The position numbers and the translations under genes were made by a program. From Baekduia soli (GTDB lineage: Bacteria; Actinomycetota; Thermoleophilia; Solirubrobacterales; Solirubrobacteraceae), in assembly GCF_007970665.1 (NCBI RefSeq), contig NZ_CP042430.1, forward strand, positions 310,001 through 374,000: a DNA stretch of 64,000 bases, given 5' to 3'. The notes under the pieces are model-generated. The model was not told the DNA's origin and did no database searches. It saw only the letters and a program-made list of their open reading frames with translations. Below, in pieces: positions 1 through 64,000 of this stretch. How positions within the stretch are numbered: position 1 is the first letter of the stretch; the number at the start of each line of letters is the position of its first letter.

Positions 1-12
1 CTCGGTCCTCAT

Positions 13-29
13 GGATCAGAATTTAGTCC
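13..29 (+). promoter_or_regulatory. Candidate GntR operator, site 1
   Basis: This is a 17-bp imperfect palindrome, GGATCA-N5-TAGTCC, with the same layout as sites found before hyuA1, puuD and hyuA2. It lies about 85 bp before the GTG chosen as start of the first GntR gene, which would fit autoregulation. It also argues against the ATG at position 11 as the true start, because that start would put the site inside the coding region. The assignment rests on pattern similarity only. Confidence 0.45.
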
Positions 30-112
30 AAAGCCCCATGATGTGGCAAGCGATTGGTCTTCTGGACTGCAAGACAGGCCACGCGAGGGAGTTCTCGGCG
101 TATCCTTGCCCG

Positions 113-811
113 GTGTCCCCGAGTCGCGTCACCGTTCCCGCCGCCTACGCCGTGGTGGTCGAGCATCTGCGCCGCGAGATCCAGCTGGGTCGCTACGCGC
201 CGGGCGACAAGCTGCCGCCCGAGCGCGAGCACGCCGAGCAGCTCGGCGTCTCACGTGTGACCTTGCGCGAGGCCGTCCGCGTGCTGGAGGGCGAGGGCCT
301 CGTCCACGTGCGGCGCGGCCAGACGGGTGGGACGATGATTCGCGCGCGCGGCACCAGTGCGCAGTTGCGCCGCCAGGTGCGCCGCCGGCTGGACGACGTA
401 CTGGCGACCCAGGAGTTCCGACTCGCAATCGAGCCGCTGGCCGCGGCGCGCGCCGCCCAGCATCGCAAGGCGGCCGCGGTCAGGGAGTTGCGCACGGCGG
501 TCACCGACCTGACGTCGGCGTCCGACATCGGCACGTTCCGGCGGGCGGACTCCGCCTTCCACCTCACCGTCGCGCGCAACGCCGCCTGCCCGCCGTTGGA
601 GCGTGCGGTGGAGGACGCCCGTATCGCGATGTTCGAGCCGCTCGACGTCCTGGCCTTCGACATCGTGCTTCCCAGCGCCGTGGAAGCACACCAGGCGATC
701 CTCACCGCCATCGAGGATCGTGATCCCGAGGCCGCGCGGGCGGCGATGGACGCGCACATCCGGACGACCACCGGCGAGATCAAGGCGCTGTTTCCCGCCT
801 CCGCCTCGTAG
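113..811 (+). CDS. GntR/FadR-family transcriptional regulator (FCD domain)
   Basis: Predicted ligand-controlled DNA-binding regulator of 232 aa. An N-terminal winged helix (about residues 12-70) contains the recognition stretch LGVSRVTLREA. An all-helical FCD domain (about 90-225) keeps the usual Asp/His metal-ligand pattern: the D and H of ADSAFH, the H of VEAHQ and the H of MDAHIR. The GTG start gives the usual FadR-subfamily length. An ATG 102 nt upstream is in frame but adds an unfolded-looking tail that overlaps a likely operator. The gene is convergent with the aldehyde dehydrogenase, with 6 bp between the stops, and is a paralog of the GntR gene near 8 kb. It probably controls the adjoining hyu/puu-type genes. 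The family is clear; the effector is unknown. Confidence 0.88.
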   Translation: MSPSRVTVPAAYAVVVEHLRREIQLGRYAPGDKLPPEREHAEQLGVSRVTLREAVRVLEGEGLVHVRRGQTGGTMIRARGTSAQLRRQVRRRLDDVLATQEFRLAIEPLAAARAAQHRKAAAVRELRTAVTDLTSASDIGTFRRADSAFHLTVARNAACPPLERAVEDARIAMFEPLDVLAFDIVLPSAVEAHQAILTAIEDRDPEAARAAMDAHIRTTTGEIKALFPASAS

Positions 812-817
812 CCGGGG

Positions 818-2266
818 CTAGAGCGCCAGCGAGCGATCCTCCTCACCGACGATCCGCGTGCCGAGGTGAGCGGCGAGCACGGACGCCCGGCCGTGACCGC
901 CGGTACCGCTCGTGCCCCAGAACGACTGCGCGGAGCCGTCGGCGAGATCGAGCACGCGGACGCCCCCCAGCCGGACCTCACCGGCGTGCAGCCGCAGGCC
1001 GATGCCGAACGCCTCATCGGGATCGGAGGCGAAGACGTAGCCGGCAAGCCCGTCGTCGAGCGCGTTGGCCGCCTGCAGCGCCTCCTCCAGCCCGGCGTAG
1101 GGCGAGACGGCCAGCACTGGGCCGAAGATCTCCCCGCGGACCGCACCGGTCGGCAGTCCGGCGACGACGGTCGGCGAGAGGAAGAGCCCCTCGGGCGGAA
1201 GCTGATCGTGCGATCGCGCGACCTCGCCGATCTGGCCGAGGCGCTCCACGTCCTGAGCGACGCTGTCGCGGTGCGTCCTGTGCGCCAGGGGGCCGATGTC
1301 GGTGGAGTCCTCCAGCGCCGGCCCGATCCGACCGCGTCCCAGCTCGCCCAGGATCCGTGCGACCAACTCGTCGTGGTCGGCCCGGTGCACGAAGACGCGC
1401 CGCGGCGCCTCACACCACTGACCGTTGAGCACCAGTGCGCCGCGCGCGAGCTCTTCGGCCGCCTCCTGCAGGTCGGCACGCGGGGCGACGATCGCCGGGT
1501 TGCTGGCGCTGAGCTCGAGCTGGAGCGCGGCCATGCGGCCGATGGAGGCGGCGGCCACGGCACGGCCTCCGGCCGTGCCGCCGGTGTAGCTGATCATGCG
1601 GACCCGGCGGTCGGCGGCCAGCGCTGCGCCCACCTCGGCGCCCCCGCACACGACCTGGACCGCGCCCCACCCGAGCTCGGCCGCCTGCAGGGCCTCGACC
1701 AGCAGGCCGGTCGTAGCCGGGGCGTACTCGGAGGGCTTGAGGATCGCGGGACAGCCGGCGGCGATCGCGTAGGAGAGCTTCGTGGTCGCCAGGAACGCCG
1801 CCGCGTTCCAGGCCGCGTACAGCGCGGCCGGGCCCCACGGAAGCCGCAGCGCCTCGACGCGCCGCGGGCCGGCGTCGAGGCGGCGCCCCGCCACCACGGG
1901 CGGCGCGAGCTGCGCGACCCCGCGGGCGATGCCGCCGAGGCCCGCCGCAAACAGCCGGGACACGGCGATCGGGATGCCGGTCTCGCGCGCATGGAGGTGG
2001 GCGAAGTCGTCGGCACGCTCGTCGAGCGCGTCGCCCAGGCGCCGCAGCGCGGCAAGCCGGTCCCCGATGCCGCGCGTGCTGAACGCTCCGTCGCCATGAC
2101 CCCATGCCCGGTCGGCGGCATCCAGGGCTCGCTCGACATCGCCGGCGTGCGTGCTCCGCATCTCCCCGGCGGGGGTGCCGGTGCTCGGATCCTCCAGGCG
2201 CCCCAGCGTCAGCGCAGGCACCACCACCTCGCCGTCGATGAGGTTGAGCGCGCCGCGGTCGCTCAC
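818..2266 (-). CDS. NAD(P)-dependent aldehyde dehydrogenase
   Basis: Oxidises an aldehyde to the acid with NAD(P). The 482-aa product has the full ALDH layout: the catalytic Asn in AAWNAAAF (about 154), a cofactor-binding ILKPSEYAP segment, YTGGTAGG in the Rossmann part, the general-base Glu in LELSASNP (about 251) and the nucleophilic Cys in NGQWCEAP (about 285). The GTG start overlaps the stop of the upstream amino acid dehydrogenase (GTGA), so the two are probably translationally coupled. It is the last gene of the hyuA-hyuB-dehydrogenase-ALDH operon and likely oxidises a semialdehyde made in that pathway. The Ser-Ala-Ser after the catalytic Glu, where LELGGK is usual, places it outside the best-studied ALDH subgroups, so the substrate cannot be named. 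Confidence 0.88.
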   Translation of the reverse strand: MSDRGALNLIDGEVVVPALTLGRLEDPSTGTPAGEMRSTHAGDVERALDAADRAWGHGDGAFSTRGIGDRLAALRRLGDALDERADDFAHLHARETGIPIAVSRLFAAGLGGIARGVAQLAPPVVAGRRLDAGPRRVEALRLPWGPAALYAAWNAAAFLATTKLSYAIAAGCPAILKPSEYAPATTGLLVEALQAAELGWGAVQVVCGGAEVGAALAADRRVRMISYTGGTAGGRAVAAASIGRMAALQLELSASNPAIVAPRADLQEAAEELARGALVLNGQWCEAPRRVFVHRADHDELVARILGELGRGRIGPALEDSTDIGPLAHRTHRDSVAQDVERLGQIGEVARSHDQLPPEGLFLSPTVVAGLPTGAVRGEIFGPVLAVSPYAGLEEALQAANALDDGLAGYVFASDPDEAFGIGLRLHAGEVRLGGVRVLDLADGSAQSFWGTSGTGGHGRASVLAAHLGTRIVGEEDRSLAL

Positions 2267-3318
2267 GCGGCGGCGCCCAACAGCTGCTCCAGCCGGCGGG
2301 CGACGACGAGATCGGCCTGGGCGGCCGGCGGCAGACCGGAGGTGCGCGCGTCCGACAGCAGGTCGTCGCAGCGGGCGATCGCCGCCGTGACGCTGGCCTC
2401 CACCTTGTCGGGCGTCCATCCGAGGTACTCACCGCCCACCTGGATGATGCCGCCGCAGTTGGCAACGTAGTCGGGGACGTAGAGGACGCCGCGCTCGTGC
2501 AGGACATCCGCCAGGCCGGGGATCGTCAGCTGGTTGTTGGCCGCGCCGCAGACGACCCGCGCCCGGATCCGCCCGGCGACCGGCCGATCGATGACGCCCC
2601 CGACGGCGCACGGAGCCAGGAGGTCGAGCTTCATGTCCAGCAGCGCCGCGGGCGCCGCAACGGCGGCCTGCAGCTCGTCGGCCAGGCGCTCCGCCCGGCC
2701 GGCGGATGCGTCGGCCACGACGACGTCGGCGCCAAGGGCGTGCAGGCCGCGGGCGAGCGCGGCACCGACCTTCCCCACGCCCTGCACGCCGGCCCTGATC
2801 CCTTCCAGCGCGCCGGCCTCGCGGGGACGCCGGAGTGCCGACAGGCACGCGTGCAGGACGGTGCGGGCGGTCGTCGGCGACGGGTCGCCGCTTCCGCCGC
2901 TGGACGCCGGCCGCCCGACGACGTGGCGGGTGTGGCGCGCGATGACGTCCATGTCGGCCGGGCCGGTCCCGATGTCCTCCGCCCCGGCGTAGCGGCCGTC
3001 GAGCCGCCCGATCGCCTCGCCCAGCGCCGCGAGCTGACGCGGATCGGCCGGGTCGCCGCGGTCGATCATGACCGTCTTGCCGCCGCCCAGTGGCAGCCCC
3101 GCCATGACGTTCTTGGCCGTCATGGCCCGCGAGAGGCGAAGCACATCGATCAGCGCGTCCTCGACGGACCGGTAGTCCATGCGCCGGATGCCGCCCATGG
3201 CCGGTCCGGGGGCCGTGCAGTGGACGGCGATGATCGCCCGCAGCCCGGTCTGCGGATCGTGCACGAGCTCGACGACCTCGTGGTCGTCGAACGCGGCATC
3301 GATCGAGAGATCGCTCAA
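2263..3318 (-). CDS. Glu/Leu/Phe/Val dehydrogenase (leucine dehydrogenase type)
   Basis: NAD-dependent oxidative deaminase or reductive aminase for an amino acid, 351 aa, the usual size for leucine/phenylalanine dehydrogenases. The two active-site lysines lie in MTAKNVMAGL (K69) and GLPLGGGKTVMI (K81). AEDIGTGPADMD follows at about 114-123, and the Rossmann motif GVQGVGKVG lies at about 177-185. The start is a TTG that overlaps the hyuB stop (TTGA); any longer form reads through hyuB sequence and shows no homology. Position between hyuB and an aldehyde dehydrogenase suggests that it removes ammonia from the amino acid released by ring opening. Leucine is only the family label; the real substrate is not visible. 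Confidence 0.87.
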   Translation of the reverse strand: MSDLSIDAAFDDHEVVELVHDPQTGLRAIIAVHCTAPGPAMGGIRRMDYRSVEDALIDVLRLSRAMTAKNVMAGLPLGGGKTVMIDRGDPADPRQLAALGEAIGRLDGRYAGAEDIGTGPADMDVIARHTRHVVGRPASSGGSGDPSPTTARTVLHACLSALRRPREAGALEGIRAGVQGVGKVGAALARGLHALGADVVVADASAGRAERLADELQAAVAAPAALLDMKLDLLAPCAVGGVIDRPVAGRIRARVVCGAANNQLTIPGLADVLHERGVLYVPDYVANCGGIIQVGGEYLGWTPDKVEASVTAAIARCDDLLSDARTSGLPPAAQADLVVARRLEQLLGAAA

Positions 3319-5096
3319 GACGATCCGCGGGCCGTCTCGGTCGCGCCGGCATCGACGGCGAGCGTGTCGTCGCTGTCGCTGCCCGTGAAGCGCACGCCGT
3401 AGATCTCTTCGGCCGCGTGGCGCGAGACCCATCCCTCCACCACATCGTGCAGCACAGAAGCGGGATCGCGTCGCAGGGGGGACCCATAGCCGCCCCCGCC
3501 CGCGTCGATGCCGACGACGCGCTCACGTGGTCCGACCTCGCGCTGGCCGAGCGTCGGAAGCTCCTGCTCGACCCCGGTATCGAGGTCCAGCAGCGCGGCG
3601 TACGAAGGATGGCCGTCGAGGCCGCCGCGGACGCCCCGCGGCGGGTTCAGCCGCCCATCCGCGACGTAGGCCACCGTCATCGGGTCGTGCTTGGGGCCGT
3701 AGACGATGCGTGCGGGGGGCGCACCGCGGTGCTCACCCGCCCCGCCGCCGTCGGTGACGATGTTCAGGGACTCCACGTGGATCGGGTACTTCTGCTCATC
3801 GACCTCGACGGAGTCGCGGTACAGCAGGCCCGCGGCACACGGCAGCGCCCAGGTCAGCCATCCGTCGCACGTCGGCCCGGCGGGACCGCCGTTGCTGCCG
3901 ATGATCAGCTGGTTGACGTACGGCGCGCCGCCTCGCCGCCAATCCGCGCCGGAGACGACTCCCCATCCGATGCCCATCCCGTTCCCGCCCTCGGCGAGCC
4001 CCCACCCGTCGCCGATCTCGGCGAACGCCGACTGCGTGGCGTTGATCAACCGGTCGGCGACGTTCGTCGTCGCCATCGAGCAGCAGGTCGGATGCTCGGG
4101 GATGCCGACCACGCAGTTGGCACGGAGCAGCACGTCGATGCGCCGGAAGGTGCCCGCGTTGTGCGGGATGTCCGGATCGAGGACGTTGAAGAGCCCGGTC
4201 GTGACGTTGTTGATCGCCGTGGCCTCTGACTGGTTGAGCCCGGCCGGCACGCAGTCGATGTTGTCGCGCAGGTCGATCGTCGCGCGCTCGGCCTCGGCAT
4301 CGATCTCCACGATGACCTTCACCGGGATGCCGTCGGGCACCGCCGGGATCGGGTCGTGGGTTCCCGAGCCGATGTAGCGCCCGCTCGGCATCTGCGACAG
4401 CGCGTGGCGCATCCGGCGCTCGGAATAGTCGAACCACTCCTCCACGAACGCCTTGAGCACCTCGGACCCGTACTTGGCCGCCAGCTCCTTGAGCCGGCGC
4501 TCGGCGATCCGCGCCGAGCCGAGTGTGGCGAGGTAGTCGCCGTACCATTGATCGGGCACGCGGATGCGTCGCCGGCACATGCGGATGACATCCTCGATGT
4601 CGCGGTAGTCGGACTGCACCTTGACGCAGGGGAAGCTCAGCGCCCCCTCCTCGTAGATGTCGGCGGTGAACGGCATGTAGGTCGTGGGGAGGCTGTTGCC
4701 CGCGTCGGCCTGATGGGCCTTGGCCACCGCGGTGAACAGGTGCTCGCCGTCGACGAACACCGGCGCCAGGATCGTGTGATCGGCGTGGTGGGTGTTGCCG
4801 AGATACGGGTCGTTGTGGAGGTAGGCGTCGCCCTCGCGGTACTCGGGGTGCAGCTCCGTCATCGCCGCGGTCTGCAGGTGCGAGCCCGAGATGTGCACCG
4901 GCAGCCCCTCGGCCGCCGCCAGCAGCCGGTTGTCGCCCGTGACGATCGTGCACGAGAAATCGCGAGCCATGTTGAGCACGGCCGACCGGCCGCTGCGCAG
5001 CAGCGTGTTGGTCATCTCGCGCACGATGGCGTCGAACCGGTTCGACAGGACGGCCAGCAGGGCCGGGTCGAACGTCTCGGATGCTCGCGTCGACAT
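3315..5096 (-). CDS. hyuB: Hydantoinase B / oxoprolinase beta-type subunit (pair 1)
   Basis: Catalytic partner of HyuA in ATP-dependent ring-opening amidohydrolases (N-methylhydantoinase, 5-oxoprolinase, caprolactamase) and related carboxylases. The 593-aa length is normal for HyuB. Family landmarks are the start region FDPALLAVLSNRFDAIV, HISGSHLQTAA, GDAYLHNDPYLGNTHHADH and the glycine-rich C-terminal part ending in GGGGYGSPL. Its ATG directly abuts the stop of hyuA with no spacer, and its own stop overlaps the start of the amino acid dehydrogenase. Both overlaps indicate tight co-translation. Which ring is opened cannot be read from sequence. Aromatic ketone carboxylases share this fold, but the neighbouring genes favour a lactam or hydantoin. 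Confidence 0.9.
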   Translation of the reverse strand: MSTRASETFDPALLAVLSNRFDAIVREMTNTLLRSGRSAVLNMARDFSCTIVTGDNRLLAAAEGLPVHISGSHLQTAAMTELHPEYREGDAYLHNDPYLGNTHHADHTILAPVFVDGEHLFTAVAKAHQADAGNSLPTTYMPFTADIYEEGALSFPCVKVQSDYRDIEDVIRMCRRRIRVPDQWYGDYLATLGSARIAERRLKELAAKYGSEVLKAFVEEWFDYSERRMRHALSQMPSGRYIGSGTHDPIPAVPDGIPVKVIVEIDAEAERATIDLRDNIDCVPAGLNQSEATAINNVTTGLFNVLDPDIPHNAGTFRRIDVLLRANCVVGIPEHPTCCSMATTNVADRLINATQSAFAEIGDGWGLAEGGNGMGIGWGVVSGADWRRGGAPYVNQLIIGSNGGPAGPTCDGWLTWALPCAAGLLYRDSVEVDEQKYPIHVESLNIVTDGGGAGEHRGAPPARIVYGPKHDPMTVAYVADGRLNPPRGVRGGLDGHPSYAALLDLDTGVEQELPTLGQREVGPRERVVGIDAGGGGYGSPLRRDPASVLHDVVEGWVSRHAAEEIYGVRFTGSDSDDTLAVDAGATETARGSS

Positions 5097-7172
5097 CTAC
5101 GACACCTCCAGCAGGTAGTTCTTGGTGGCCGTCACCCTGGCCGTGGCCTCCGGGTAGACGACGATCGTCGTCGTCGGCTCCTCGATGACCGCCGGCCCGC
5201 GGATCACCGCGCCCGGTTGCAGCGACGGGCCGTCGAAGATCGCCGTCTCCAGCGCCCCATCCTTGAACAGCGCGCGCCGGGAGCCGCGCGCCGCGTCCGT
5301 CGCCTCGGCCGCGCCGGCGCCGGCGGCCTCGACCACTGGACGGTCGAGCGTCGCGGTGACCCGTGCTCTCCAGAAGAGCACCTCGACCGCCGAGTGCTCG
5401 TCACGGACGGCGAAGACGCGCTCGTGGGCATCGTGCATTCCCGCGACGAGGGCGTCGAGATCGGAGACGTCGTCGAACCGGCCCGACGGCAACGGCACCT
5501 CCAACTCCCACACCTGGTAGGCGTAGCGCGCCTCGGCGAAGTACTCACGGTGAAACGCGGTCATCCCGCGCTCGCGCAGGCCGTCCACGAAGCCGTCGAT
5601 GCGCCGGTCGAGCCCGGCGAGCACGGCGTTGACCCCGTCGAACGCGAACGACGAGCTCTCGGTGAACAGGCTCGCCGAGAACTCGGTGACCACGTCGGAG
5701 TACTGCGCCCCACACGCCGACAGCCCGCCGGCGGTCCGTGGGACGAGCACCTCGCGGCACCCGAGCTCGGCGACGATCGGGACGATGTTCAGGCCGCCGG
5801 CGCCGCCGCCGGCGACCACCAGGCTCTCCCGCGGGTCGACGCCTTCGTTGACCGTGATCTCCTGGATGGCCTGCACCATGTGCTCGTTGGCGATCGTCAG
5901 GACCGCCTGGACACAGTCCTCGACGTTCTGGCCAAGCCGCTCGGCGACGGGCTGCAGCGCCGCGCGCGCCGCCTCGACGTCGAGGTGCATCCGGCCGCCG
6001 AGGAAGTTGTCCGGGTTGAGGTAGCCGGCGATCAGCGCCGCATCGGTCACGGTCGGCTGCTTGCCGCCCCGGCCGTAGCATGCGGGCCCCGGCCGTGACC
6101 CGGCGCTGTGGGGTCCGACGCGCAGCAGCCCGCCGGGATCGACCCAGGCGATCGACCCGCCGCCGGCGCCGATGCTCCGGGCGTCCACCGATGACAGACC
6201 CGTCAGGTGACCGGTGAACTGCTTCCCGAGCCAGGTCTCGCGCGTGAACTTGATCTGTCCGTCGCGCACCAGGCTGACGTCGAAGCTCGTCCCGCCCGTG
6301 TCGCAGACGATGATGTTGTCGATCCGTCCCTCCGCGCCGCCATATGTACGGCCGGCCACGGGCGCCATCGCCGGCCCGGAGCGCACCGAGCAGATCGGAC
6401 GCTTCACCATGTCCTCGACGTGGGTCACCCCGCCGAACGATGTGGCGGCCAGCAGCTCGCCGCGGAAACCATTGGCCCGCAGGTCGGTCTCGAGACCGTT
6501 GAGATGACCCTGCATCAGCGGCTTGAGCGACGCGTCCAAGGCCGCCGACGAGGCACGCCGGTACTCCCGCACGATCGGGTTCAGCTCATGCGACAGCGTG
6601 AACGGAATCTCCGGGATCTCCTCGGCCATCAGCTCGCCGAGCCGGCGCTCGTGCACAGCGTTGGACGTCGACCACAGCAGGCAGACCGCCACGGCCTCGA
6701 CGTCGAGGCGCCCGAGACGACGCAGGACCTCACGTGCCTGAGTCTCGTCCAACGCAGTGACCACCTGACCCTCGGAGTCGACGCGCTCGTCGATCTCGAA
6801 CGTCAGGCGACGGGGGATGTAGGGCTCCGGGAAGGACGTCGCGAAATCGTAGGCATTGAACTTTCCGCCCTCGCGGAGTACCAGCGTGTCGGGAAAGCCC
6901 TTCGTCGTGAGAAACGCGGTGCGCGCAGTCCTGCCCTCGATCACGGCGTTCGTTGCTCGCGTAGTGGCGTAGATGAAGAGGTCGGTCTCGTTCAGGAGAC
7001 CGACCGCGTCGGTCCCGTAGCCGGAGCCCGTCACCTCAAGCGCCTCACGGATGCCGGAGAACACCCGGTCCTGATCTGTGAGCGCCTTGTTGACCGTCAG
7101 GACTCCAGCGTCATCGGCGACCACCACGTCCGTGAAAGTCCCGCCGGTGTCGACTGCGATTCTGAAGGACAT
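5097..7172 (-). CDS. hyuA: Hydantoinase A / oxoprolinase alpha-type subunit (pair 1)
   Basis: ATP-binding subunit that activates the cyclic amide by phosphorylation, 691 aa. The phosphate-binding motif DTGGTFTDVVV lies at about residues 8-18, the second phosphate motif CDTGGTSFDVSL near 300, and a conserved VVAGGGAGGLNIVPI follows near 465. The start is the ATG preceded by AGGAG at 5-nt spacing; an upstream in-frame codon adds 19 residues without homology. First gene of the hyuAB-dehydrogenase-ALDH operon. A sigma70-like promoter and two palindromic candidate GntR operators lie upstream. The subunit type is certain; the substrate is not. Confidence 0.92.
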   Translation of the reverse strand: MSFRIAVDTGGTFTDVVVADDAGVLTVNKALTDQDRVFSGIREALEVTGSGYGTDAVGLLNETDLFIYATTRATNAVIEGRTARTAFLTTKGFPDTLVLREGGKFNAYDFATSFPEPYIPRRLTFEIDERVDSEGQVVTALDETQAREVLRRLGRLDVEAVAVCLLWSTSNAVHERRLGELMAEEIPEIPFTLSHELNPIVREYRRASSAALDASLKPLMQGHLNGLETDLRANGFRGELLAATSFGGVTHVEDMVKRPICSVRSGPAMAPVAGRTYGGAEGRIDNIIVCDTGGTSFDVSLVRDGQIKFTRETWLGKQFTGHLTGLSSVDARSIGAGGGSIAWVDPGGLLRVGPHSAGSRPGPACYGRGGKQPTVTDAALIAGYLNPDNFLGGRMHLDVEAARAALQPVAERLGQNVEDCVQAVLTIANEHMVQAIQEITVNEGVDPRESLVVAGGGAGGLNIVPIVAELGCREVLVPRTAGGLSACGAQYSDVVTEFSASLFTESSSFAFDGVNAVLAGLDRRIDGFVDGLRERGMTAFHREYFAEARYAYQVWELEVPLPSGRFDDVSDLDALVAGMHDAHERVFAVRDEHSAVEVLFWRARVTATLDRPVVEAAGAGAAEATDAARGSRRALFKDGALETAIFDGPSLQPGAVIRGPAVIEEPTTTIVVYPEATARVTATKNYLLEVS

Positions 7173-7239
7173 GCACTCTCCTATGGAACTGACGACGCGG
7201 AACTCCGACCTGCAGGCCACTGGAGCCAATGGACTCTAT

Positions 7240-7256
7240 GGTCTAGAGCGTAGTCC
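7240..7256 (+). promoter_or_regulatory. Candidate GntR operator, site 2, over the hyuA1 -10 box
   Basis: GGTCTA-N5-TAGTCC is a 17-bp imperfect palindrome. Read on the minus strand it contains the proposed -10 hexamer TACGCT of the hyuA promoter, the classic place for a repressor. An outer perfect inverted repeat, ATGGACT (7229-7235) and AGTCCAT (7252-7258), overlaps it. Function is inferred from position and recurrence. Confidence 0.5.
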
Positions 7257-7276
7257 ATGCCGGCCGGCCCAGTCAA
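7247..7276 (-). promoter_or_regulatory. Putative sigma70-type promoter of hyuA1 operon
   Basis: On the minus strand a TTGACT -35 box (7276-7271) and a TACGCT -10 box (7252-7247) are separated by 18 bp. This predicts transcription from about 7240 and a leader of roughly 67 nt ending in AGGAGAGTGC before the hyuA ATG. The match is good for a high-GC genome but untested. Confidence 0.45.
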
Positions 7277-7331
7277 CGCCCCTTCCATGCTTCGCAGCAC
7301 TGATCAGAGATCGACACGATTCTGGACAATG

Positions 7332-7348
7332 GGTCTGATCAACATACC
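7332..7348 (+). promoter_or_regulatory. Candidate GntR operator, site 3
   Basis: GGTCTG-N5-CATACC lies upstream of the hyuA1 promoter. It matches the site before puuD at 14 of 17 positions. TGATCAGA at 7301-7308 and TCTGATCA at 7334-7341 form a further perfect 8-bp inverted repeat that overlaps it. Two sites about 92 bp apart could allow looping or a second promoter; this is inference. Confidence 0.5.
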
Positions 7349-7377
7349 TACTCAGCCGCTGTAATGGGGAAAGTTCT

Positions 7378-8094
7378 TCAACCGCGGCGCGAGCCGGAGG
7401 CCAGCGCATGGGCCGTCCCGCGCACGTGTTGCTCCATCGCCGTGGCGGCCGCGGCGGCGTCGGCATCCTTCAACCCCTGCACGATGCGCTCGTGCTCGGG
7501 GACCGTGCGCTCGCGCATCTGGTCGAGGTCCAGCGGCTGGAACGGCAGGAACAGCGCGGCCCGCGCCTCCTCGACGGCATGGCGCACGAGATCGGCGCCG
7601 GCCGCCTCGGCGATGCGCAGGTGGAACCGCAGGTCGGCCTGCCGGAACGCCCCGACCTCCGTCGTCGTCGCCATGCGCTCGTTGAGCGCCGACAGCTCGG
7701 CGATGAGCACGGTGTCGGCCCGGGCGGCGGCCCGCCGCGCGGCCAGGGGCTCCACTACCGCGCGGAACTCGAAGACTGCGTCCATCTCCGTGCCCTGCTC
7801 GGCGAACCAGGTGCGCAGCTCGGCGCCGGACATCGTGCGCTGCCGGACGAAGACGCCGCCCCCGGGCCCCCGGCGAATGTCCACGTAGCCGGCCCCCTTG
7901 AGCTCGCGCAGCGCCTCGCGCAGCGTCGCCCGTGAGACCCCGAGCTGCTCGGCGAGATCGCGCTCGGACGGCAGCTTGCAGCCGGGCGGGAACTCGCCGA
8001 GGTGTATTCCGCGCCGCAGGTACGCCACCACGACCTCGTACGCCGGGGCGATGTCGATCGGCCCGAGGCCGGCGATGGGTTCCAGGCTGGGCAC
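7378..8094 (-). CDS. GntR/FadR-family transcriptional regulator, second copy
   Basis: Winged-helix regulator of 238 aa with recognition helix region LGVSRATLREA and a C-terminal FCD domain. The metal-ligand pattern is the D and H of ADLRFH, the H of VPEHERI and the H of MEQHVR. The open frame runs much further upstream, but that part lies antisense-like within the aldehyde dehydrogenase gene. The GTG at the start of VPSLEPIAGL gives a product collinear with the paralog at the left end. It is the last gene of the puuD-to-aldehyde-dehydrogenase operon, 31 bp behind the latter, so the regulator is probably co-expressed with its targets. Its recognition helix resembles that of the other GntR protein, so both may bind the same palindromes. 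Confidence 0.88.
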   Translation of the reverse strand: MPSLEPIAGLGPIDIAPAYEVVVAYLRRGIHLGEFPPGCKLPSERDLAEQLGVSRATLREALRELKGAGYVDIRRGPGGGVFVRQRTMSGAELRTWFAEQGTEMDAVFEFRAVVEPLAARRAAARADTVLIAELSALNERMATTTEVGAFRQADLRFHLRIAEAAGADLVRHAVEEARAALFLPFQPLDLDQMRERTVPEHERIVQGLKDADAAAAATAMEQHVRGTAHALASGSRRG

Positions 8095-8125
8095 CGGGGT
8101 AGCGTAGAGGTCGCCCTCCCTTCGG

Positions 8126-9544
8126 CTACGCGGTCCCGGCCAGGAACAGCGTCTTGAGCTCGGTGTTCTCCTCGAGCGCAGCCAGCCCGTACTCGCGGCC
8201 CAGACCCGAGAGCTTCGTCCCGCCGAACGGCGCCTGGAGGTAGACCGAGGTGTTGGAGTTGACGGCGAGCACGCCGCTGCGGATCCGTCGCGAGACGCGG
8301 ACGGCGCGGCCGACGTCACGGGTCCAGATCGACCCTGACAGGCCGTACGGCGTGGCGTTCGCCAGCCGGACCGCCTCGTCCTCGTCGGTGAACGGCAGCA
8401 CGCTGACGACCGGGCCGAAGAGCTCCTCCCGCGCCACCCGCATGCCGGGGTGCACGCCGTCGAGCACGGTCGGGGCATACCAGCCCGCGCTGCCGTCGAG
8501 ATGGGCAGGCGGCGCGCCGCCGGTGAGGACGATCGCGCCCTCGGCGACGCCTTCGCGGACACAGGCGTCCACCCGGTCACGGTGCGCGGCGGAGATCAGC
8601 GGGCCGATGTCGGTCGCTGGGTCGAGGGGGTCGCCCACGATCAGCCGGTTCGTCCTGGCAACGTAGCGCTCGAGCACCTCGTCGTAGACCGAGCGCTGCA
8701 CGAGCAGGCGTGAGCGGGCGCAGCAGTCCTGGCCGGCCATGCCGAAGGCGGCGCCAGGCGCCACCTCGCCGATGCGCTCGAGGTCGGCGTCCTCGAACAC
8801 GACGGCGGCCGACTTGCCTCCGAGCTCCAGCGTCACGCGCTTGAGCGTGGCGGCTGCCTCTCGGGCGATCGCGATGCCGGTCGAGGTCGAGCCGGTGAAG
8901 CTCACCTTCGCGACGTCGGGATGGCGCACGAGCGCGGCGCCCACCGCGCCGCCGCCCGTCAGGACGCTGAGGCATCCCGCAGGCACGCCCGCGGCGTGGG
9001 CGAGCTCGGCGAAGCGCAGCGTCGTGCGCGGCGCGAGCTCGGACGGCTTGATCAGCACCGCGTTGCCGGCGACGAGCGCCGGTGCGGCCTTCAGCGCCGC
9101 CAGGACGAGCGGCGCGTTCCACGCCGTGATCAGTGCGGCGACCCCCAGGGGCTCGCGCAGCGTCAGCAGCAGCCCGCCGGCATCGTTGGGCATCGTCTGG
9201 CCGAGCAGCTTGTCCGCCGCGCCCGCGTAGTAGCGCAGGATCGCCGCCGCGCCGGCGGCCATCCCCCGCGTCTCGGCGACCGGCAGCCCGTTGTCGGTGG
9301 TCTCGAGCAGCGCGAGCGCCTCGGCCTCAGCCTCGATGAGGTCCGCCAGCCGCGCCAGGACCGCGCCGCGGTCCGACGGGCCGCACAGGGCCCATGCGTC
9401 CTGGGCCCGCCGGGCCGCGGCCACCGCGCGGTCCACGTCCTCCTGGCCGGCCTCGGCCACGACGGCCACGACCTCGCCGGTCGCCGGGTTGTGCACCGTG
9501 AACGTGGTGCCCTCGGCGGCCGTGGCCCGGACGCCAGCCAGCAT
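8126..9544 (-). CDS. Aldehyde dehydrogenase (PuuC/betaine-aldehyde type)
   Basis: NAD(P)-dependent aldehyde dehydrogenase of 472 aa. Visible landmarks are AWNAPL with the catalytic Asn (about 143), VLIKPSELAP, FTGSTSTG, LELGGKSAAVVF with the general-base Glu (about 240), GQDCCARSR with the nucleophilic Cys (about 274) and a C-terminal FGGTKLSGLGREYG. The ATG is preceded by GAGGAG at 8 nt, and 10 nt separate it from the SDR stop. In the operon puuD-like, FAD oxidoreductase, ligase, SDR, ALDH, gntR it takes the place PuuC has in gamma-glutamylputrescine breakdown. That suggests oxidation of a gamma-glutamyl-aminoaldehyde or a related aldehyde. The substrate is inferred only from context. Confidence 0.9.
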   Translation of the reverse strand: MLAGVRATAAEGTTFTVHNPATGEVVAVVAEAGQEDVDRAVAAARRAQDAWALCGPSDRGAVLARLADLIEAEAEALALLETTDNGLPVAETRGMAAGAAAILRYYAGAADKLLGQTMPNDAGGLLLTLREPLGVAALITAWNAPLVLAALKAAPALVAGNAVLIKPSELAPRTTLRFAELAHAAGVPAGCLSVLTGGGAVGAALVRHPDVAKVSFTGSTSTGIAIAREAAATLKRVTLELGGKSAAVVFEDADLERIGEVAPGAAFGMAGQDCCARSRLLVQRSVYDEVLERYVARTNRLIVGDPLDPATDIGPLISAAHRDRVDACVREGVAEGAIVLTGGAPPAHLDGSAGWYAPTVLDGVHPGMRVAREELFGPVVSVLPFTDEDEAVRLANATPYGLSGSIWTRDVGRAVRVSRRIRSGVLAVNSNTSVYLQAPFGGTKLSGLGREYGLAALEENTELKTLFLAGTA

Positions 9545-9554
9545 CAGCTGCTCC

Positions 9555-10340
9555 TCAGAGGGCAAGGTAGCCCCCGTCGACCACGAACATCTGGCCGGTG
9601 CAATAGGCCGACTCCGACGATGCGAGGAACAGCGCCATGTTGGCGATGTCCTCGGGCCGGCCCCACCGGCCGAGGGGGACGTTGGCCCCGAAGGCCTCGC
9701 GCGCCTCGGGGGGGATGCGGTCGACCAGTGGCGTCTCGATCGGCCCGGGCACGATGCAGTTGACGCGGATGCCCTCGGGCCCGTGCTCGACCGCCAGGCT
9801 CCGGGTGAGCGCCACGACGCCCCCCTTGGCGGCGGTGTAGGCATCCGATGCGCCGTGCCCTACCCGGAATGCGGCGACCGACGAGCAGTTGATGATCGAG
9901 CCGCCCCCCCGCCGGCGCAGCGCCGGGATGCCGTAGCGGGCGCCAAGGTACGTGCCCTTGAGGGAGACGTTGATCGTGGTCTCCCAGATGTCCTCAGTGA
10001 GCAGGGGCGAGGGTCCGTCCGTGACCCCGGGCTCGTAGCCGTCGATCGCGTAGCGCCAGTATCCGGCGTTGTTGTAGAGGATGTCGAGCCCGCCGAACGT
10101 CGACTCGGCCGCGTCCACCATGCCCTTGACGTCCGATGCCTGCGCGACGTCGGCACGGACGGCCATGGCGCGGCCGCCGGCGGCCGCCACCTCGTCGCGG
10201 ACCGCCTGTGCCGCGGGGCCGTCGATGTCGACGACGACGACCACCGCGCCCTCCTGGGCGAAGCGCAGGGCCGCCGCGCGACCCATGCCGGACCCTGCGC
10301 CGGTGATGGCTGCCACCTTTCCCTCGAGTCGCATGATCAC
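9555..10340 (-). CDS. Short-chain dehydrogenase/reductase (classical SDR)
   Basis: NAD(P)(H)-dependent oxidoreductase of 261 aa with all classical SDR signatures: TGAGSGMG at about 13-20, D38 after the second beta strand (suggesting NAD preference), NNAG at 90-93, catalytic Ser at 153/154, Tyr168 and Lys172 in the SxxxxY-x-x-x-K arrangement, and PGPIETP. The GTG start overlaps the stop of the glutamine-synthetase-like gene (GTGA); an ATG two codons later is equally possible. Expression is coupled with that ligase. A role in oxidising an alcohol intermediate of the same pathway is plausible but not proven. Confidence 0.88.
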   Translation of the reverse strand: MIMRLEGKVAAITGAGSGMGRAAALRFAQEGAVVVVVDIDGPAAQAVRDEVAAAGGRAMAVRADVAQASDVKGMVDAAESTFGGLDILYNNAGYWRYAIDGYEPGVTDGPSPLLTEDIWETTINVSLKGTYLGARYGIPALRRRGGGSIINCSSVAAFRVGHGASDAYTAAKGGVVALTRSLAVEHGPEGIRVNCIVPGPIETPLVDRIPPEAREAFGANVPLGRWGRPEDIANMALFLASSESAYCTGQMFVVDGGYLAL

Positions 10341-11701
10341 ACCACCTCGAAGTAGCGTCGGATCTCCCAGGCGGGGATGTGCGCCCGGGCCAGCTGGTCG
10401 TAGACACGTTGCTCGTCGTCACGGGACGCGGCATAGAGCTCGACGAGCTCGTCACCGAGCCAGTCGCGCGCGAGTGCGGACCCGCGCAGCAGGGCAGCGG
10501 CCGCGCGCAGGTCGGCGGGCAGCGGCATGGAGGTGAGCGGCTCCCCGGGAGGGCCCGGATCGCGCTGAGCCAGGATGCCGTCCACCCCGCCGGCGATACA
10601 GGCGGCGATCGCGAGATAGGGCTGCAGGTCGCTGCCGGAGCGCCGCTGCTCGAAGCGCGTCGCCGAGGCTGAGAGGGTGATGGCGCGGACGGCGCTGTTG
10701 CGATCGTCCCAGCCCCAGGAGAGTTGCAGCGGTGCCCAGTGCCCGGGGACGTACCGGCGGTAGGAGTTGGGATAGGGCGCGAAGAACGCTGCGCAGTCGC
10801 GCGTGGCGCGCAGCAGCCCGGCGGCGTAGCCGAGGCCGGCGGCGCTGAGCCGGCCCGGCGCCCCGTCCCAGAACGCGTTGCGGCCGTCGCGCAGCAGGCT
10901 CTGGTGCAGATGCCCCGAGGTGCCCTGCTGCTCGGGCACCAGCTTGGCCATGAAGGTGATGTACATGCCGTGGCGGCGGGCGACGTCGCGGACCAGGAGC
11001 TTGAAGCGCGCCGCCATGTCGGCCGCCTCGAGCGCGGGCGCAGGTGCGAGCGCCGCCTCGAGTTGGCCGTTGCCGATCTCGGTCATCAGCGTCTCGATGG
11101 GCACGCCGTAGGCCTGGGAGGACGCCTCGAGGTCGTCGGCGAACGCCGCGTGATCGGCCCAGCGGAGCATGCTGTAGCCCTGGCGCGTGTACGACAGCGG
11201 CGTCATGCCGGACAGGTCACCGACGCGCCGGGCAGCGTCGCTCTCCGCGCCGTCGCGGAAGGCCCAAAACTCGTACTCCACGCCGAACACGGCCTCGTAC
11301 CCGTGGCCGGCGGCACGGTCGATGACGTTGCGCAACACGCTGCGAGGATGCTGCGGGTGACGGTCTCCCGCCTTCGTCAGGCCGTCACCGACGACCGCGA
11401 CGACCCCCGGCTCGTGGGGCATGGCGCGTGCCGTGCTCCAGTCCGGGGCGATGAGGATGTCGGGATAGCCCGTGCGCTCCTCGGAGACGGGCGCCGGCAC
11501 CAAGTCCTCGTCGACGTCGAGTGCGAGGTAGACCTCGGGGAGCGCGACGGGCTTGCCCGATCGCAGTTTCTCGACGGCGACGTACTTGCCGCGGAGCGCG
11601 CCGTTGAGGTCGGGCGTCTCGACGCGCACGCGGCGCACGTCGCCGAGCGATGCGAGGACCTCCTCGGCCGTCGGTCGCCGTCCGATCACGGGCCGTGCCA
11701 T
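10337..11701 (-). CDS. Glutamine synthetase-family ligase (gamma-glutamyl-amine type)
   Basis: ATP-dependent amide ligase of 454 aa, predicted cytoplasmic. The GS fold is shown by a short beta-grasp part, VEYEFWAF with metal-binding Glu residues (about 142-144), EIGNGQLE (about 208-215), GTSGHLHQSL (about 260-269) and an arginine-rich substrate region around NSYRRYVPGHWAP. The length and the GHLHQS variant of the usual HVHQS are those of the PuuA/GlnA3/IpuC-like branch that glutamylates amines rather than ammonia. The second ATG has AAGGAG 9 nt before it and is preferred over the first ATG, three codons earlier. Next to FAD oxidoreductase, ALDH and PuuD-like genes, it most likely starts a gamma-glutamylation route. 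The amine is unknown. Confidence 0.85.
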   Translation of the reverse strand: MARPVIGRRPTAEEVLASLGDVRRVRVETPDLNGALRGKYVAVEKLRSGKPVALPEVYLALDVDEDLVPAPVSEERTGYPDILIAPDWSTARAMPHEPGVVAVVGDGLTKAGDRHPQHPRSVLRNVIDRAAGHGYEAVFGVEYEFWAFRDGAESDAARRVGDLSGMTPLSYTRQGYSMLRWADHAAFADDLEASSQAYGVPIETLMTEIGNGQLEAALAPAPALEAADMAARFKLLVRDVARRHGMYITFMAKLVPEQQGTSGHLHQSLLRDGRNAFWDGAPGRLSAAGLGYAAGLLRATRDCAAFFAPYPNSYRRYVPGHWAPLQLSWGWDDRNSAVRAITLSASATRFEQRRSGSDLQPYLAIAACIAGGVDGILAQRDPGPPGEPLTSMPLPADLRAAAALLRGSALARDWLGDELVELYAASRDDEQRVYDQLARAHIPAWEIRRYFEVV

Positions 11702-11717
11702 GTTCTCCATCTCCTTG

Positions 11718-12986
11718 TCAGAGCCCGAAACGTGCCGGTGTGAAGGTCGAGAGCCAGGGGGCCGCGGCGTGCGCGTCCGGGTCGCACAGCACGAGGCGTG
11801 CCACATCGTCGCCGGTCGCCGGCGCGAGCGTCAGGCCCAGCATCCCGTGGCCGGCTGCGACGACGATGCCCGGCGTGCGCCTGAGGCGGCCGATGATCGG
11901 CAGGCCGTCGGGCGTGCAGGGCCTGAGCCCGCTCCAGGTCGGGGCGTGGTGGGCGCCCGGGGTTGGGGGCCGCCGCAGGTAGCGCCCGACCCGGGTGTAG
12001 ATCCCGGCGATGCGGCGCGGATCGACGGAGCGGCCGACGCCAGCGAAGTCGACGCCACCCACGACGCGGAGATCCGGCCCCATCGACGTCACGCCGAGCA
12101 CGTCCTCGTGGAGGATCATCGGCACCTGCACGGGCGCCGGCCAGTCATGGAGGTGCACGTGGTGGCCCTTGCCTGCCTCGATGGGAACGCGGACCCCGAG
12201 CAGACGCCCAAGGGCCGGCGTCTCGGCGCCGGCGGCGAGCACGACGTGATCGGCGACGAACGTGCCGGAGGTGGTGGCGACGCGGGTGGCAGCGCCGACC
12301 CCCAACCCGGTGACGGTCGTGCCGAGCTTGAAGTGGACACCCCGGTCGCGACAGGCGTCGGCAAGTGCTGGGGTGAGGCGCGCGGGAATGCACTGGTCGT
12401 CCTCGGCCCAGAGCACCGCGCCCGCGAGGTCCTCGCGCAGCTCCGGCTCGACCGCGGCCGCCGCCGCACCCTCCAGGACGCGAGGCTCGAAGCCCTGGGC
12501 GGCCAGGACCTCGGCCTCGTGACGCAGTCGCGCGAAGCCCGCCTCGGTGTTGCAGACGTTCATCACGCCGCTGTGACGCAGACCGATGTCGATGCCGGCG
12601 GCCGCGAGCGCAGCGAAGCGCATCCGGCTGGCGCGGGACTGGTCGCGCAGCGCCCGCAATCCGGACAGCAGATGCTGCTCGCCGCCGTGACGGACGGCGT
12701 GGACGGCAAACCGGACGAGCTGCGGGTCGAGCCGCAGCCGAACCGAGACCATGCCGTCCCGGCCCAGCAGCTGGCGCGGCAGCTCACGCAGGACGCGTGT
12801 CCCGGCGAGCGGGATGCAGTGGCTCGGCGTGATCAGCCCGCCCGATCCGGCAGCGGTGTCTTCGCCGAGCCGCTGCGAGCGCTCGATCACGGTCACCTGC
12901 ACGCCGCGCTCGGCCAGTGACCATGCGGCGCAGACGCCGACGGCTCCTGCGCCGATGACCAACACGTCGGGCCTCGCCGCGCTCAT
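11718..12986 (-). CDS. FAD-dependent amine/amino acid oxidoreductase (DadA/PuuB-like, DAO fold)
   Basis: Flavoprotein of 422 aa. The N-terminal dinucleotide motif VLVIGAGAVGVCAAW lies at about residues 9-23 with an acidic VIER at the end of the second strand. The C-terminal SGLRPCTPDGLPIIGR and AAGHGMLGLTLAPATG are hallmarks of the DAO family. No transmembrane segment is evident. The ATG overlaps the stop of the PuuD-like gene (ATGA). In Puu-type pathways this enzyme oxidises the gamma-glutamylated amine to an aldehyde. The local order (hydrolase, oxidoreductase, ligase, SDR, ALDH) fits that role. A D-amino acid dehydrogenase function is the main alternative. Confidence 0.87.
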   Translation of the reverse strand: MSAARPDVLVIGAGAVGVCAAWSLAERGVQVTVIERSQRLGEDTAAGSGGLITPSHCIPLAGTRVLRELPRQLLGRDGMVSVRLRLDPQLVRFAVHAVRHGGEQHLLSGLRALRDQSRASRMRFAALAAAGIDIGLRHSGVMNVCNTEAGFARLRHEAEVLAAQGFEPRVLEGAAAAAVEPELREDLAGAVLWAEDDQCIPARLTPALADACRDRGVHFKLGTTVTGLGVGAATRVATTSGTFVADHVVLAAGAETPALGRLLGVRVPIEAGKGHHVHLHDWPAPVQVPMILHEDVLGVTSMGPDLRVVGGVDFAGVGRSVDPRRIAGIYTRVGRYLRRPPTPGAHHAPTWSGLRPCTPDGLPIIGRLRRTPGIVVAAGHGMLGLTLAPATGDDVARLVLCDPDAHAAAPWLSTFTPARFGL

Positions 12987-13753
12987 CCCGCCGCCCCACG
13001 GTCACGTCGGCCGGAACGTTCGCGCGCCTGGACGACGAGCCACAGCAGGATGGGGTCGAGCCCATCATGGAACTCCGGGTGCCATTGCACGCCGACCGCG
13101 TCGTGGTCGAGCAGCTCGATCGCCTCGATCAGCCCGTCGTCGGACCGCGCGGCCACGCGGACGCCGGCTGCGGCCGTCGCGATGGCCTGGTGGTGGAGGC
13201 TATTCACCGACACCCGCGGACCGTAGAGCGCGTGCAGCACGCTGCCGTCGGCGATCGACACGTCGTGGACCCGCTGCGCCGCCGCACACCCGCGCTCATT
13301 GTGGCCGTCGCGGCGGTGGTCCTGCAGCGTGCCGCCCAAGGCGACGTTCAGGACCTCGTGGCCGCGACAGGTGCCGAGCACGGGAATGCCCCGGACGATG
13401 GCCGCGCGGGCGAGCGCGATGTCGAAGGCATCCTGCTCCGGATCCAGCAGAGTGGTCTCGGCCCCCACCTCCCCGCCGTAGAACGCCGGGTCGACGTCAA
13501 GCCCACCCGCCAGCACGACTCCATCCAGCCGCCCAGCCAGCACTTCGGGATCGGACTCGCGCGGCACGAACACGGCCAGTCCACCGGCCTCCGCGATAGC
13601 ACGGGCGTACGCAGTGAAGAACGCATCGACGCACAGGCCGCGAAGGGCGGGGACGTCGCCATTGTGGAGCGTCTCGGCTGGCCAGCGGCGGCCGGTGACA
13701 CCGACCATCGGCGCGCCGCACCTGACTGGCGGATCAGCGTTCGATTGGTTCAT
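12983..13753 (-). CDS. PuuD-like gamma-glutamyl-amide hydrolase (class I glutamine amidotransferase fold)
   Basis: Hydrolase of 256 aa that would cleave a gamma-glutamyl amide, releasing glutamate. The nucleophile elbow VLGTCRGHEVLNV carries Cys129, and QWHPEF supplies His225 and Glu227; GVVLAGGLDVDPAFYGG is typical of the Peptidase_C26 group. No Shine-Dalgarno sequence precedes the chosen ATG. The ATG lies 10 nt behind a TATGCT hexamer, so a leaderless or near-leaderless transcript is possible; an internal ATG at 13708 is an alternative start. It is the first gene of the six-gene operon that ends with gntR2, and a candidate GntR operator sits directly at its 5' end. Confidence 0.85.
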   Translation of the reverse strand: MNQSNADPPVRCGAPMVGVTGRRWPAETLHNGDVPALRGLCVDAFFTAYARAIAEAGGLAVFVPRESDPEVLAGRLDGVVLAGGLDVDPAFYGGEVGAETTLLDPEQDAFDIALARAAIVRGIPVLGTCRGHEVLNVALGGTLQDHRRDGHNERGCAAAQRVHDVSIADGSVLHALYGPRVSVNSLHHQAIATAAAGVRVAARSDDGLIEAIELLDHDAVGVQWHPEFHDGLDPILLWLVVQARERSGRRDRGAAG

Positions 13754-13754
13754 G

Positions 13755-13771
13755 GGTCTGAAAAGCATACC
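13755..13771 (+). promoter_or_regulatory. Candidate GntR operator, site 4, at the puuD-like start
   Basis: GGTCTG-N5-CATACC is an imperfect 17-bp palindrome immediately before the puuD-like ATG. On the minus strand it contains TATGCT, a plausible -10 hexamer. It is the closest match to site 3 before hyuA1 (14 of 17 identical). Binding here would block the promoter of the amine operon. Confidence 0.5.
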
Positions 13772-14305
13772 AGATCTGCGGCTGCCCGATGTCTGGATCT
13801 GCGGCTGCTGCGCACGATCTACGCCGCCCCGTTCGACCCCGGCTGACAAGGGCTTGTCCGGGGATGTCGCCCGTGAGTTCGCCCGGCCTGGCCGCCAAGC
13901 TCGCCGCCGCCCAACCCGCCGACGGCGACGCCGACGGCACGCTCGTCTTTAGCTCGGCTGCCGGTACCCGGATCGACCGCCATAAGCGCCGGCCCGGCGC
14001 CGACGCTGAGGATGTTCAACAGCACGGCCTTGGCAGCTAGCAGCAGTGCTATCGCGCGAAGGGTCGGCGGTCGACAGTTCGTAGCGGCCGGCCGATGGGA
14101 GATTGTTACGCAAGCGGCGGTACTGCCTGCGCTTGAGGTGATTTCATCGCGGCACTCGTCCAGGGCGCGCCGCTTCGCACCTGCGCTGTGTCACGGCGCG
14201 CGAGTTCATGTCCCGCAGCGCCGTCCAGTCCGAGAGGCGTGTCCTCTCACTGAGCCGGTGCCGCCCAGATGCGCAAGGGGTCCTGGTGGCGAGGCGCCTC
14301 GCCCT
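13772..14305. other. Gene-free stretch between the puuD-like gene and the amidase
   Basis: I see no intact gene here. It must hold the puuD-side promoter at its left end. A perfect 16-bp palindrome, GGCGAGGCGCCTCGCC (14288-14303), sits 2 bp beyond the amidase stop and could act as a terminator hairpin, although no T-run follows. A short segment resembling a tyrosine recombinase is listed separately. Confidence 0.5.
13864..13995 (+). pseudogene. Possible remnant of a tyrosine recombinase/integrase
   Basis: About 44 codons read SSPGLAAKLAAAQ, then GTLVFSSAAGTRIDRHKRR. This recalls the region before the catalytic box of phage-type integrases (LaaeLaa ... LVFpsa.GtpldrhnvrrR). No catalytic Arg-His-Tyr box follows and no gene continues in frame. 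It could mark an old insertion between two catabolic operons. The similarity is short and from memory, so this is a weak call. Confidence 0.25.
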
Positions 14306-15184
14306 TCAGAGCAACAGCGCCTGAAAGAACTCGGGGCGCCGGTCGGCCCACAGCGGCCAGGCCGCGCGGCTGTCTTCCAACGCTGCGGCTTGGAGCCGTG
14401 CCGTGACGACGTCCTCGGCGTCCGTGAAGGATTCGGCGAGCACGGTCCCGTGGGGATCGACGATGCGCGAGAGCCCCATGCGCTCCCACGTGCCGTAGCG
14501 GTCACCGAGCGTGTGCGAGCCGGCCCCGTTGCACATCACCACGAAGAGTCCGTTCTCGAAGGCCCGCATCACCGGCACCAACTCGAACATGCGCTGCTTG
14601 TTGGGCGCACCGATCCCACCCTTCGCACCGCCCTTCCATGCCGAGTTGATGCAGACGACGATCTCCGCGCCGAGGCGGCCGAGACAGCGCACGGACTCCG
14701 GGTGCCAGAGGTCGTAGCAGATGACCATCCCGATCCGACCCAGCGACGTGTCGAACACCTGGGGCTGCGTTCCGCCGCTGTAGTAGAGCTTCTCGAAGCC
14801 CGCGGCGTGCACCTTGCGGGTGGCGCCGACGATCCCACCGGGACCGACCAGCACCGCCGTGTTGAAGATCGCGCCCGGCACGTCGCCCCGCTCGGCGAGC
14901 CCGATGACCGCGTGGATGCCGTGCTTCCGCGTGGCCGCGGCGACGGCGGTCACCGCCGGGCCGTCGAGGGACTCGGCTACCTGCCATGCGTCACGGCGTC
15001 CAGCCGAGAGGTCGCCGGGCTCGCAGAAGAAGTTGGTCAGCCCCAATTCCGGAAACGCTGCCAGCTCCACGCCCTCGGCGGCGAGGTCGGCGACACGGGC
15101 GCACACATCGGCGACGTTGCGCTCCTTGTCCGCGGGGGGAAAGGGCTCGATCTGAACGGCCGCGGCGGTGACCGTGCCCTTCAT
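14306..15184 (-). CDS. Nitrilase-superfamily C-N hydrolase (N-carbamoylase/amidase type)
   Basis: Carbon-nitrogen hydrolase of 292 aa with the complete Glu-Lys-Cys triad: AAFPELGL (E46), ATRKVHAAGFE (K124) and GMVICYDLWHPE (C156). The superfamily includes N-carbamoyl amino acid hydrolase and beta-ureidopropionase, which act after hydantoin ring opening, as well as omega-amidases. The ATG overlaps the hyuB stop (ATGA), so it is the third and last gene of the hyuA2-hyuB2-amidase operon. It most likely hydrolyses the linear product of the HyuAB enzyme, for instance an N-carbamoyl compound. The fold is certain; the substrate is inferred from context. Confidence 0.9.
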   Translation of the reverse strand: MKGTVTAAAVQIEPFPPADKERNVADVCARVADLAAEGVELAAFPELGLTNFFCEPGDLSAGRRDAWQVAESLDGPAVTAVAAATRKHGIHAVIGLAERGDVPGAIFNTAVLVGPGGIVGATRKVHAAGFEKLYYSGGTQPQVFDTSLGRIGMVICYDLWHPESVRCLGRLGAEIVVCINSAWKGGAKGGIGAPNKQRMFELVPVMRAFENGLFVVMCNGAGSHTLGDRYGTWERMGLSRIVDPHGTVLAESFTDAEDVVTARLQAAALEDSRAAWPLWADRRPEFFQALLL

Positions 15185-16941
15185 CGCCCGCGCAACTCGC
15201 GGGTGCGGCTGTCGTCGACCACCGCGCCATCCAGGTCGAGCGCCACACCGTAGTGGGCCTCCGCCTCGGCGATGGTCACCACCTCGTCGAGTACGTCTCG
15301 CAACACACGCTGGGGATCGCGCTCGCGCGGATCGCCGTAGCCTGCCGAGTTCGCCGTTCGCAACGAGATGACGTCGCCCTGCGCGAGACGATAGTTGGTG
15401 GACTTGGCCGGAACACGCAGCTCGTCCTCGCGGCCCGGGTTGACGACGATCTCGCCGGGCACGCCGTCGTGTCCGCCGAACAGCCCGCGCGGCGGACTGA
15501 CCCCCGTTGCGCCGTCGCCTTCCCCGCTGAACAGCGTGTCGGTCAGGCATTCCCAGGTGCGAATGACGCCCATGCCGCCGCGCCACTGGCCCGCGCCCGG
15601 GCCGGGCCGCAACTCATACTGCAGGCAGCGCATGGGATTCCGCAGCTCGAGCTCCTCGATCGGGTTGTTGCGGGTGTTGCCCATCATGCAGTCCACGGCG
15701 TCCATGCCGTCCTTGCCTGAGCGACCTCCGTAGCTGGTCTCGTTGACCTCGATGTACACCCAGTACTCGTCACCACCCTCGACGACCCCTGAGTAGGACA
15801 CGAAGAACGTGTGGCCCGCGCTTCCGGCGCAGATGCGCTCCGGATAGACGTCGGCCATCGCCAGGTTCATCGAATCGGCCATCTTGGCGACCTGATTGAT
15901 GCGGGCGGTGCACGACGCAGGGAAGCGCGGGTTGAAGATGGAGCCCTCCGGTGCGACCACATCGATTGCGCGGAAGATGCCGCTGTTCTGGGGCGCCACG
16001 GTCGGGTGCGTGACCTCGTCGAGCATAATCGAGCGGATGATCGAGTAGGCGATCACCTGCGTCGAGCCCGAGAAGGGGCAGTTGAAGCCAGTCGAGACCT
16101 GGTCGTTGGACCCGGTCAGGTCAACCGCGATCTGGTCCCCGTCGACGCGGATCGCCAGCTCGACGCGGAGCGGCTCGCCAAGATGCTCGCCATCGTCGTC
16201 GAGCCATTGGGTGGGCGCTCGGTGAACGCCGTCCGGCGCCCGCGCGATCTCCCGACGGATGGTGCGCTCCGAGTAGTCCAGCCAGTAGTCGCCCGCGCCG
16301 AACACCGCCTCGTAGCCGTACTTGTCGATCAGCTCGAGGAAGCGGGCGCGACCCAGCCGGCTGGCCGCGATCATCGCCTCGGTGTCGCCACGATTCCATG
16401 TGGCTGTCCGCGTGTTGCGCCAGATGTGCTTCCACAGCTCGTCATTGCGGACGCCCCGGCTCTCCACGCGCAGCGCCGTGTAGTGATCGCCCTCGGCCCA
16501 CACGTCGATGGTGTGAACCATCAGGCCGGGCGACATGCCACCGAGATCGGCCACATGCCCGTTGGCGCAGGCCCATGCGCAATGCCGTCCTTCGTAGAAG
16601 ATCGGGATCGCGATGCACAGGTCCGGTGTGTGAGAGGCCCCCAGGTACGGATCGTTGTGCAGGAACACGTCGCCATCGTGGATGTCGTCTCCTACGACCG
16701 ACATGATGCCCTCGAGATAGCCCGGGATCGAGCCGACGTGCATGGGCGTCGTGTCGCTCTCGCAGAGCTCGGACCCGTCGGCGAAGAAGATGCCGCAGCC
16801 GAGATCCTCTGACTCGCGAATGATGCTCGAGTACGACATCCGGTAGAGCACCTGGGCCATCTGCTTGGCGATCGCCTTGAAGGCTCCGCCCAGGACGCTC
16901 AGCGTGATCGGATCAAGCTTGGTCTGAGGTGTCGTGCTCAT
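15181..16941 (-). CDS. hyuB: Hydantoinase B / oxoprolinase beta-type subunit (pair 2)
   Basis: HyuB-family subunit of 586 aa. It shares the family layout with the first copy: LDPITLSVLGGAFKAIAKQM, MHVGSIPGYLEGIM, GDVFLHNDPYLGASHTPD and a C-terminal NSAGYGDPRERDP. It lacks the glycine run and differs throughout, so it is not a recent duplicate. The ATG overlaps the stop of hyuA2 (ATGA), and its stop overlaps the amidase start. The open frame extends far upstream, but that part lies within hyuA2. Predicted to form an ATP-dependent cyclic-amidase complex with the neighbouring HyuA. Confidence 0.9.
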   Translation of the reverse strand: MSTTPQTKLDPITLSVLGGAFKAIAKQMAQVLYRMSYSSIIRESEDLGCGIFFADGSELCESDTTPMHVGSIPGYLEGIMSVVGDDIHDGDVFLHNDPYLGASHTPDLCIAIPIFYEGRHCAWACANGHVADLGGMSPGLMVHTIDVWAEGDHYTALRVESRGVRNDELWKHIWRNTRTATWNRGDTEAMIAASRLGRARFLELIDKYGYEAVFGAGDYWLDYSERTIRREIARAPDGVHRAPTQWLDDDGEHLGEPLRVELAIRVDGDQIAVDLTGSNDQVSTGFNCPFSGSTQVIAYSIIRSIMLDEVTHPTVAPQNSGIFRAIDVVAPEGSIFNPRFPASCTARINQVAKMADSMNLAMADVYPERICAGSAGHTFFVSYSGVVEGGDEYWVYIEVNETSYGGRSGKDGMDAVDCMMGNTRNNPIEELELRNPMRCLQYELRPGPGAGQWRGGMGVIRTWECLTDTLFSGEGDGATGVSPPRGLFGGHDGVPGEIVVNPGREDELRVPAKSTNYRLAQGDVISLRTANSAGYGDPRERDPQRVLRDVLDEVVTIAEAEAHYGVALDLDGAVVDDSRTRELRGR

Positions 16942-19022
16942 CGCGCGGGCTCCTGGATCGTGAGGACGATGTTTCCGATCTCGTCGATGCGCGCGCTGGC
17001 ACCTGGCGGGATCACGGTCGTCGAATCGGGTTGTTCGACGATCGCCGGGCCCGACAGCTCGTCCCCGGCGAACAGGCGCTCGCGGGCGTAGATCCGCGTC
17101 TGGACCCGCTGGCTCCCGTCGTCGGTGGCGAACACGACTGGCACCTCGGCGATCGGGGCGGGTCCATCGTTGCTGGTGGCTCCGCCAAGGACCGGCCAGT
17201 GCAGCTCCGGCATGCCCCCGGTCCCGGTGACTCGCACGGTGATGACGTGCACCGCGAGCTCGGCGAACCTGCCGAAATACTCCCGCTCGTGGCGCTCCTC
17301 GAACGCCTGGCGGGCAGCCGTCGCCCAGCCGACGTCGACGGCCGTCGACGGCACGGGAACGCGCAACTCGTAGCCCTGGCCCTCGTAACGACAATCCGCG
17401 GCGCGCTCGAGCAGGACGTCGCCGCCGGCGAACCCGGCATCCTCCATGTGCTCGGCGACGCGTACCTCCAGGTCGCGGTACACCGCCTCGAGGTCCGCCT
17501 CCTCGAGCCGGCTGAGATCCTGCCACGCACTGGCGGCCACCTCGTAGCGAACGTCGGACGCGAGGAGGCCCGCTGCCGCGGTGACCCCAGGGTGAGGTGG
17601 AACCACCACGTGCGGGATCCCGATCGTGCGGGCGATTTGCGCAGCGTGCAGTGGGCCTGCGCCGCCAGCGGCGACGAGGACGAACTCGCGCGGGTCATAC
17701 CCCTTGCGCACCGAGTTGGTCTCGATTGCGTTGACCATGTTGTGCACCGTGACCGCGATGACGCCCAGCGCCGCATCCTCCACCGACAGGCCCAAGGGAT
17801 CGGCGACGTGATCGGTCATGACGCGGCGCGCGCAGTCTGCGTCAAGGGGCATGCGCCCGCCCAGGAAGGCTCCCGGGCGCAGGCGGCCCAGCACGACGTT
17901 GGCGTCGGTCACCGTCGCGGCGGTCCCACCGCGTCCGTAGGCCGCCGGGCCGGGGTCGGCGCCCGCGCTCTCGGGGCCCACCTTGATGATCTGTCCCTCC
18001 TCGACCGTGGCGATCGAGCCACCGCCGGCGCCGATGGTCTCGATGTCGATCATGGGGACCATGACCGGGTAGTGGTCGATCGACGAGTCGAGCAGGTGCT
18101 TCATGCGGGCCTGGCCGGCGGGAGCCACGCAGATGTCGGCCGAGGTGCCGCCGACATCCAGCGTGATCGTGTTGGCGAACCCGCTGCGCCGCGCGGCGTC
18201 GATCCCGCCCAGCAGCCCTGCTGCCGGACCCGAGAGCACCAGATTGACCGGATATCTGCGCCCGTTCTCGAACGTCGTGATCCCACCCGAGGACTGCATC
18301 AGGTGCGGGTCACGGCGCAACCCCGCATCGCGGAGTTGCTCGAGCAGGCGATCCAGGTAGTGACCAACCCGCGGTCCGATGTACGCGTTGATCGCTGCCG
18401 TGGAGAACCGCTCGTACTCGCGGTGCTGGGGGCTGACGTCGCTCGAGACCGAGACGAAGGCGTCGGGCAGCACCTGGGCGGCAAGCGACCGGACGCGCTC
18501 TTCATGTTCAGCGTTGGCGAATGACCCCAGGAAGCAGATCGCGACCGACTCGATGCCCTCGTCCGCGAGGTAGCGGAGCTGAGTGGTCACGGCGTCTTCG
18601 TCCAGCGGCATGTGCACGGTCCCATCCACCAACATTCGCTCGGGCACGCAGCGGCGGTACTGGCGCAGGATCAGCGGTCGCACCTGCTGCGGGATGTCCT
18701 GCATGAGGCTGAACGTGTACGGCTTACGGTGGCGCGCGATATGCAGGATGTCGCGGAAGCCCTCGGTGGTGATCATCCCCACCTTGGCCCCGCGGCGTTC
18801 CAGGATCGTGTTGGTACCGACCGTGGTGCCATGCAGCAGCGCCGACAGCTCCGACGGCTCGGTGCCCGCGAGTGCGCAAACCTCCTGTACGCCCTGAAGG
18901 ATCGCCACGGACGGATCGGCCGGCGTCGACGCGAGCTTGTGTACGGTGATGCGCTCACCTGCCTCGTCGTACAGGATCAGGTCCGTGAAGGTGCCGCCGA
19001 CGTCCACGCCGAGTCTCCGCAT
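16938..19022 (-). CDS. hyuA: Hydantoinase A / oxoprolinase alpha-type subunit (pair 2)
   Basis: HyuA-family ATP-binding subunit of 694 aa. The phosphate motif VDVGGTFTDLILYD starts at about residue 6, LDVGGTSADICV lies near 285 and VLVAAGGAGPLHAAQIA near 450. The ATG before RRLGVDVGG is chosen because everything upstream lacks homology; the ribosome-binding site is weak. A perfect palindrome lies 2 bp before the ATG and may fold over the start. First gene of the operon hyuA2-hyuB2-amidase. A weaker copy of the GntR-type palindrome is found about 80 bp upstream. Confidence 0.92.
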   Translation of the reverse strand: MRRLGVDVGGTFTDLILYDEAGERITVHKLASTPADPSVAILQGVQEVCALAGTEPSELSALLHGTTVGTNTILERRGAKVGMITTEGFRDILHIARHRKPYTFSLMQDIPQQVRPLILRQYRRCVPERMLVDGTVHMPLDEDAVTTQLRYLADEGIESVAICFLGSFANAEHEERVRSLAAQVLPDAFVSVSSDVSPQHREYERFSTAAINAYIGPRVGHYLDRLLEQLRDAGLRRDPHLMQSSGGITTFENGRRYPVNLVLSGPAAGLLGGIDAARRSGFANTITLDVGGTSADICVAPAGQARMKHLLDSSIDHYPVMVPMIDIETIGAGGGSIATVEEGQIIKVGPESAGADPGPAAYGRGGTAATVTDANVVLGRLRPGAFLGGRMPLDADCARRVMTDHVADPLGLSVEDAALGVIAVTVHNMVNAIETNSVRKGYDPREFVLVAAGGAGPLHAAQIARTIGIPHVVVPPHPGVTAAAGLLASDVRYEVAASAWQDLSRLEEADLEAVYRDLEVRVAEHMEDAGFAGGDVLLERAADCRYEGQGYELRVPVPSTAVDVGWATAARQAFEERHEREYFGRFAELAVHVITVRVTGTGGMPELHWPVLGGATSNDGPAPIAEVPVVFATDDGSQRVQTRIYARERLFAGDELSGPAIVEQPDSTTVIPPGASARIDEIGNIVLTIQEPAR

Positions 19023-19024
19023 CA

Positions 19025-19041
19025 GGGCACCATAGGTGCCC
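19025..19041. promoter_or_regulatory. Perfect 17-bp palindrome at the hyuA2 start
   Basis: GGGCACC-ATA-GGTGCCC has two perfect 7-bp arms, ending 2 bp before the hyuA2 ATG on the minus strand. In RNA it would form a tight hairpin over the ribosome-binding region; in DNA it would suit a dimeric repressor. It does not resemble the GGTCTG-N5-CATACC sites. Function is not known. Confidence 0.4.
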
Positions 19042-19391
19042 CGCGGAGGACAGAAAAGCGACAGATGTCTCGTCGACGGGGATCGCACCGATACCCGTGT
19101 CTGGTCTGACCGGCGCACCACCCCCCGTGCTGCGCCGTCCACCATGCGTCCTGTCCCGGCTGGAGCGCATGGAGTCGGTGCCGCCCCCAAGCCGCACGAG
19201 CGGTGAACGCACTGGCAAACACGCCACGCCCGAGAGAGCCGAAGCGGAGCTCTCGTCGAGAGGCCGGATCGCCCGTCAACCAAGGTGGTTGCCTACGGAA
19301 GCGAAACGGCCCGAACCACCTCGATGCACCTGAAAATATCGTGGTGTCCCCGGTTCGAGTCCGCTGCCCTCAGCGGGCGTACCATCGAACC
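19042..19391. other. Divergent intergenic region hyuA2 / USP-like gene
   Basis: No gene is evident. It contains the weak operator-like site described separately and must hold the promoters of the two diverging genes. A tRNA-like T-loop heptamer near 19354 lacks a paired stem. Confidence 0.5.
19103..19119 (+). promoter_or_regulatory. Weak candidate GntR operator, site 5
   Basis: GGTCTG-N5-CGCACC matches the puuD-like site at 12 of 17 positions, with an intact left half and a degenerate right half. It lies about 80 bp before hyuA2. On its own it would not be convincing; its place before a third hyu/puu-type operon is the reason to list it. Confidence 0.3.
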
Positions 19392-19814
19392 GTGACCGGG
19401 CCATCGGCACACATCCTCGTCGTGGCGCACCGCACCGCCGCGACTCCGCGACTGTTGGAGGCGGTCCGCCGGCGGGCGCAGACCGGCCCGTGCCGGATCA
19501 CGCTGCTCGTCCCACGCCCCTACTGGGACCCCGACACCGAGGAGGCGGAGGCGGTCGTCGAGCTCGCCATCCCGCTGCTCGAGCAGGCGGCGGGCCGCCG
19601 CGTCGACGCGGTCACCGGAGGTGCCGACCCGGTCGAGGCGGTGCGGACGGTGATGACGACGACGCCGGTCGACGAGATCATCCTCTCCACGCTGCCCCGA
19701 CGGGTCTCGCACTGGTTGCATCGCGACGTCCCCGCCCGTCTGCAGCGCCTGGGGATCCCGATCACGGTCATCACCGCCGCGCAGTCCTCCCAGCGGCTGG
19801 ACACCGCGCGCTGA
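19392..19814 (+). CDS. Universal-stress-like (USP/HUP fold) small protein
   Basis: Product of 140 aa with an alternating beta/alpha pattern: HILVVAHRTA as first strand, ITLLVPRP as second, then a long helix, VDEIILSTLP and a final strand IPITVITA. This is the layout of nucleotide-binding universal-stress-type domains in actinobacteria, but the G-2x-G-9x-G(S/T) ATP loop is not clear. Instead STLPRRVSHWLHRDVP occupies that place. The GTG start is used because the frame upstream crosses the divergent promoter region. The role is unknown; a stress- or ligand-binding function is a guess from fold. Confidence 0.7.
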   Translation: MTGPSAHILVVAHRTAATPRLLEAVRRRAQTGPCRITLLVPRPYWDPDTEEAEAVVELAIPLLEQAAGRRVDAVTGGADPVEAVRTVMTTTPVDEIILSTLPRRVSHWLHRDVPARLQRLGIPITVITAAQSSQRLDTAR

Positions 19815-19886
19815 GACGCTGTCGCGCGGCGGCCGGATCATCGACGCGACTCGCGACCGGGCGGCGGTGAGAGTAGCCTCGTCGAC

Positions 19887-20447
19887 ATGCTCCCGGTGGA
19901 CGCGGTGAGCGCGACCTGGAGGGTGGCGGCCGCCACCAGCAAGACGCCGTTCTACGCGGTGGGCGGCGCGCTGGTGGCCTGGGCCGTCGCCTTGGCCGCC
20001 TTCGGCATGATCCGACCGGAGTTCCCGCGCATGCGACGCCCCAGCCTGGTCGTCATGCTGATCACCGGGCTCGTCGTGGTGGGCACGATGGCCGCCGCGG
20101 TGCTCACCGCGGGCGGTGAGGGGCAGCACGCCGCGGCGGCGCCCGCCGGGGCTCCGACGGCGTCGGCGACGCTGACGCTGAGCGCCGATCCCAGCGGCGC
20201 GCTCGCCTACGACACGCGCCAGGCCACCATCAGCGCGGGTGCCGACACGGTGCGGTTCGTCAACCGCTCGCCGCTGCCCCACAACGTGACGATCGCGCGG
20301 GGCGCGAAGGTCGTGGGGGCGACCAAGACGATCCAGGACGCCACCGCCACGGCGACCGTCACCCTGTCGCCCGGCCGGTATGTCTTCTACTGCTCGGTCG
20401 ACGGCCACCGTCAGGGCGGCATGCAGGGCACGCTCACCGTGAGGTAG
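19887..20447 (+). CDS. Membrane-anchored cupredoxin (plastocyanin-like)
   Basis: Product of 186 aa with two transmembrane helices (about 22-41 and 53-74), an Ala/Pro-rich linker and an extracytoplasmic cupredoxin domain (about 95-186). All four type-1 copper ligands are in place: H132 in LPHNVT, C169 in YCSVDGHRQGGM, H174 and M179. It should therefore bind copper and carry electrons outside the membrane, possibly near a terminal oxidase or other respiratory enzyme, though no such gene is adjacent. It follows the USP-like gene in the same direction after 72 bp. Confidence 0.82.
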   Translation: MLPVDAVSATWRVAAATSKTPFYAVGGALVAWAVALAAFGMIRPEFPRMRRPSLVVMLITGLVVVGTMAAAVLTAGGEGQHAAAAPAGAPTASATLTLSADPSGALAYDTRQATISAGADTVRFVNRSPLPHNVTIARGAKVVGATKTIQDATATATVTLSPGRYVFYCSVDGHRQGGMQGTLTVR

Positions 20448-20833
20448 CTGACGGCCACGGCGCGGTGAGGACGTCGCCCCGGTGGAAGCGCGAGCGCGGG
20501 GTGTGGCTACTTGTAGGCGATACCCGGTCTGGCGGCGTCGGCTACCGCGGCCAGGACGTTCAACAACATCACCCTTCTCCCTCGCGCCGTCTACATGCTG
20601 AACAACGGAGACGAGATCTCCGCGCTCGGGGTGTTTCCTTCGCCGTACCCAGCGTTCGCGGGCCATCGTCGGCGGAACGGACGCCCACAACGCGCACGCA
20701 GCACCCCTGACCAGCGTGTCGGCTGGGATGTCGTTCGCCGACACACCCATCCTGCTCCCATAGAGCCGCCCGACGTCGCTGCTGGAGGCGGTCGAGCCAC
20801 CGGTTCCCGGTGCGGGCGACGAGCCCCCGCCGG
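20448..20833. other. Gene-free convergent stretch
   Basis: Between the cupredoxin gene and the 3' end of the glycosidase gene. Possible frames here have unnatural Arg/Pro-rich composition and no recognisable domain. I see no clear terminator hairpin. Confidence 0.5.
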
Positions 20834-22087
20834 TCAGCAGCCTGTGGTTCCCCGCGCGCGCCAGGCGCGATAGGCCGGGTACAGCTTGGTGAGATGCGGG
20901 TCGGCGAGTCCGACAGGGAAGACCGGATCCTCGCGCAGCGTGTATTGGAAGGCGGCGCGCACGCGGCCGTCGACGGCCCACCGCTCCAGCTGGGAGCCCA
21001 TCTTTTGGCATCCTCCGGGCGCGTCGCCGATGCCGGTCTCGGTGATCCATACCGGCACGGGATTCGGGCAGCCGTGGCCATCAAGCGCGTGCTCGACGGC
21101 GGCCAGCAGCGCCTCGGTCCGGGACGCGGGCACCGGCTCGATGCGCACGCCGCCACCGCGCGGCCGCACGAGGTGCAGGTGCTGAGCCCAGGCGCCAGCG
21201 CCACAGACAAGCTTGTCGGGCATGTGGCGCACGAATTCGGCCGAGCCGACTGCCTTGGGTCGGCCTTCGGGAACGCCGGCTGTATCGCCGAGAACGAGAC
21301 GCTGCGCTCCCGGCGCTTCATCGAGTTCGTCGGCCAGGGCCTGCACGATCTGCGCGTATAGGCCGGGGGACCGGGGCGGCGCGCGGTCGTCGCCGCATCC
21401 GGTCCGCTGGGGGTTCAGGAAGCCCGGAGCGTTCGGCTCGTTCCAGGCGCTCCACCACGGCAGGTCGACCTTCAGCGAACGACCGAGGGCCAGGAGCCAG
21501 CGCACGAAGGCCCGGTAGGCGTCGAGGTCGGGCATCCGCTGGTACGACGTGGTGCCCGGTCGCTCGCAGCCCGCGACGCGGCGCGCGGCCCATCGCGGCG
21601 TGCCGAAGAGAACCAGCACGGGCTCTGCCCCCAGCGCCGCGACCGCGCGCAGCGTGTCGCGCAAACCAGCGTACGGGGCACACGGGGCCTGTCCTCGCAT
21701 GCACCCGTCGCTCGGAATCTCGGCGTTGGGCGCCAGGCCCTGGGTCGGCTGAAGGCGCGCCCAGTCGACCAGCACACGAACATACGCGGGCTTCAGCGCG
21801 ACGAGCCGGTCGCGCCACGGCCCGAACCCGGTCGGCTGCGGGCCGGGGGCCAGGAGATGGGGGTTGGACTCGGTGATGCCGACGGCGAGCACAGGCGTCG
21901 GCGACGTTGTGGTTTCGGGTGGCGCTGCGCTGATCGCAGGCGGCGCCGGGGTGGTGGCTCGCCGAGCCTGGTCGCCGGCGCCACAGCCGGCGACCATCAG
22001 TGCAGCAAGGGCCGCAAGCAGGACAGCTAGCCGCAAGTTGGACCACTGACTCAGAAGCCGGCCGAGCATCGACGTGCATGGTGTCAT
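20834..22087 (-). CDS. Secreted lipoprotein, clan GH-A glycoside hydrolase-like
   Basis: Product of 417 aa with a lipoprotein signal peptide (hydrophobic core about 18-33, lipobox VAGC, Cys35) and a Thr/Pro-rich linker. A TIM-barrel-like domain follows with two glutamates in the positions used by clan GH-A retaining glycosidases: WWSAWNEPNAP (E217, acid/base) and VPVWITETGIG (E350, nucleophile). GH39/GH5-like enzymes look like this, but the exact family is not certain. Two ATG starts 18 nt apart are possible and neither has a good ribosome-binding site. Probably a cell-surface polysaccharide hydrolase, divergent from the hydrolase gene that follows. Confidence 0.78.
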   Translation of the reverse strand: MTPCTSMLGRLLSQWSNLRLAVLLAALAALMVAGCGAGDQARRATTPAPPAISAAPPETTTSPTPVLAVGITESNPHLLAPGPQPTGFGPWRDRLVALKPAYVRVLVDWARLQPTQGLAPNAEIPSDGCMRGQAPCAPYAGLRDTLRAVAALGAEPVLVLFGTPRWAARRVAGCERPGTTSYQRMPDLDAYRAFVRWLLALGRSLKVDLPWWSAWNEPNAPGFLNPQRTGCGDDRAPPRSPGLYAQIVQALADELDEAPGAQRLVLGDTAGVPEGRPKAVGSAEFVRHMPDKLVCGAGAWAQHLHLVRPRGGGVRIEPVPASRTEALLAAVEHALDGHGCPNPVPVWITETGIGDAPGGCQKMGSQLERWAVDGRVRAAFQYTLREDPVFPVGLADPHLTKLYPAYRAWRARGTTGC

Positions 22088-22286
22088 CGGGGGCCGGGTC
22101 GACGGCCGCCTGGGCCCGTAATCCGTCCCGGCCCGGGGCCCCGTCCCCGACCGCCTCAGCCCCGGCCCCACGCAGTTCGGCCTCGACGGCGCCTGCCATT
22201 CGCAGCCGTGAACGCCGACCGTGGGACGAGGTCCTGCCACGGTCGCGGGTCGCGTCGGGGCCGCTGTCCCGGGGTACGAGTGAGTC

Positions 22287-23921
22287 GTGTCGTCCGCCAT
22301 CGTTGAGATCGCCGCCGCCGGTAAGCTGACCGGGGTCAAGACAACCGGCCGGTGGATCGGTGATGCCGACCGGCCTGTGCTCGGCTGGCTGACCACCCCG
22401 GTCGATGGGCTTGCCACCGCAGGTGTGTTGGTCGTGCCCGATGTCGGCGCGCAGTACTGGAGTGCGCACTGGACGTTGCGTGCGCTGGCCGAGCGTCTTG
22501 CCGGCGAGGGCCGCACCGTCTTGCGCCTGGACTATGACGGCACCGGTGATGCCGCGGGCGATCAGCGCGACCAGGGACGGCTGAACGCGTGGCGGGCGAG
22601 CGCTGCCGCCGGCGCCTGCGAGCTACGTGCGCTCGGTTGCACGCGGCTGACGGTCGTCGGCGTCCGCTTGGGCGCGATGCTGGCGCTGCTCGATGGCGCC
22701 GACCTTCGCGCGGACGAGGTCGTGGCCTGGGCGCCGGAGCCCTCCGGGCGGCGTTATGTACGCGCCCTGCGCCTGCTCGGCGAGCCCGTGCCCGGCGAGG
22801 AGTCGCTGACCAGCGGCGGCGTCCTGTTCTCCGCTGAGACGCTCGAGGCGCTCGGGACGCTCGACCTCGCCCGGATCGCTCGGGCGCCGGCGCTCCGAGC
22901 GCTGGTCATCGGCGACGTCGGGCGTCGAGCTGTCGCACGCCTGTCTGACCTGGGCGTTGAGCTTGACGTCGTAGGAGCCGACGACTCGCAGGTCGCATTG
23001 GACCGCTCGCCCGAGGATGCGCAGGTCGCCGTGTCAGTCGTCGAGGCGATCGCCGGCTGGGTCGCGCCGCCGGAGCCGGCCGCGCCGCTGCCGGAACCGC
23101 CGGCGCGCCCGATCGCGCGCTTGACGTGGCAGGGGCGCCGTGTGTCGGAGGAGATTGTGTCGGTGCACGGCCTCGCCGGCGTGCTCACCGAGCCCGTGAA
23201 CCCGCGCGCCGACGCATGCACGGTCGTGTTCCTGAACGCCGGGTCCTCCTCGCATGTGGGGCCGGCGCGCGCGTGGGTCGAGTATGCGCGGTCGCTGGCG
23301 GCGGCCGGGCACCGAGCGCTGCGCGTCGACTGGCGCGGCTGGGGCGAGAGCCCTGACGAGGGTTATGCGCCTGGCCGGCCCTACGATCCACACACGCACA
23401 CCGAGACGATCGCGCTCGTCGGTGCGCTGCAGGCCCTCGGCCACGAGCGCGTCGTGCTCTGCGGGCTGTGCGGGTCGGCGTGGATGGCGCTGCGCGTCGC
23501 GCGCGAGGCGCAGGTCGCGGGGGTGCTGGCCATCAACCCGCAGCTGTACTGGCGCTGGGGTGACCCGGTGCTCTCGCAGACGGACACGGGGATCGAGCGC
23601 ACCGACCAACGCCTGCGCGAGGAGCGCGGCCGCCGGCTGCGATTGTGGACGGCGCTGGACCTCGTCGGGCATCGACCGCCCGCGGGGCGCTTGCTCGACG
23701 AGCTGGCACAGGCACACGTGCCGATCCTGTTGCTGTTCGCCGAAGGCGACGACGGCTTGGGCTTCCTGCGCAACCGCCTGGCCCGCCGAGTCGCCACGCT
23801 GCGCCGCACAGGGTTCGTGCATGTCGAGGAGATCGCCGGGATCGACCACGGCATGCACCGTGCGTGGCTACGGCCGCAGATGGCGCGCGCGATGCTCACC
23901 CACCTGGATCGGATCGGCTGA
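22287..23921 (+). CDS. Tandem alpha/beta-hydrolase protein
   Basis: A 544-aa protein made of two alpha/beta-hydrolase-like halves (about 25-260 and 285-544) joined by a Pro-rich linker. Half 1 has LDYDGTGDA and the elbow VVGVRLGA, where Arg127 stands in place of the nucleophile, so it is probably non-catalytic. Half 2 has VDWRGWGESP, the elbow CGLCGSAW with Cys395 in the nucleophile position, and IDHGMH near the C-terminus as a candidate catalytic His. Similar proteins are found in exopolysaccharide/exosortase loci, but no such locus is visible here. The GTG start is chosen by length; it is followed by a GNAT gene 4 bp after its stop. Confidence 0.72.
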   Translation: MSSAIVEIAAAGKLTGVKTTGRWIGDADRPVLGWLTTPVDGLATAGVLVVPDVGAQYWSAHWTLRALAERLAGEGRTVLRLDYDGTGDAAGDQRDQGRLNAWRASAAAGACELRALGCTRLTVVGVRLGAMLALLDGADLRADEVVAWAPEPSGRRYVRALRLLGEPVPGEESLTSGGVLFSAETLEALGTLDLARIARAPALRALVIGDVGRRAVARLSDLGVELDVVGADDSQVALDRSPEDAQVAVSVVEAIAGWVAPPEPAAPLPEPPARPIARLTWQGRRVSEEIVSVHGLAGVLTEPVNPRADACTVVFLNAGSSSHVGPARAWVEYARSLAAAGHRALRVDWRGWGESPDEGYAPGRPYDPHTHTETIALVGALQALGHERVVLCGLCGSAWMALRVAREAQVAGVLAINPQLYWRWGDPVLSQTDTGIERTDQRLREERGRRLRLWTALDLVGHRPPAGRLLDELAQAHVPILLLFAEGDDGLGFLRNRLARRVATLRRTGFVHVEEIAGIDHGMHRAWLRPQMARAMLTHLDRIG

Positions 23922-23925
23922 GCCG

Positions 23926-24687
23926 GTGCTCGAGGACCTTTCGCGGCTGCGCTCGCTGCACGGCGCCACGGCTGTCCTGTGGGGCGGCGACAGCGCACGC
24001 GTCGAGGAGGAGCGCTGGGTCGCGCTGGGCATCGGGCGACACATCGACTTCAACATCGTCCTGCTCCACGGCCGCGCGGGCGGGCAGGCGATTCCACAGG
24101 CGCTGGCCGATGTCGCCGCCGCGGGCGTGCCGGCGATCGTCATGGTCACCGCTGCCGTGCTGGCCGACGTTCAGCAGCTCGTCGAGGCATCGTGGGTCTG
24201 CATCGGCGCCATGCCGCTCATGGCCCTCGACCTCCACAGACTGCCCGCGCCAGACGAGGCCGGCCTGCCCGTCCGGCGGCTGGCACCCGACGAGGTCGCC
24301 GCGGCACAGGGCCTCGTGCAGGAGGCCTTCGGCTATGACCGTGAGGCGGCGCGGACAGCCCTGCCCGAGACGGCCGCCGACGCCCCAGGACGCGCGGTGT
24401 GGGGGGTGTTCGACGACGACGGGACGCTGCTGAGCAGCGCGGGGACGATGGTCGTCGAGGACGTCGTGGCGGTCTGGTCGATGGCCACCGCAAAGGCGCA
24501 CCGGCGCAGGGGCCACGCGGCCCGGCTGCTGCGCGGCGCGCTGGCGGGGGCCCGCGACGAAGGCGCCCGGTCCTGCCTGCTGACCGCGTCGGCCGTCGGG
24601 GTGCCGTTCTACCGCGCGCTCGGTTTCACCGAGCTCGAGAGCTGGCAGCAGTGGTCGCGGCCGCGGTGGGTCCTCGGACGTGTATGA
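23926..24687 (+). CDS. GNAT-family N-acetyltransferase
   Basis: Product of 253 aa. The C-terminal half (about 120-245) is a GNAT domain: VAVWSMATAKAHRRRGHAARLL is its strand 4 and acetyl-CoA pyrophosphate loop (R-x-x-G-x-A type), and VPFYRALGFTELE its final strand-helix. The N-terminal half (about 1-110) has no family I can name; it may be a second, degenerate GNAT domain. The frame is open far upstream inside the hydrolase gene, but GTG 4 bp after the hydrolase stop is the sensible start. Probably co-transcribed with the tandem hydrolase. The acceptor substrate is unknown. Confidence 0.78.
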   Translation: MLEDLSRLRSLHGATAVLWGGDSARVEEERWVALGIGRHIDFNIVLLHGRAGGQAIPQALADVAAAGVPAIVMVTAAVLADVQQLVEASWVCIGAMPLMALDLHRLPAPDEAGLPVRRLAPDEVAAAQGLVQEAFGYDREAARTALPETAADAPGRAVWGVFDDDGTLLSSAGTMVVEDVVAVWSMATAKAHRRRGHAARLLRGALAGARDEGARSCLLTASAVGVPFYRALGFTELESWQQWSRPRWVLGRV

Positions 24688-25124
24688 CGCACCGCGACCA
24701 GGACCGGGCCGCCGGCAGCGTCACCAAGACGTGCGCCCCGCACTCCCTCGCCGCAATGGAGGCGGCCCATCGTCGAGCGTTCGCTCCGGCACGACGGCGT
24801 CAGGGCGCCGCAGCCCGTCGAGCGCGCCGAGATCCAGGGTGCCAGCATCGATCAGCCCAGGCAGTCAGCGACCCTGCGAGTCGGCCTCCGCTGGACCAAC
24901 CCGACGAACGCGCCGGTTCTGTGGCGTCTCAGCCGCCGGGCAGATCGCGCGACGTCGACGAGGTCATCGCCGCGAGGTCGAGCTCGGGCGTCATCGCGCT
25001 CAGCTGCTGCTGCCGTGCGCCATCCCGGCCGTCGCAGACCCCGATGAATCCGACGACGGCCGCCGACCCAGGCATCCGCCTCGCGCGGGCCCCTCAGTGC
25101 GTCTGCCGCTGGTAGGTTCACCCG
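24688..25124. other. Gene-free stretch before the SDR-like gene
   Basis: No frame shows natural protein composition and no RNA gene or repeat was recognised. The right end must hold the promoter of the SDR-like gene. Confidence 0.5.
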
Positions 25125-25907
25125 ATGCCCGACCGCGTCGCGTTCGTCTCCAACGTGCGTCAGTTCGCCGGGCCGGGGACGTCGGCGGCACTCCTCGCAG
25201 ACGGGTTTCTCGTCGTTTGCCATGATCGGGCGTTCGCCGACCCTGAGCGGCGCGCCCACTTCGCCGCCCAGCACCCCGACCTCGACGTCTTGGCCGACCA
25301 GGAGCCAGACGCGGCTGTCGCGTCGGCGATCGCCAAGCACGGCCGACTGGACGTCGTCGTCACCAACGACCTCATCTTCAGCAGCATGTACGGGGAGCCG
25401 CCCGAACCGGCGGAGCCCGGTGAGGCGGTGTTCCGGCCCACCGCACTTGAGGACGCGAGCGTCGAGGAGTTCCGGGCGACGCTGGAGGCGCTGACCGTCC
25501 GGCCTTTCGCGGTCTGCCGCGCGGCACTGCCGACGTTGAAGGCACAGGGCGGCGGCATCATCATCTTCATCACGGCGGGCATGCACAACCGCGCCAACCC
25601 CCAGCTGCAGATGGGAAGCGCAGCGCGCACCGCAGCGACCAACCTCGCCCAGTCTCTGGCGGTCGACGCCGGGCCCCGCGGCGTGCAGGTGTTCGCGATC
25701 GGCCCGGCGTGGTTTCAGAACCCCACGTACTTTCCCGACGTCCATCGGGAGCAGTTCATGCCGATCGTCGAACGCGACGTGCCCTTGCGCCGGCTCGGAA
25801 CCCAAGAGGAGATGGGCGCCCTGGTGTCCTTCCTTGCCTCCGGCCGCGCGGCGCCGCTCACAGGCTCGTTCCTGCCCTTCGTGGGCGGCCTCATGGTCGG
25901 CACGTAG
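25125..25907 (+). CDS. SDR-fold protein lacking cofactor and catalytic motifs (halohydrin-dehalogenase-like?)
   Basis: A 260-aa protein with the general SDR outline (RVAFVSNVRQF first strand, LDVVVTND fourth, GGGIIIFITAGM fifth, VQVFAIGPAWFQNPTYF sixth, GSFLPFVGG end). The usual landmarks are missing. The glycine-rich TGxxxGIG is replaced by SNVRQFAGPG, NNAG by TNDLI, and the Tyr-x-x-x-Lys pair by QMGSAARTA. Halohydrin dehalogenases also lose the nucleotide motif but keep Ser-Tyr-Arg; here the Tyr is not evident. It may be a new cofactor-free SDR branch or a binding protein. It stands alone between gene-free stretches. The fold is fairly sure; the function is open. Confidence 0.75.
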   Translation: MPDRVAFVSNVRQFAGPGTSAALLADGFLVVCHDRAFADPERRAHFAAQHPDLDVLADQEPDAAVASAIAKHGRLDVVVTNDLIFSSMYGEPPEPAEPGEAVFRPTALEDASVEEFRATLEALTVRPFAVCRAALPTLKAQGGGIIIFITAGMHNRANPQLQMGSAARTAATNLAQSLAVDAGPRGVQVFAIGPAWFQNPTYFPDVHREQFMPIVERDVPLRRLGTQEEMGALVSFLASGRAAPLTGSFLPFVGGLMVGT

Positions 25908-26325
25908 CCGCCCTCTCTCCCCACGTCCGCGGGTCCTGGGCGGCAGCGCTGAGCGCAACCTGCCCGTCACTGCAGGTTGGGGAGCTGTCGTGCGTCGCAA
26001 CGAGAGCGCGACAGGCCGGTTTGGGCAACGCTGACGGGTATGACCGTCGACGCCAATGCGGCGCGACTGTCGATACCAGCTACGCGTTGCCGACGATGTC
26101 GGGTGGGCTGCGCCGCCACTTTCGCGACCGCAGCGGGGCTGCTCGGCCGCCGCGCGACCTTCAAGAACAGGCTGCTTCTCTGAATCGGGGATGTATTGCC
26201 CTGCGCGCCGACGTGGCGTCGAAAGCCAGGTCGACGATCACGGCGGCCGGCCTTCTTGGCCGGCCGCCGGCTCAACACCCGGACCCCAGCTCCTGGCCCG
26301 GCAATCCGGGTCGAGGAGTCGCTGT
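25908..26325. other. Convergent intergenic stretch
   Basis: Separates two convergent genes. Apart from the strong hairpin listed separately I see no gene or repeat. Confidence 0.55.
26241..26269. terminator. Strong hairpin terminator between convergent genes
   Basis: CGGCGGCCGGCC - TTCTT - GGCCGGCCGCCG is a perfect 12-bp GC stem with a 5-nt loop, 57 bp beyond the stop of the double-cupredoxin gene. No T-run follows on either strand, as is common in high-GC actinobacteria. It could serve both converging genes. Confidence 0.65.
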
Positions 26326-27405
26326 CTACTGCACGGTCACCGTCGCATGCATGAAGGGATGGATCAGGCAGTAGAACTCGTACGTGCCGGGCGCGTCAAA
26401 GCGCACGGAGCCCGAGCTGTTGAGGCGCGACGTCTGCGGGCTGGTGTCCATGACGCCGGTGTTCCAGAACCCGTTGCCGTGCGCTGCCGGCGTCAGCGAT
26501 GGCAAGTTCGGCGGCGGGTCGCTCGGGTACACGGCGGCCGGATCGAACACCGGCGAGTTGATCGAGGCGGCCAGCTTGCCCAGGTAGCTGTTGCTGTCCC
26601 TCATGGGGTCCCCAGGGCCGGTCGTCGCGGTGTGGACGTCGTAGGAGTTGGGGCTCATCTTGAACTGCAGCGTCGTGCCGATCGGCACCGTGACGGCGCT
26701 CGGGAAGAACGAGTATGTCTCGACGCCATGCGGGCCAGAGCTGCCGACGTACACGACCCCAGTGGGCGGGATCGTGTGGGCGTTGCGCTTGGCCTGCTTT
26801 TCGGCGGCGCTGACCTGACGCTCGATCGCCTTCGTATCCGCGGCGACCGACGCGACCCTCGCCCTGGCCGATTTCACGTGAACGACGCCCTTCATCCCGG
26901 GGTGGACGTCGCAGTAGTAGGTGTAGTCGCCGGTCTTGGTGAACCGGACCGTGAAGGGCTTCGGGTGGTTGGCGAACGGCAGCCCGCTCTCAACCCGCTT
27001 GGTGCCGTCGTAGACGACACTCTTGCCGTAGAGCATCTTGCCCAGCGCGGGTGTGAATCCCAGCTGATCTTGGCCGTTGAACCAGAACGGGTTGCCGGCG
27101 GCGTCCATAACCCCCGACAGCTTGGTGCCCGTCGCGCTGATCAACGGCAGCTGACGGGCGCCGCGGGTGGGGAAGTCAACCGTATGAAACCCACTCGGAT
27201 CGAACCGGACGTTCTGTCCGACGCGCACCGAGATGCTATGGGGAAAGAAGTCGTTGACGTCCGAGTTCAGCTTGTCGTTCAACGTCTTCTGAGCCGACGG
27301 CGGCACGCCCATATACACCGTCTTGACCTTCGCTTGGGCGGCCGTCGGGATCATCAGCAATGCTGCCGCCGCGGCGGCGATAGAGCTACGAGAGCGCAGA
27401 GACAA
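26326..27405 (-). CDS. Secreted double-cupredoxin protein
   Basis: A 359-aa exported protein with a signal peptide (about 1-25, cleavage near AQA-KV) and two cupredoxin domains, each with a full type-1 copper set. Domain 1 (about 26-180) has H74 in GFHTVDF and C165, H168, M171 in YCDVHPGM. Domain 2 (about 215-359) has H258 in YDVHTATT and C346, H349, M352 in YCLIHPFM. A Lys/Ala-rich helix of about 30 residues joins them. The start is TTG, backed by a perfect AGGAGG at 5 nt. Two copper centres in one chain suggest electron transfer or copper handling outside the cell. No respiratory genes are adjacent. Confidence 0.85.
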   Translation of the reverse strand: MSLRSRSSIAAAAAALLMIPTAAQAKVKTVYMGVPPSAQKTLNDKLNSDVNDFFPHSISVRVGQNVRFDPSGFHTVDFPTRGARQLPLISATGTKLSGVMDAAGNPFWFNGQDQLGFTPALGKMLYGKSVVYDGTKRVESGLPFANHPKPFTVRFTKTGDYTYYCDVHPGMKGVVHVKSARARVASVAADTKAIERQVSAAEKQAKRNAHTIPPTGVVYVGSSGPHGVETYSFFPSAVTVPIGTTLQFKMSPNSYDVHTATTGPGDPMRDSNSYLGKLAASINSPVFDPAAVYPSDPPPNLPSLTPAAHGNGFWNTGVMDTSPQTSRLNSSGSVRFDAPGTYEFYCLIHPFMHATVTVQ

Positions 27406-27975
27406 CTGGGCCTCCTGAGGTCGGGCTGACGCGGGAGCCCGATCCTAAGTCTGCCCGATGAGAGCGGGCAAGAAGGCTGTCCGCACACGCGTTCCAGCCC
27501 GGCTGCCGCCCCAGCCGACGGCCCGTCAGCCCGGCCCCGACGTCCCGTCCGGGCCGGGCTACGTAGCAGCGTCACGTCTTGGCTGCAGCGTCACTGCTGC
27601 GGGGCTGCCCACCCTGGGCCGGGCGCAGGGCCCACGAAGGGCACGAGTTGGCCGCTGCAACGCGCAGGCAGCCGCCCGGCGGCGCGTGAGCGTCGCGACG
27701 GTGCAGGGCTGCGGCGGAACAACACCTGGATGACACGAGCTATCGCGCCATCGAGCGGATGCTTTGTTGTGTCGGTGTGATCATCCATACGCTGACGCTT
27801 GACTTCTGGCGCCACTGCGCAAGAGTCGCGGAGACGACCGCCAGACGTCGCTCGGGTCCTGGTAACCGGCGCTCACTTGCTGCCCGGCAGGCACCCATGT
27901 CGTCGCAACACCATGGGTGCCACGGCTTGCCGGCCCCGGGGCTGGGTCGCCGCTGCCCGCTAGGAGAACATCACC
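27406..27975. other. Gene-free divergent stretch
   Basis: It contains the promoter and AGGAGG ribosome-binding site of the leftward cupredoxin gene and the promoter of the small rightward gene. No protein-like frame or RNA gene was recognised in the rest. Confidence 0.5.
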
Positions 27976-28200
27976 ATGAACACGAAGACCAAACTCACTC
28001 TGGCCTTCCCCTTGGGAGCCGCGGCGTACCAGGTGGCCTCGTTGACGGCGGCGTCGCTGGTGGATCTGCGAGCCGCGGCTATCGCCCTCCTGCAGGACGA
28101 GACACTCAGACGCTCCAACGACCCGCACGACGATGATCCGTGGAGGCTGCCCCACCAGAACGCCGCACTGTATCGGCGGCTGAGCTACAGCCACGACTGA
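27976..28200 (+). CDS. Small conserved-looking hypothetical protein
   Basis: A 74-aa product that I do not recognise. Its first half (LTLAFPLGAAAYQVASLTAAS) is hydrophobic enough for one membrane helix or a signal anchor. The second half is charged, with DPHDDDPWRLPHQN. The call rests on a good ribosome-binding site (AGGAG about 10 nt before ATG), natural amino acid composition and a hairpin downstream. It has no close neighbours, so no role can be suggested. Confidence 0.5.
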   Translation: MNTKTKLTLAFPLGAAAYQVASLTAASLVDLRAAAIALLQDETLRRSNDPHDDDPWRLPHQNAALYRRLSYSHD

Positions 28201-28699
28201 CCTCCTCGCCGTCGCGACCGCGACGCGTTGGCGAGGACGGCCAATCACGGGACCCACGCCGCCAACCGCATTCGCTTTGTGCGACGCTCGTTGTACGGAC
28301 CCTGCCGCCCGCAAACGGGCGACCTGCGCCGGAAGCTGGAGGAACCTTGGTCGAACGTCGAACGCCCGGCCTTGCAGGTAGCCGGGCGTTCTGGACCAAG
28401 ACGGCCGTTCGAATGCAGGGGGTGCGTTGCGGGCGGCACGCCAAACCTACTCAAACCTCACCGCGGCCTGCAAGGGACCCCGGTCAGGAGCCGACGGTCG
28501 GTCGTGGATCGGCTACGACGCAAAGCACGGCGATAGCCCCACGGTCCCCTCGCGCCTCAGCCGTGAGTCAACGGCGGTGGAAGGCCTCGACGAGCGGCCA
28601 GAGGCGAGCCTGGCGGTCCCTGGGCCCAGCCGCCGTGACGGCTCGAGTCGCTCGTGTGCCCTGGTGCTGCTCGGCGTGTTGAGACGCCAGACTGCCTCG
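28201..28699. other. Gene-free stretch with one hairpin
   Basis: It lies between the small gene and the GH43 gene. Only the hairpin listed separately stands out. The GH43 frame is open back to 28427, but that part has no protein-like composition. Confidence 0.5.
28360..28391. terminator. GC-rich hairpin, probable terminator
   Basis: GAACGCCCGGC - 10 nt - GCCGGGCGTTC forms a perfect 11-bp stem, about 160 bp after the small gene. TTCT at the 3' edge gives only a hint of a U-tract. Best explained as a transcription terminator of the small gene. Confidence 0.55.
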
Positions 28700-30172
28700 A
28701 TGCGACGCTTGGGTCTGCTGCTCGCCGCGCTGCTGCTCTCCGCGCCGACGTACTCGAACCCGGTGATTGACGGTGATCATCCGGATCCCAGCGTCGTGCG
28801 CGTCGGGGCTGTGTTTCTGGCGAGCGTGACGACCAGCGCTTGGGCGCCGGTGTTTCCGCTGTATCGGTCGCGTGATCTCGTCAACTGGCGCCCGATCGGT
28901 TCGGTGCTGCCGGTGCCGCCGGCCTGGACCAATGGGAAGTTCTGGGCGCCGGAGTTGGCGCACGAGCCGGGTCGGTATCTGGCGTATTGGGGTGCCGCGC
29001 GGCGCGATGGGCCGCCGTGCATCGCGCTCAGCACGGCAGCCCGTCCGCAAGGGCCGTGGCGGTATCGCGGCCGGGTGACCTGTCCGCCCTCGGGGGCGAT
29101 TGACGCTGCTCCGTTTCGCGACGTGGACGGCGGGCGGTGGTTGCTGTGGAAGCAGATGGGGCCGGGCAACGGCATTCGGATCCAGCGGCTGGGTCGTGGC
29201 GGCCTGCGTGTTCGCGGGCCGTCGGTTGCGCTGGTCAGGCCCGACACCCCGTGGGAGCAGGGCGTGACTGAGGCGCCGTCGCTGGTGTGGATCGGTGGAC
29301 GCTATCTGCTGTTCTACGCCGGCGGGCATTGCTGCCGGGTCCCGTGCTCCTACGGGGAGGGTGTGGCGCAGGCCGTGTCGCTGCTCGGTCCCTATGTCAA
29401 GGATCCGGCCAATCCGATTCTTGCCAGCGGCGAGGATTGGGCGTGTCCCGGGCACGGAACCGTGGTGGGCAGCGGGGCCGGGGGGCTGTTCTTGCTGCAC
29501 CACGCCTATAGGGCCACCGATGCCCAGGACCTCAGACGCCGCGTGCTGCTGGATCCCGTGGGCTTCGGACCCGACGGATGGCCGGTCATCGGCGCCGGCG
29601 GCATCTCGGTCTCGACTGCAGACAGCCCGCTGGGGCAGCCACAGCAGCCGGCGGCCGGCGGCTTCTCCGACGGATTCGACTCCGGCCTGGAGCCTGGGTG
29701 GGAGTGGCTCTTTGACGCTCGGCCCGATCTGTCGGTCGTCGGTGGGGGACTTGATGAGCGCTGCACCGGGGCCCTGAGCTTCGTCGCTCGGCAGGTGGCG
29801 GGCGACCGTGTCGCCGCAACGACCACCGTCGAGCCGCCGATGGGCGATGCGGCCGTCGGGCTTGCGGTCAATCTCGGCCGCGGGGTGCGCGGCGTCGAGC
29901 TGCGCCACGGGCGTGTGCGGTCGTTCGTGGCGTCGCCGTCCGGCGCAAGGACGGGCCGATCGGTGGCGGTGCCCGCCCGTCGGCGCGTGCAGTTGACGGT
30001 GACGCTCGCTCCTGGCGGCCACCTGGCCACCTACGTCGGTGACGGCGTCGGTGGCCAGCGGCGCGTCGATGCGGGTCCAGCCGCCAGCGGGGCGGTGCCC
30101 ACGCGGGTGGCCCTCACCTGCCGCGGACGAGGCACGGCCAGGTTCCTCTTCGCCCGTGCACACGTCGGATGA
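28700..30172 (+). CDS. Secreted GH43-family glycoside hydrolase
   Basis: A 490-aa product starting with a signal peptide (MRRLGLLLAALLLSAPTYS). A five-bladed-propeller GH43 domain (about 20-310) carries the three acidic residues expected: the base Asp in DGDHPDPSVV (D29), the pKa-modulating Asp in GAIDAAPFRDVDGG (D135) and the acid Glu in GVTEAPSLVW (E191). FWAPELAH is also typical. A C-terminal beta-sandwich-like part (about 340-490) follows, starting near FSDGFDS. It would act on arabinan, xylan or a similar polysaccharide outside the cell. Its last 59 nt overlap the 3' end of the convergent glycosyltransferase gene. Confidence 0.87.
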   Translation: MRRLGLLLAALLLSAPTYSNPVIDGDHPDPSVVRVGAVFLASVTTSAWAPVFPLYRSRDLVNWRPIGSVLPVPPAWTNGKFWAPELAHEPGRYLAYWGAARRDGPPCIALSTAARPQGPWRYRGRVTCPPSGAIDAAPFRDVDGGRWLLWKQMGPGNGIRIQRLGRGGLRVRGPSVALVRPDTPWEQGVTEAPSLVWIGGRYLLFYAGGHCCRVPCSYGEGVAQAVSLLGPYVKDPANPILASGEDWACPGHGTVVGSGAGGLFLLHHAYRATDAQDLRRRVLLDPVGFGPDGWPVIGAGGISVSTADSPLGQPQQPAAGGFSDGFDSGLEPGWEWLFDARPDLSVVGGGLDERCTGALSFVARQVAGDRVAATTTVEPPMGDAAVGLAVNLGRGVRGVELRHGRVRSFVASPSGARTGRSVAVPARRRVQLTVTLAPGGHLATYVGDGVGGQRRVDAGPAASGAVPTRVALTCRGRGTARFLFARAHVG

Positions 30173-31493
30173 TCATCGACCAGCCGGCGCTGCCACCCGC
30201 CAGCAGCGCGGGCATCAGGCGGACGTTGTGTCGCGCCTCGGAGACGAACACCACGTCGACGACGGTCGTCAGCACGATGAACGCCAGCAGGACGACGAGA
30301 CGCATGTCGCGGACGACGCCTATCGCGCCGAGCAGACCGAGCAACGCCACCCCCGCCAGAAGCCGGTGTTCCCAGGTGGCCCCGGGACCCGCACGGTGAC
30401 GGGTCCCGGCGTAGGCCCCGCCCCACATCCGCCAGAGCTTGCGCACCTCCATGCCGGCGAACGCCACCGGGCGCCCGAGCGCGTAGCGACGCAGGTTCTC
30501 CCGGGCGGCCGCGCGCAGCGCCGCATCGCGCGTCCGACCCGGGTACTGGGCGGCCACGGCGTCCAGGACCAGCTCCTCGGGCAGCGCAAAGGTCCTGACA
30601 TGCCGTGTGGCGGGATGAACGCGCCGCGTCTGAGCGGCGAACTGTCGCTTGACGCCGAAGATCGTGCCGTTGGCTGGCAGATCGGTGCCGACGAACAGGT
30701 TGGCGGCCCCCCCGTCGGTCACCGGGACGACATGGTGAGCGTGGCTGCTGGCAAAGACCGACCACGGCGCCATGACGGCCACGGCGCCCGAGAGCATCAC
30801 CGCCCCGGACATGAGGCCACGGCGCATGCCGCTGATGCGGCTCGCTGCCATCGTCACGACGAACGGGAGGAGTACCGCGACGGGCACCAGGTCGCCACGG
30901 ACCAGCGCCGCCAGTCCGAGCGTGCCCCCGGCCGCCAGGAAGCGGGTCGGCCGGCGACCTTGGTCTCTCATCGACCACGCCAGCATGAGCAGGGCCAGCA
31001 CGATCATCAGCGCGCCGAGCGTTTCGGTGCCGGTCGTCCCGCTGGCTCGCGAAAGCGGCTGGTAGACGGTCACCACGACACTCGCACCCAGGCCGGCCAG
31101 CGGCCCGGCAAGGGCCGCAGCAAGCAGGAAGGTGGCCGGGATCAGCAAGGTGCCCACAGCGACCTGAGCGCCGACGGCGGTCTGCCGATCCACAGGCTGA
31201 CCGGTGAGCTCGGCGGCGGCCGCAAACAGCAGTGGGGTGCCCGGCGCCCAGCGAAACGGCTGCTTGAGGCCGAGGTCTCCCCAGTGCCCGCGCTCTACGA
31301 CATCGCGCGCGAGCCGCAGGTACGCACGCTCATCGGCCGACAGACGTCCATGAGCAGGAGGCGCCCATCGCAGCTCCAACGCGGCGGAGGCGCTCATGAG
31401 GACGGCGATGGCCAGGGCGATCGTCAGCGCCGGGCGACGCGATACCCGGCGTGCGAGACGTCCCATCGCGAGGCCATCGCCTGGAGGATTCAT
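30114..31493 (-). CDS. GT39/ArnT-like membrane glycosyltransferase
   Basis: An integral membrane protein of 459 aa with about nine to ten hydrophobic segments. The N-terminal loop has a DE motif (RLSADERAYLRLARD), as in GT-C enzymes that take sugars from polyprenyl-phosphate donors. A C-terminal soluble tail is short. The ATG overlaps the stop of the second glycosyltransferase gene (ATGA), so the two form an operon. It most likely glycosylates a lipid, protein or surface polymer on the outer face of the membrane. Donor and acceptor cannot be told. Confidence 0.78.
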   Translation of the reverse strand: MNPPGDGLAMGRLARRVSRRPALTIALAIAVLMSASAALELRWAPPAHGRLSADERAYLRLARDVVERGHWGDLGLKQPFRWAPGTPLLFAAAAELTGQPVDRQTAVGAQVAVGTLLIPATFLLAAALAGPLAGLGASVVVTVYQPLSRASGTTGTETLGALMIVLALLMLAWSMRDQGRRPTRFLAAGGTLGLAALVRGDLVPVAVLLPFVVTMAASRISGMRRGLMSGAVMLSGAVAVMAPWSVFASSHAHHVVPVTDGGAANLFVGTDLPANGTIFGVKRQFAAQTRRVHPATRHVRTFALPEELVLDAVAAQYPGRTRDAALRAAARENLRRYALGRPVAFAGMEVRKLWRMWGGAYAGTRHRAGPGATWEHRLLAGVALLGLLGAIGVVRDMRLVVLLAFIVLTTVVDVVFVSEARHNVRLMPALLAGGSAGWSMIIRRVHGRRGTWPCLVRGR

Positions 31494-33130
31494 TGGCCGC
31501 TCGCAGGCTGCCGCTCGAGTAACAACGCCGACACCGTCGCGCGTCCAAAGCCATGCTGGGGGAGCACCGAGTCGATGACCCGCACGGTCGGGTCGGCGAG
31601 CCGGTCGTGCTGCACCCGCCGGGCCAGCTGGCGGATGCGCCGCGTCCACGGTGCGCTGGGGGCCGAGAAGCGCGGCTGCACGAGCAGGAGCTGCTGGCCG
31701 GACCGCAGACGTCGCAGCACCTGCGCGAACGTCGTAGCCGCCTCGGGCCGGTCCAGCCTGGCCATCGCGTCGCGCCAGTCCATGACCCCGGCATCGGCCA
31801 CGCGCCCCAGCGGAGTCGCGAAGCGCGTGCTTGGCGGCAGGTAGTAGTGCAGTACAGGGACCTCTTCGGGCTGCGTGGAGAACACCTGGACGCCGGCCGG
31901 CAAGACCGGGCCCAGGCGCTGGGCGACCTCGGCGACATTGCTCTTGTGCGCCATCGCAGCGTGGGTGGGCTTGCCATACCAGGAGCCCACGAAGATGACG
32001 GCGAGTACCGCTACGGCGACCGGTCCGGCGCGCGACAGGGCCGCGGCGATCACGATCGCCACGGGCGCGAGGACGATCACGAGGTAGCGCAACGCCCACG
32101 CCGGGGAGGAGAGGTTCGACCAGGCATAGGCGACCGCGAACGTCAGCAGGGCCACGCCCGCGGTGGCCAGCGCCGCACGCCGGACCGCCGGGTACCGATC
32201 TGCACGCAGCAGCTGGCCACAGCCCGCCAACGCAAACAGCAGCAACACGGTCTCCGGCACGCGGCCACCCAGCAGCCGCTCAAAGGCGGTGCTGATCGAC
32301 TTCCAATGGGGCGCGTGAGACCACGGCGCGCCGGTGTGCTGAGCCTGGACGACGACAATGGGAAGCCAGGGCAGGAACAGCACGAGCGCGCCACCGAACC
32401 CGATCGCGCCCGAGATCATCAGCTGCCGGCGCAACGGGCGGCCGCTCGCCGCCACCAAACAGAGCCAGACCAGACCAGCCGCCGCGACATAGAACAATCC
32501 CCAGTTGTGGGTGTACATGACCGCAGCCAACGCCCCGGCGACACCCAGCGCCCAGCCCCGATGGCCGGGCGCGACCACGAAGGCGCGCAGGAAGGCGCCG
32601 GTCGCGAGCAGCCCCATCAACAACAACATGGAGTACATGCGAACTTCAATCGCGTACGTCGCGGCAAACGGATCGAGCGCCACCAACACCGCAGCAAACA
32701 CTCCCGCCCGCCGTCCGAATACGCCGCCCGTCGCCCAGAACGCCGCTGGGATCGCCAGCACCGCGAACAGCAGTGACAGCACATGTCCTGACCTGACCGT
32801 CGAGCCCAGCACCGCGGTCCAGACATGAAGGAGCATGTAGAACAACGGTGGCGCGCCGTCCTGGCGCAGCACGCCCGGAATCGCCCACAACGGATGATGA
32901 GCCACACCGAACGAGATCCCCTCATCGATCCACAACGGCGCACCGAGATCACGCGTGCGGGCATGAACGGCCCAGGCCATCAACCCGACAAGCGCGACGA
33001 ATACCGGCAGCCGACCAGCGATCAGGCGATCGACCCGGGGGCGTGACCGCCGGTGGCCGAGCCGCAGCGTGGTCGTCACGGGCGCATGCTGACGCCAGCA
33101 GGCCCAGAACTTCTGACACGAGGTGGTCAC
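31490..33130 (-). CDS. GT39-like membrane glycosyltransferase (PMT_2 type)
   Basis: A 546-aa integral membrane protein. After a basic N-terminus and a first helix, the loop APLWIDEGISFGVAHHPLW carries the GT-C catalytic DE pair, followed by RQDGAPPLFYMLLHVW and IEVRMYSMLLLMGLLA, typical of the PMT_2/mannosyltransferase group. About nine to eleven membrane helices are followed by a periplasmic domain from about residue 400. The GTG start preceded by GAGG at 8 nt is preferred to a GTG 14 codons upstream. It is operonic with the other glycosyltransferase, and together they may decorate a cell-wall polymer. Confidence 0.8.
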   Translation of the reverse strand: MTTSCQKFWACWRQHAPVTTTLRLGHRRSRPRVDRLIAGRLPVFVALVGLMAWAVHARTRDLGAPLWIDEGISFGVAHHPLWAIPGVLRQDGAPPLFYMLLHVWTAVLGSTVRSGHVLSLLFAVLAIPAAFWATGGVFGRRAGVFAAVLVALDPFAATYAIEVRMYSMLLLMGLLATGAFLRAFVVAPGHRGWALGVAGALAAVMYTHNWGLFYVAAAGLVWLCLVAASGRPLRRQLMISGAIGFGGALVLFLPWLPIVVVQAQHTGAPWSHAPHWKSISTAFERLLGGRVPETVLLLFALAGCGQLLRADRYPAVRRAALATAGVALLTFAVAYAWSNLSSPAWALRYLVIVLAPVAIVIAAALSRAGPVAVAVLAVIFVGSWYGKPTHAAMAHKSNVAEVAQRLGPVLPAGVQVFSTQPEEVPVLHYYLPPSTRFATPLGRVADAGVMDWRDAMARLDRPEAATTFAQVLRRLRSGQQLLLVQPRFSAPSAPWTRRIRQLARRVQHDRLADPTVRVIDSVLPQHGFGRATVSALLLERQPASGQ

Positions 33131-33437
33131 GGTGCTTCCCTCGGCAGACGACTCGGTGCAGGCTTCAAACACACTCGTGTAGAAGAGTGCCCGCTCATTC
33201 CCGTTCAGCAGGGTGGATGAATTGATGACGCAGGCGTCGGTGCCAGGGCAGAGTGTGCCCTACACCGACCCTCAGAGGGAGATATCGAAGTACCCACCCA
33301 GGCCCCCGATCCCATGACCGCGATTCGCACGCCCTCCAACCGCGAATTGATCCCGGCGCCCGGCCTGCGGCCGAGAAGCGTGCATCGACGCCGGTCCCAC
33401 CGCATGCACCACGCATGGCCGGAGAGGTGGGGTCAGG
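33131..33437. other. Intergenic stretch between glycosyltransferase operon and sensor kinase gene
   Basis: No gene recognised. AGGGCA-GAGTG-TGCCCT (33245-33261) can form a small 6-bp hairpin that might end transcription of the two-component operon. The promoter of the glycosyltransferase genes must lie at the left end. Confidence 0.45.
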
Positions 33438-34790
33438 TCAGGGACATGGAAGGCTCAAGGTGAAGCAACCTCCTGCCCCCGTCGCCTGGGCGCTGATGTC
33501 TCCGCCGGCCGAACGCGCCAGTCGTCGAGCCAGCGCGAGGCCGAGACCGGCACCGCTGTGAGCGCCGGGCATCCGGGCTGCGGTTCCGCGATGGGCTGGT
33601 TTGAAGATGTCCTGCAGCTCCGCGGCGTCGATGCCGGGACCGTCGTCGACGACTCGTACCTCGGCGTATGGGCCATTCCTTGCGGCCCGGACGTCAACCG
33701 AGCTACGGGCGAACAGCACGGCGTTCTCGACAAGCGGCGAGAGCATGCGTTCCACCAGCGCCGACTCAACACGCGCCTGCAGGCACGGCGACGCGAGATG
33801 AACACCAACGGTGACCTTGCGATGCGCAGCGACAACGCTACAGCTCTCGACAGCTCGGCCGATGGGTTCGTCGAGTTCTGACCGGCCGCTATCTGGCCCG
33901 GGATCCGCTCGCGCGGCTGCCATCAGGGTCTCGAGCAGGACGCCCATCTGACCCGCGGTATGCGTGATGGCCTCGAGGTCGGCGCGGACGGCTTCAGGCG
34001 TCTCCGGCTCGTGCGCCGCCAACTGGGCGCGGGCCGCAATCTTGGCAAGCGGTGTGCGTAGCTCATGAGATAGCTCAGCCGAGAGTCGCTGCTCATGACG
34101 CATGGCGGCTGCAAGCCGGCCCAGCAAGCTGTCCAGCGTCGCCGCCAGCTGGCTGAGCTCATCGGTCGGAGGCCCGAGATCGAACCGCCGATCGAGGTCC
34201 CAGGCGCTCCATTCGGCGGCCGAACGCGTCATCTGCGCCACGGGCCGCAAGGCAGCGTTGAGCATCCAGCGACTGAGCGCCGCCACTGCACCCAGCACGA
34301 AGAGCGCCAGAGCCAGTGACACCGCCAACGCGATGCGCCGCGTGTGCTGGTACGGCGCCAAGGAGGCGGCGACCACCAACGTCCCCAGACGCTGCCCATG
34401 GGACACAACGGGTACCGCCAGCAGTGCCGTCGGAGGCTGCGCGAGATTTCGCCTGCGGGTCCCGGAGGCCGCCATCTCCGCCGCCGCACGCCCCAGCCGT
34501 GGATCGCCTCGCGTCTCGGACACGGCGTGTGGCCCGAACACCCAGAGCTTGCTGTCCAATGAGTCGGGCTGGGACTGGCTGGTCAGGACGACGCGCCGGT
34601 TGACCAATCTCACGGTGTCCTGGGCTGCCGCCGCACGGGCATCGAGTACCGCCGCGATCTCGTGGTGCAGCCGATGGGCGATGACAACGTTGAACCCGAC
34701 AGTCAAGACGACGACGGTGCCCGCGACCGCCGCGATGACCACGGCCAGCAGTCGCGCTCGCAGGCCACGGAAGTGAGCCAGCGGGTTCAT
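33438..34790 (-). CDS. Sensor histidine kinase (HAMP-HisKA-HATPase)
   Basis: A 450-aa membrane kinase with a helix at about 12-35, an extracytoplasmic sensor of about 110 residues, a second helix (about 153-172), a HAMP linker, and a HisKA domain with LSAELSHELRTPLAKI (phospho-acceptor H242). A C-terminal ATPase domain shows the N box VENAVLFA, G1 VVDDGPGID and G2 GAGLGLALARRLA. Its ATG overlaps the stop of the OmpR-type regulator (ATGA), making a standard two-component operon. The signal is unknown; nearby surface-glycan and phosphoesterase genes may be targets, but nothing proves it. Confidence 0.92.
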   Translation of the reverse strand: MNPLAHFRGLRARLLAVVIAAVAGTVVVLTVGFNVVIAHRLHHEIAAVLDARAAAAQDTVRLVNRRVVLTSQSQPDSLDSKLWVFGPHAVSETRGDPRLGRAAAEMAASGTRRRNLAQPPTALLAVPVVSHGQRLGTLVVAASLAPYQHTRRIALAVSLALALFVLGAVAALSRWMLNAALRPVAQMTRSAAEWSAWDLDRRFDLGPPTDELSQLAATLDSLLGRLAAAMRHEQRLSAELSHELRTPLAKIAARAQLAAHEPETPEAVRADLEAITHTAGQMGVLLETLMAAARADPGPDSGRSELDEPIGRAVESCSVVAAHRKVTVGVHLASPCLQARVESALVERMLSPLVENAVLFARSSVDVRAARNGPYAEVRVVDDGPGIDAAELQDIFKPAHRGTAARMPGAHSGAGLGLALARRLARSAGGDISAQATGAGGCFTLSLPCP

Positions 34791-35452
34791 CGCAGGATGT
34801 AGCCGACGCCGCGAACCGTGTCGACCACAGGTGCGCCGGGCAACGGAGCGAGCTTTCGCCGAATGCGACTGACGTGGACGTCCAAGGTGTTGTCGTGGAT
34901 GATTCCCCCATAGGGCCAAGCCGCCCGGGCCAGCTCGTGCCGCCGAACGGCCACGCCTACGTGCGAAGCCAAGAAGGCCAGCAGACGGAACTCGGTCGGC
35001 GTGAGCGTGACGGCCTCCTTCCCGGTGTTCATCGCGAACGTCAACGGATCGAGCACGAGCCGTCCGACCCCGACATCGCGTGGGTACGACCCCCGGCGCA
35101 ACAGCGCCGCGACACGCGCGGCGAGCTCGGCGATGTCAAAGGGCTTGACGAGATAGTCGTCTCCGCCCGCACTGAAGCCGGCAATCCGGTCAACGACCGC
35201 GCCACGAGCGGTGAGGAACAGCACCGGCGCCTCGACTCCTCCGGCGCGGAGGGCCTGGCAGAGGTCGCGGCCGTCGGTATCCGGCAAGCCGATGTCCAGG
35301 ACCAGCGCGTCGTAGCGATGCTCGTCAACCCGCCTGAGCGCCTGCGCCCCCGTCGAGGCCTCGTCGATGGCCAGCTCGGCACCCCGCAGCGCGCGCACGA
35401 TCAACGCTCGCAGCTCTGTGTCATCTTCGACGATCAGGATGCGCCGGCTCAT
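34787..35452 (-). CDS. OmpR-family response regulator
   Basis: A 221-aa regulator with a receiver domain (acidic pair E9/D10-D11, phospho-acceptor D53 in LVLDIGLPD, T81, K103 in YLVKPFD) and a C-terminal winged helix (about 125-221) ending in VDTVRGVGYILR. First gene of the two-component operon with the kinase downstream. The short region of 81 bp to the divergent small gene probably carries its promoter and an operator for autoregulation. Confidence 0.94.
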   Translation of the reverse strand: MSRRILIVEDDTELRALIVRALRGAELAIDEASTGAQALRRVDEHRYDALVLDIGLPDTDGRDLCQALRAGGVEAPVLFLTARGAVVDRIAGFSAGGDDYLVKPFDIAELAARVAALLRRGSYPRDVGVGRLVLDPLTFAMNTGKEAVTLTPTEFRLLAFLASHVGVAVRRHELARAAWPYGGIIHDNTLDVHVSRIRRKLAPLPGAPVVDTVRGVGYILR

Positions 35453-35533
35453 CGCCTCCAGTATCGCCCCCTCCAGACAAACACGAGAGCGGCCTTCAGG
35501 AAGCCGTCATGTACGCCGTGCCACGGTGTCAGC

Positions 35534-35668
35534 ATGAACGCTCCCCAGCACCACTCCGCACCGCCCGACGTCGTGTTCCGAGTCCGACCGGCCGTGTTCG
35601 GGGCCAGCGCCCTGAGCTGGCTGGTGCTGATCATCCTGGCGTTGCTCATGTCCGGCCAGCTGACCTGA
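35534..35668 (+). CDS. Very small single-span membrane protein
   Basis: A 44-aa frame with a polar N-terminus and one clear C-terminal transmembrane helix (about 20-41, FGASALSWLVLIILALLMSG). It is divergent from the response regulator and 43 bp before the phosphoesterase gene. The ribosome-binding site is poor, so the call depends on the strongly helix-like composition and position. It could be a small regulatory membrane peptide of the two-component system, but this is a guess. Confidence 0.4.
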   Translation: MNAPQHHSAPPDVVFRVRPAVFGASALSWLVLIILALLMSGQLT

Positions 35669-35711
35669 CTCCGTCTCCCGTGCCCCGAGCCGCGCGTGCT
35701 GCCGTCCCGGC

Positions 35712-36611
35712 ATGCTGAACGGCCTCCGCGAACGCCTCGACAGCCCAGCCTGGTGGCGAGGTCGAGCCGGACCCGTGCTCGGACTCGTCCTGGGGCTCGC
35801 GATCGCCGCGATCATCGCAGAGCTCAGCCACGGGCAGACGCCGGCTCCACGCCCAACAGGGCGGCAGACCGCGAGTGACACCACGATCTGGGCGGTCGGC
35901 GACGCCGGACCAGCCGGCGACGACGCGATCGCTCGCCTCATCGCCCGCAGCGGCGCCGGCAACGTGTTGTTCCTCGGCGACGTCTACCACCAAGGCAACC
36001 AACAGGCCTTCGCTCGCTACGCGCGGACATACGGACGGTTGGCGGCCATCACCTCGGCGACGGTCGGCGACCAGGATGTCCGCGACATCGCGGACGGCTA
36101 TCAGGCCTACTGGCACATCGTGCTCGAGGGGCCGCCGGCCCCGTGGTACGCCCTTTCCGTCGGCACGTGGCAAGTTCTCAGCCTGGACTCCGAAGCTGCC
36201 CACACCCCCGGATCCAGTCAGCTGAGCTGGCTCAGCACGCAACTCGCTCGGCCGGGCACCTGCCGCCTCGCCTTCTGGCATCGCCCACGCTTCAGCGCCG
36301 ACGCCCAACACGGCGATCAAACGGACATAGCCCCGATCTGGAACCTCCTGCGCAGCCACGCTGCCATCGTCGTCGCCGCCCACGCCCGCAACATGCAACG
36401 GTTCAAACCGATCGACGGCATCACCGAGTTCATCTCCGGCGCCGGCGGCGCACCCCTCACGAGCAGCAGACCAGACGCCCGCCTGGCCTATGCAGACGCC
36501 CACGCGTACGGCGCTCTCCGGCTCACACTCCACGACGACAGCGCGGACTACGCCTTCGTCGCAACAGACGGCACGACCCTGGATCACGGCACCATTCCAT
36601 GCCGCCCATGA
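35712..36611 (+). CDS. Membrane-anchored calcineurin-like phosphoesterase with altered metal motifs
   Basis: A 299-aa protein with one N-terminal membrane helix (about 20-37) and an extracytoplasmic metallophosphoesterase-like domain. Visible motifs are AVGDAG (D64), LFLGDVYHQG (D90), FWHRPRFSA (block IV His) and VVAAHARNMQRF. The usual GNH[DE] block is GDQD (119-122), and GHxH is AHAR, so two metal ligands are changed. Overall it recalls purple-acid-phosphatase/tartrate-resistant-type proteins. It may use a different metal, have altered activity or be non-catalytic. It is divergent from the two-component genes. Confidence 0.75.
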   Translation: MLNGLRERLDSPAWWRGRAGPVLGLVLGLAIAAIIAELSHGQTPAPRPTGRQTASDTTIWAVGDAGPAGDDAIARLIARSGAGNVLFLGDVYHQGNQQAFARYARTYGRLAAITSATVGDQDVRDIADGYQAYWHIVLEGPPAPWYALSVGTWQVLSLDSEAAHTPGSSQLSWLSTQLARPGTCRLAFWHRPRFSADAQHGDQTDIAPIWNLLRSHAAIVVAAHARNMQRFKPIDGITEFISGAGGAPLTSSRPDARLAYADAHAYGALRLTLHDDSADYAFVATDGTTLDHGTIPCRP

Positions 36612-36754
36612 CGCCCGCCTGGCGCCGGACCCGCCGCACTGAACCTGGGGTCCGTGCTCTGGGCCGGTCGCGAACGTCAGCGCGTTCCTCGACCGGCGGC
36701 CGCGGCGACTTCGCGGATCAGCTCATCTCCCCGAGAGCGACGCGACCGGCGCGC

Positions 36755-37294
36755 TCAGGGGGTGGCAGCGGTGCTCGTGCCCTGGGCGCTGAGGGCATCG
36801 ACCTTCTGGGCCAGCTCATCGACGCGCGTGCCGAGCCGCGCGATGGCGGCGGTCGGCGAACCGGTGCCCGTCGTGGCACGGCTGACCGCCGCCGTGAGTT
36901 GTTCCAGCTGGGTGCGCAGCGACTGCAGCTGCTGCTGGCTGGCCATCGCGCTCACACGGCTGTCCAGGCTCGAGACCGACGACCGACTCGCAGCGGTACC
37001 CGACCGACGTTCGAGTTCGTTGAGCCGACGGCTGAGGCTGGTGACACGTTGCTCGCTGGCGCCGCCGGACTTGTCACCGGAGTTGTGGATGAGCGCGTAC
37101 GCCGCCATCCCGAGTGCGCCGACCGCGATCAGGGTCATGACCGCTAGCCAGCCTTTCAGCCACCGGACGTCGTCGACGAGGCGCCCCACCCACATGGGGT
37201 CAACGACGACCGCGGGCTCGCGAACGCCGGCCGAAGGCGGCGGCAGCGGAGCACGGACGGGACGCAGGGGCGCGGTCGGCGGATACTCATCCAT
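36755..37294 (-). CDS. Single-span membrane protein with coiled-coil tail, unknown function
   Basis: A 179-aa protein: a Pro-rich cytoplasmic N-terminus (about 1-45), a membrane helix (about 48-69, WLAVMTLIAVGALGMAAYAL) and an outer part dominated by heptad-like repeats rich in Leu, Gln, Arg and Ser (about 80-175). I do not recognise a family. The layout suggests a structural or scaffold role at the envelope. The stop is convergent with the phosphoesterase gene. Confidence 0.65.
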   Translation of the reverse strand: MDEYPPTAPLRPVRAPLPPPSAGVREPAVVVDPMWVGRLVDDVRWLKGWLAVMTLIAVGALGMAAYALIHNSGDKSGGASEQRVTSLSRRLNELERRSGTAASRSSVSSLDSRVSAMASQQQLQSLRTQLEQLTAAVSRATTGTGSPTAAIARLGTRVDELAQKVDALSAQGTSTAATP

Positions 37295-37624
37295 GGACCG
37301 GTCCGTACCCGCTCACCCGGATTCCGGGACGGGATGCAGACCCGACCTCGACAAACGTGCGAGCTGATGTCGGTCCCCCCGGGGGCCGAAACGGCTGTGG
37401 GCATCCTGTTGCCTGTCCAGCGGAGAGGCGTGGCCATCGCGTCGCGTGCGCAGCCAGGCCACGAAGGAATCCGCGACCTGGCGCTCGTGAACGGCGATCG
37501 CGGTCCGCGCCGACGCCGACGCCCACGCCCACGCCCACGCCGGACAAGGGGCCTCTCCACCCGATCCCCGAACCGGACCGGCACTGCCATGTGCGCCGCT
37601 CCGCCCCCCCGGCTCGGGGCATGG
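37295..37624. other. Gene-free stretch with short GC repeat
   Basis: No gene recognised. A short tandem stretch of GACGCC/GCCCAC hexamers occurs at about 37508-37545. Any leftward promoter for the coiled-coil membrane protein must lie at the left end. Confidence 0.45.
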
Positions 37625-38269
37625 CTACTGGCCCAGCGACGCCACGAGGTTGATGGTGGTGGCGATGATGAGCGTGCCGAACATGTACGACAACAGGGCA
37701 TGGCGCGTGGCGGTGTGACGAATCGCCTTTGCCTGCAGGTCGGTGTCCGACACCTGGAAGGTCATGCCGATGGTCAGAGACAGGTAGCCGAAGTCGGCAT
37801 AGCTGGGCGGGTCGTCCTCATTGAAGCTGATGCCGCCCGGGGCGCCTTGGTAATAGAGGCGGGCGTAGCGCAGGCAGAAGACGGTGTGCACCACGCTCCA
37901 GGCCAGCAGGATGCTGATGATGCTTGCGCCGATCAGCAGGTCCTTGGTCGCACCGCTGCTGTGGCTGGCGCGCACGAGGATGATGCCCACAGCCAGCAGG
38001 CTGGCCAGACTGGCGGCGAGCAGCAGCCCGTCCGAGGCCCCGCGGCGGGGGTCATCGCGCCGGGCGTGCCTGGCGGTCCCAGCGGCGTCGACCGCCCACA
38101 CCGACCACCAGATCCAGGCGAGGAACACGACCGCCGCGATGTCCCAGACCGCGAGCGGCACCAGCCACCAGATCCCGAGTGCCGCGACCACGGCACCGGC
38201 CAAGACGCCGACGACCGCGCAGACAGTGATTCGGATGCTGGCCGAGACGCCCCTACCGCGATCGGTCAT
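37625..38269 (-). CDS. DUF1345 family membrane protein
   Basis: An integral membrane protein of 214 aa with about five hydrophobic segments. The signature near the C-terminus, YADFGYLSLTIGMTFQVSDT, followed by RHALLSYMFGT, marks the DUF1345 family, whose function is unknown. An upstream in-frame ATG at 38302 adds 11 residues; the shorter form is preferred because of a purine-rich GGCGGA before it, but this is not firm. No functional link with its neighbours is visible. Confidence 0.8.
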   Translation of the reverse strand: MTDRGRGVSASIRITVCAVVGVLAGAVVAALGIWWLVPLAVWDIAAVVFLAWIWWSVWAVDAAGTARHARRDDPRRGASDGLLLAASLASLLAVGIILVRASHSSGATKDLLIGASIISILLAWSVVHTVFCLRYARLYYQGAPGGISFNEDDPPSYADFGYLSLTIGMTFQVSDTDLQAKAIRHTATRHALLSYMFGTLIIATTINLVASLGQ

Positions 38270-38583
38270 GCGTTCCGCCTGCCCGATCGGAGCCTTGCTC
38301 ATGAGGTGTGGATACCACGGTCCCCTCCTGCGCGCCGCACACGGGACGGGTGGCGCCGTCGCAACCGACCGGATGGGCACCGTGCCCCACCCCTGCTTCC
38401 CGCGCCGTCGCCGTCTGCACGACGGGCTCGTGATCCATGAAACCGCCCTGCCCAGGCGTCCCGGCGTCCCGGCAGCATCAGCGACACCGGCCCCAGGACG
38501 GGCCGTCCCGCCGTCGCCGGCCTCATGGTCATCGCCGAGACGGTTGATCGGTCGACGCGTCTCAGACCTCCAGGCTCAGCGGG
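38270..38583. other. Gene-free stretch
   Basis: It lies between two leftward membrane-protein genes. Nothing beyond a presumed promoter for the DUF1345 gene can be supported. Confidence 0.45.
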
Positions 38584-39759
38584 TCAGCTGTCGTCCAAGC
38601 GAGGGGTCATGACCTCGTCGAGCATGAGTTTGACCGCGGCGGCTACGGGGATGGCCACCAGCGCACCGACGATGCCCAGGAGGGCGCCCCCCAAAGCGGT
38701 GGCCACCACCGTGATGAGGCCGGGAACCGCGACGGTATGGGCCATGACGCGCGGCATCAACAGGTAGTCCTCGAGCAAGCGGAACATGGTGTAGAACGCG
38801 GCGGTCGCGACCGCCAGCTTGACCGAGATCGTCAGGGCGATCAGGGAGACGATGATGCCGCCGACCGTTGAGCCGATCATCGGCACGAGGTCGAGGATGG
38901 CGACGAGCAGTCCAAGCAGCAGTGCATAGGGGATGCCGAAGGCCAAGCCCCATACCCAGGTCGCTGCCCCGGCGATCACCGAGGTCGTCGCGTTGCCGAG
39001 CACGTAGCCTCCGACGCGTCCGAAGACTTCGTCGGTGAGCAGGACCATTCGCGCGCGCCGGCTCCGTGGCGCCAAGCGGTAGACGCCATGGCGCACGCGA
39101 GGAAGATCGGCCAAGAGATACACCGTGACCACGACGACCACCACGACCGAGGCGACCAAGTCGAGCACCGCTTTGCCGACGGTCAGCGCGGTGTTGAACG
39201 AGCTCTTGCCGTTGAGCAGCCTCTGGACGCTGGCCACGAAGTGGTACTTGGCGTTGAGTCTGCCCACCTCGGTGCTTCGATCCTTGGCGGTGTGCAGGTA
39301 GGCGGGCAACTCGTCCGCCAGATGGCTGGCCTGTGTTACGACCACCGGAACGGCGAGTACCAAGAACCCTGCGAAGGCTCCAAGGCACAGCGCCAGCACC
39401 ACCAGCACGGCCGCCCACCGAGGGAGTCCACGGCGATACAACCACAGCACCGCAGGCTCCAGGCCCAGGGCGATGAAGAACGCCAGTCCAATCAGGATCA
39501 GAACTTGTCCGGCGGCAACGACCGTCCACGCCAGCGCCGCTGCGCAAGCGACGCCGAGAGCGGCCATGAATCCGACGTAGAAGGGGGCTCTGCGGTCGAA
39601 GCGCTCACCGAGACGGCCATACTCCCGGTCGTCCGTCGCCCCGGCCTCCTGGGCGGCGTCGGCGTGAAGGTCTTCGATTGTCGCCTGAGTCGGCTCCTCC
39701 GGGGCACCGTCGATCGTCGAGGGCGTGGCATCAGGCGCCGCGGGGGGCAGGTCAGGCAC
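38584..39759 (-). CDS. AI-2E family transporter/permease
   Basis: A membrane protein of 391 aa in the AI-2 exporter (TqsA/YdiK-like) family. It has paired N-terminal helices, a periplasmic-side helical region around ADELPAYLHTAKDRS, and the conserved C-terminal block with FGIPYALLLGLLVAILDLVPMIGSTVGG and LLEDYLLMPRVM. The family has about eight helices and exports small molecules; its substrate is rarely known. The GTG start before PDLPPAAPD gives normal length; the longer open frame upstream is not protein-like. No autoinducer genes are nearby, so quorum-sensing export should not be assumed. Confidence 0.83.
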   Translation of the reverse strand: MPDLPPAAPDATPSTIDGAPEEPTQATIEDLHADAAQEAGATDDREYGRLGERFDRRAPFYVGFMAALGVACAAALAWTVVAAGQVLILIGLAFFIALGLEPAVLWLYRRGLPRWAAVLVVLALCLGAFAGFLVLAVPVVVTQASHLADELPAYLHTAKDRSTEVGRLNAKYHFVASVQRLLNGKSSFNTALTVGKAVLDLVASVVVVVVVTVYLLADLPRVRHGVYRLAPRSRRARMVLLTDEVFGRVGGYVLGNATTSVIAGAATWVWGLAFGIPYALLLGLLVAILDLVPMIGSTVGGIIVSLIALTISVKLAVATAAFYTMFRLLEDYLLMPRVMAHTVAVPGLITVVATALGGALLGIVGALVAIPVAAAVKLMLDEVMTPRLDDS

Positions 39760-40420
39760 GCCAGGATCCAAGATGCCGCATTGGGCCCTGCCTACCCGCT
39801 CGGGACCACAGCCAGCCAAGTGGCTGCGATCAACGACCGCGAAGCGTCCGGATCGGCTGGCGTTGGCTACCGCACGCGCCGAAGCAGGCGGCCGGCCACG
39901 GTTGCCGCCACGGCCACGCTGCTGGCCGCGAGGCACACGGCGCAGTAGGTATCGACCAAGGAACCGTCCCACCAGACCCACGATCGACCTCCCTGGCCGG
40001 GAGTGGCAAGGTCCTTGATCACGGCACCGCGTCGCCAGCGCCCCCGCCGCATCACGTACACGTGCACGGCCGCCGATCTGCCGTTCACATCGAGATGACC
40101 TCCGAGCCTTCGAGATCGTCCCCATGGCCGCAATGCAAGGGCCTCGCGCTGACGCCGATTGACCGGCCTCCGCAATCCTGTTACGTTCATCCCGATTGCC
40201 GGTTCACATGCTTGATCGCGCTGGTGCGGCGTGATCCGCCGGGTATGGCGTCGGCTCCGGCAGCCGGGCTGAGCACGCAGGACAGTGCAGTGACGAGTGG
40301 AGGCGAGCCGTAGGTGTCCACGTTTGCTGGGATCGGCGTCGGCGCGGTACCCATGGACGCGACCTCTTGCGCCGAGGCACGTGCAGCGCGGCCGATCGCC
40401 CACGAGGCCGGAAGGCCGGC
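39760..40420. other. Long gene-free divergent stretch
   Basis: This 661-bp region separates the leftward AI-2E gene and the rightward acyl-CoA operon, so it should hold the promoter and probable TetR operator of the latter. I could not pick a convincing palindrome. A leftward segment ending at 39867 encodes a VKOR-like tail (see findings). Confidence 0.45.
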
Positions 40421-42037
40421 ATGAGCGCAGACGTGGACTCAGGCCATGAGGGGCGGGGGCCGGCTCCCCGCTGGTCTGCGCTCAACCTGTGCCGCCTGGT
40501 CGAGCGGGCCGGACTCGACGCCGACAAGCGCGCGGTCGTGTGCGACGGGGAGTCGCGGACGTACGCGGAACTCCGCGACCGCATGGTCCGCGCCGGGCGC
40601 GGCCTGGCTGCGCTGGGCGTGACGCCGGGCGACCGCGTCGCCGTCCTCGCTCGCAACTGCCTCGAGTACCTCGAGCTCGAGCTCGCGATCGCCCACGCCG
40701 GCGGGATCATGGTCCCCCTGAACTACCGGCTGGCGGAGGCCGAGATCGCAACATTGCTCGGACGGTCCCGGAGCCGCGTCGTCGTGGTCGATGCCGCGAG
40801 CTCGTCGGTCGTCGCCGGGCTTCGTCCGCAGCTGGCCGCGCTGAGCGCCGCCGTCGGCCTCCCTGAGGCGCCCTCCGAGCACGTGGACATCGAGTACGAC
40901 GACCTGTGTGCCGGCGACGCGCCACCGATATCGGTCGAGCCCCGGATGGAGGACCCCCACGAGATCACGTACACGTCGGGGACCACGGACACGCCGAAGG
41001 GCGTCGTATGGACCCACGGCAGCGTGATGTGGAACTCCATCCAGCAGTGCATGGACTACGACATCTCGTCCCGCGACTCGAACTACGTCCTGAACGACCT
41101 CTACTACGTCGGCGGCCGGCACGACTTCACGTGGCCTCTCCTCCACCAGGGCGGCACGGTGCACATCCGCCGGTCGGGCAACTTCGACGCTCGCGCGGTG
41201 ATGCGCTACCTGTCGGAGAACGCGATCACCAAGGTGTTGCTGTTCCCGGTGATGCTCTTCGAGCTCCTGCGCCTGCCCGATCTCCTGGATTACGACATGA
41301 CGTCGCTGACGACCATCATGTCGGGCGGAGAGCCGGTGCCGGTGGCCACCATCGACCGGATCACGACCGCCTTTCCCGGCACCGACTTCATCCAGGTGTA
41401 CGGCCTGACCGAGGGCGGGGCCAGCGTGACCTTCCTGTCGGGGGCCGATGCGCGCCGCAAGATGGGCTCCTGCGGGAAGGCGGGGGTGCACAACGAGGTA
41501 CGGATCGCGAGCGACGACGGGACGTTCGTCGGGCCGGACGTCGTCGGCGAGGTGTGCGTCAAGGGGCCGACGGTCACCCCGGGCTACTGGAACGACCCCG
41601 AGCGGACCGCCGAGGCCATCGTCGACGGCTGGCTGCACACGGGCGACCTGGGCCGCACCGACGAGGACGGCTTCCTCTACATCGTCGGCCGCAAGAAGGA
41701 CATGATCATCAGCGGAGGGATGAACATCTACCCCAAGGAGATCGAGGACGTCCTCGGCACCCACCCGGCCATCGCGGAGGTCGCGGTCATCGGGGTGCCC
41801 GACCCCAAGTGGGGGGAGCGCGTGTGTGCCGTCATCCGTCCCGAGCCCGGTGCCGACATCCGCGACGAGGACATCACAGCGCTTTGTGCTGGGCGCCTGG
41901 CGAGCTTCAAGAAGCCCACCGTCATCCACCTGGTGGAGGCCATGCCGCGCACGGCGTCGGGCAAGGTCCAGAAGCAGGTCCTGCGCGATCGGCTGGCCAC
42001 GCCGGCCAGTGACACGGAGGTGTCGGCGCCGTGCTGA
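40421..42037 (+). CDS. AMP-forming acyl-CoA synthetase
   Basis: ATP-dependent CoA ligase of 538 aa, class I adenylate-forming. The P-loop-like YTSGTTDTPKG lies at about 184-194, the aromatic/AMP motif VYGLTEGG near 325, TGDLGRTDEDGFLYIVGRKK near 410-430 and the catalytic C-terminal Lys in RTASGKVQK near 515. The ATG is preceded by GGAAGG at 5 nt. First gene of the large operon; it should activate the acid that feeds the pathway. The carboxylase and HMG-CoA lyase downstream suggest a branched or isoprenoid acid. The exact substrate is unknown. Confidence 0.92.
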   Translation: MSADVDSGHEGRGPAPRWSALNLCRLVERAGLDADKRAVVCDGESRTYAELRDRMVRAGRGLAALGVTPGDRVAVLARNCLEYLELELAIAHAGGIMVPLNYRLAEAEIATLLGRSRSRVVVVDAASSSVVAGLRPQLAALSAAVGLPEAPSEHVDIEYDDLCAGDAPPISVEPRMEDPHEITYTSGTTDTPKGVVWTHGSVMWNSIQQCMDYDISSRDSNYVLNDLYYVGGRHDFTWPLLHQGGTVHIRRSGNFDARAVMRYLSENAITKVLLFPVMLFELLRLPDLLDYDMTSLTTIMSGGEPVPVATIDRITTAFPGTDFIQVYGLTEGGASVTFLSGADARRKMGSCGKAGVHNEVRIASDDGTFVGPDVVGEVCVKGPTVTPGYWNDPERTAEAIVDGWLHTGDLGRTDEDGFLYIVGRKKDMIISGGMNIYPKEIEDVLGTHPAIAEVAVIGVPDPKWGERVCAVIRPEPGADIRDEDITALCAGRLASFKKPTVIHLVEAMPRTASGKVQKQVLRDRLATPASDTEVSAPC

Positions 42038-42513
42038 CGCCGCTGGAGCCGGCCGAGCTGGTCCGGGCCCTGGGCGCCGTGCTGCGCGGCGTCGCCGCGG
42101 GCGGCGCCCACGACGAGGTCTCCCGGGCGCAGGTCCAGTCGGCCGGGAGCATCGCGAACTTCCTCTCCGCCGAGCTCGAACACCAGCAGGAGCTCGACGA
42201 GGCCGGCCGCCGCACCGTCGCCGACGCGCTGCGGACCGCCGGTGCGTCGGCCTCGGGGGCGGCGCCCGCCGTGGCCGCCGAGCTCGAGGCGATCGCCGCG
42301 TGCATCGCCGCCGGGCGCGGCGCCCGCGACCTCGCCGAGGGCACCTCGCGGGCACTCGCCGCGCTGCGGTCGATGGACGACCCGGAGGCGGCGGCCGAGC
42401 CCCGCCGGATCGTCCGGCGCGCGCTCGCCGGCGTCGTGCAGCGCGAGGCGGACGTCTTCGGATCCGTCGAGCGCACACCGAACCGAACCACCCCAGCAGG
42501 AGGAGACGCATGA
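42031..42513 (+). CDS. Small helical protein of unknown function in acyl-CoA operon
   Basis: A 160-aa protein rich in Ala, Glu and Arg, predicted almost entirely helical, with no membrane segment. I do not recognise a domain. The GTG start overlaps the ligase stop by 7 nt, and its end overlaps the next ATG, so it is firmly embedded in the operon and surely translated. It may stabilise a partner (for example the next two proteins). No function can be assigned from sequence. Confidence 0.7.
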   Translation: MLTPLEPAELVRALGAVLRGVAAGGAHDEVSRAQVQSAGSIANFLSAELEHQQELDEAGRRTVADALRTAGASASGAAPAVAAELEAIAACIAAGRGARDLAEGTSRALAALRSMDDPEAAAEPRRIVRRALAGVVQREADVFGSVERTPNRTTPAGGDA

Positions 42514-43523
42514 GTTCCCCGACCCCCCGTCACGTCGTACCCCCCGCCGAGGACCTCGTCCACCCACCGGGCGCTGACCCGCGCTGGCGTGAGAGCTACT
42601 ACTTCTCGTTCTACGACGAGGCGACGGGACTCGGCGGGTTCTCCTCGATCGGCAAGCGGGCCGCAAAGGGGCAGTCCGGCTTCATCGCCTGCCTCTGGGG
42701 TCCCGACCGGCCGACGCTCGTCGCGATCGGGACCGACGTGTTCGACGCCCACGACAACGCCCACGACGTCGCCGGCCTCACGTATGAGTGCCTGCAGCCG
42801 CACGAGCGCTGGCGGGTCACGTTCGACGGGATGCTCAACGACGGCGGCAGCGAGGTCCAGTGCGCGGAGGAGGCCGTGCGGCGCGCCGGCGCGCCGGGCC
42901 TGGCGCAGCATGCCGTGTCCTGGGACCTCGAGTTCACCTGCGAGCGCGGGGCCTTTCTCTACGAAGACGCAGCCGCCGACGACCGCTGGCGGGAGCTGTT
43001 CGACGGGCACATCGACATGGTCGGCCGCATGACCGGCGAGGTCACCATCGACGGCGCGACGGTCCAGGTCGATGGCGTCGCCGGCAACGACCACTCCTGG
43101 GGCGTGCGCAATTGGTTCTACCCCGACGAGTGGCGGTGGGCGGACATCGTCATGGACGACGGGCCGCACACGACGTTCTGGCGGTCGCTCGTCGATGGCG
43201 AGTGGTTCGGCGACGGAGCGCTGTACGCGACCACCGGCCCCGAGCGGCTCGAGGGCTACGACGAGCAGCTCACCACGACGGAGCGCGACGAGCTGCCGCG
43301 CCCGACCTCGTTCGAGATGCAGCTCTCCAGCGCCGGCCACGAGCGCACGCTGCACGGCGAGGTGGTCCGGATCGTCCCGGTGCTGTTCACGAAGCGCGGC
43401 GACGACCGCGACCTCATCTCGTGGAACGACCGCTGCCTCACACGGCTCACCGACCCGGCCACGGGCGCCAAGGGCTGGGGCACCGTCGAGTTCTGCGCCC
43501 GCGTGGAGCGCCCCCACACGTGA
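42510..43523 (+). CDS. CrtC/AttH-like beta-rich protein (lipocalin-like)
   Basis: A 337-aa protein without signal peptide, rich in Trp and beta-strand pattern. Motifs such as SYYFSFYDEATGLGGFSSIG, GNDHSWGVRNW and WRWADIVMDD recall the double-lipocalin-like CrtC/AttH superfamily (hydroxyneurosporene hydratase and AttH proteins); I think it belongs to the branch labelled DUF7064/7065 but cannot confirm it. The ATG has AGGAGG at 5-6 nt and overlaps the previous stop; GTGA couples it to the kinase gene. Related proteins often sit beside APH-like kinases. It may bind or hydrate an isoprenoid substrate; this is inference. Confidence 0.68.
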   Translation: MSSPTPRHVVPPAEDLVHPPGADPRWRESYYFSFYDEATGLGGFSSIGKRAAKGQSGFIACLWGPDRPTLVAIGTDVFDAHDNAHDVAGLTYECLQPHERWRVTFDGMLNDGGSEVQCAEEAVRRAGAPGLAQHAVSWDLEFTCERGAFLYEDAAADDRWRELFDGHIDMVGRMTGEVTIDGATVQVDGVAGNDHSWGVRNWFYPDEWRWADIVMDDGPHTTFWRSLVDGEWFGDGALYATTGPERLEGYDEQLTTTERDELPRPTSFEMQLSSAGHERTLHGEVVRIVPVLFTKRGDDRDLISWNDRCLTRLTDPATGAKGWGTVEFCARVERPHT

Positions 43524-44596
43524 CGGTCGATCCCGAGGCCGCGGCCGGCTACCTCGCCGAGAAGCTCGGCGACCCGGCGGGGCTCACGCTCACGAAGATC
43601 ACCGAGCTCACCGGGGGCTGGTCGCGCCGGACCTACGTGGCCGACCTCGCCGCGCGGGGCGGCGAGGCGTCGCGCCGCATCGTCGTGCGCGTCAAGCCGC
43701 CCTCGGGGCTCCTGGCCACCGACATCCGCACCGAGTACGAGGTCATGCGGGCAGCGCACGACACCGGGCTGGCGGTGCCGCGCCCGCTGTGGCTCGACGA
43801 GGACGCCGACGTGTTCGTCGGCCCGTCCTTCGCCTGCGACTGGGTGGCCGGCACCGCCCCGAACACCTGGCGGGCTCGGGACCGCGTCGCGCTCGAGGCC
43901 GACTGGAAGGCGGGCGGGAACCTCGCCGAGCAGTTCGTGCGCAGCCTGGTGGGCGTGCACGCCGTACCGCGATCCGCCGTGACGGCACTCGGCCCGGCCC
44001 TCACGCTGGCCGACCTCGCCGCGAAGTGGCGGGCGATCTACGAGGACGTGCGGATCGCGCCCGACCCCGTCATCGAGGAGGGGCTGGCCTGCATCGAGGA
44101 GTCGGCCCCGCGAGCGAGGGAGGAGCCGACCCTGGTCCACGGCGACTTCCGCATCGGGAACATGCTCCTGGACGACGGCCGGATCACGGCCATCCTCGAC
44201 TGGGAGCTGGCCTTCGTCGGCGACCCGCACTTCGACCTCGGCTACTGCGCGCTCGAGTACCTCGCCGGGCGGATGTTCCGGCCGGCCTCGCCGCTGGTGT
44301 GCGCGATGTGCGACCGCGAGTGGCTGTACTCGCGCTACGAGGAGCTCAGCGGGCGCACCGTCGACCGTGAGCTCGTCCGGGCCTACACCGCCCTGAGCGC
44401 GATCGTCCTCACGGTGATCCTGCTCACGGGCGTACGGGCCCATCACGACGGACGCAGCGCAGACGTGCGGCTGGCCTGGGGGCGCTTCGCCGTGGCCGGC
44501 CTGCGCCAGTCGCTGACCGAGATCCTCGGCTGGTCGGACCTCGCGGCTGCCGGTTCCGGACGCAGCCACGTGCAACACGACGGGAGAACACGATGA
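43520..44596 (+). CDS. APH-family phosphotransferase (ACAD10/11 kinase-like)
   Basis: A 358-aa protein-kinase-fold phosphotransferase. It has VVRVKPPSG with the ATP Lys (K58), catalytic loop LVHGDFRIGNMLL (D209, N214), metal-binding AILDWELAFVGDPHFDLGY (D227) and a helical C-lobe. In fatty-acid and sterol catabolic loci this family, and the kinase half of animal ACAD10/11, phosphorylates hydroxyacyl-CoA intermediates; antibiotic resistance is not indicated here. GTGA and ATGA overlaps tie it to both neighbours. The presence of an APH kinase in a carboxylase/HMG-CoA-lyase operon is unusual. A 4-hydroxyacyl or similar substrate is the leading guess. Confidence 0.83.
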   Translation: MTVDPEAAAGYLAEKLGDPAGLTLTKITELTGGWSRRTYVADLAARGGEASRRIVVRVKPPSGLLATDIRTEYEVMRAAHDTGLAVPRPLWLDEDADVFVGPSFACDWVAGTAPNTWRARDRVALEADWKAGGNLAEQFVRSLVGVHAVPRSAVTALGPALTLADLAAKWRAIYEDVRIAPDPVIEEGLACIEESAPRAREEPTLVHGDFRIGNMLLDDGRITAILDWELAFVGDPHFDLGYCALEYLAGRMFRPASPLVCAMCDREWLYSRYEELSGRTVDRELVRAYTALSAIVLTVILLTGVRAHHDGRSADVRLAWGRFAVAGLRQSLTEILGWSDLAAAGSGRSHVQHDGRTR

Positions 44597-45390
44597 CGTA
44601 CACCACCATCGAGGTCACACAGCCCTCGCCGGGGATCGACCTGGTCACGCTCAACCGCCCCGAGGCCCTCAACGCGATCAGCATCGCGATGCGCGAGGAG
44701 CTCATCGGCTACCTGCGCAGCCTGCACGACGCGCCGACGCGGGTCGTGATCCTCACCGGAGCGGGGCGCGCGTTCTGCGCCGGGGCCGACGTGAACGAGT
44801 TCGCCACCATCTTCGGCCCAACGGCCGACGAGGCGGGCGACACCCAGCGGCGCTACCAGGAGATCGTGCGGCTCATCCTCTCGCTCGACCAGCCGGTGAT
44901 CACGGCGGTCAACGGCATTGCGGCCGGCGGGGGCACGGCGGTCGCGATGATGTCCGACCTGCGGATCGCCTCCGAGAGCGCCACCTTCGGGGTCGGCCAG
45001 GTCAAGCGCGGCGTCATCCCCGACGTCGGCCTGACCTACCTGCTGCCGCGCCTCGTGGGCCTCGGCAAGGCCCTCGAGCTGCAGATGCTGTACGAGCGGC
45101 TGACGGCACGCGAGGCGCTCGACCTGGGCATGGTGAACTGGGTCGTGCCCGACGGCGAGCTCGTCGACCGCGCCGTGGAGATCGGGGCCCGCCTGGTCGC
45201 CGGCCCTCGCGTCTCGCTCAAGTGGATCAAGAAGGTCACCTACGCGAACCTCGACCGCAGCCTGGCCGACGCGCTGGAGTGGGAGTCCGCGGCACAGGGC
45301 ATCTGCGCCGACACCGATGACTTCCGCGAGAGCTGCCGGTCCTGGGCCGAGCGGCGCGAGCCGGTCTTCGGAGGCACCGCGCCCGCGTGA
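44593..45390 (+). CDS. Enoyl-CoA hydratase/isomerase family protein, altered active site
   Basis: A crotonase-fold protein of 265 aa. Oxyanion-hole motifs are FCAGADVNEF and NGIAAGGGTAVAMMSDLRIA. The segment that normally reads FGxPE..xG is FGVGQVKRG here, so the usual first catalytic Glu is Gln. The second acid position is an Asp in IPDVGLTYLLPRLVG. It may be an isomerase, thioesterase or lyase-like crotonase rather than a hydratase, or use the Asp alone. The ATG overlaps the kinase stop and the end overlaps the carboxylase start. Confidence 0.87.
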   Translation: MTYTTIEVTQPSPGIDLVTLNRPEALNAISIAMREELIGYLRSLHDAPTRVVILTGAGRAFCAGADVNEFATIFGPTADEAGDTQRRYQEIVRLILSLDQPVITAVNGIAAGGGTAVAMMSDLRIASESATFGVGQVKRGVIPDVGLTYLLPRLVGLGKALELQMLYERLTAREALDLGMVNWVVPDGELVDRAVEIGARLVAGPRVSLKWIKKVTYANLDRSLADALEWESAAQGICADTDDFRESCRSWAERREPVFGGTAPA

Positions 45391-47390
45391 TGCTCGAGTC
45401 GGTCCTCATCGCGAATCGGGGCGAGATCGCGGTCCGCGTCATCACCACGGCCCGCCGCCTCGGTGTCCGCACGATCGCGGTGTTCTCCGACGCCGACGCC
45501 GGCGCTCCCCACGTCCGGCTGGCCGACCAGGCGGTGCGCCTCGGCGGTCCCGCCGCGACCGAGTCCTACCTCTCGATCGAGCGGGTGCTCGAGGCGGCGA
45601 CCGGGACGGGGGCCGAGTCCGTCCACCCCGGCTACGGCTTCCTGTCGGAGAACGCGGCGTTCGCGCGGGCGTGCGCGGATCGCCGGATCACGTTCATCGG
45701 GCCGCCGGCCGAGGCCATGGAGCGCCTCGGCGACAAGGTCCGAGCCAAGCAGGCGGCGCGGGAGGCGGGCGTCCCGGTCCTTCCCGGCCTGCAGCGCCCC
45801 GGCCTGACCGACACGGAGATCGTCGAGTTTGCACGAACCGCCGGCGCCCTGCCGCTCATGGTCAAAGCCGCCGCGGGCGGCGGCGGCCGCGGCATGCGCG
45901 TGGTGCAACGCGCCGAGGACCTGCCCGACGCCCTGGCGGCCGCCCGTCGCGAGGCTGCCGCCGGCTTCGGCGACGACACCCTGTTCGTCGAGCAGTACGT
46001 GCCACGCTCACGCCACATCGAGGTGCAGGTGCTCGCCGACGCCCACGGCGGCGTCATCCACCTCGGCGAGCGCGAGTGCTCGTTGCAGCGCCGCCACCAG
46101 AAGGTCGTCGAGGAGAGCCCGTCGCCGTTCATCACCCCCGCGGTGCGCGGGCGCCTGGGCGCCGCGGCCGTCGCACTGTTCCGACAGGCCGGCTACGTCG
46201 GAGCGGGGACGGCGGAGTTCATCATGCCCGCCGACGAGCACGACGCCTTCTACTTCCTGGAGGTCAACGCCCGCCTGCAGGTCGAGCACCCGGTCACCGA
46301 GCTCGTCACCGGCCTCGACCTCGTCGAGCAGCAGCTGCGGATCGCCTCCGGGGAACCGCTGGCCTTCGACCAGGCCGGGGTGCGGCTGCACGGGCACGCG
46401 ATCGAGGCTCGCATCTGCGCCGAGGACGCGGCGTCCGGGTTCCTGCCCGCAACCGGCACCGTCCTGCACTACCGCGAGCCATCGGGCACCGGCGTGCGCG
46501 TGGACAGCGGCATCGCGCGGGGCACCGAGGTCACCACGTTGTACGACTCGCTGCTGGCCAAGGTCATCACCCACGCTGCCGACCGCGACCGGGCACTCGC
46601 GCGGATGAGCCGGGCGCTGGGCGAGAGCCAGATCCTCGGCGTGGAGACCAACAACGGCTTCCTCGGGCGCCTCCTTGCGCTGCCCGAGGTCCGCGCGGGC
46701 GAGCTCGACACCGGGATCATCGAGCGCGGCACGCTCGCGGGCGAACCCACGGCCGGCGGCCGCCGGGGGGCGGGGATCGCCGCGGCGCTGATCGAGGTCC
46801 TGCTGCTGCACGAGTCCGCCGTCGGCGCCGACCCGTGGCAGGCGCTCGTCGGTTGGCGCGTCGAGGGGCCCACGCCCACCGAGCTGCGGCTCCTGGGCAG
46901 CCGGGCCAAGGAGCCGGTGCGCATCGCGGTCCACGGCACGCCCGGCGCCGCGCAGGTCGACGCCGACGGGCAGACCGTCGCCGCGTCGGTCCAGCGCGTC
47001 GACGAGCACCGCTTCGCCGTGACCGTCGACGGCCGGCGATCGGTCATCGGCCACGCCGCGCGCGGCACGACGCGGTGGATCGCCGACGGCGGCGAGGCGT
47101 TCATGTTCGCCGTCGTGGAGCCCACGGTCGCCGGCGCGGACGCCACACCTGCCGGCGCGCTTGAGGCGCCGATGCCCGGCACCGTGCTCTCGGTCCACGT
47201 CGCCGAGGGCGATCAGGTGGCCGAGGGCGACGTGCTGATCGTCCTGGAGTCGATGAAGATGGAGCTCAGCCTCACGGCGCCCGCCGACGCGGTCGTCGCC
47301 GCGATGCGGGTCATCGGTGGGCAGAGCGTCCGCCAGGGCGAGCTGGTGGCCGAGCTCGTGGTCGGGCTCGTGGTCGGGGAGGTCTCGTGA
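45387..47390 (+). CDS. Biotin-dependent acyl-CoA carboxylase alpha subunit (biotin carboxylase + BCCP)
   Basis: A 667-aa subunit. The biotin carboxylase N-domain starts at [13 protein letters not shown], then [17 protein letters not shown] and the glycine-rich [13 protein letters not shown] of the ATP-grasp domain, [28 protein letters not shown], a BT-like linker domain, and a C-terminal biotinyl domain with VLESMKMEL (biotinylated Lys near residue 627). The length is that of MccA/AtuF-type subunits rather than the short AccC. The GTG (or the ATG 3 nt later) overlaps the hydratase stop. It pairs with the next gene to carboxylate a beta-methyl enoyl-CoA such as methylcrotonyl- or geranyl-CoA. 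Confidence 0.93.
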
Positions 47391-48973
47391 GCGTCGTCCT
47401 GCGATCACGCGTCGACCCCACGTCGGAGACATTCGCCGCCAACCAGCGCGGCCACGCGGAGCTCGCCGCCGATCTGCAGGCCCAGTTCGCACGGGTTCAT
47501 ACCGGTGGCGGTCCGCGGTCGCGGGAGCGCCATCTCGGCCGCGGCAAGCTCCTGCCCCGCGACCGCGTCGCGCACCTGATCGACCGCGGCTCACCGTTCC
47601 TGGAGTTCTCGACGCTCGCCGCCCACGGCATGTACGAGGACCAGGCGCCGGGCGCCGGGATCATCACCGGCATCGGACGGGTCGAGGGGCGCGAGGTGGT
47701 GATCGTGTGCAACGACGCCACCGTCAAGGGCGGGTCCTACTACCCGATGACCGCGCGCAAGCACACGCGGGCGCAGGAGATCGCGCTGCAGAACCGACTG
47801 CCGTGCATCTACCTGGTGGACTCCGGCGGCGGGTACATCCCGCTGTGGCCCGACCTCTTCCCCGACGTCCGGGGCTTCGGCCAGAGCTTCTACAACCAGG
47901 CACGGATGTCGGCCCTGGGCTTGGCCCAGATCTCGGCCGTGATGGGCTCGTGCACCGCGGGCGGGGCCTACCTGCCGTCGATGTCGGACGAGACCGTGAT
48001 CGTCCGCCGGCAGGGTCTGATCTTCCTCGGCGGCCCGCCGCTGGTGAAGGCCGCCACCGGCGAGGACGTCGACGCCGAGTCCCTCGGCGGCGGCGAGATG
48101 CACACCAAGGTCTCGGGCGTCGCCGACCACCTGGCCGTCGACGACGAGGACGCGCTGGCCATCGTGCGCTCGATCGTCGCCACGCTGCCCACCCGGGGGC
48201 AGACGCCGTGGGAGACGGTCGCCCCCGAGCCGCCCGCGGTCGACATGGAGAGCCTGACCGGCGCCGTGCCGGTGAGCATCCGCACGCCCTATGACCCCCG
48301 CGAGATCATCGCCCGGATCGTCGACGGCAGCCGCTTCCACGAGTTCAAGGCCCGCTACGGCCCGACGCTGGTCACCGGCTTCGCGCACCTGCACGGCCAC
48401 CAGGTCGGGATCATCGCCAACCAGGGCGTCATCTTCTCCTCGAGCGCCAAGAAGGGCGCGCACTTCATCGAGCTGTGCGACCAGCGTGGGATCCCGCTGA
48501 TCTTCCTGCAGAACATCACCGGGTTCATGGTGGGCCTGGAGGCCGAGGAGGGCGGCATCGCCAAGGACGGCGCCAAGCTCATCGCCGCCGTGTCGGTCGC
48601 GCGCGTCCCGCGGCTCACCGTCATCGTCGGCGCGTCCTATGGCGCCGGGACCTACGGCATGTCCGGTCGTCCCTATTTCCCCCGGTTCGTGTGGATGTGG
48701 CCCAACGCCCGCGTCGGCCTCATGGGCGGCGACCAGGCCGCGGACGTCATGGCGACGGTCAGCCGCGAGACCGACCCGGAGAAGGTCGAGGCGGGCAAGG
48801 ACGAGATCCGCGCGCAGTTCGAGGCGCAGACGCATCCCTACTACGCCAGCGCGCGGCTCTGGGACGACGGCGTGATCGACCCGCGAAGTACGCGCGACGT
48901 CCTCGGGCTGGCGCTGTCGGCCTGCGCGAACGCCCCGCTGGAGGACCGTCTCAAGCCGGTCTTCCGGATGTAG
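47387..48973 (+). CDS. Acyl-CoA carboxylase carboxyltransferase beta subunit (methylcrotonyl/geranyl-CoA type)
   Basis: A 528-aa carboxyltransferase with both crotonase-like halves. Features shared with MccB/AtuC are [88 protein letters not shown] and, in the C-half, [12 protein letters not shown]-like IFLQNITGF and [11 protein letters not shown]. These point to methylcrotonyl-CoA or geranyl-CoA rather than acetyl- or propionyl-CoA carboxylase. The GTG start overlaps the alpha-subunit stop (GTGA). The two subunits should form a hetero-oligomer in the cytoplasm. Confidence 0.92.
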
Positions 48974-49005
48974 CGCAAACCCGTTCACGAGAAGGCAGGT
49001 TCCCC

Positions 49006-49785
49006 ATGCAGCACATCCGCTACGACGTGGCCGACACCGGGGTGGCGACCGTCGCGCTCGATCAGCCCGACAACCGCAACGCGCTCTCGGACGCGCTGCT
49101 GTCCGAGCTGATCGAGGCGCTGACCGACGCTCGCGGCAACCAGCGCGTGCGCTGCGTCGTGCTCGCCTCCACCCACGAGACGACCTTCAGCTCGGGCGGC
49201 AACCTCAGCGCCTTCAACTCCGAGGACCCGCTCTTCGTCAAGCACGTCGGGACGGAGCGCTTCCCGGAGCTGTTCACGCTGATCGGCGAGCTCGGCAAGC
49301 CGGTCATCTGCGCCGCCCGCGGCCACTGCCTGGCCGGAGCGCTCGGCCTGGCGATCGCGTGCGACCTGGTCATCGCCTCCGACACGGCGACGTTCGGCAC
49401 GCCGGAGATCAACATCGGCGCGTTCCCCTTCATGATCCTCGCCACCATCTACCGCAACGTCGGGCGCAAGAAGGTCTCCGAGATGCTCCTCCTCGGCGAG
49501 CGGCTGACCGCCGAGGAAGCGGCCCGGTGGGGCATCGTCAACAAGGTCGTCCCGCTCGCGGCGTTCGACGCGGCCGTCGACGACTGGGCGCTCAAGCTCG
49601 CGGCCAAGTCCCCGGTGATCATGAAGCTGGGCAAGGATGCGATGTGGCGAGCCAAGGACATGGCGCTGGAGGACCAGTGGGCCTTCCTGCGCTCCCAGCT
49701 CACGATCGCCTTCGCCACGGACGACCTCCGGGAGGGCGTCACCGCCTTCTTCGAGAAGCGCGACCCCGAGTGGGTGGGACGGTGA
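49006..49785 (+). CDS. Enoyl-CoA hydratase (methylglutaconyl-CoA hydratase type)
   Basis: A crotonase-fold enzyme of 259 aa with oxyanion-hole segments TTFSSGGNLSAF and ARGHCLAGALGLAIACD, and the catalytic-Glu segment FGTPEINIGAFPFM intact. It resembles hydratases that follow methylcrotonyl-/geranyl-CoA carboxylase (LiuC/AtuE-like), where the glutaconyl-CoA product is hydrated to an HMG-CoA-type thioester. It has its own purine-rich AAGGCAGG before the ATG and a 32-bp spacer from the carboxyltransferase gene. It is the better hydratase candidate of the two crotonase proteins in this operon. Confidence 0.88.
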   Translation: MQHIRYDVADTGVATVALDQPDNRNALSDALLSELIEALTDARGNQRVRCVVLASTHETTFSSGGNLSAFNSEDPLFVKHVGTERFPELFTLIGELGKPVICAARGHCLAGALGLAIACDLVIASDTATFGTPEINIGAFPFMILATIYRNVGRKKVSEMLLLGERLTAEEAARWGIVNKVVPLAAFDAAVDDWALKLAAKSPVIMKLGKDAMWRAKDMALEDQWAFLRSQLTIAFATDDLREGVTAFFEKRDPEWVGR

Positions 49786-49789
49786 CCCG

Positions 49790-50734
49790 GTGACCGGCGC
49801 CGAGCTGCCCGCCCGCGTCCAGATCCGCGAGGTCGGACCCCGGGATGGGTTCCAGAACGAGCCGGAGCGCATCCCCACCGACGACAAGATCCGGCTCATC
49901 GAGGATCTCGCGCGCGCGGGATTCCGGCGGCTCGAGGTGGCGAGCTTCGTGCGGTCAGACGTCATCCCTCAGCTCGACGATGCCATCGAGGTCCTGCACG
50001 GGGTCGACGTGCCGGGCGACGTCGAGCTCCGGGTGCTGGTCCCCAACGAGCGCGGGCTGCAGATCGCGCTCGAGCACCGCGACACGTTCCACGACGTGGT
50101 GATCTTCGTCTCGGCGTCGGAGACCCACAACCGCAAGAACGTGAATCGTCCGGTGGCCGCGTCGCTGGCCGCACTGGAGCGGATGGCGCCCGTGATCAAG
50201 GGCGCGGGCCTGCGGTGCTCGGCCACCGTCGCCACGGCATTCGGCTGTCCGTTCGAGGGGGTCGTGGACCCCGCCCGCGTGCTCGACCTGGCCTCCCGCC
50301 TCGCGGAGGCCGGCTGCGACGAGCTGGGCTTCGGCGACACGACCGGCATGGCCAACCCGGTCCAGGTGCGGTCGTTCTTCGCCGAGGCGCTGCGGACCCT
50401 GCCCGGCATCGAGCTCACCGCGCACTTCCACAACACGCGCGGACAGGGCCTGGCCAACGCCGTGGCCGCGCTGGACGCCGGGGTCACGAGCTTCGAGTCG
50501 AGCTTTGGCGAGCTCGGCGGCTGCCCGATCCCGCCCGGGGCGACGGGCAACATCGCCAGCGAGGACCTGGTCAGCATGCTCGAGGAGATGGGCGTCGCGA
50601 CCGGGGTCGACCTCGACGCCCTGCTGCACGCGGCCCGTGCCGTGCAGACCCTCCTCGGGCGGCCGCTGACGAGCCACGTCCTCGTCGCCGGGCCGGTCGA
50701 CTGGTCGGGCGGTGGTGCCCGGAGGACCTCATGA
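49790..50734 (+). CDS. Hydroxymethylglutaryl-CoA lyase
   Basis: A TIM-barrel aldolase of 314 aa that cleaves HMG-CoA to acetyl-CoA and acetoacetate. Clear markers are IREVGPRDGFQNE (catalytic Arg and metal Asp), SASETHNRKNVNR, ELTAHFHNTRGQGLAN (metal His pair) and GGCPIPPGATGN with the active-site Cys. The GTG start lies 4 bp after the hydratase stop and the end overlaps the next ATG. Together with carboxylase and hydratase it completes the lower leucine/isoprenoid route. A longer-chain HMG homolog as substrate cannot be excluded. Confidence 0.93.
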   Translation: MTGAELPARVQIREVGPRDGFQNEPERIPTDDKIRLIEDLARAGFRRLEVASFVRSDVIPQLDDAIEVLHGVDVPGDVELRVLVPNERGLQIALEHRDTFHDVVIFVSASETHNRKNVNRPVAASLAALERMAPVIKGAGLRCSATVATAFGCPFEGVVDPARVLDLASRLAEAGCDELGFGDTTGMANPVQVRSFFAEALRTLPGIELTAHFHNTRGQGLANAVAALDAGVTSFESSFGELGGCPIPPGATGNIASEDLVSMLEEMGVATGVDLDALLHAARAVQTLLGRPLTSHVLVAGPVDWSGGGARRTS

Positions 50735-52280
50735 CCGAGCTGACCTTCCGCGAGTTCTGGGAGCAGCGCGTGGCGCTGACCCCGGACGCACCGTTCGTGC
50801 ACCACGACGCCGACACCTGGACCTACTCCGGGTTCGACGCGTCGATCAACCGGCTGGCCAACGGCATGCGTGCCGCGGGCATCGGCGCGGGCAGCAAGGT
50901 CGGGCTCTACCTCGCGAACTCGTTCGAGCTGCTGCGGCGTCAGTGGGCGCTGCAGAAGCTCGGTGCGATCTGGGTCCCGATCATCCCGTCGAGCACCCGG
51001 TCCGAGGCGCTCTACGTCCTCGAGCACGCCGGGGTCGACGCGCTGATCGCCGGCGCCGAGCAGTGGAACCGGCTCGCCGAACCCGGATGGGCGGCGCGGG
51101 CCTTCGTCGAGGACGGCGGCCCCACCTGTGCCCACGACGTCGGGCCCTGGAGACGGCCGACGCGACGCCACCGCCGCCGCCGGTTATCGCCCGGATGGAC
51201 CCGATGGCATTGATGTACACGTCGGGGAGCACCGGCCGCCCGAAGGGTGTCCTGCAGCCCAACGCGGGCTACCAGACGGCCGGGCAGGCCTATGTCGACC
51301 GCATGGGGATCACCGCCGACGACGTGTGGATCTGCACGCTGCCGCTGTTCCACGCGGGCGGCACGCACCTGATGCTGGCGCCGACCATCGCCGCGGGCGC
51401 CTCGCTCGTGCTCGTCCCGCGCTTCGACGTCAGGGCGTTCTGGCCGCAGGTCCACGCGCACGACGCGACGCTGACGCTGCTCTTCCCGGCGCAGATGTCC
51501 ATGTTGCTGTCCTTGCCCGAGGACCCGACTGACCGGGACAACGAGCTGCGGCTCAGCATCTCCCACGTCGTCAACCCGGCGTTCACCGAGCGCTTCGGGG
51601 TGGAGATCCTCACGACGTTCTCGCAGACGGAATCGCTCGGGATGGGCGCGCTGACGCCTCCTGGCAGCCGCAACGTCGCGCCCGGGGTCGTCGGACCCGC
51701 GCTCCCGCCCGAGCTCGAGATCCGCGTCGTCGACCCGGCCGGCGACGAGGTCCCGCGCGGCGAGCGCGGCGAGATCTGCCTCCGGCACCCGCACCTCATG
51801 CTCGGCTACCACCGCGACCCGGAGAACACCGGTGCCGCGCTGCGTGACGGCTGGCTGCGCACCGGAGACATCGGCACGCTGGACGACCGGGGCTGGCTCA
51901 CCTACCGAGGTCGCATCAAGCACATGATCAAGCGCATGGGCGAGAACATCGCCGGCGAGGAGGTCGAGTTCGCCCTCATGCGCCATCCGGATGTCGAGGA
52001 GGCAGTGGTCTGCAGCGTCCCGGACCCGATACGCACCGAGGAGGTCTTCGCGATCGTCCGCGGCCGGGACGGCCGGGCGCCGGACATCGCGGCGCTCATC
52101 GCCTGGATCGGCGACGAGCTCTCGGCGTGGAAGCTGCCGCGCTACGTCCGTGTCGACGCGACGCCGTTCCCGCGGCTGCCCAACGGCAAGCTCGACCGCG
52201 TGACGCTGACGCGCGACGTGGATCCGGCCGACGCGTGGGACCGGGAAGCGCACCGCGTCCGACTGGTCGACCCGGCTTGA
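50731..52280 (+). pseudogene. AMP-forming acyl-CoA synthetase, frameshifted
   Basis: Two frames together encode one class I adenylate-forming enzyme. The N-terminal 139 codons (from MTELTFREFWEQ to HDVGP) run in one frame, and from about 51147 the rest continues in the -1 frame with LETADATPPPPP, YTSGSTGRPKG, a central FSQTESLG, TGDIGTLDDRGW and the C-terminal Lys in PNGKLDRV. Adding one C in GGGCCCTGGAG restores a 516-aa protein (1550 nt plus 1 is divisible by 3) with no gap in homology. The ATG overlaps the HMG-CoA lyase stop, and the end overlaps the TetR start. It may be a real recent mutation or a base-calling error in the C run. If intact, it would activate a second acid for the pathway. 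Confidence 0.85.
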
Positions 52281-53563
52281 CGGTCATCGGCGACCCCGCC
52301 GACGAGCCGGGGGTGGGCCGGGCTCCGGACGCTGCTCCGGGGCCGCGCGTCCCGCCGCGCCGAGGCACCCGGCCCCGCAACCGCAAGGCGCTGATCATCG
52401 ACGCCGCCGCGGAGCTGTTCTACGAGCGCGGATACGCGAACGTGGCGATGTCCGAGGTCGCGAATGCGGTGAACGTCCGGGCGTCGAGCCTGTACCGCCA
52501 TTTCGCGGGCAAGTCCGAGCTGCTGTCCGCGGTCCTGCAGGCCGAGCTGACGCCGTTCCGGGCGGCCGCCGCCGACGCCACGTCGCTCGACGCGCTGCTC
52601 GCCGCCCTCGCGACGGCGGCGGCGCACCGTCCGCGCATCGGTGTGCTGTGGCAGCGTGAGTCACGCGTGCTCAGCCGCGAGGAGCTGGCGCCGCTGACCC
52701 TCGAGCTGCACGAGCTCACCTCCAGGATGACCGTGCTGCTGCGTGCCGAGCGCCCTCGTCTGCGCGCCGCCGACGCGCAGCTGCTCGTATGGTGCGCGCT
52801 CTCCATCCTGCGCAGCGTCGCGAACCGCGGCATGCGCCCGAGCCCCGCTGACCACACGTCCCTGATCGCCGACGTCCTGTCCCGCGTCCTCGGGCTCGTG
52901 CCGCGTCACGGCACGTCGGTGGCCCGTCTGAAGGCGCCGTGGGTCGACCTCCGCGTCTACACGCCACACTCGACGCGGGAGCGGCTGCTCGGCGTGGCCG
53001 CCCCACTGCTCGCCGCGTCGGGGTATGCCGGGACGAGTCTGGAGGACATCGCGGCCCGAGCGGGCATAGCGGGACCAACCATCTACCACTACTTCGGGTC
53101 CAAGCAGGACCTGCTCTTCGCGTCGCTGAGCCGGGCGGCCGAGGGCGTGCTCCTCGACATGCACCGGGCCCTGAGCCACGCCAGGGACGCCGCCGACGCG
53201 GTACGGCGGCTCAGCGAGTCCTACCTGACCTTCGCGACCACCAACAGCGCACTCATCGACGTCCTCATCACCGACACCCATCAGCTCAGCGGACCGCAGA
53301 AGGCCTACGTGATGCAGAGCCAGGAGAGCTTCCGCGCCGAGTGGACGCACGTGCTGCTGCAGGCCGACCCGGCGTTCAAGCCCGTCACGGCGCGAGCGGC
53401 GGTCCGAGCGACGCTGGCCGTGATCGACGACTTCGCGCGGTCGCCCGGTCTGCGGCGGGTACCGGACGTGTTCCCGAACCTCGTCGAGCTCCTGCTGGAG
53501 ATCCAGCGTGCACCGGGGGGCGGACGGCGGGGCCTCCCACACCAAGGTGGTGCCGGGGCGTGA
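52277..53563 (+). CDS. Tandem TetR/AcrR regulator (two TetR units in one chain)
   Basis: A 428-aa protein with two complete TetR-like units. Unit 1 has its HTH at about 36-82 (IIDAAAELFYERGYANVAMSE, then VRASSLYRHFAGKSELL) and a helical ligand domain to about 215. Unit 2 has its HTH at about 236-283 (AAPLLAASGYAGTSLEDIA, then IAGPTIYHYFGSKQDLL) and a second ligand domain. A TTG start overlaps the synthetase stop (TTGA); a later GTG is possible. Last gene of the acyl-CoA operon, so it probably controls it in response to an acyl-CoA. A covalent TetR pseudo-dimer is uncommon. Confidence 0.87.
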   Translation: MTVIGDPADEPGVGRAPDAAPGPRVPPRRGTRPRNRKALIIDAAAELFYERGYANVAMSEVANAVNVRASSLYRHFAGKSELLSAVLQAELTPFRAAAADATSLDALLAALATAAAHRPRIGVLWQRESRVLSREELAPLTLELHELTSRMTVLLRAERPRLRAADAQLLVWCALSILRSVANRGMRPSPADHTSLIADVLSRVLGLVPRHGTSVARLKAPWVDLRVYTPHSTRERLLGVAAPLLAASGYAGTSLEDIAARAGIAGPTIYHYFGSKQDLLFASLSRAAEGVLLDMHRALSHARDAADAVRRLSESYLTFATTNSALIDVLITDTHQLSGPQKAYVMQSQESFRAEWTHVLLQADPAFKPVTARAAVRATLAVIDDFARSPGLRRVPDVFPNLVELLLEIQRAPGGGRRGLPHQGGAGA

Positions 53564-53668
53564 CATGACCACGTTGGGCTGGAGCGGAGCCTGTCTGGGG
53601 ACGGGGCTCGACCGGTGACGAGGATCGACGACGAGGCCGCCGCCGCTGGCGCGACGGCGTGGATGGCC

Positions 53669-55426
53669 TCACGCCGCGCGGTCGACGCGGGGTTTCGTCA
53701 CGCCGGCTCCGTAGAGCCGGCGGTAGGCGGGGGCGGCAATCTCCAAGAACGCATCGACGAGCTCGGGGTCGAAGTGCCGGCCGCGCTGGGCGGCGATCTC
53801 GTCAAGGGCGCGGTCAAGTGGCCACGGCTGCTTGTACGTGCGTTCGGAGACGAGGGCGTCGAACACATCGCACAGGCCGCAGATGCGACCGGCGAGCGGG
53901 ATCTCCGGACCTCGTAGGCCATCGGGGTAGCCCGATCCGTCCCAGCGTTCATGGTGGGTTCGCGCAATGGTCTCTGCCAGTTGCATGACGTCTGACTCGG
54001 AGTCTCCGAGCATGGATGCCCCGATGGCGGCGTGGCGCTGCATCTCGATCCGCTCGTCGGGGGTCAGCGGTCCGGGCTTGAGCAGGATGCGGTCGGGAAT
54101 GGCGATCTTGCCCATGTCGTGGGCGACGGCGGCATGACCCAGCGTCTCGGTCTCGTGCGCCGGCAGGCCCAGGGCTTCGGCAAGCAGCTCGCTGAGCTTG
54201 CCCATGCGCGTGATGTGCAGCCCGGTGTCTTCGTCGCGCCACTCGGCCGCTCGACTGAGTCGCTGCAGGATCTCCAGCTGGGTGCGGCGCAGCTGCTGGG
54301 TCCGCTCGCGCACCTTGGCCTCAAGGACATCGTTGTCCTGGGCCACGCGGCGTCGAGTGGCGGTCTCGGAGAGGTGGCTGGCGATGATCATCGTCACGGT
54401 CCCCAACGCCACGGCGAGCAGAGGGGCCGACAGCCAGACGATGGCGCCGTGGTCGAACGCGATCTGGGCGCCGGCCAGCAGGCCGAGGGCGAGCAGGGGC
54501 CCCATCAGTGCGGCCGGCAGCACCCGCAGCCGGATGCGCAGCAGCGGCACGGCGAACGAGAGCATCGCGACCAACAGGAGGTTGATGACGGCGGCCACGT
54601 CCCGCAGCGGGAGTCCGTGCAGCGCCGTCCAGATGGCGTTGGCCTGGATCTCGGCGCCCGCCATCGGTTCGGTCGACGTCGGTGTGGCGTGCAGGTCCTG
54701 CAGGCTCGGTGCCGTGGCTCCGATCACGACGATCCGGTTGCGGATCAGCGCGGGGTCCACGTGCCCAAGGACCAGTGAGGAGAACGAGACCGTCTGGATC
54801 GTCCCGGGAGGGCCGCGGAAGTCGATCCAGGCGCCGGCGCCGGCAAAGGCCGAGCGAGGAAGCGCCGGACCGCCGCCGCGCGCCGCGGCGGTGATGGCCA
54901 GCGACGTCAGCTTGCCGTTGGCATATGGGAAGTGATCCAGGATGCCGCCGAAGCCGTCGGTCAGGTTGGCCGCCCCGGCTCGAGCGCGGATCGCAGCGAG
55001 CCTGCCATCGCCGCCCAGGACGTCGGTGTGTCCTTGGCGGTCGGACTCCGAGGTGGCCAGGACCGCCCCGCCGGCGCGCCCGATCGCCGCGTACAGGGCG
55101 TTGTCCTGGCGTGGGGTGGTGGGTTCGGTGAACTGGACGTCGTAGACGATCTGGCGCGCACCGGCGCGGCGCAGGGCGTCGACGGCCTCCGCGTGCAGCG
55201 AGCGGGGGAATGGCCACTGCTGGTGAAGGTCGGAGAAGGTGGCATCGTCGATGGCCACCACGAGCACGTCAGACGGCGTCGAGGCGCCGCGTACCGAGAA
55301 TCGCGCCGCAAGCGTTCGCTGCTCGGCTCCGCGCAACACTCCGGTGCCCTGGGCCGCAAGGGACAGCCCCAGGCTGGCCAGCGCCGCCAGCAGCAGCCCG
55401 AGGGCCTGCCGTCGGCCGGGGTTCAC
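53669..55426 (-). CDS. CHASE2 sensor - HD-GYP phosphodiesterase
   Basis: A 585-aa membrane signalling protein. A first membrane helix (about 8-26) is followed by a CHASE2 extracellular sensor (about 30-275, with FPRSLHAEAVDALRRAGARQ and NRIVVIGATAPSLQD) and three membrane helices (about 278-350). A coiled coil and an HD-GYP domain (about 385-575) with AHDMGKIAIPD (H436, D437) and HHERWDGSGYPDG complete it, so cyclic-di-GMP hydrolysis is expected. The GTG start overlaps the stop of the FecR-domain protein (GTGA). FecR-like and CHASE2 proteins are often paired, so the upstream product is probably its outside partner. Confidence 0.92.
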   Translation of the reverse strand: MNPGRRQALGLLLAALASLGLSLAAQGTGVLRGAEQRTLAARFSVRGASTPSDVLVVAIDDATFSDLHQQWPFPRSLHAEAVDALRRAGARQIVYDVQFTEPTTPRQDNALYAAIGRAGGAVLATSESDRQGHTDVLGGDGRLAAIRARAGAANLTDGFGGILDHFPYANGKLTSLAITAAARGGGPALPRSAFAGAGAWIDFRGPPGTIQTVSFSSLVLGHVDPALIRNRIVVIGATAPSLQDLHATPTSTEPMAGAEIQANAIWTALHGLPLRDVAAVINLLLVAMLSFAVPLLRIRLRVLPAALMGPLLALGLLAGAQIAFDHGAIVWLSAPLLAVALGTVTMIIASHLSETATRRRVAQDNDVLEAKVRERTQQLRRTQLEILQRLSRAAEWRDEDTGLHITRMGKLSELLAEALGLPAHETETLGHAAVAHDMGKIAIPDRILLKPGPLTPDERIEMQRHAAIGASMLGDSESDVMQLAETIARTHHERWDGSGYPDGLRGPEIPLAGRICGLCDVFDALVSERTYKQPWPLDRALDEIAAQRGRHFDPELVDAFLEIAAPAYRRLYGAGVTKPRVDRAA

Positions 55427-58169
55427 GCGCGTCGCGCGAGGTAGGTGTGGCCGGCCCGAGTGAGGTGGCTTCGCTTGGTGCTGCGATCCCAGACCGACAC
55501 GGAACCCTTGATGACCCTGGTCAGGGTGCCTGCGCACGTCTCGGTGGTCGTCCACTCCGTGCCCCGGACGGTCGCGACGCTGTTGTGACCGTGGGTGCGG
55601 TACTTGCCGTGGTTGTCCTTGCCCCAGAGGGTGACCGGCGGATGCACGCGTGCCGCCGTTCGCGCCGTGCCACGGTGGGCCGCGCACTGCGTGGGTCGCC
55701 GGATGAGCGTGAGCTCGACCATGCCTTGGGCCCTGTGTGACAGCGACACACGGAACGCCGTTCCGCGCAGTCTGGCGCTCTGGGTGTGGCCCGAGGCGTC
55801 GGTGGCGCTGAGCAGCTGCAGGGTGCCGTGCGTGGCGTCGACGACCGTTCCGGTCGGGATGCTCTCGGTGCCGCGCAGCAGCTGTGAGCTCGGGTGACCG
55901 GGCATGCGGACGCGGATCGTTCCGTGGGCTACCGACCCGACCGCGGTGCGTCCGAGCTGCGGGATCGGGGTGGCAGCCGGTCCGGGCCCCGGGTCGGGCG
56001 ACGAGGTCGCGGCCGCGTCTGTCGTGAGTGTCTGGTCGGGGCCGTAGCTGGTGCCGCGCGCCGTGGTTGCCGCCACGCGGAAGTGGTAGGTGGTCGAGGG
56101 CGCCAGGCCGGTGACCGGTCGGCTGACCGCATGCGGATCGAAGTCGATGGCGGTCAGCGCAGTTTCGGGGCTGCTCTGCCCGTAGCCGGGGGTGGTGCCC
56201 CATTCGAAGCGGTAGGTGGTGGGGTTGTTGTGCGGGTTGACGGTGGCTGTCAGCGTTGCTGCGGTGTCCGAGATGTCCAGGGCCGGCGTCGTCTGGGCGT
56301 CGGGCAGGATCTCGGCGGTGGTGAAGGTCTGGTCGCTGCCGAGTGTCGAGCCCGTGTTGTTGGTGGCCACGACGCGGAAGTGGTAGGCGGTATTGGGGGT
56401 CAGACCGGCCAGGATCTGGGCCACGTCGTGGGCGAGGTGGTCGTTGCCGACGATCGCGTCGTCGTCGGGCAGGCTCGCGCCGTAGCTGGTCGTGGGACCC
56501 CACTCGAAGTGGTACGCGGTCGTGGAGTTGTTGGGGTCGATGGTGGCGTTGAGCGTGACCTGATCACCGGTCACCTGGGTGGCGGTCGCGGTGGTGGCGG
56601 TGGGCGCCAGGGGCTGGTGGTCAGGGTCTGGTCGGCCCCGTAGGTGGTGCCGCTGGCCGAGGTGGCCACGACGCGGAAGTGATACGTCGTGTTGGGGGCC
56701 AGCCCGTGCAGGGTCTGGCTGACGGCATGATCGGTGGCATCGGCGCCGACCGCGGCGTCGGCCAGGGGTACCTGGGCACCGTAGGGCGTCGTGCTGGTGC
56801 CCCAGTCGAAGTGGTAGGTGGTGGACGTGTTCTCCGGGTTGACGGCGGCGTTCAGCGTCGCGTCCCCGGCGGTGACGACCGTCGCGGTCAGCGAGGTTGC
56901 CGACGGAGCGCCGGGTGCGGTCGTGGTGAACACGTGATCGGCCCCCACCGTCGTCCCCGTGGCGTTGGTGGCCACCATGCGCACGTGGTAGATCGTGTTG
57001 GGCAGGAGTCCGGTCAGGCCGACGCTGACGTCCTGCGGGCTCGATCCACTGCCGGCCGAGGCGGCCGACGTCGACTGGCCATAGGCCGTCGTGGTACCCC
57101 ACTGCACGGTGTAGGTCGTGGCCTGCGCGTTGGGACCCACCGTGCCGGTGATGGTCGCAGCGGTGTCCGTGACATCGGCGTCACCGATCGCGCCGACGCT
57201 CGGCGCCACGCTCATCCATCCCACCTGGCCGGTCGTCTGCTCGGCAAACCACAGCCGACCGTCAGGCCCTGAGGCGATGCTGCGAAGTCCCGCTGAAGCG
57301 GTCAGCCCTGCGCTGAACTCGGAGATGGTGCCGGCGGTGCTGATCTGGCCGATGGCGTTCGCACCGCTGTCGGTGAAGTACAGGTAGCCGTCGGTGCCGG
57401 TCGTGATGCCCCTGGGAGCGCTGCCCAGCGGCAGTCCTGACGAGTACTCCGTCACCGCGCCAGCCGGCGTGATCCGCCCGATCGAGGCAAACGCTCCGTT
57501 CTCGGTGAACCACAGGTTGCCGTCGGGACCCGCGACGATCTCCTGCGGCGTTCCGGTCAGGATGCCCGACCCGTACTCGGTGATGACGCCCTGGGGCGTG
57601 ATGCGCCCGATCCGCCGAGTCCCCGGCGCGGTGAACCACAGGTTCCCGTCGGCACCGACGGCAATGTCCTGTGGGCTTCCGTTGCTGGTCAGGCCGCTGG
57701 TGAACTGGGTCACCGTCCCCGTGGTCGACATCCGCCCGATGGCTCCTCCGCTGGCGGTGGCCGTGTACCACAGCTTGCCGTCCGGGCCCGCGGCGATCCC
57801 CAGGGGATTGCCCTTGCTCCCCACGGCGAACTCGCTCACCGTCCCGTCGGGGGCGATACGCCCGATGCGGTTCTTGGCGTTCTCGGTGAACCACATCCCG
57901 CCCGGTCCGGCTGTGATGTCGGTGGGCTTGGAATCGTGGGTGATGCCCGCGCTGAACGCCGTGGCCGAACCTGCAGGGGTGATCCGGCCGACCGCTCCCG
58001 GATTGGGCTGGTCGGCAAACCAGACGTTGCCGTCGGCGCCGGCGGCCAGCCCGACCGGGCCCGCGCCGGCGGCGAACTCCGTGATCGTCGGCGCTGCGAT
58101 GGCGGCGCTCGTGCACGAGCACCCGGCGAGCAGTGCGACAAGCAGCGTCGCCATCTTGCGCGGAGTCAC
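55423..58169 (-). pseudogene. Secreted Vgb-propeller / fibronectin-like / FecR-domain protein, frameshifted
   Basis: Two frames make one long exported protein. Part 1 (to about 56610) has a lipoprotein-like signal (LLVALLAGC), seven propeller repeats of the type GPDGNLWFTE...IGRITPxG (virginiamycin-B-lyase-like, about residues 30-310) and two fibronectin-like repeats (TTYHFDWGTS...GLAPNTTYHFRVVA). Part 2 continues with two more such repeats and a FecR-like end (SVATVRGTEWTTTETCAGT, VIKGSVSVWDRS). Adding one C to the CCCC run of the coding strand (56610-56613) joins them into 915 aa (2747 nt plus 1 is divisible by 3). The start is GTG, or an ATG five codons later. It is coupled to the CHASE2-HD-GYP gene; lyase activity on virginiamycin is unlikely for such a mosaic. 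Confidence 0.8.
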
Positions 58170-58487
58170 ACGTCCGTGGATCGGCGTGACGGCGGCAACC
58201 TGTATCTCCCACGACGCCGTCCACGCGGAGAGTGTCCGCCGGTGGACATCGGCGACGCACAGCAGTTGACGTCAGCGGGGACCTCAGGCCGACGCGGAGC
58301 GGGGACTCCCTGATCCGCCCGGTACATCGCAGCGCCCAGCTGATTGATCTCAAAGCGGCTCCACGGCCGCTGCTGGTGATCACGTCTTGATCGGACATCG
58401 CTCACGACTCGTCCTTGCCGGGGGCTCCGAAGCCGGGGTAGGGTTCGCGCGCTCGTCACCGGCTCGGAACTCACGGAGGACCCTTCC
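58170..58487. other. Divergent intergenic region
   Basis: It lies between the leftward propeller/FecR gene and the rightward secreted protein. No gene is seen. It should hold both promoters; a clear GGAGGA ribosome-binding site stands before the rightward ATG. Confidence 0.5.
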
Positions 58488-59306
58488 ATGCACCGCCTGA
58501 CGCCCCTGTCTCGGCTCTTGACCGCGCTGCGCCGGCTGGCCGCGCTTGCGGTGGTGGGGTGCGCCGCCCTCGGGTTGTCGGCCGCCGCGGCGATGGCCGA
58601 TGGCGAGTCCATCACCATGACGCAGACCGACCCCAGCGCGGTGGTCGGGAACGCCACGAACTTCACGGCCAGCGGCACACTGAACCCCGCCGACACGATG
58701 TTCGGGTTCGACATCTACATCTTCCTGAAGGACGCCGATCACGACCCCACCTGCGCGGCCGACTTCAGCACCGAGAGCGCCGCCGCGTCGTCCTCGGGCG
58801 GCAACGAGCGCTGGATCAGCCCCGGCACCGGGTTCGAGGTCGGGACGGGACCAACCTACAACCAGCCCTTCAAGATCACCTTTGGCGGCTCGGGCAACTA
58901 CCTGCTGTGCGGGTACGTGAACAGCGACTTCTCGACGATGGCCCACGGTGAGCTGCGCGGCGTCGTCGCCGCCGCACCGACGCCTACCCCGACCCCCGCG
59001 CCCACGCCGACCCCCGCGCCCACGCCGATCCCCGCGAATCCGACCGTGACGATCCCGCGTGTCGTCCGCCCGCCGTGGGTCACCGACTCGCGACACGTGT
59101 TGACCTGCCACCCGGGCACCTGGTCGAATACCCCGACGAGCAGGCGCTACACGTGGCACCTCGCCGGCCATGCCCACAAGCTCGGCTCCAGGCGCACGCT
59201 CACGGTCCGCGGCGCCGTGCGCAACCACAGGGTCGTCTGCACGGTCACGGCGAGCAACGCCGCCGGCCGCGCGACCGCATCGACCAGACCCGTCCGTGCC
59301 CGCTGA
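58488..59306 (+). CDS. Secreted protein with Thr-Pro linker and C-terminal Ig-like domain
   Basis: A 272-aa exported protein. The signal peptide ends near AMA-DGES (about residue 38). A beta-rich domain (about 39-160, four cysteines in the part around DPTCAADF and LLCGYVNS) has no family I know. A linker of TPAPTP-type repeats (about 164-182) leads to an Ig-like domain (about 188-272) with TCHPGTWSNTPTSRRYTWH and VVCTVTASNAAGRA. That domain is a form frequent in secreted proteins of Thermoleophilia-like genomes. GGAGGA stands 7 nt before the ATG. Probably a cell-surface or matrix protein. Confidence 0.72.
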   Translation: MHRLTPLSRLLTALRRLAALAVVGCAALGLSAAAAMADGESITMTQTDPSAVVGNATNFTASGTLNPADTMFGFDIYIFLKDADHDPTCAADFSTESAAASSSGGNERWISPGTGFEVGTGPTYNQPFKITFGGSGNYLLCGYVNSDFSTMAHGELRGVVAAAPTPTPTPAPTPTPAPTPIPANPTVTIPRVVRPPWVTDSRHVLTCHPGTWSNTPTSRRYTWHLAGHAHKLGSRRTLTVRGAVRNHRVVCTVTASNAAGRATASTRPVRAR

Positions 59307-59492
59307 GAGGATCGACCGCCAGGGCGACGTGCCGCTGCGGACTGCAGGAGGCTCGGGAAGCAGCTGCCCCGGCGCTCTTGGGGACCGGCAACTCGATCAC
59401 GCCGGCCCGCCTGTCCCACCACCCAGGCCGATAGGCGGTTGGCTGCGGCCCGCGACCTGTTCGTCAGAACCGTTGCATGACCGCCACCTGGC

Positions 59493-60317
59493 CTAGGACC
59501 GTGTGGCGAATCGCTGCGACGCTCGCGCCGGGGCGATGATCGTCGGGATCTGACGATCAGTGGGTGCGCCGTCTTCGACGCCGAGCACTTGGCAGCGATC
59601 CGTGCCCTTCTGATGCCAGAGGGCGGCTGTCCACGCGCAGATGGCGGCGTCGAGGAGGTCCTCGCGTCGCTTGTACTCAGATGCCCGATCCGGTGACGGC
59701 GTCTCGATCAGGCGTCTCGTCGTCTGGTGAGAGGCGAGATCCATCGGCACCTCGTGATCACGTAGCAACGCGACGCGGGCGATGAGCTCGTCACAGGCCG
59801 AGGTTCGGATCACCCACGCTTGTGCTGCGGGCATGCCCTTCTTGGCCCGCTTGTAGGCCGGACGCCGCTCCTCATAGCCGAGCTCCTCGACACCGACGAT
59901 CGTCGTGTACGGGAAGCATTCACTGACGACCCGCCCCGCCGATGGCGGTCCGGCTCTGCCGTCCTCGTATCGCCATCCGAGGTGCTCCAGGCGCTGGCGA
60001 AGATGGACGCCCGCCTGCCTGGCGGATGCGAGGTTGGTCGAGTTGGCCGAGACCCACCAACGCCCGTAACGCTGACCCACCTGCCGCTCGGCGATCCGCT
60101 GGCCCGAGGGGTTGTCGACCATGAGCGGAGCGTCGACGAACAGCAGAGCGTCGTCAGCGGCCTGGCTGCTGACCCAGCCAAGCGTCTCGTCCACTCCGGT
60201 CGTCCAGCCGGCGTCGAGGATGGCCCCTTGCATGTCGAGTGCCACGACGCCACTCTGGTTGGCCGGTTTGTTGTCGGTTCCCTCGCCCCAGGCGAGATCG
60301 ACCCCGAGATAACGCAT
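59493..60317 (-). CDS. DUF429 (RNase H-like fold) protein
   Basis: A 274-aa cytoplasmic protein. The N-terminal LGVDLAWGEGTDNKP and the following beta strand VVALDM, LLFVDAPLMVDN and ECFPYTTIVG match the DUF429 family of predicted RNase H-like nucleases. C-terminal YKRREDLLDAAICAWTAALW is also typical. The acidic residues D6 and D58 could bind a metal. The biological role of the family is not established. It is divergent from the sensor kinase and has no operon partner. Confidence 0.8.
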   Translation of the reverse strand: MRYLGVDLAWGEGTDNKPANQSGVVALDMQGAILDAGWTTGVDETLGWVSSQAADDALLFVDAPLMVDNPSGQRIAERQVGQRYGRWWVSANSTNLASARQAGVHLRQRLEHLGWRYEDGRAGPPSAGRVVSECFPYTTIVGVEELGYEERRPAYKRAKKGMPAAQAWVIRTSACDELIARVALLRDHEVPMDLASHQTTRRLIETPSPDRASEYKRREDLLDAAICAWTAALWHQKGTDRCQVLGVEDGAPTDRQIPTIIAPARASQRFATRS

Positions 60318-60603
60318 CCGACAACCCTCGCACAGGCGTCAGCCCGTAGACCTGGCGCACCGACCGCCCCGCTGTCCGCAAGGTCGGCCTCCTGGCGGCA
60401 CCTCGCTCCACGCAGTCGACGGCGGATACGAACGACGGCGCCGCCATCACGCTGTAGACGTCACCAGAACGGAGACTGCCGCGGACAGCCCGTCGCCAGC
60501 CGTCAACTCGCGCTGCCCCTCATCGCCGCCGGCCTGACGCGTGATCTCGTCGTCGCACACGCGCGGTGCTGAGGTCACCAGTCGAGAGATAGGCTGACCG
60601 GCG

Positions 60604-62175
60604 ATGAGGGTACTCGGCGACCACCGCAGGATGCTGTTGAGCGCCGTGTCGCTGCTCGGCTTGCTGGCCTTGGTCGGTCTCGCGCTGGGTCTTGCCAAGA
60701 CGCAGCGAGACGCCAAGCACACGGTCGAGCAGCGGTTTCTGTCTGGATCAGAGACCGCCGCGGCGCTCGTGCAGACGATCGTCTCGCAGGCCTACAGCAA
60801 CGACATCGCCGTGGCCCAACGTGCGCTGCGGGCACCGGCGGTGAGCACGCGCGCTCTGCAGCGTGTCGCGGCCCAGACCGGCAATCGATCGCTGATGGTC
60901 CTCGATGGTCAGGGCCGACCGCTGGCCGCTGTTCCCGCCGGGGCGCAGCCGGCAGCAGGCGATGCACCGTTTGTACGCCAGGCGCTGCGTGGACGCCCGA
61001 GCATCACGGGCGCGCTGCCGGCAAAGGGCGGCCTGGTGATCGAGGTCGCGGTGCCGTTCGACTCCGCGACGGGCCGGCGGGTCTTGTTGGTGCCCACGCC
61101 CGTCGCTCAGGTCCAGCGGGTCCTCGGCCCCTATCTGGTCAACCTTCCCGGTCTCACGGGGCACCGCGCCTACATCCTCGGTCCGGCTCGGGAGGTGCTG
61201 GCCGACAGCCGTCCGCAGGCGCCGCGCGACCGAGCGCTGTTTGTCGCGCTTCGGGGTGAGGGCTCATCGACCGACGCGTCCTACGATCGCGACCGCCGAC
61301 ATCTCGGAGGCGCCTCGATTCTCGGAATGTCATGGACGTTGGTCGACACGGTCCGAGCGTCGGTCCTGTACTCCCCTGTCGACGGGTGGCAGCGCACGCT
61401 CCCATGGTTGCTGTTGGTGCTGTTGGTGCCCGCCGGCGCGTTCGTGATCGTGCTCGCAGATCGAGCTGGACGTGCCGCGGAGCGTGCCGGGCAGGCCAGC
61501 CGAGCCAAGAGCGCCTTCCTGGCTTCCATGTCACACGAGCTGCGAACCCCGATGACCACGGTGATCGGCTTCAGCGAGATGCTCCACCAGGGAAAGCTGG
61601 GCGAGCTCAGCCAGCGCCAGACGGAGATCGTCGGCCATATCGTCACGAGCTCAAAGCACCTCAACCAGCTCATCTCCGAAGTCCTTGACCTCTCGCGCGT
61701 CGAAGAAGGCCGCATGACCTTTCACCCCGAGGACGCGGCGCCGCACTTGTTGGCGCTCGAGGTGGTCAACGGCATGAGCGGTCTCGCCCACGACCGCGGG
61801 ATCACCATCGATCTCGATGCGCCCGACACCGGCGCCTACCGGTTGGATCCCGCGCGGTTCAAACAGGTTCTCTACAACCTGATCGGCAACGCCATCAAGT
61901 TCACCGAGGCTGGTGGCCGTGTCGCCGTGCGGCTGACTCGAGACGACCACGGGGAACTGGGCATCGAAGTACACGACAACGGACCCGGAATCCCGGCCGA
62001 CGACCTCGACAAGATCTTCTTGCCCTTCGAGCAGGGCGCCCACCGCAACGGCGGTGCCGGACTGGGACTGGCGGTCACCCACCGCATCATCGACGCCCAG
62101 GGCGGACGCATCCACGTCAGCTCCGAACCCGGCCACGGCGCCACCTTCACCGTCACCCTACCCCGCGCACGATGA
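60604..62175 (+). CDS. Sensor histidine kinase with extracellular Cache-like domain
   Basis: A 523-aa kinase. A first membrane helix (about 10-31), an extracytoplasmic sensor of about 230 residues with Cache-like features (SLMVLDGQGRPLAAV, FVRQALRGRPSITG) and a second helix (about 266-284) precede HisKA with ASMSHELRTPMTTVIGFSEM (H311). The HATPase domain has NLIGNAIKFTEAGG, VHDNGPGIP, FLPFEQGAHRNGGAGLGLAV. No HAMP is obvious. The stop overlaps the start of a stand-alone receiver (ATGA), its likely partner. Cache domains sense small molecules such as amino acids or carboxylates; the ligand is unknown here. Confidence 0.9.
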   Translation: MRVLGDHRRMLLSAVSLLGLLALVGLALGLAKTQRDAKHTVEQRFLSGSETAAALVQTIVSQAYSNDIAVAQRALRAPAVSTRALQRVAAQTGNRSLMVLDGQGRPLAAVPAGAQPAAGDAPFVRQALRGRPSITGALPAKGGLVIEVAVPFDSATGRRVLLVPTPVAQVQRVLGPYLVNLPGLTGHRAYILGPAREVLADSRPQAPRDRALFVALRGEGSSTDASYDRDRRHLGGASILGMSWTLVDTVRASVLYSPVDGWQRTLPWLLLVLLVPAGAFVIVLADRAGRAAERAGQASRAKSAFLASMSHELRTPMTTVIGFSEMLHQGKLGELSQRQTEIVGHIVTSSKHLNQLISEVLDLSRVEEGRMTFHPEDAAPHLLALEVVNGMSGLAHDRGITIDLDAPDTGAYRLDPARFKQVLYNLIGNAIKFTEAGGRVAVRLTRDDHGELGIEVHDNGPGIPADDLDKIFLPFEQGAHRNGGAGLGLAVTHRIIDAQGGRIHVSSEPGHGATFTVTLPRAR

Positions 62176-62528
62176 CCAAGACCATCCTGGTCGTCGAAGA
62201 CCACGACCTCAACCGCCAGCTGCTGACGATGCTGGTCGAGGGGGAGGGCCACCGCGTCATCGCGGCGGCCACCATCACCGAGGTCCAGCAGCGCCTCGCC
62301 GAGCACCAGCCCGACATCATCTTGATGGATGTCAACCTGCCCGACGGGGACGGGCTGGACCTCGTGGCCGAACTGCGCCGCGACCCCCGCTTCGACGGCG
62401 TCCGGATCTACGCCGTGACCGCCTACCTCATGGGCGAAACCCAAGAGCGCGCCGAATCCGCCGGCTGCGACGGGCTGTTCGAAAAGCCGATTGATACCGC
62501 CAAGCTCCTCCCCGTCCTCCACGACTGA
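62172..62528 (+). CDS. Stand-alone receiver (CheY-like) response regulator
   Basis: A 118-aa single-domain receiver with acidic pair ED at 9-10, the phospho-acceptor in IILMDVNLPDGDG (D53), the switch Thr in YAVTAYLMG and the conserved Lys in LFEKPID. There is no output domain, as in receivers that act by protein contact. It is translationally coupled to the kinase. Right after its stop lies a decayed HD-GYP segment, so an ancestral form may have been a receiver followed by, or fused to, an HD-GYP effector. Confidence 0.92.
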   Translation: MTKTILVVEDHDLNRQLLTMLVEGEGHRVIAAATITEVQQRLAEHQPDIILMDVNLPDGDGLDLVAELRRDPRFDGVRIYAVTAYLMGETQERAESAGCDGLFEKPIDTAKLLPVLHD

Positions 62529-62549
62529 CCGCTCCGTCTCGCCAGCACG

Positions 62550-62890
62550 ATGCACGACATCGGCGAGGTCGCCGTGCCGACGCGAGCCTGCTCAAGCCCG
62601 GTCCGCCGACCTCAGACGAGGGCGCCGTGATGCAGACGCACGCCCAGGTCGGCCACGAGATGCTCAGCGGTTGCGGCAGCGACCTTCTCGACCTCGCCGC
62701 GTGGATCGCGCTCACGCACCACCAACGCCACGACGGTGGCGGCCATCCGCACGGGCTGCGCGGCGACGACATCCCCCTGGCCGGCCGGATCGTCGCGGTC
62801 GCCGACGCGTTTGACGCCATCCCCAGCGGACGTGTCCACAAGGATGCCGTCGCGGTGCCCGTCGCCGCCGCGATCATCCACGCGGGCCGT
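62550..62890 (+). pseudogene. Decayed HD-GYP domain remnant
   Basis: Starting from MHDIGEVAVP, one base is missing (around 62580). In the next frame the text continues as SLLKPGPPTSDEG, HAQVGHEML, THHQRHDGGGHPHGLRGDDIPLAGRI, then VADAFDAIPSG, all aligned to an HD-GYP domain. The N-terminal part before the HD pair is absent, GYP is GHP, and beyond RVHKDA the similarity fades. It is therefore a truncated, frameshifted pseudogene. The intact HD-GYP protein near 54 kb is similar in this region, but this copy is not a direct duplicate. Confidence 0.7.
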
Positions 62891-63000
62891 GGTGCGCCTT
62901 GCGCCGCCGTTGCCGAGAAGGTGCGTACCGACGCGACCCGAGGGCCGTCGAGCCATCGGTGCCCCCTGACCCGTCGGACTGATACGCCCGACGCCGGCGC

Positions 63001-63070
63001 CCGGCGGGCGCGGGCCTTGGCCTTGTACATCTCGTGATCGGCCCGGTGCAAGACCTCAGCACCTGGGACC
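63001..63070 (-). pseudogene. Fragment of a GGDEF domain C-terminus
   Basis: On the minus strand the frame reads VLHRADHEMYKAKARARR, the hallmark C-terminal end of GGDEF diguanylate cyclase domains (consensus LxRADxAMYxAKxxGRN). The upstream catalytic half is missing: no GGDEF motif is found in any frame in the 200 bp before it. It is a relic, tail to tail with the HD-GYP relic. Confidence 0.55.
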
Positions 63071-63236
63071 GTCGATGACGGAGGGGGGTTGCGCCAGCGC
63101 GCGTCGGCGCGGATGTCCGGGTCTCGGCCATCGCGGCGCGGGAAGCTCGAGCGGCTTGGGTGTCGCGCCACGCGGCCGCGTGGGCCGCTGCGGCGGTGGG
63201 CAGCATCGGGGAGCCGAGAGGCCTCCTCGTCTGCCG

Positions 63237-63677
63237 TCACCCGCGCTTTGGCGCGGCCTGTTCGAGCGCAGCGGCACAGCGTGCCAGGAGCTCGAGCAGC
63301 TGATGGTGCTCGGCCTTGCTCAGATCGCTGACGGCCACGCTCTCGAGGCGGCCCACAAGCCGGTGAGCCTTGCTCAACAGCGCCTTGCCGGCCGGCGTCA
63401 GTTCGGCGTTGAGCACCCGCAGGTTGGTCGCGCTGACCCTTCGTGCGATCAGCTCCGCCTCCTCCAGCTGGAGCACAAGGGCGTTCATCGTCTGCGGCGT
63501 CACCAGGGCGTTTCTGGCCAATTCGGCGGACGAGGCCCCCGGCGCCCTCTCGAGCGCCCTGAGCGTCGAATACTGCGGAATCGTGAGCCCGAGCTCTCGC
63601 AGCGGCCCTTCGAGGCTCTTGCGCCAAGCCAACTCGGCGAGGCGAAGCTCGTACCCAAGCTGGCGCTGGTCGCTCAT
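63237..63677 (-). CDS. MarR-family transcriptional regulator
   Basis: A 146-aa winged-helix regulator: dimerisation helix 1 (MSDQRQLGYELRLAELAW), LTIPQYSTLRALERAPGASSAELARNALVTPQTMNALV as helix-turn-helix, and the wing with LIARRVSATNLRVLNAELTPAGKALL, then C-terminal dimer helices. The wing keeps Arg/Asn rather than the usual DxRx. The ATG is 18 bp downstream of a near-perfect 26-bp palindrome, so autoregulation together with the divergent promoter is very likely. The neighbouring target gene is cut or broken at the window edge. Confidence 0.92.
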   Translation of the reverse strand: MSDQRQLGYELRLAELAWRKSLEGPLRELGLTIPQYSTLRALERAPGASSAELARNALVTPQTMNALVLQLEEAELIARRVSATNLRVLNAELTPAGKALLSKAHRLVGRLESVAVSDLSKAEHHQLLELLARCAAALEQAAPKRG

Positions 63678-63695
63678 TGCGACAGCAACACTACG

Positions 63696-63721
63696 CAGGT
63701 TGCCTGATATCAGTCAACCTG
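63696..63721. promoter_or_regulatory. MarR operator, near-perfect 26-bp palindrome between divergent promoters
   Basis: CAGGTTG-c-CTGATATCAG-t-CAACCTG is a palindrome with a single mismatched pair. It overlaps a leftward promoter (TTGACT at 63717-63712, TAGTGT at 63693-63688, 18-bp spacer) for the MarR gene. It also overlaps a rightward promoter (TTGCCT at 63700-63705, TACAAT at 63723-63728, 17-bp spacer). The heptamer CCTGATA occurs three times (63703, 63718, 63738). Binding would shut both promoters. Confidence 0.7.
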
Positions 63722-63734
63722 ATACAATCTCAGC

Positions 63735-63863
63735 ATGCCTGATATGCAGAGGGTGGTCGTGCGGAGCGCACCGATGGCGGTGACGTTGTCTCCTCCGCTG
63801 CACCGCTGCGGCGGATCGTGGCCAACATCAACGCGTAGGTCACACGCACGACGGATCCGATGA
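63735..63863 (+). CDS. Possible short leaderless gene divergent from marR
   Basis: The ATG lies 7 bp after the TACAAT box of the rightward promoter, exactly where a leaderless transcript would begin. The frame gives 42 aa with unremarkable, Arg-rich composition. In another frame the text DVVSSAAPLRRIVANINA looks more natural, so the real gene may be broken by a one-base loss near 63775. I recognise no family, and the window ends soon after. Confidence 0.25.
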   Translation: MPDMQRVVVRSAPMAVTLSPPLHRCGGSWPTSTRRSHARRIR

Positions 63864-64000
63864 TGCGATCCGGCTCACCGTCGCACGAGGTGACGACCGA
63901 TGCGCTCGACGTCTCGGCCTACACGGTCTCCACCGGTCGGACGATCACCCAGTCGGCCAAGCAGAAGCTCCAGCAGCTCCTGCCCGACCGATGACGGCGA

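What the first reader, a model, noticed from the sequence alone, without database searches (positions are those of the whole stretch)
818..19022. Gamma-glutamylation pathway combined with two ATP-dependent lactam/hydantoin openers
Ligase (GS family), FAD oxidoreductase, aldehyde dehydrogenase and PuuD-like hydrolase match the four steps of the Puu pathway, yet they sit with two HyuAB pairs, an N-carbamoylase-like amidase and an amino acid dehydrogenase. GABA aminotransferase and a polyamine transporter are absent. The set suggests catabolism of a cyclic amide or N-heterocycle whose opened amine is glutamylated, or salvage of 5-oxoproline produced from gamma-glutamyl intermediates. I know of no described pathway with this exact set.
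Basis: inference. Interest (0 to 1): 0.6.

Follow-up and report, generated by a model that had tools for sequence, protein, structure and literature searches.

The report
Two gamma-glutamylation modules plus a lactam-opener
A soil-type actinobacterium carries a catabolic island in which two separate "tag the amine with glutamate, oxidise it, untag it" modules share a DNA control signal with an ATP-driven ring-opening enzyme and an amino-acid dehydrogenase, a combination not found described, while the second ring-opener next door looks like an unrelated neighbour.

Summary
The "Puu" half lacks the features that make Puu a putrescine pathway. It has the gene set of the Streptomyces GlnA4 (ethanolamine-type) cluster: GS-like ligase, SDR, aldehyde dehydrogenase, class-I amidotransferase, GntR regulator. 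There are two such modules: A (window 7378-13753), and B, which the window edge cuts (ALDH1, GntR1, then GATase', SDR' and GS' to the left). Relatives in other genera keep one or both modules. A GntR-type operator learnt only from relatives' module-B promoters recurs upstream of HyuA1 (7239-7257) and module A (13754-13772), but not upstream of HyuA2. In relative G132 it also precedes the operon holding HyuAB1, and it is missing upstream of 21 unlinked HyuA1-family genes. So HyuAB1-leucine-type dehydrogenase-ALDH1 probably belongs with the glutamylation modules. HyuAB2-amidase is best read as an independent neighbour, in a genome with about 33 HyuAB loci. Likely action: amino alcohol-type amines are glutamylated, oxidised, released as amino acids and deaminated. 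HyuAB1 either makes the amine from a cyclic amide or recycles 5-oxoproline; substrates are inferred. New variant of a known kind.

The parts
1..12 (-). First codons of GATase' (module B class-I amidotransferase, gamma-glutamyl hydrolase candidate); the gene runs left of the window to G000:C1:309221, followed by SDR' and GS' (to 307070)
   Evidence: 41% identical to the window GATase; GICRG and QWHPE motifs
12..30 (.). Operator-like 19-bp site TGGATCAGAATTTAGTCCA between GATase' and GntR1
   Evidence: Best hit (26.9) of a PWM trained on relatives only
113..811 (+). GntR1, FCD-type GntR regulator of module B (start moved from the ATG at 11)
   Evidence: GTG at 113 aligns with relatives' starts; 48-60% identical to GntR1 of G132, G090, G042, G141
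818..2266 (-). ALDH1, divergent aldehyde dehydrogenase (GQWCEA catalytic motif), module B
   Evidence: Pfam Aldedh 291 bits; kept beside GntR1 in G132, G042, G090
2263..3318 (-). AADH, leucine-dehydrogenase-type amino acid dehydrogenase
   Evidence: PDB leucine dehydrogenase 6acf 250 bits; also next to module B in G132 and G090
3315..5096 (-). HyuB1, metal-site subunit of an ATP-dependent lactam/hydantoin opener
   Evidence: Pfam Hydantoinase_B 409 bits; HNDPY motif
5097..7172 (-). HyuA1, ATP-binding subunit
   Evidence: Hydantoinase_A; CapA model 541 bits, below cut-off 1000
7239..7257 (.). Operator-like site TGGTCTAGAGCGTAGTCCA upstream of HyuA1 (about 66 bp before the start)
   Evidence: PWM 17.9; 1 of 2000 Markov shuffles reach it; rank 1 of 48 intergenic regions; absent upstream of 21 unlinked HyuA1-family genes
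7331..7349 (.). Second element upstream of HyuA1, 17/20 identical by eye to the element abutting the GATase start
   Evidence: PWM 9.7; alignment read by eye
7378..8094 (-). GntR2, FCD-type GntR regulator of module A
   Evidence: Pfam GntR + FCD; recognition helix nearly the same as GntR1
8126..9544 (-). ALDH2, aldehyde dehydrogenase
   Evidence: NCBIfam betaine-aldehyde DH-like 482 bits, below cut-off
9555..10340 (-).
   Evidence: Pfam adh_short_C2 230 bits; 69-76% identical in G042/G132 module A
10337..11710 (-). GS-like gamma-glutamyl ligase of module A, a divergent clade
   Evidence: Pfam Gln-synt_C; tree; close relatives only in G132 and G042
11718..12986 (-). FAD-dependent DAO-family oxidoreductase (DadA/ThiO-like)
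   Evidence: Pfam DAO 226 bits; NCBIfam DadA 203 bits, below cut-off 383
12983..13753 (-). GATase, Peptidase_C26/PuuD-like hydrolase
   Evidence: Pfam 180 bits; GTCRG, QWHPE
13754..13772 (.). Operator-like site directly abutting the GATase start codon
   Evidence: PWM 11.0; 7 of 1500 shuffles; rank 2 of 48 intergenic regions
14306..15184 (-). CN_hydrolase amidase (N-carbamoylase / half-amidase candidate); probably a separate operon
   Evidence: Pfam 153 bits; E-K-C triad motifs
15181..16941 (-). HyuB2; probably a separate operon
   Evidence: CapB model 242 bits, below cut-off; HNDPY
16938..19022 (-). HyuA2, N-methylhydantoinase-like; probably a separate operon
   Evidence: PDB 7hk5 N-methylhydantoinase 691 bits; no operator-like site upstream

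Best explanation
The region is a roughly 22-kb catabolic island made of two GlnA4-type gamma-glutamylation modules (A: GS, SDR, ALDH2, GATase, FAD oxidoreductase, GntR2; B: GS', SDR', ALDH1, GATase', GntR1) and a co-regulated operon HyuA1-HyuB1-AADH-ALDH1. In each module the ligase joins glutamate to an amine with ATP. The SDR and ALDH oxidise the protected compound from alcohol to acid, the amidotransferase-fold hydrolase releases glutamate and an amino acid, and the released amino acid is deaminated by the leucine-type dehydrogenase (module B) or possibly by the DadA-like flavoprotein (module A). HyuAB1 opens a cyclic amide with ATP, either to supply the amine/amino acid or to return 5-oxoproline to glutamate. 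HyuAB2 with the CN_hydrolase amidase is an adjacent, separately controlled imide/hydantoin-opening operon. Shown by computation: the genes, intact motifs, conserved modules and shared operator-like motif. Inferred: every substrate, the order of steps and the binding of the motif by GntR1/GntR2.
For: Modules A and/or B are conserved in G132, G042, G090 and G141. AADH adjoins module B in G132 and G090, next to 2-oxo-acid dehydrogenase E1/E2 genes in G090. A PWM from relatives' sites ranks first the module B promoter, second the HyuA1 promoter and fourth the module A promoter in 84 kb of G000, and nothing at HyuA2; in G132 two sites precede the LivABC-HyuA1-HyuB1 operon. Negative controls: 21 unlinked HyuA1-family genes score 8.9 or less and module C promoters 3.5 or less. 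HyuA1-HyuB1-AADH-ALDH1 abut or overlap. GntR1 and GntR2 share nearly the same recognition helix.
Against: HyuA1 of G000 and G132 are not sisters in the tree, and most HyuA1 orthologs sit away from glutamylation genes. In G090 the nearby HyuA1-like gene lacks the operator. The operator was found by comparison, not by binding data, and its first definition drew on looking at these promoters; sites in a 70% G+C genome are easy to over-read. No activity data exist for any of these proteins. The ligases lie outside the GlnA4 clade, so ethanolamine itself is not indicated. The roles of the FAD enzyme and HyuAB1 are guesses.
Confidence: 0.55

Rival explanations
1. Puu-type polyamine pathway with accessory lactam openers: ligase, FAD oxidase, ALDH and PuuD-like hydrolase degrade putrescine or a diamine.
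For: Same four enzyme superfamilies; PuuD family similarity (98 bits; PDB PuuD 6vtv).
Against: Ligase far below the gamma-glutamylputrescine synthetase cut-off (152 vs 650 bits); an SDR in every module; FAD enzyme DadA/ThiO-like, with no PuuB model in the rows shown; FAD gene absent from G042 module A; no GABA aminotransferase or polyamine transporter recognised in the island.
Confidence: 0.1
2. All genes including HyuAB2 and the amidase form one pathway for one N-heterocycle: ring opening, decarbamoylation, glutamylation, oxidation, release.
For: Proximity on one strand; HyuB2 overlaps the amidase gene; two HyuAB pairs in 22 kb has a Poisson P of about 0.009 given about 33 loci (my calculation).
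Against: 550-bp gap, no operator before HyuA2, HyuA2 relatives embedded with CoA-transferase/MaoC/CitE-like/amidase genes and no ligase, amidase without close relatives, G132 island lacks HyuAB2 on its contig (that contig ends inside HyuB1).
Confidence: 0.12
3. Modules and HyuAB pairs are mere neighbours collected by chance or by transfer; the shared 19-bp motif is a promoter feature of no regulatory meaning.
For: About 33 HyuAB loci in this genome; IS3-type transposase about 1.3 kb beyond the left end; orthologs mostly apart; motif may overlap -10 regions.
Against: AADH-module B and HyuAB1-operator links recur in other genera with different gene order; unlinked HyuA1 genes and module C promoters lack the motif.
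Confidence: 0.23

Closest known systems
GlnA4 ethanolamine gamma-glutamylation cluster of Streptomyces (SCO1610-SCO1615; PMC6529630)
   Same: GS-like ligase, short-chain dehydrogenase, aldehyde dehydrogenase, pathway regulator, glutamine amidotransferase
   Different: Modules A and B are separate ligase clades, two copies side by side, no permease in the G000 island, extra FAD oxidoreductase, HyuAB1 and AADH; the operator motif is absent from the promoters of the GlnA4-type modules tested
Isopropylamine (Ipu) pathway, IpuC/IpuF (PMC6776027)
   Same: Glutamylation, oxidation to a gamma-glutamyl amino alcohol, amidotransferase-fold hydrolase, further oxidation to an amino acid
   Different: Uses cytochrome P450; no P450 gene was recognised in this island; no HyuAB
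Puu putrescine pathway
   Same: Ligase, ALDH, PuuD-family hydrolase and a DAO-superfamily flavoprotein
   Different: SDR present, flavoprotein closer to DadA/ThiO models, ligase below the PuuA-type cut-off
Caprolactamase CapAB and N-methylhydantoinase
   Same: Same ATP-dependent HyuAB family, motifs intact (PMC8453981)
   Different: Scores about half of the caprolactamase cut-off; substrate unknown
NmpABCF N-methylpyrrolidone pathway (listed in PMC6987047)
   Same: HyuAB pair with a FAD amino acid oxidase and an aldehyde dehydrogenase
   Different: No gamma-glutamylation genes listed there

Membership tests
GlnA4-type gamma-glutamylation module | Ligase + SDR + ALDH + amidotransferase + GntR regulator in one cluster | tested here: met
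   Module A and module B gene content against the cluster in PMC6529630
GlnA4-type gamma-glutamylation module | Ligase falls in the GlnA4 clade | tested here: not met
   Tree: GlnA4-cluster and module C ligases form one clade (99/99); module B is a separate related clade, module A a distant clade
GlnA4-type gamma-glutamylation module | Ligase glutamylates ethanolamine | not testable with these tools
   Needs enzyme assay
Puu putrescine pathway | Ligase is a gamma-glutamylputrescine synthetase | tested here: not met
   NF045547: 152 bits (GS) and 211 bits (GS') vs cut-off 650
Puu putrescine pathway | PuuB-type flavoprotein oxidase | tested here: inconclusive
   DAO family; best models DadA and ThiO, below cut-offs; only the best 25 of 78 rows were shown
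Puu putrescine pathway | PuuD gamma-glutamyl-GABA hydrolase | tested here: not met
   NF008471 98 bits vs cut-off 266; same Pfam family
Caprolactamase (CapAB) | Equivalog score | tested here: not met
   CapA model 541 (HyuA1) and 591 (HyuA2) bits vs 1000
HyuAB ATP-dependent amidohydrolase family | ATP motifs in A, metal motifs in B | tested here: met
   residues as in PMC8453981
5-oxoprolinase | Converts 5-oxoproline to glutamate | not testable with these tools
   Only circumstantial: no PxpA in G000 or G132
N-carbamoylase (CN_hydrolase type) | Glu-Lys-Cys triad and N-carbamoyl amino acid specificity | tested here: inconclusive
   Triad motifs present; specificity not testable; best model N-carbamoylputrescine amidase 105 bits vs cut-off 410

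The most novel reading that the evidence does not exclude
HyuAB1 is a dedicated ATP-dependent 5-oxoprolinase of a gamma-glutamylation pathway: it returns glutamate lost by cyclisation of gamma-glutamyl intermediates, and it is recruited by the modules' own regulators in genomes that lack the usual PxpABC enzyme.
Probability: 0.22. Interest if true: 0.6.

Novelty: new variant of a known kind. Interest (0 to 1): 0.47.

Why it matters
Gamma-glutamylation is becoming recognised as a general way to make amines safe for oxidation. This locus suggests that such modules can be duplicated, diversified and wired to ATP-dependent lactam openers and amino acid dehydrogenases by a shared operator, and it offers a testable regulon for assigning substrates to several orphan enzyme families (a divergent ligase clade, an odd ALDH, a HyuAB subfamily). 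It also gives a concrete test of whether glutamylation pathways need their own 5-oxoproline recycling.

Tried and rejected
Puu identity of the module: rejected on HMM scores and gene content. HyuAB2-amidase as part of the same pathway: not supported. G000 and G132 HyuA1 as sister genes: not recovered. Shared exact k-mers among the island's promoters: only chance-level 8-mers; the operator appeared only after comparing relatives. The scan of GTDB genome contigs with a three-sequence profile found only three relatives of the module A ligase; it is pattern-limited and may miss some. Literature searches found no paper joining HyuAB to gamma-glutamylation genes, within open-access full texts only.
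Full report
What is there. The window is G000:C1:310001-374000. On the minus strand it carries ALDH1, AADH, HyuB1, HyuA1, GntR2, ALDH2, SDR, a GS-like ligase, a FAD oxidoreductase, a PuuD-like GATase, a CN_hydrolase amidase, HyuB2 and HyuA2, with GntR1 on the plus strand (families). Catalytic motifs are intact.

The glutamylation half is not Puu. Ligase, SDR, ALDH, regulator and amidotransferase form the gene set published for the Streptomyces coelicolor GlnA4 ethanolamine cluster, which also holds a permease in other Streptomyces (PMC6529630). The ligases of modules A and B are not in the GlnA4 clade: a maximum-likelihood tree puts the GlnA4-cluster and module C ligases together (99/99), module B as a separate related clade and module A as a very divergent clade. 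The gamma-glutamylputrescine synthetase model scores 152 and 211 bits against a cut-off of 650.

Conservation. Module A occurs in G132 (the MAG Solirubrobacterales bacterium 70-9, from matching contig length and coordinates) and G042 (Conexibacter arvalis DSM 23288, likewise). Module B occurs in G132, G042, G090 and G141. In G132, a member of another family, modules A and B, AADH, a Liv-type ABC transporter, HyuA1 and HyuB1 lie on one 32-kb contig in an order different from G000. AADH also adjoins module B in G090, next to E1/E2 2-oxo-acid dehydrogenase genes. AADH is leucine-dehydrogenase-like with the GGGK and TAKN lysine motifs, so a released alpha-amino acid is a reasonable product of module B. 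This would follow if the glutamylated amine were a 2-amino alcohol; that is inference.

Do the HyuAB pairs belong? By neighbourhood alone the answer would be doubtful. Of the HyuA1 orthologs examined, almost none but the G132 gene sits with glutamylation genes; the HyuA1 of G000 and G132 are not sister genes; and this genome has about 33 HyuA and 33 HyuB loci after merging fragments, against 1 to 5 HyuB matches in six congeners. The stronger evidence is regulatory. A 19-bp inverted repeat of the form TGGWYT-N7-ARWCCA occurs at module B promoters of G090, G141, G132 and G042, in G090 and G132 directly abutting the GATase' start codon. A weight matrix trained only on sites of relatives finds in 84 kb of G000 the module B promoter first (26.9), the HyuA1 promoter second (17.9; reached by 1 of 2000 Markov shuffles of that region; first of 48 intergenic regions) and the module A promoter fourth (11.0; 7 of 1500 shuffles; second of 48 intergenic regions), while the HyuA2 upstream region scores -0.7. 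In G132 two further sites (18.5 and 16.1) lie between AADH and the LivABC-HyuA1-HyuB1 operon. As controls, 21 HyuA1-family genes not linked by operator to module B score at most 8.9 in 400 bp upstream, and module C promoters at most 3.5. GntR1 and GntR2 have nearly the same recognition helix, unlike the module C regulators. A second shared element upstream of GATase and HyuA1 was seen by eye and not tested.

HyuAB2 and the amidase. HyuA2 is close to a solved N-methylhydantoinase (691 bits). Its relatives at 48-52% identity, including a G000 paralog at 2.75 Mb, sit with CoA-transferase, MaoC-like, citrate-lyase-like, acyl-CoA dehydrogenase and amidase-looking genes (named from sequence by eye, not by HMM) and not with a ligase. 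No operator precedes it. The amidase has no close relative in the 14 genomes searched. I treat this operon as an independent neighbour, either hydantoin to N-carbamoyl amino acid to amino acid, or cyclic imide to half-amide to dicarboxylate.

Role of HyuAB1. Two readings remain: opening a cyclic amide to supply the amine or amino acid, or returning 5-oxoproline to glutamate. For the second, G000 and G132 lack PxpA while G042 and G090 have it; but three congeners without the island also lack PxpA, G132 is an incomplete genome, and four genomes are few. CapA/CapB models are about half of their cut-offs or less, so the substrate cannot be read from sequence.

Limits. No experiment exists; the operator is computational, and its first definition came from inspecting these promoters before the relatives-only matrix was built. 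The literature search covered open-access papers only.

Noticed in passing
G000 whole genome (window is G000:C1:310001-374000): About 33 HyuA and 33 HyuB loci (39 and 38 matches including fragments), several broken, against 1-5 HyuB matches in six same-genus genomes and 9-15 in G042, G090 and G132: a lineage-specific expansion of ATP-dependent lactam/hydantoin openers.
   Followed up: partly
L123, L124, L125, L126: HyuA2-type HyuAB pairs embedded with CoA-transferase, MaoC-like, citrate-lyase-like, MmgE/PrpD-like, acyl-CoA dehydrogenase and amidase-like genes in several actinobacteria, suggesting an imide/half-amide/dicarboxylate route (functions named by eye).
   Followed up: partly
L037 (G089) and L038 (G013): Another GS-like ligase beside acetophenone-carboxylase-like HyuAB genes, with a small thioesterase-fold protein in L037 and a BKACE enzyme and GATase in L038: a second, different pairing of a GS-like ligase with the HyuAB superfamily.
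   Followed up: partly
window 40421-52280: Cluster that looks like acyl-CoA synthetases, enoyl-CoA hydratases, a biotin-dependent acyl-CoA carboxylase and an HMG-CoA-lyase-like gene (leucine or terpenoid-type catabolism, by eye).
   Followed up: no
L031:14549-15726 (G000:C1:304549-305726): IS3-type transposase genes about 1.3 kb beyond the left end of the island.
   Followed up: no
L033 (G042) 2967-15214: Next to module A in G042: genes resembling ectoine/opine utilisation (M24 and M20 peptidases, desuccinylase-like, racemase-like, FAD subunits, polyamine-type ABC transporter), named by eye.
   Followed up: no
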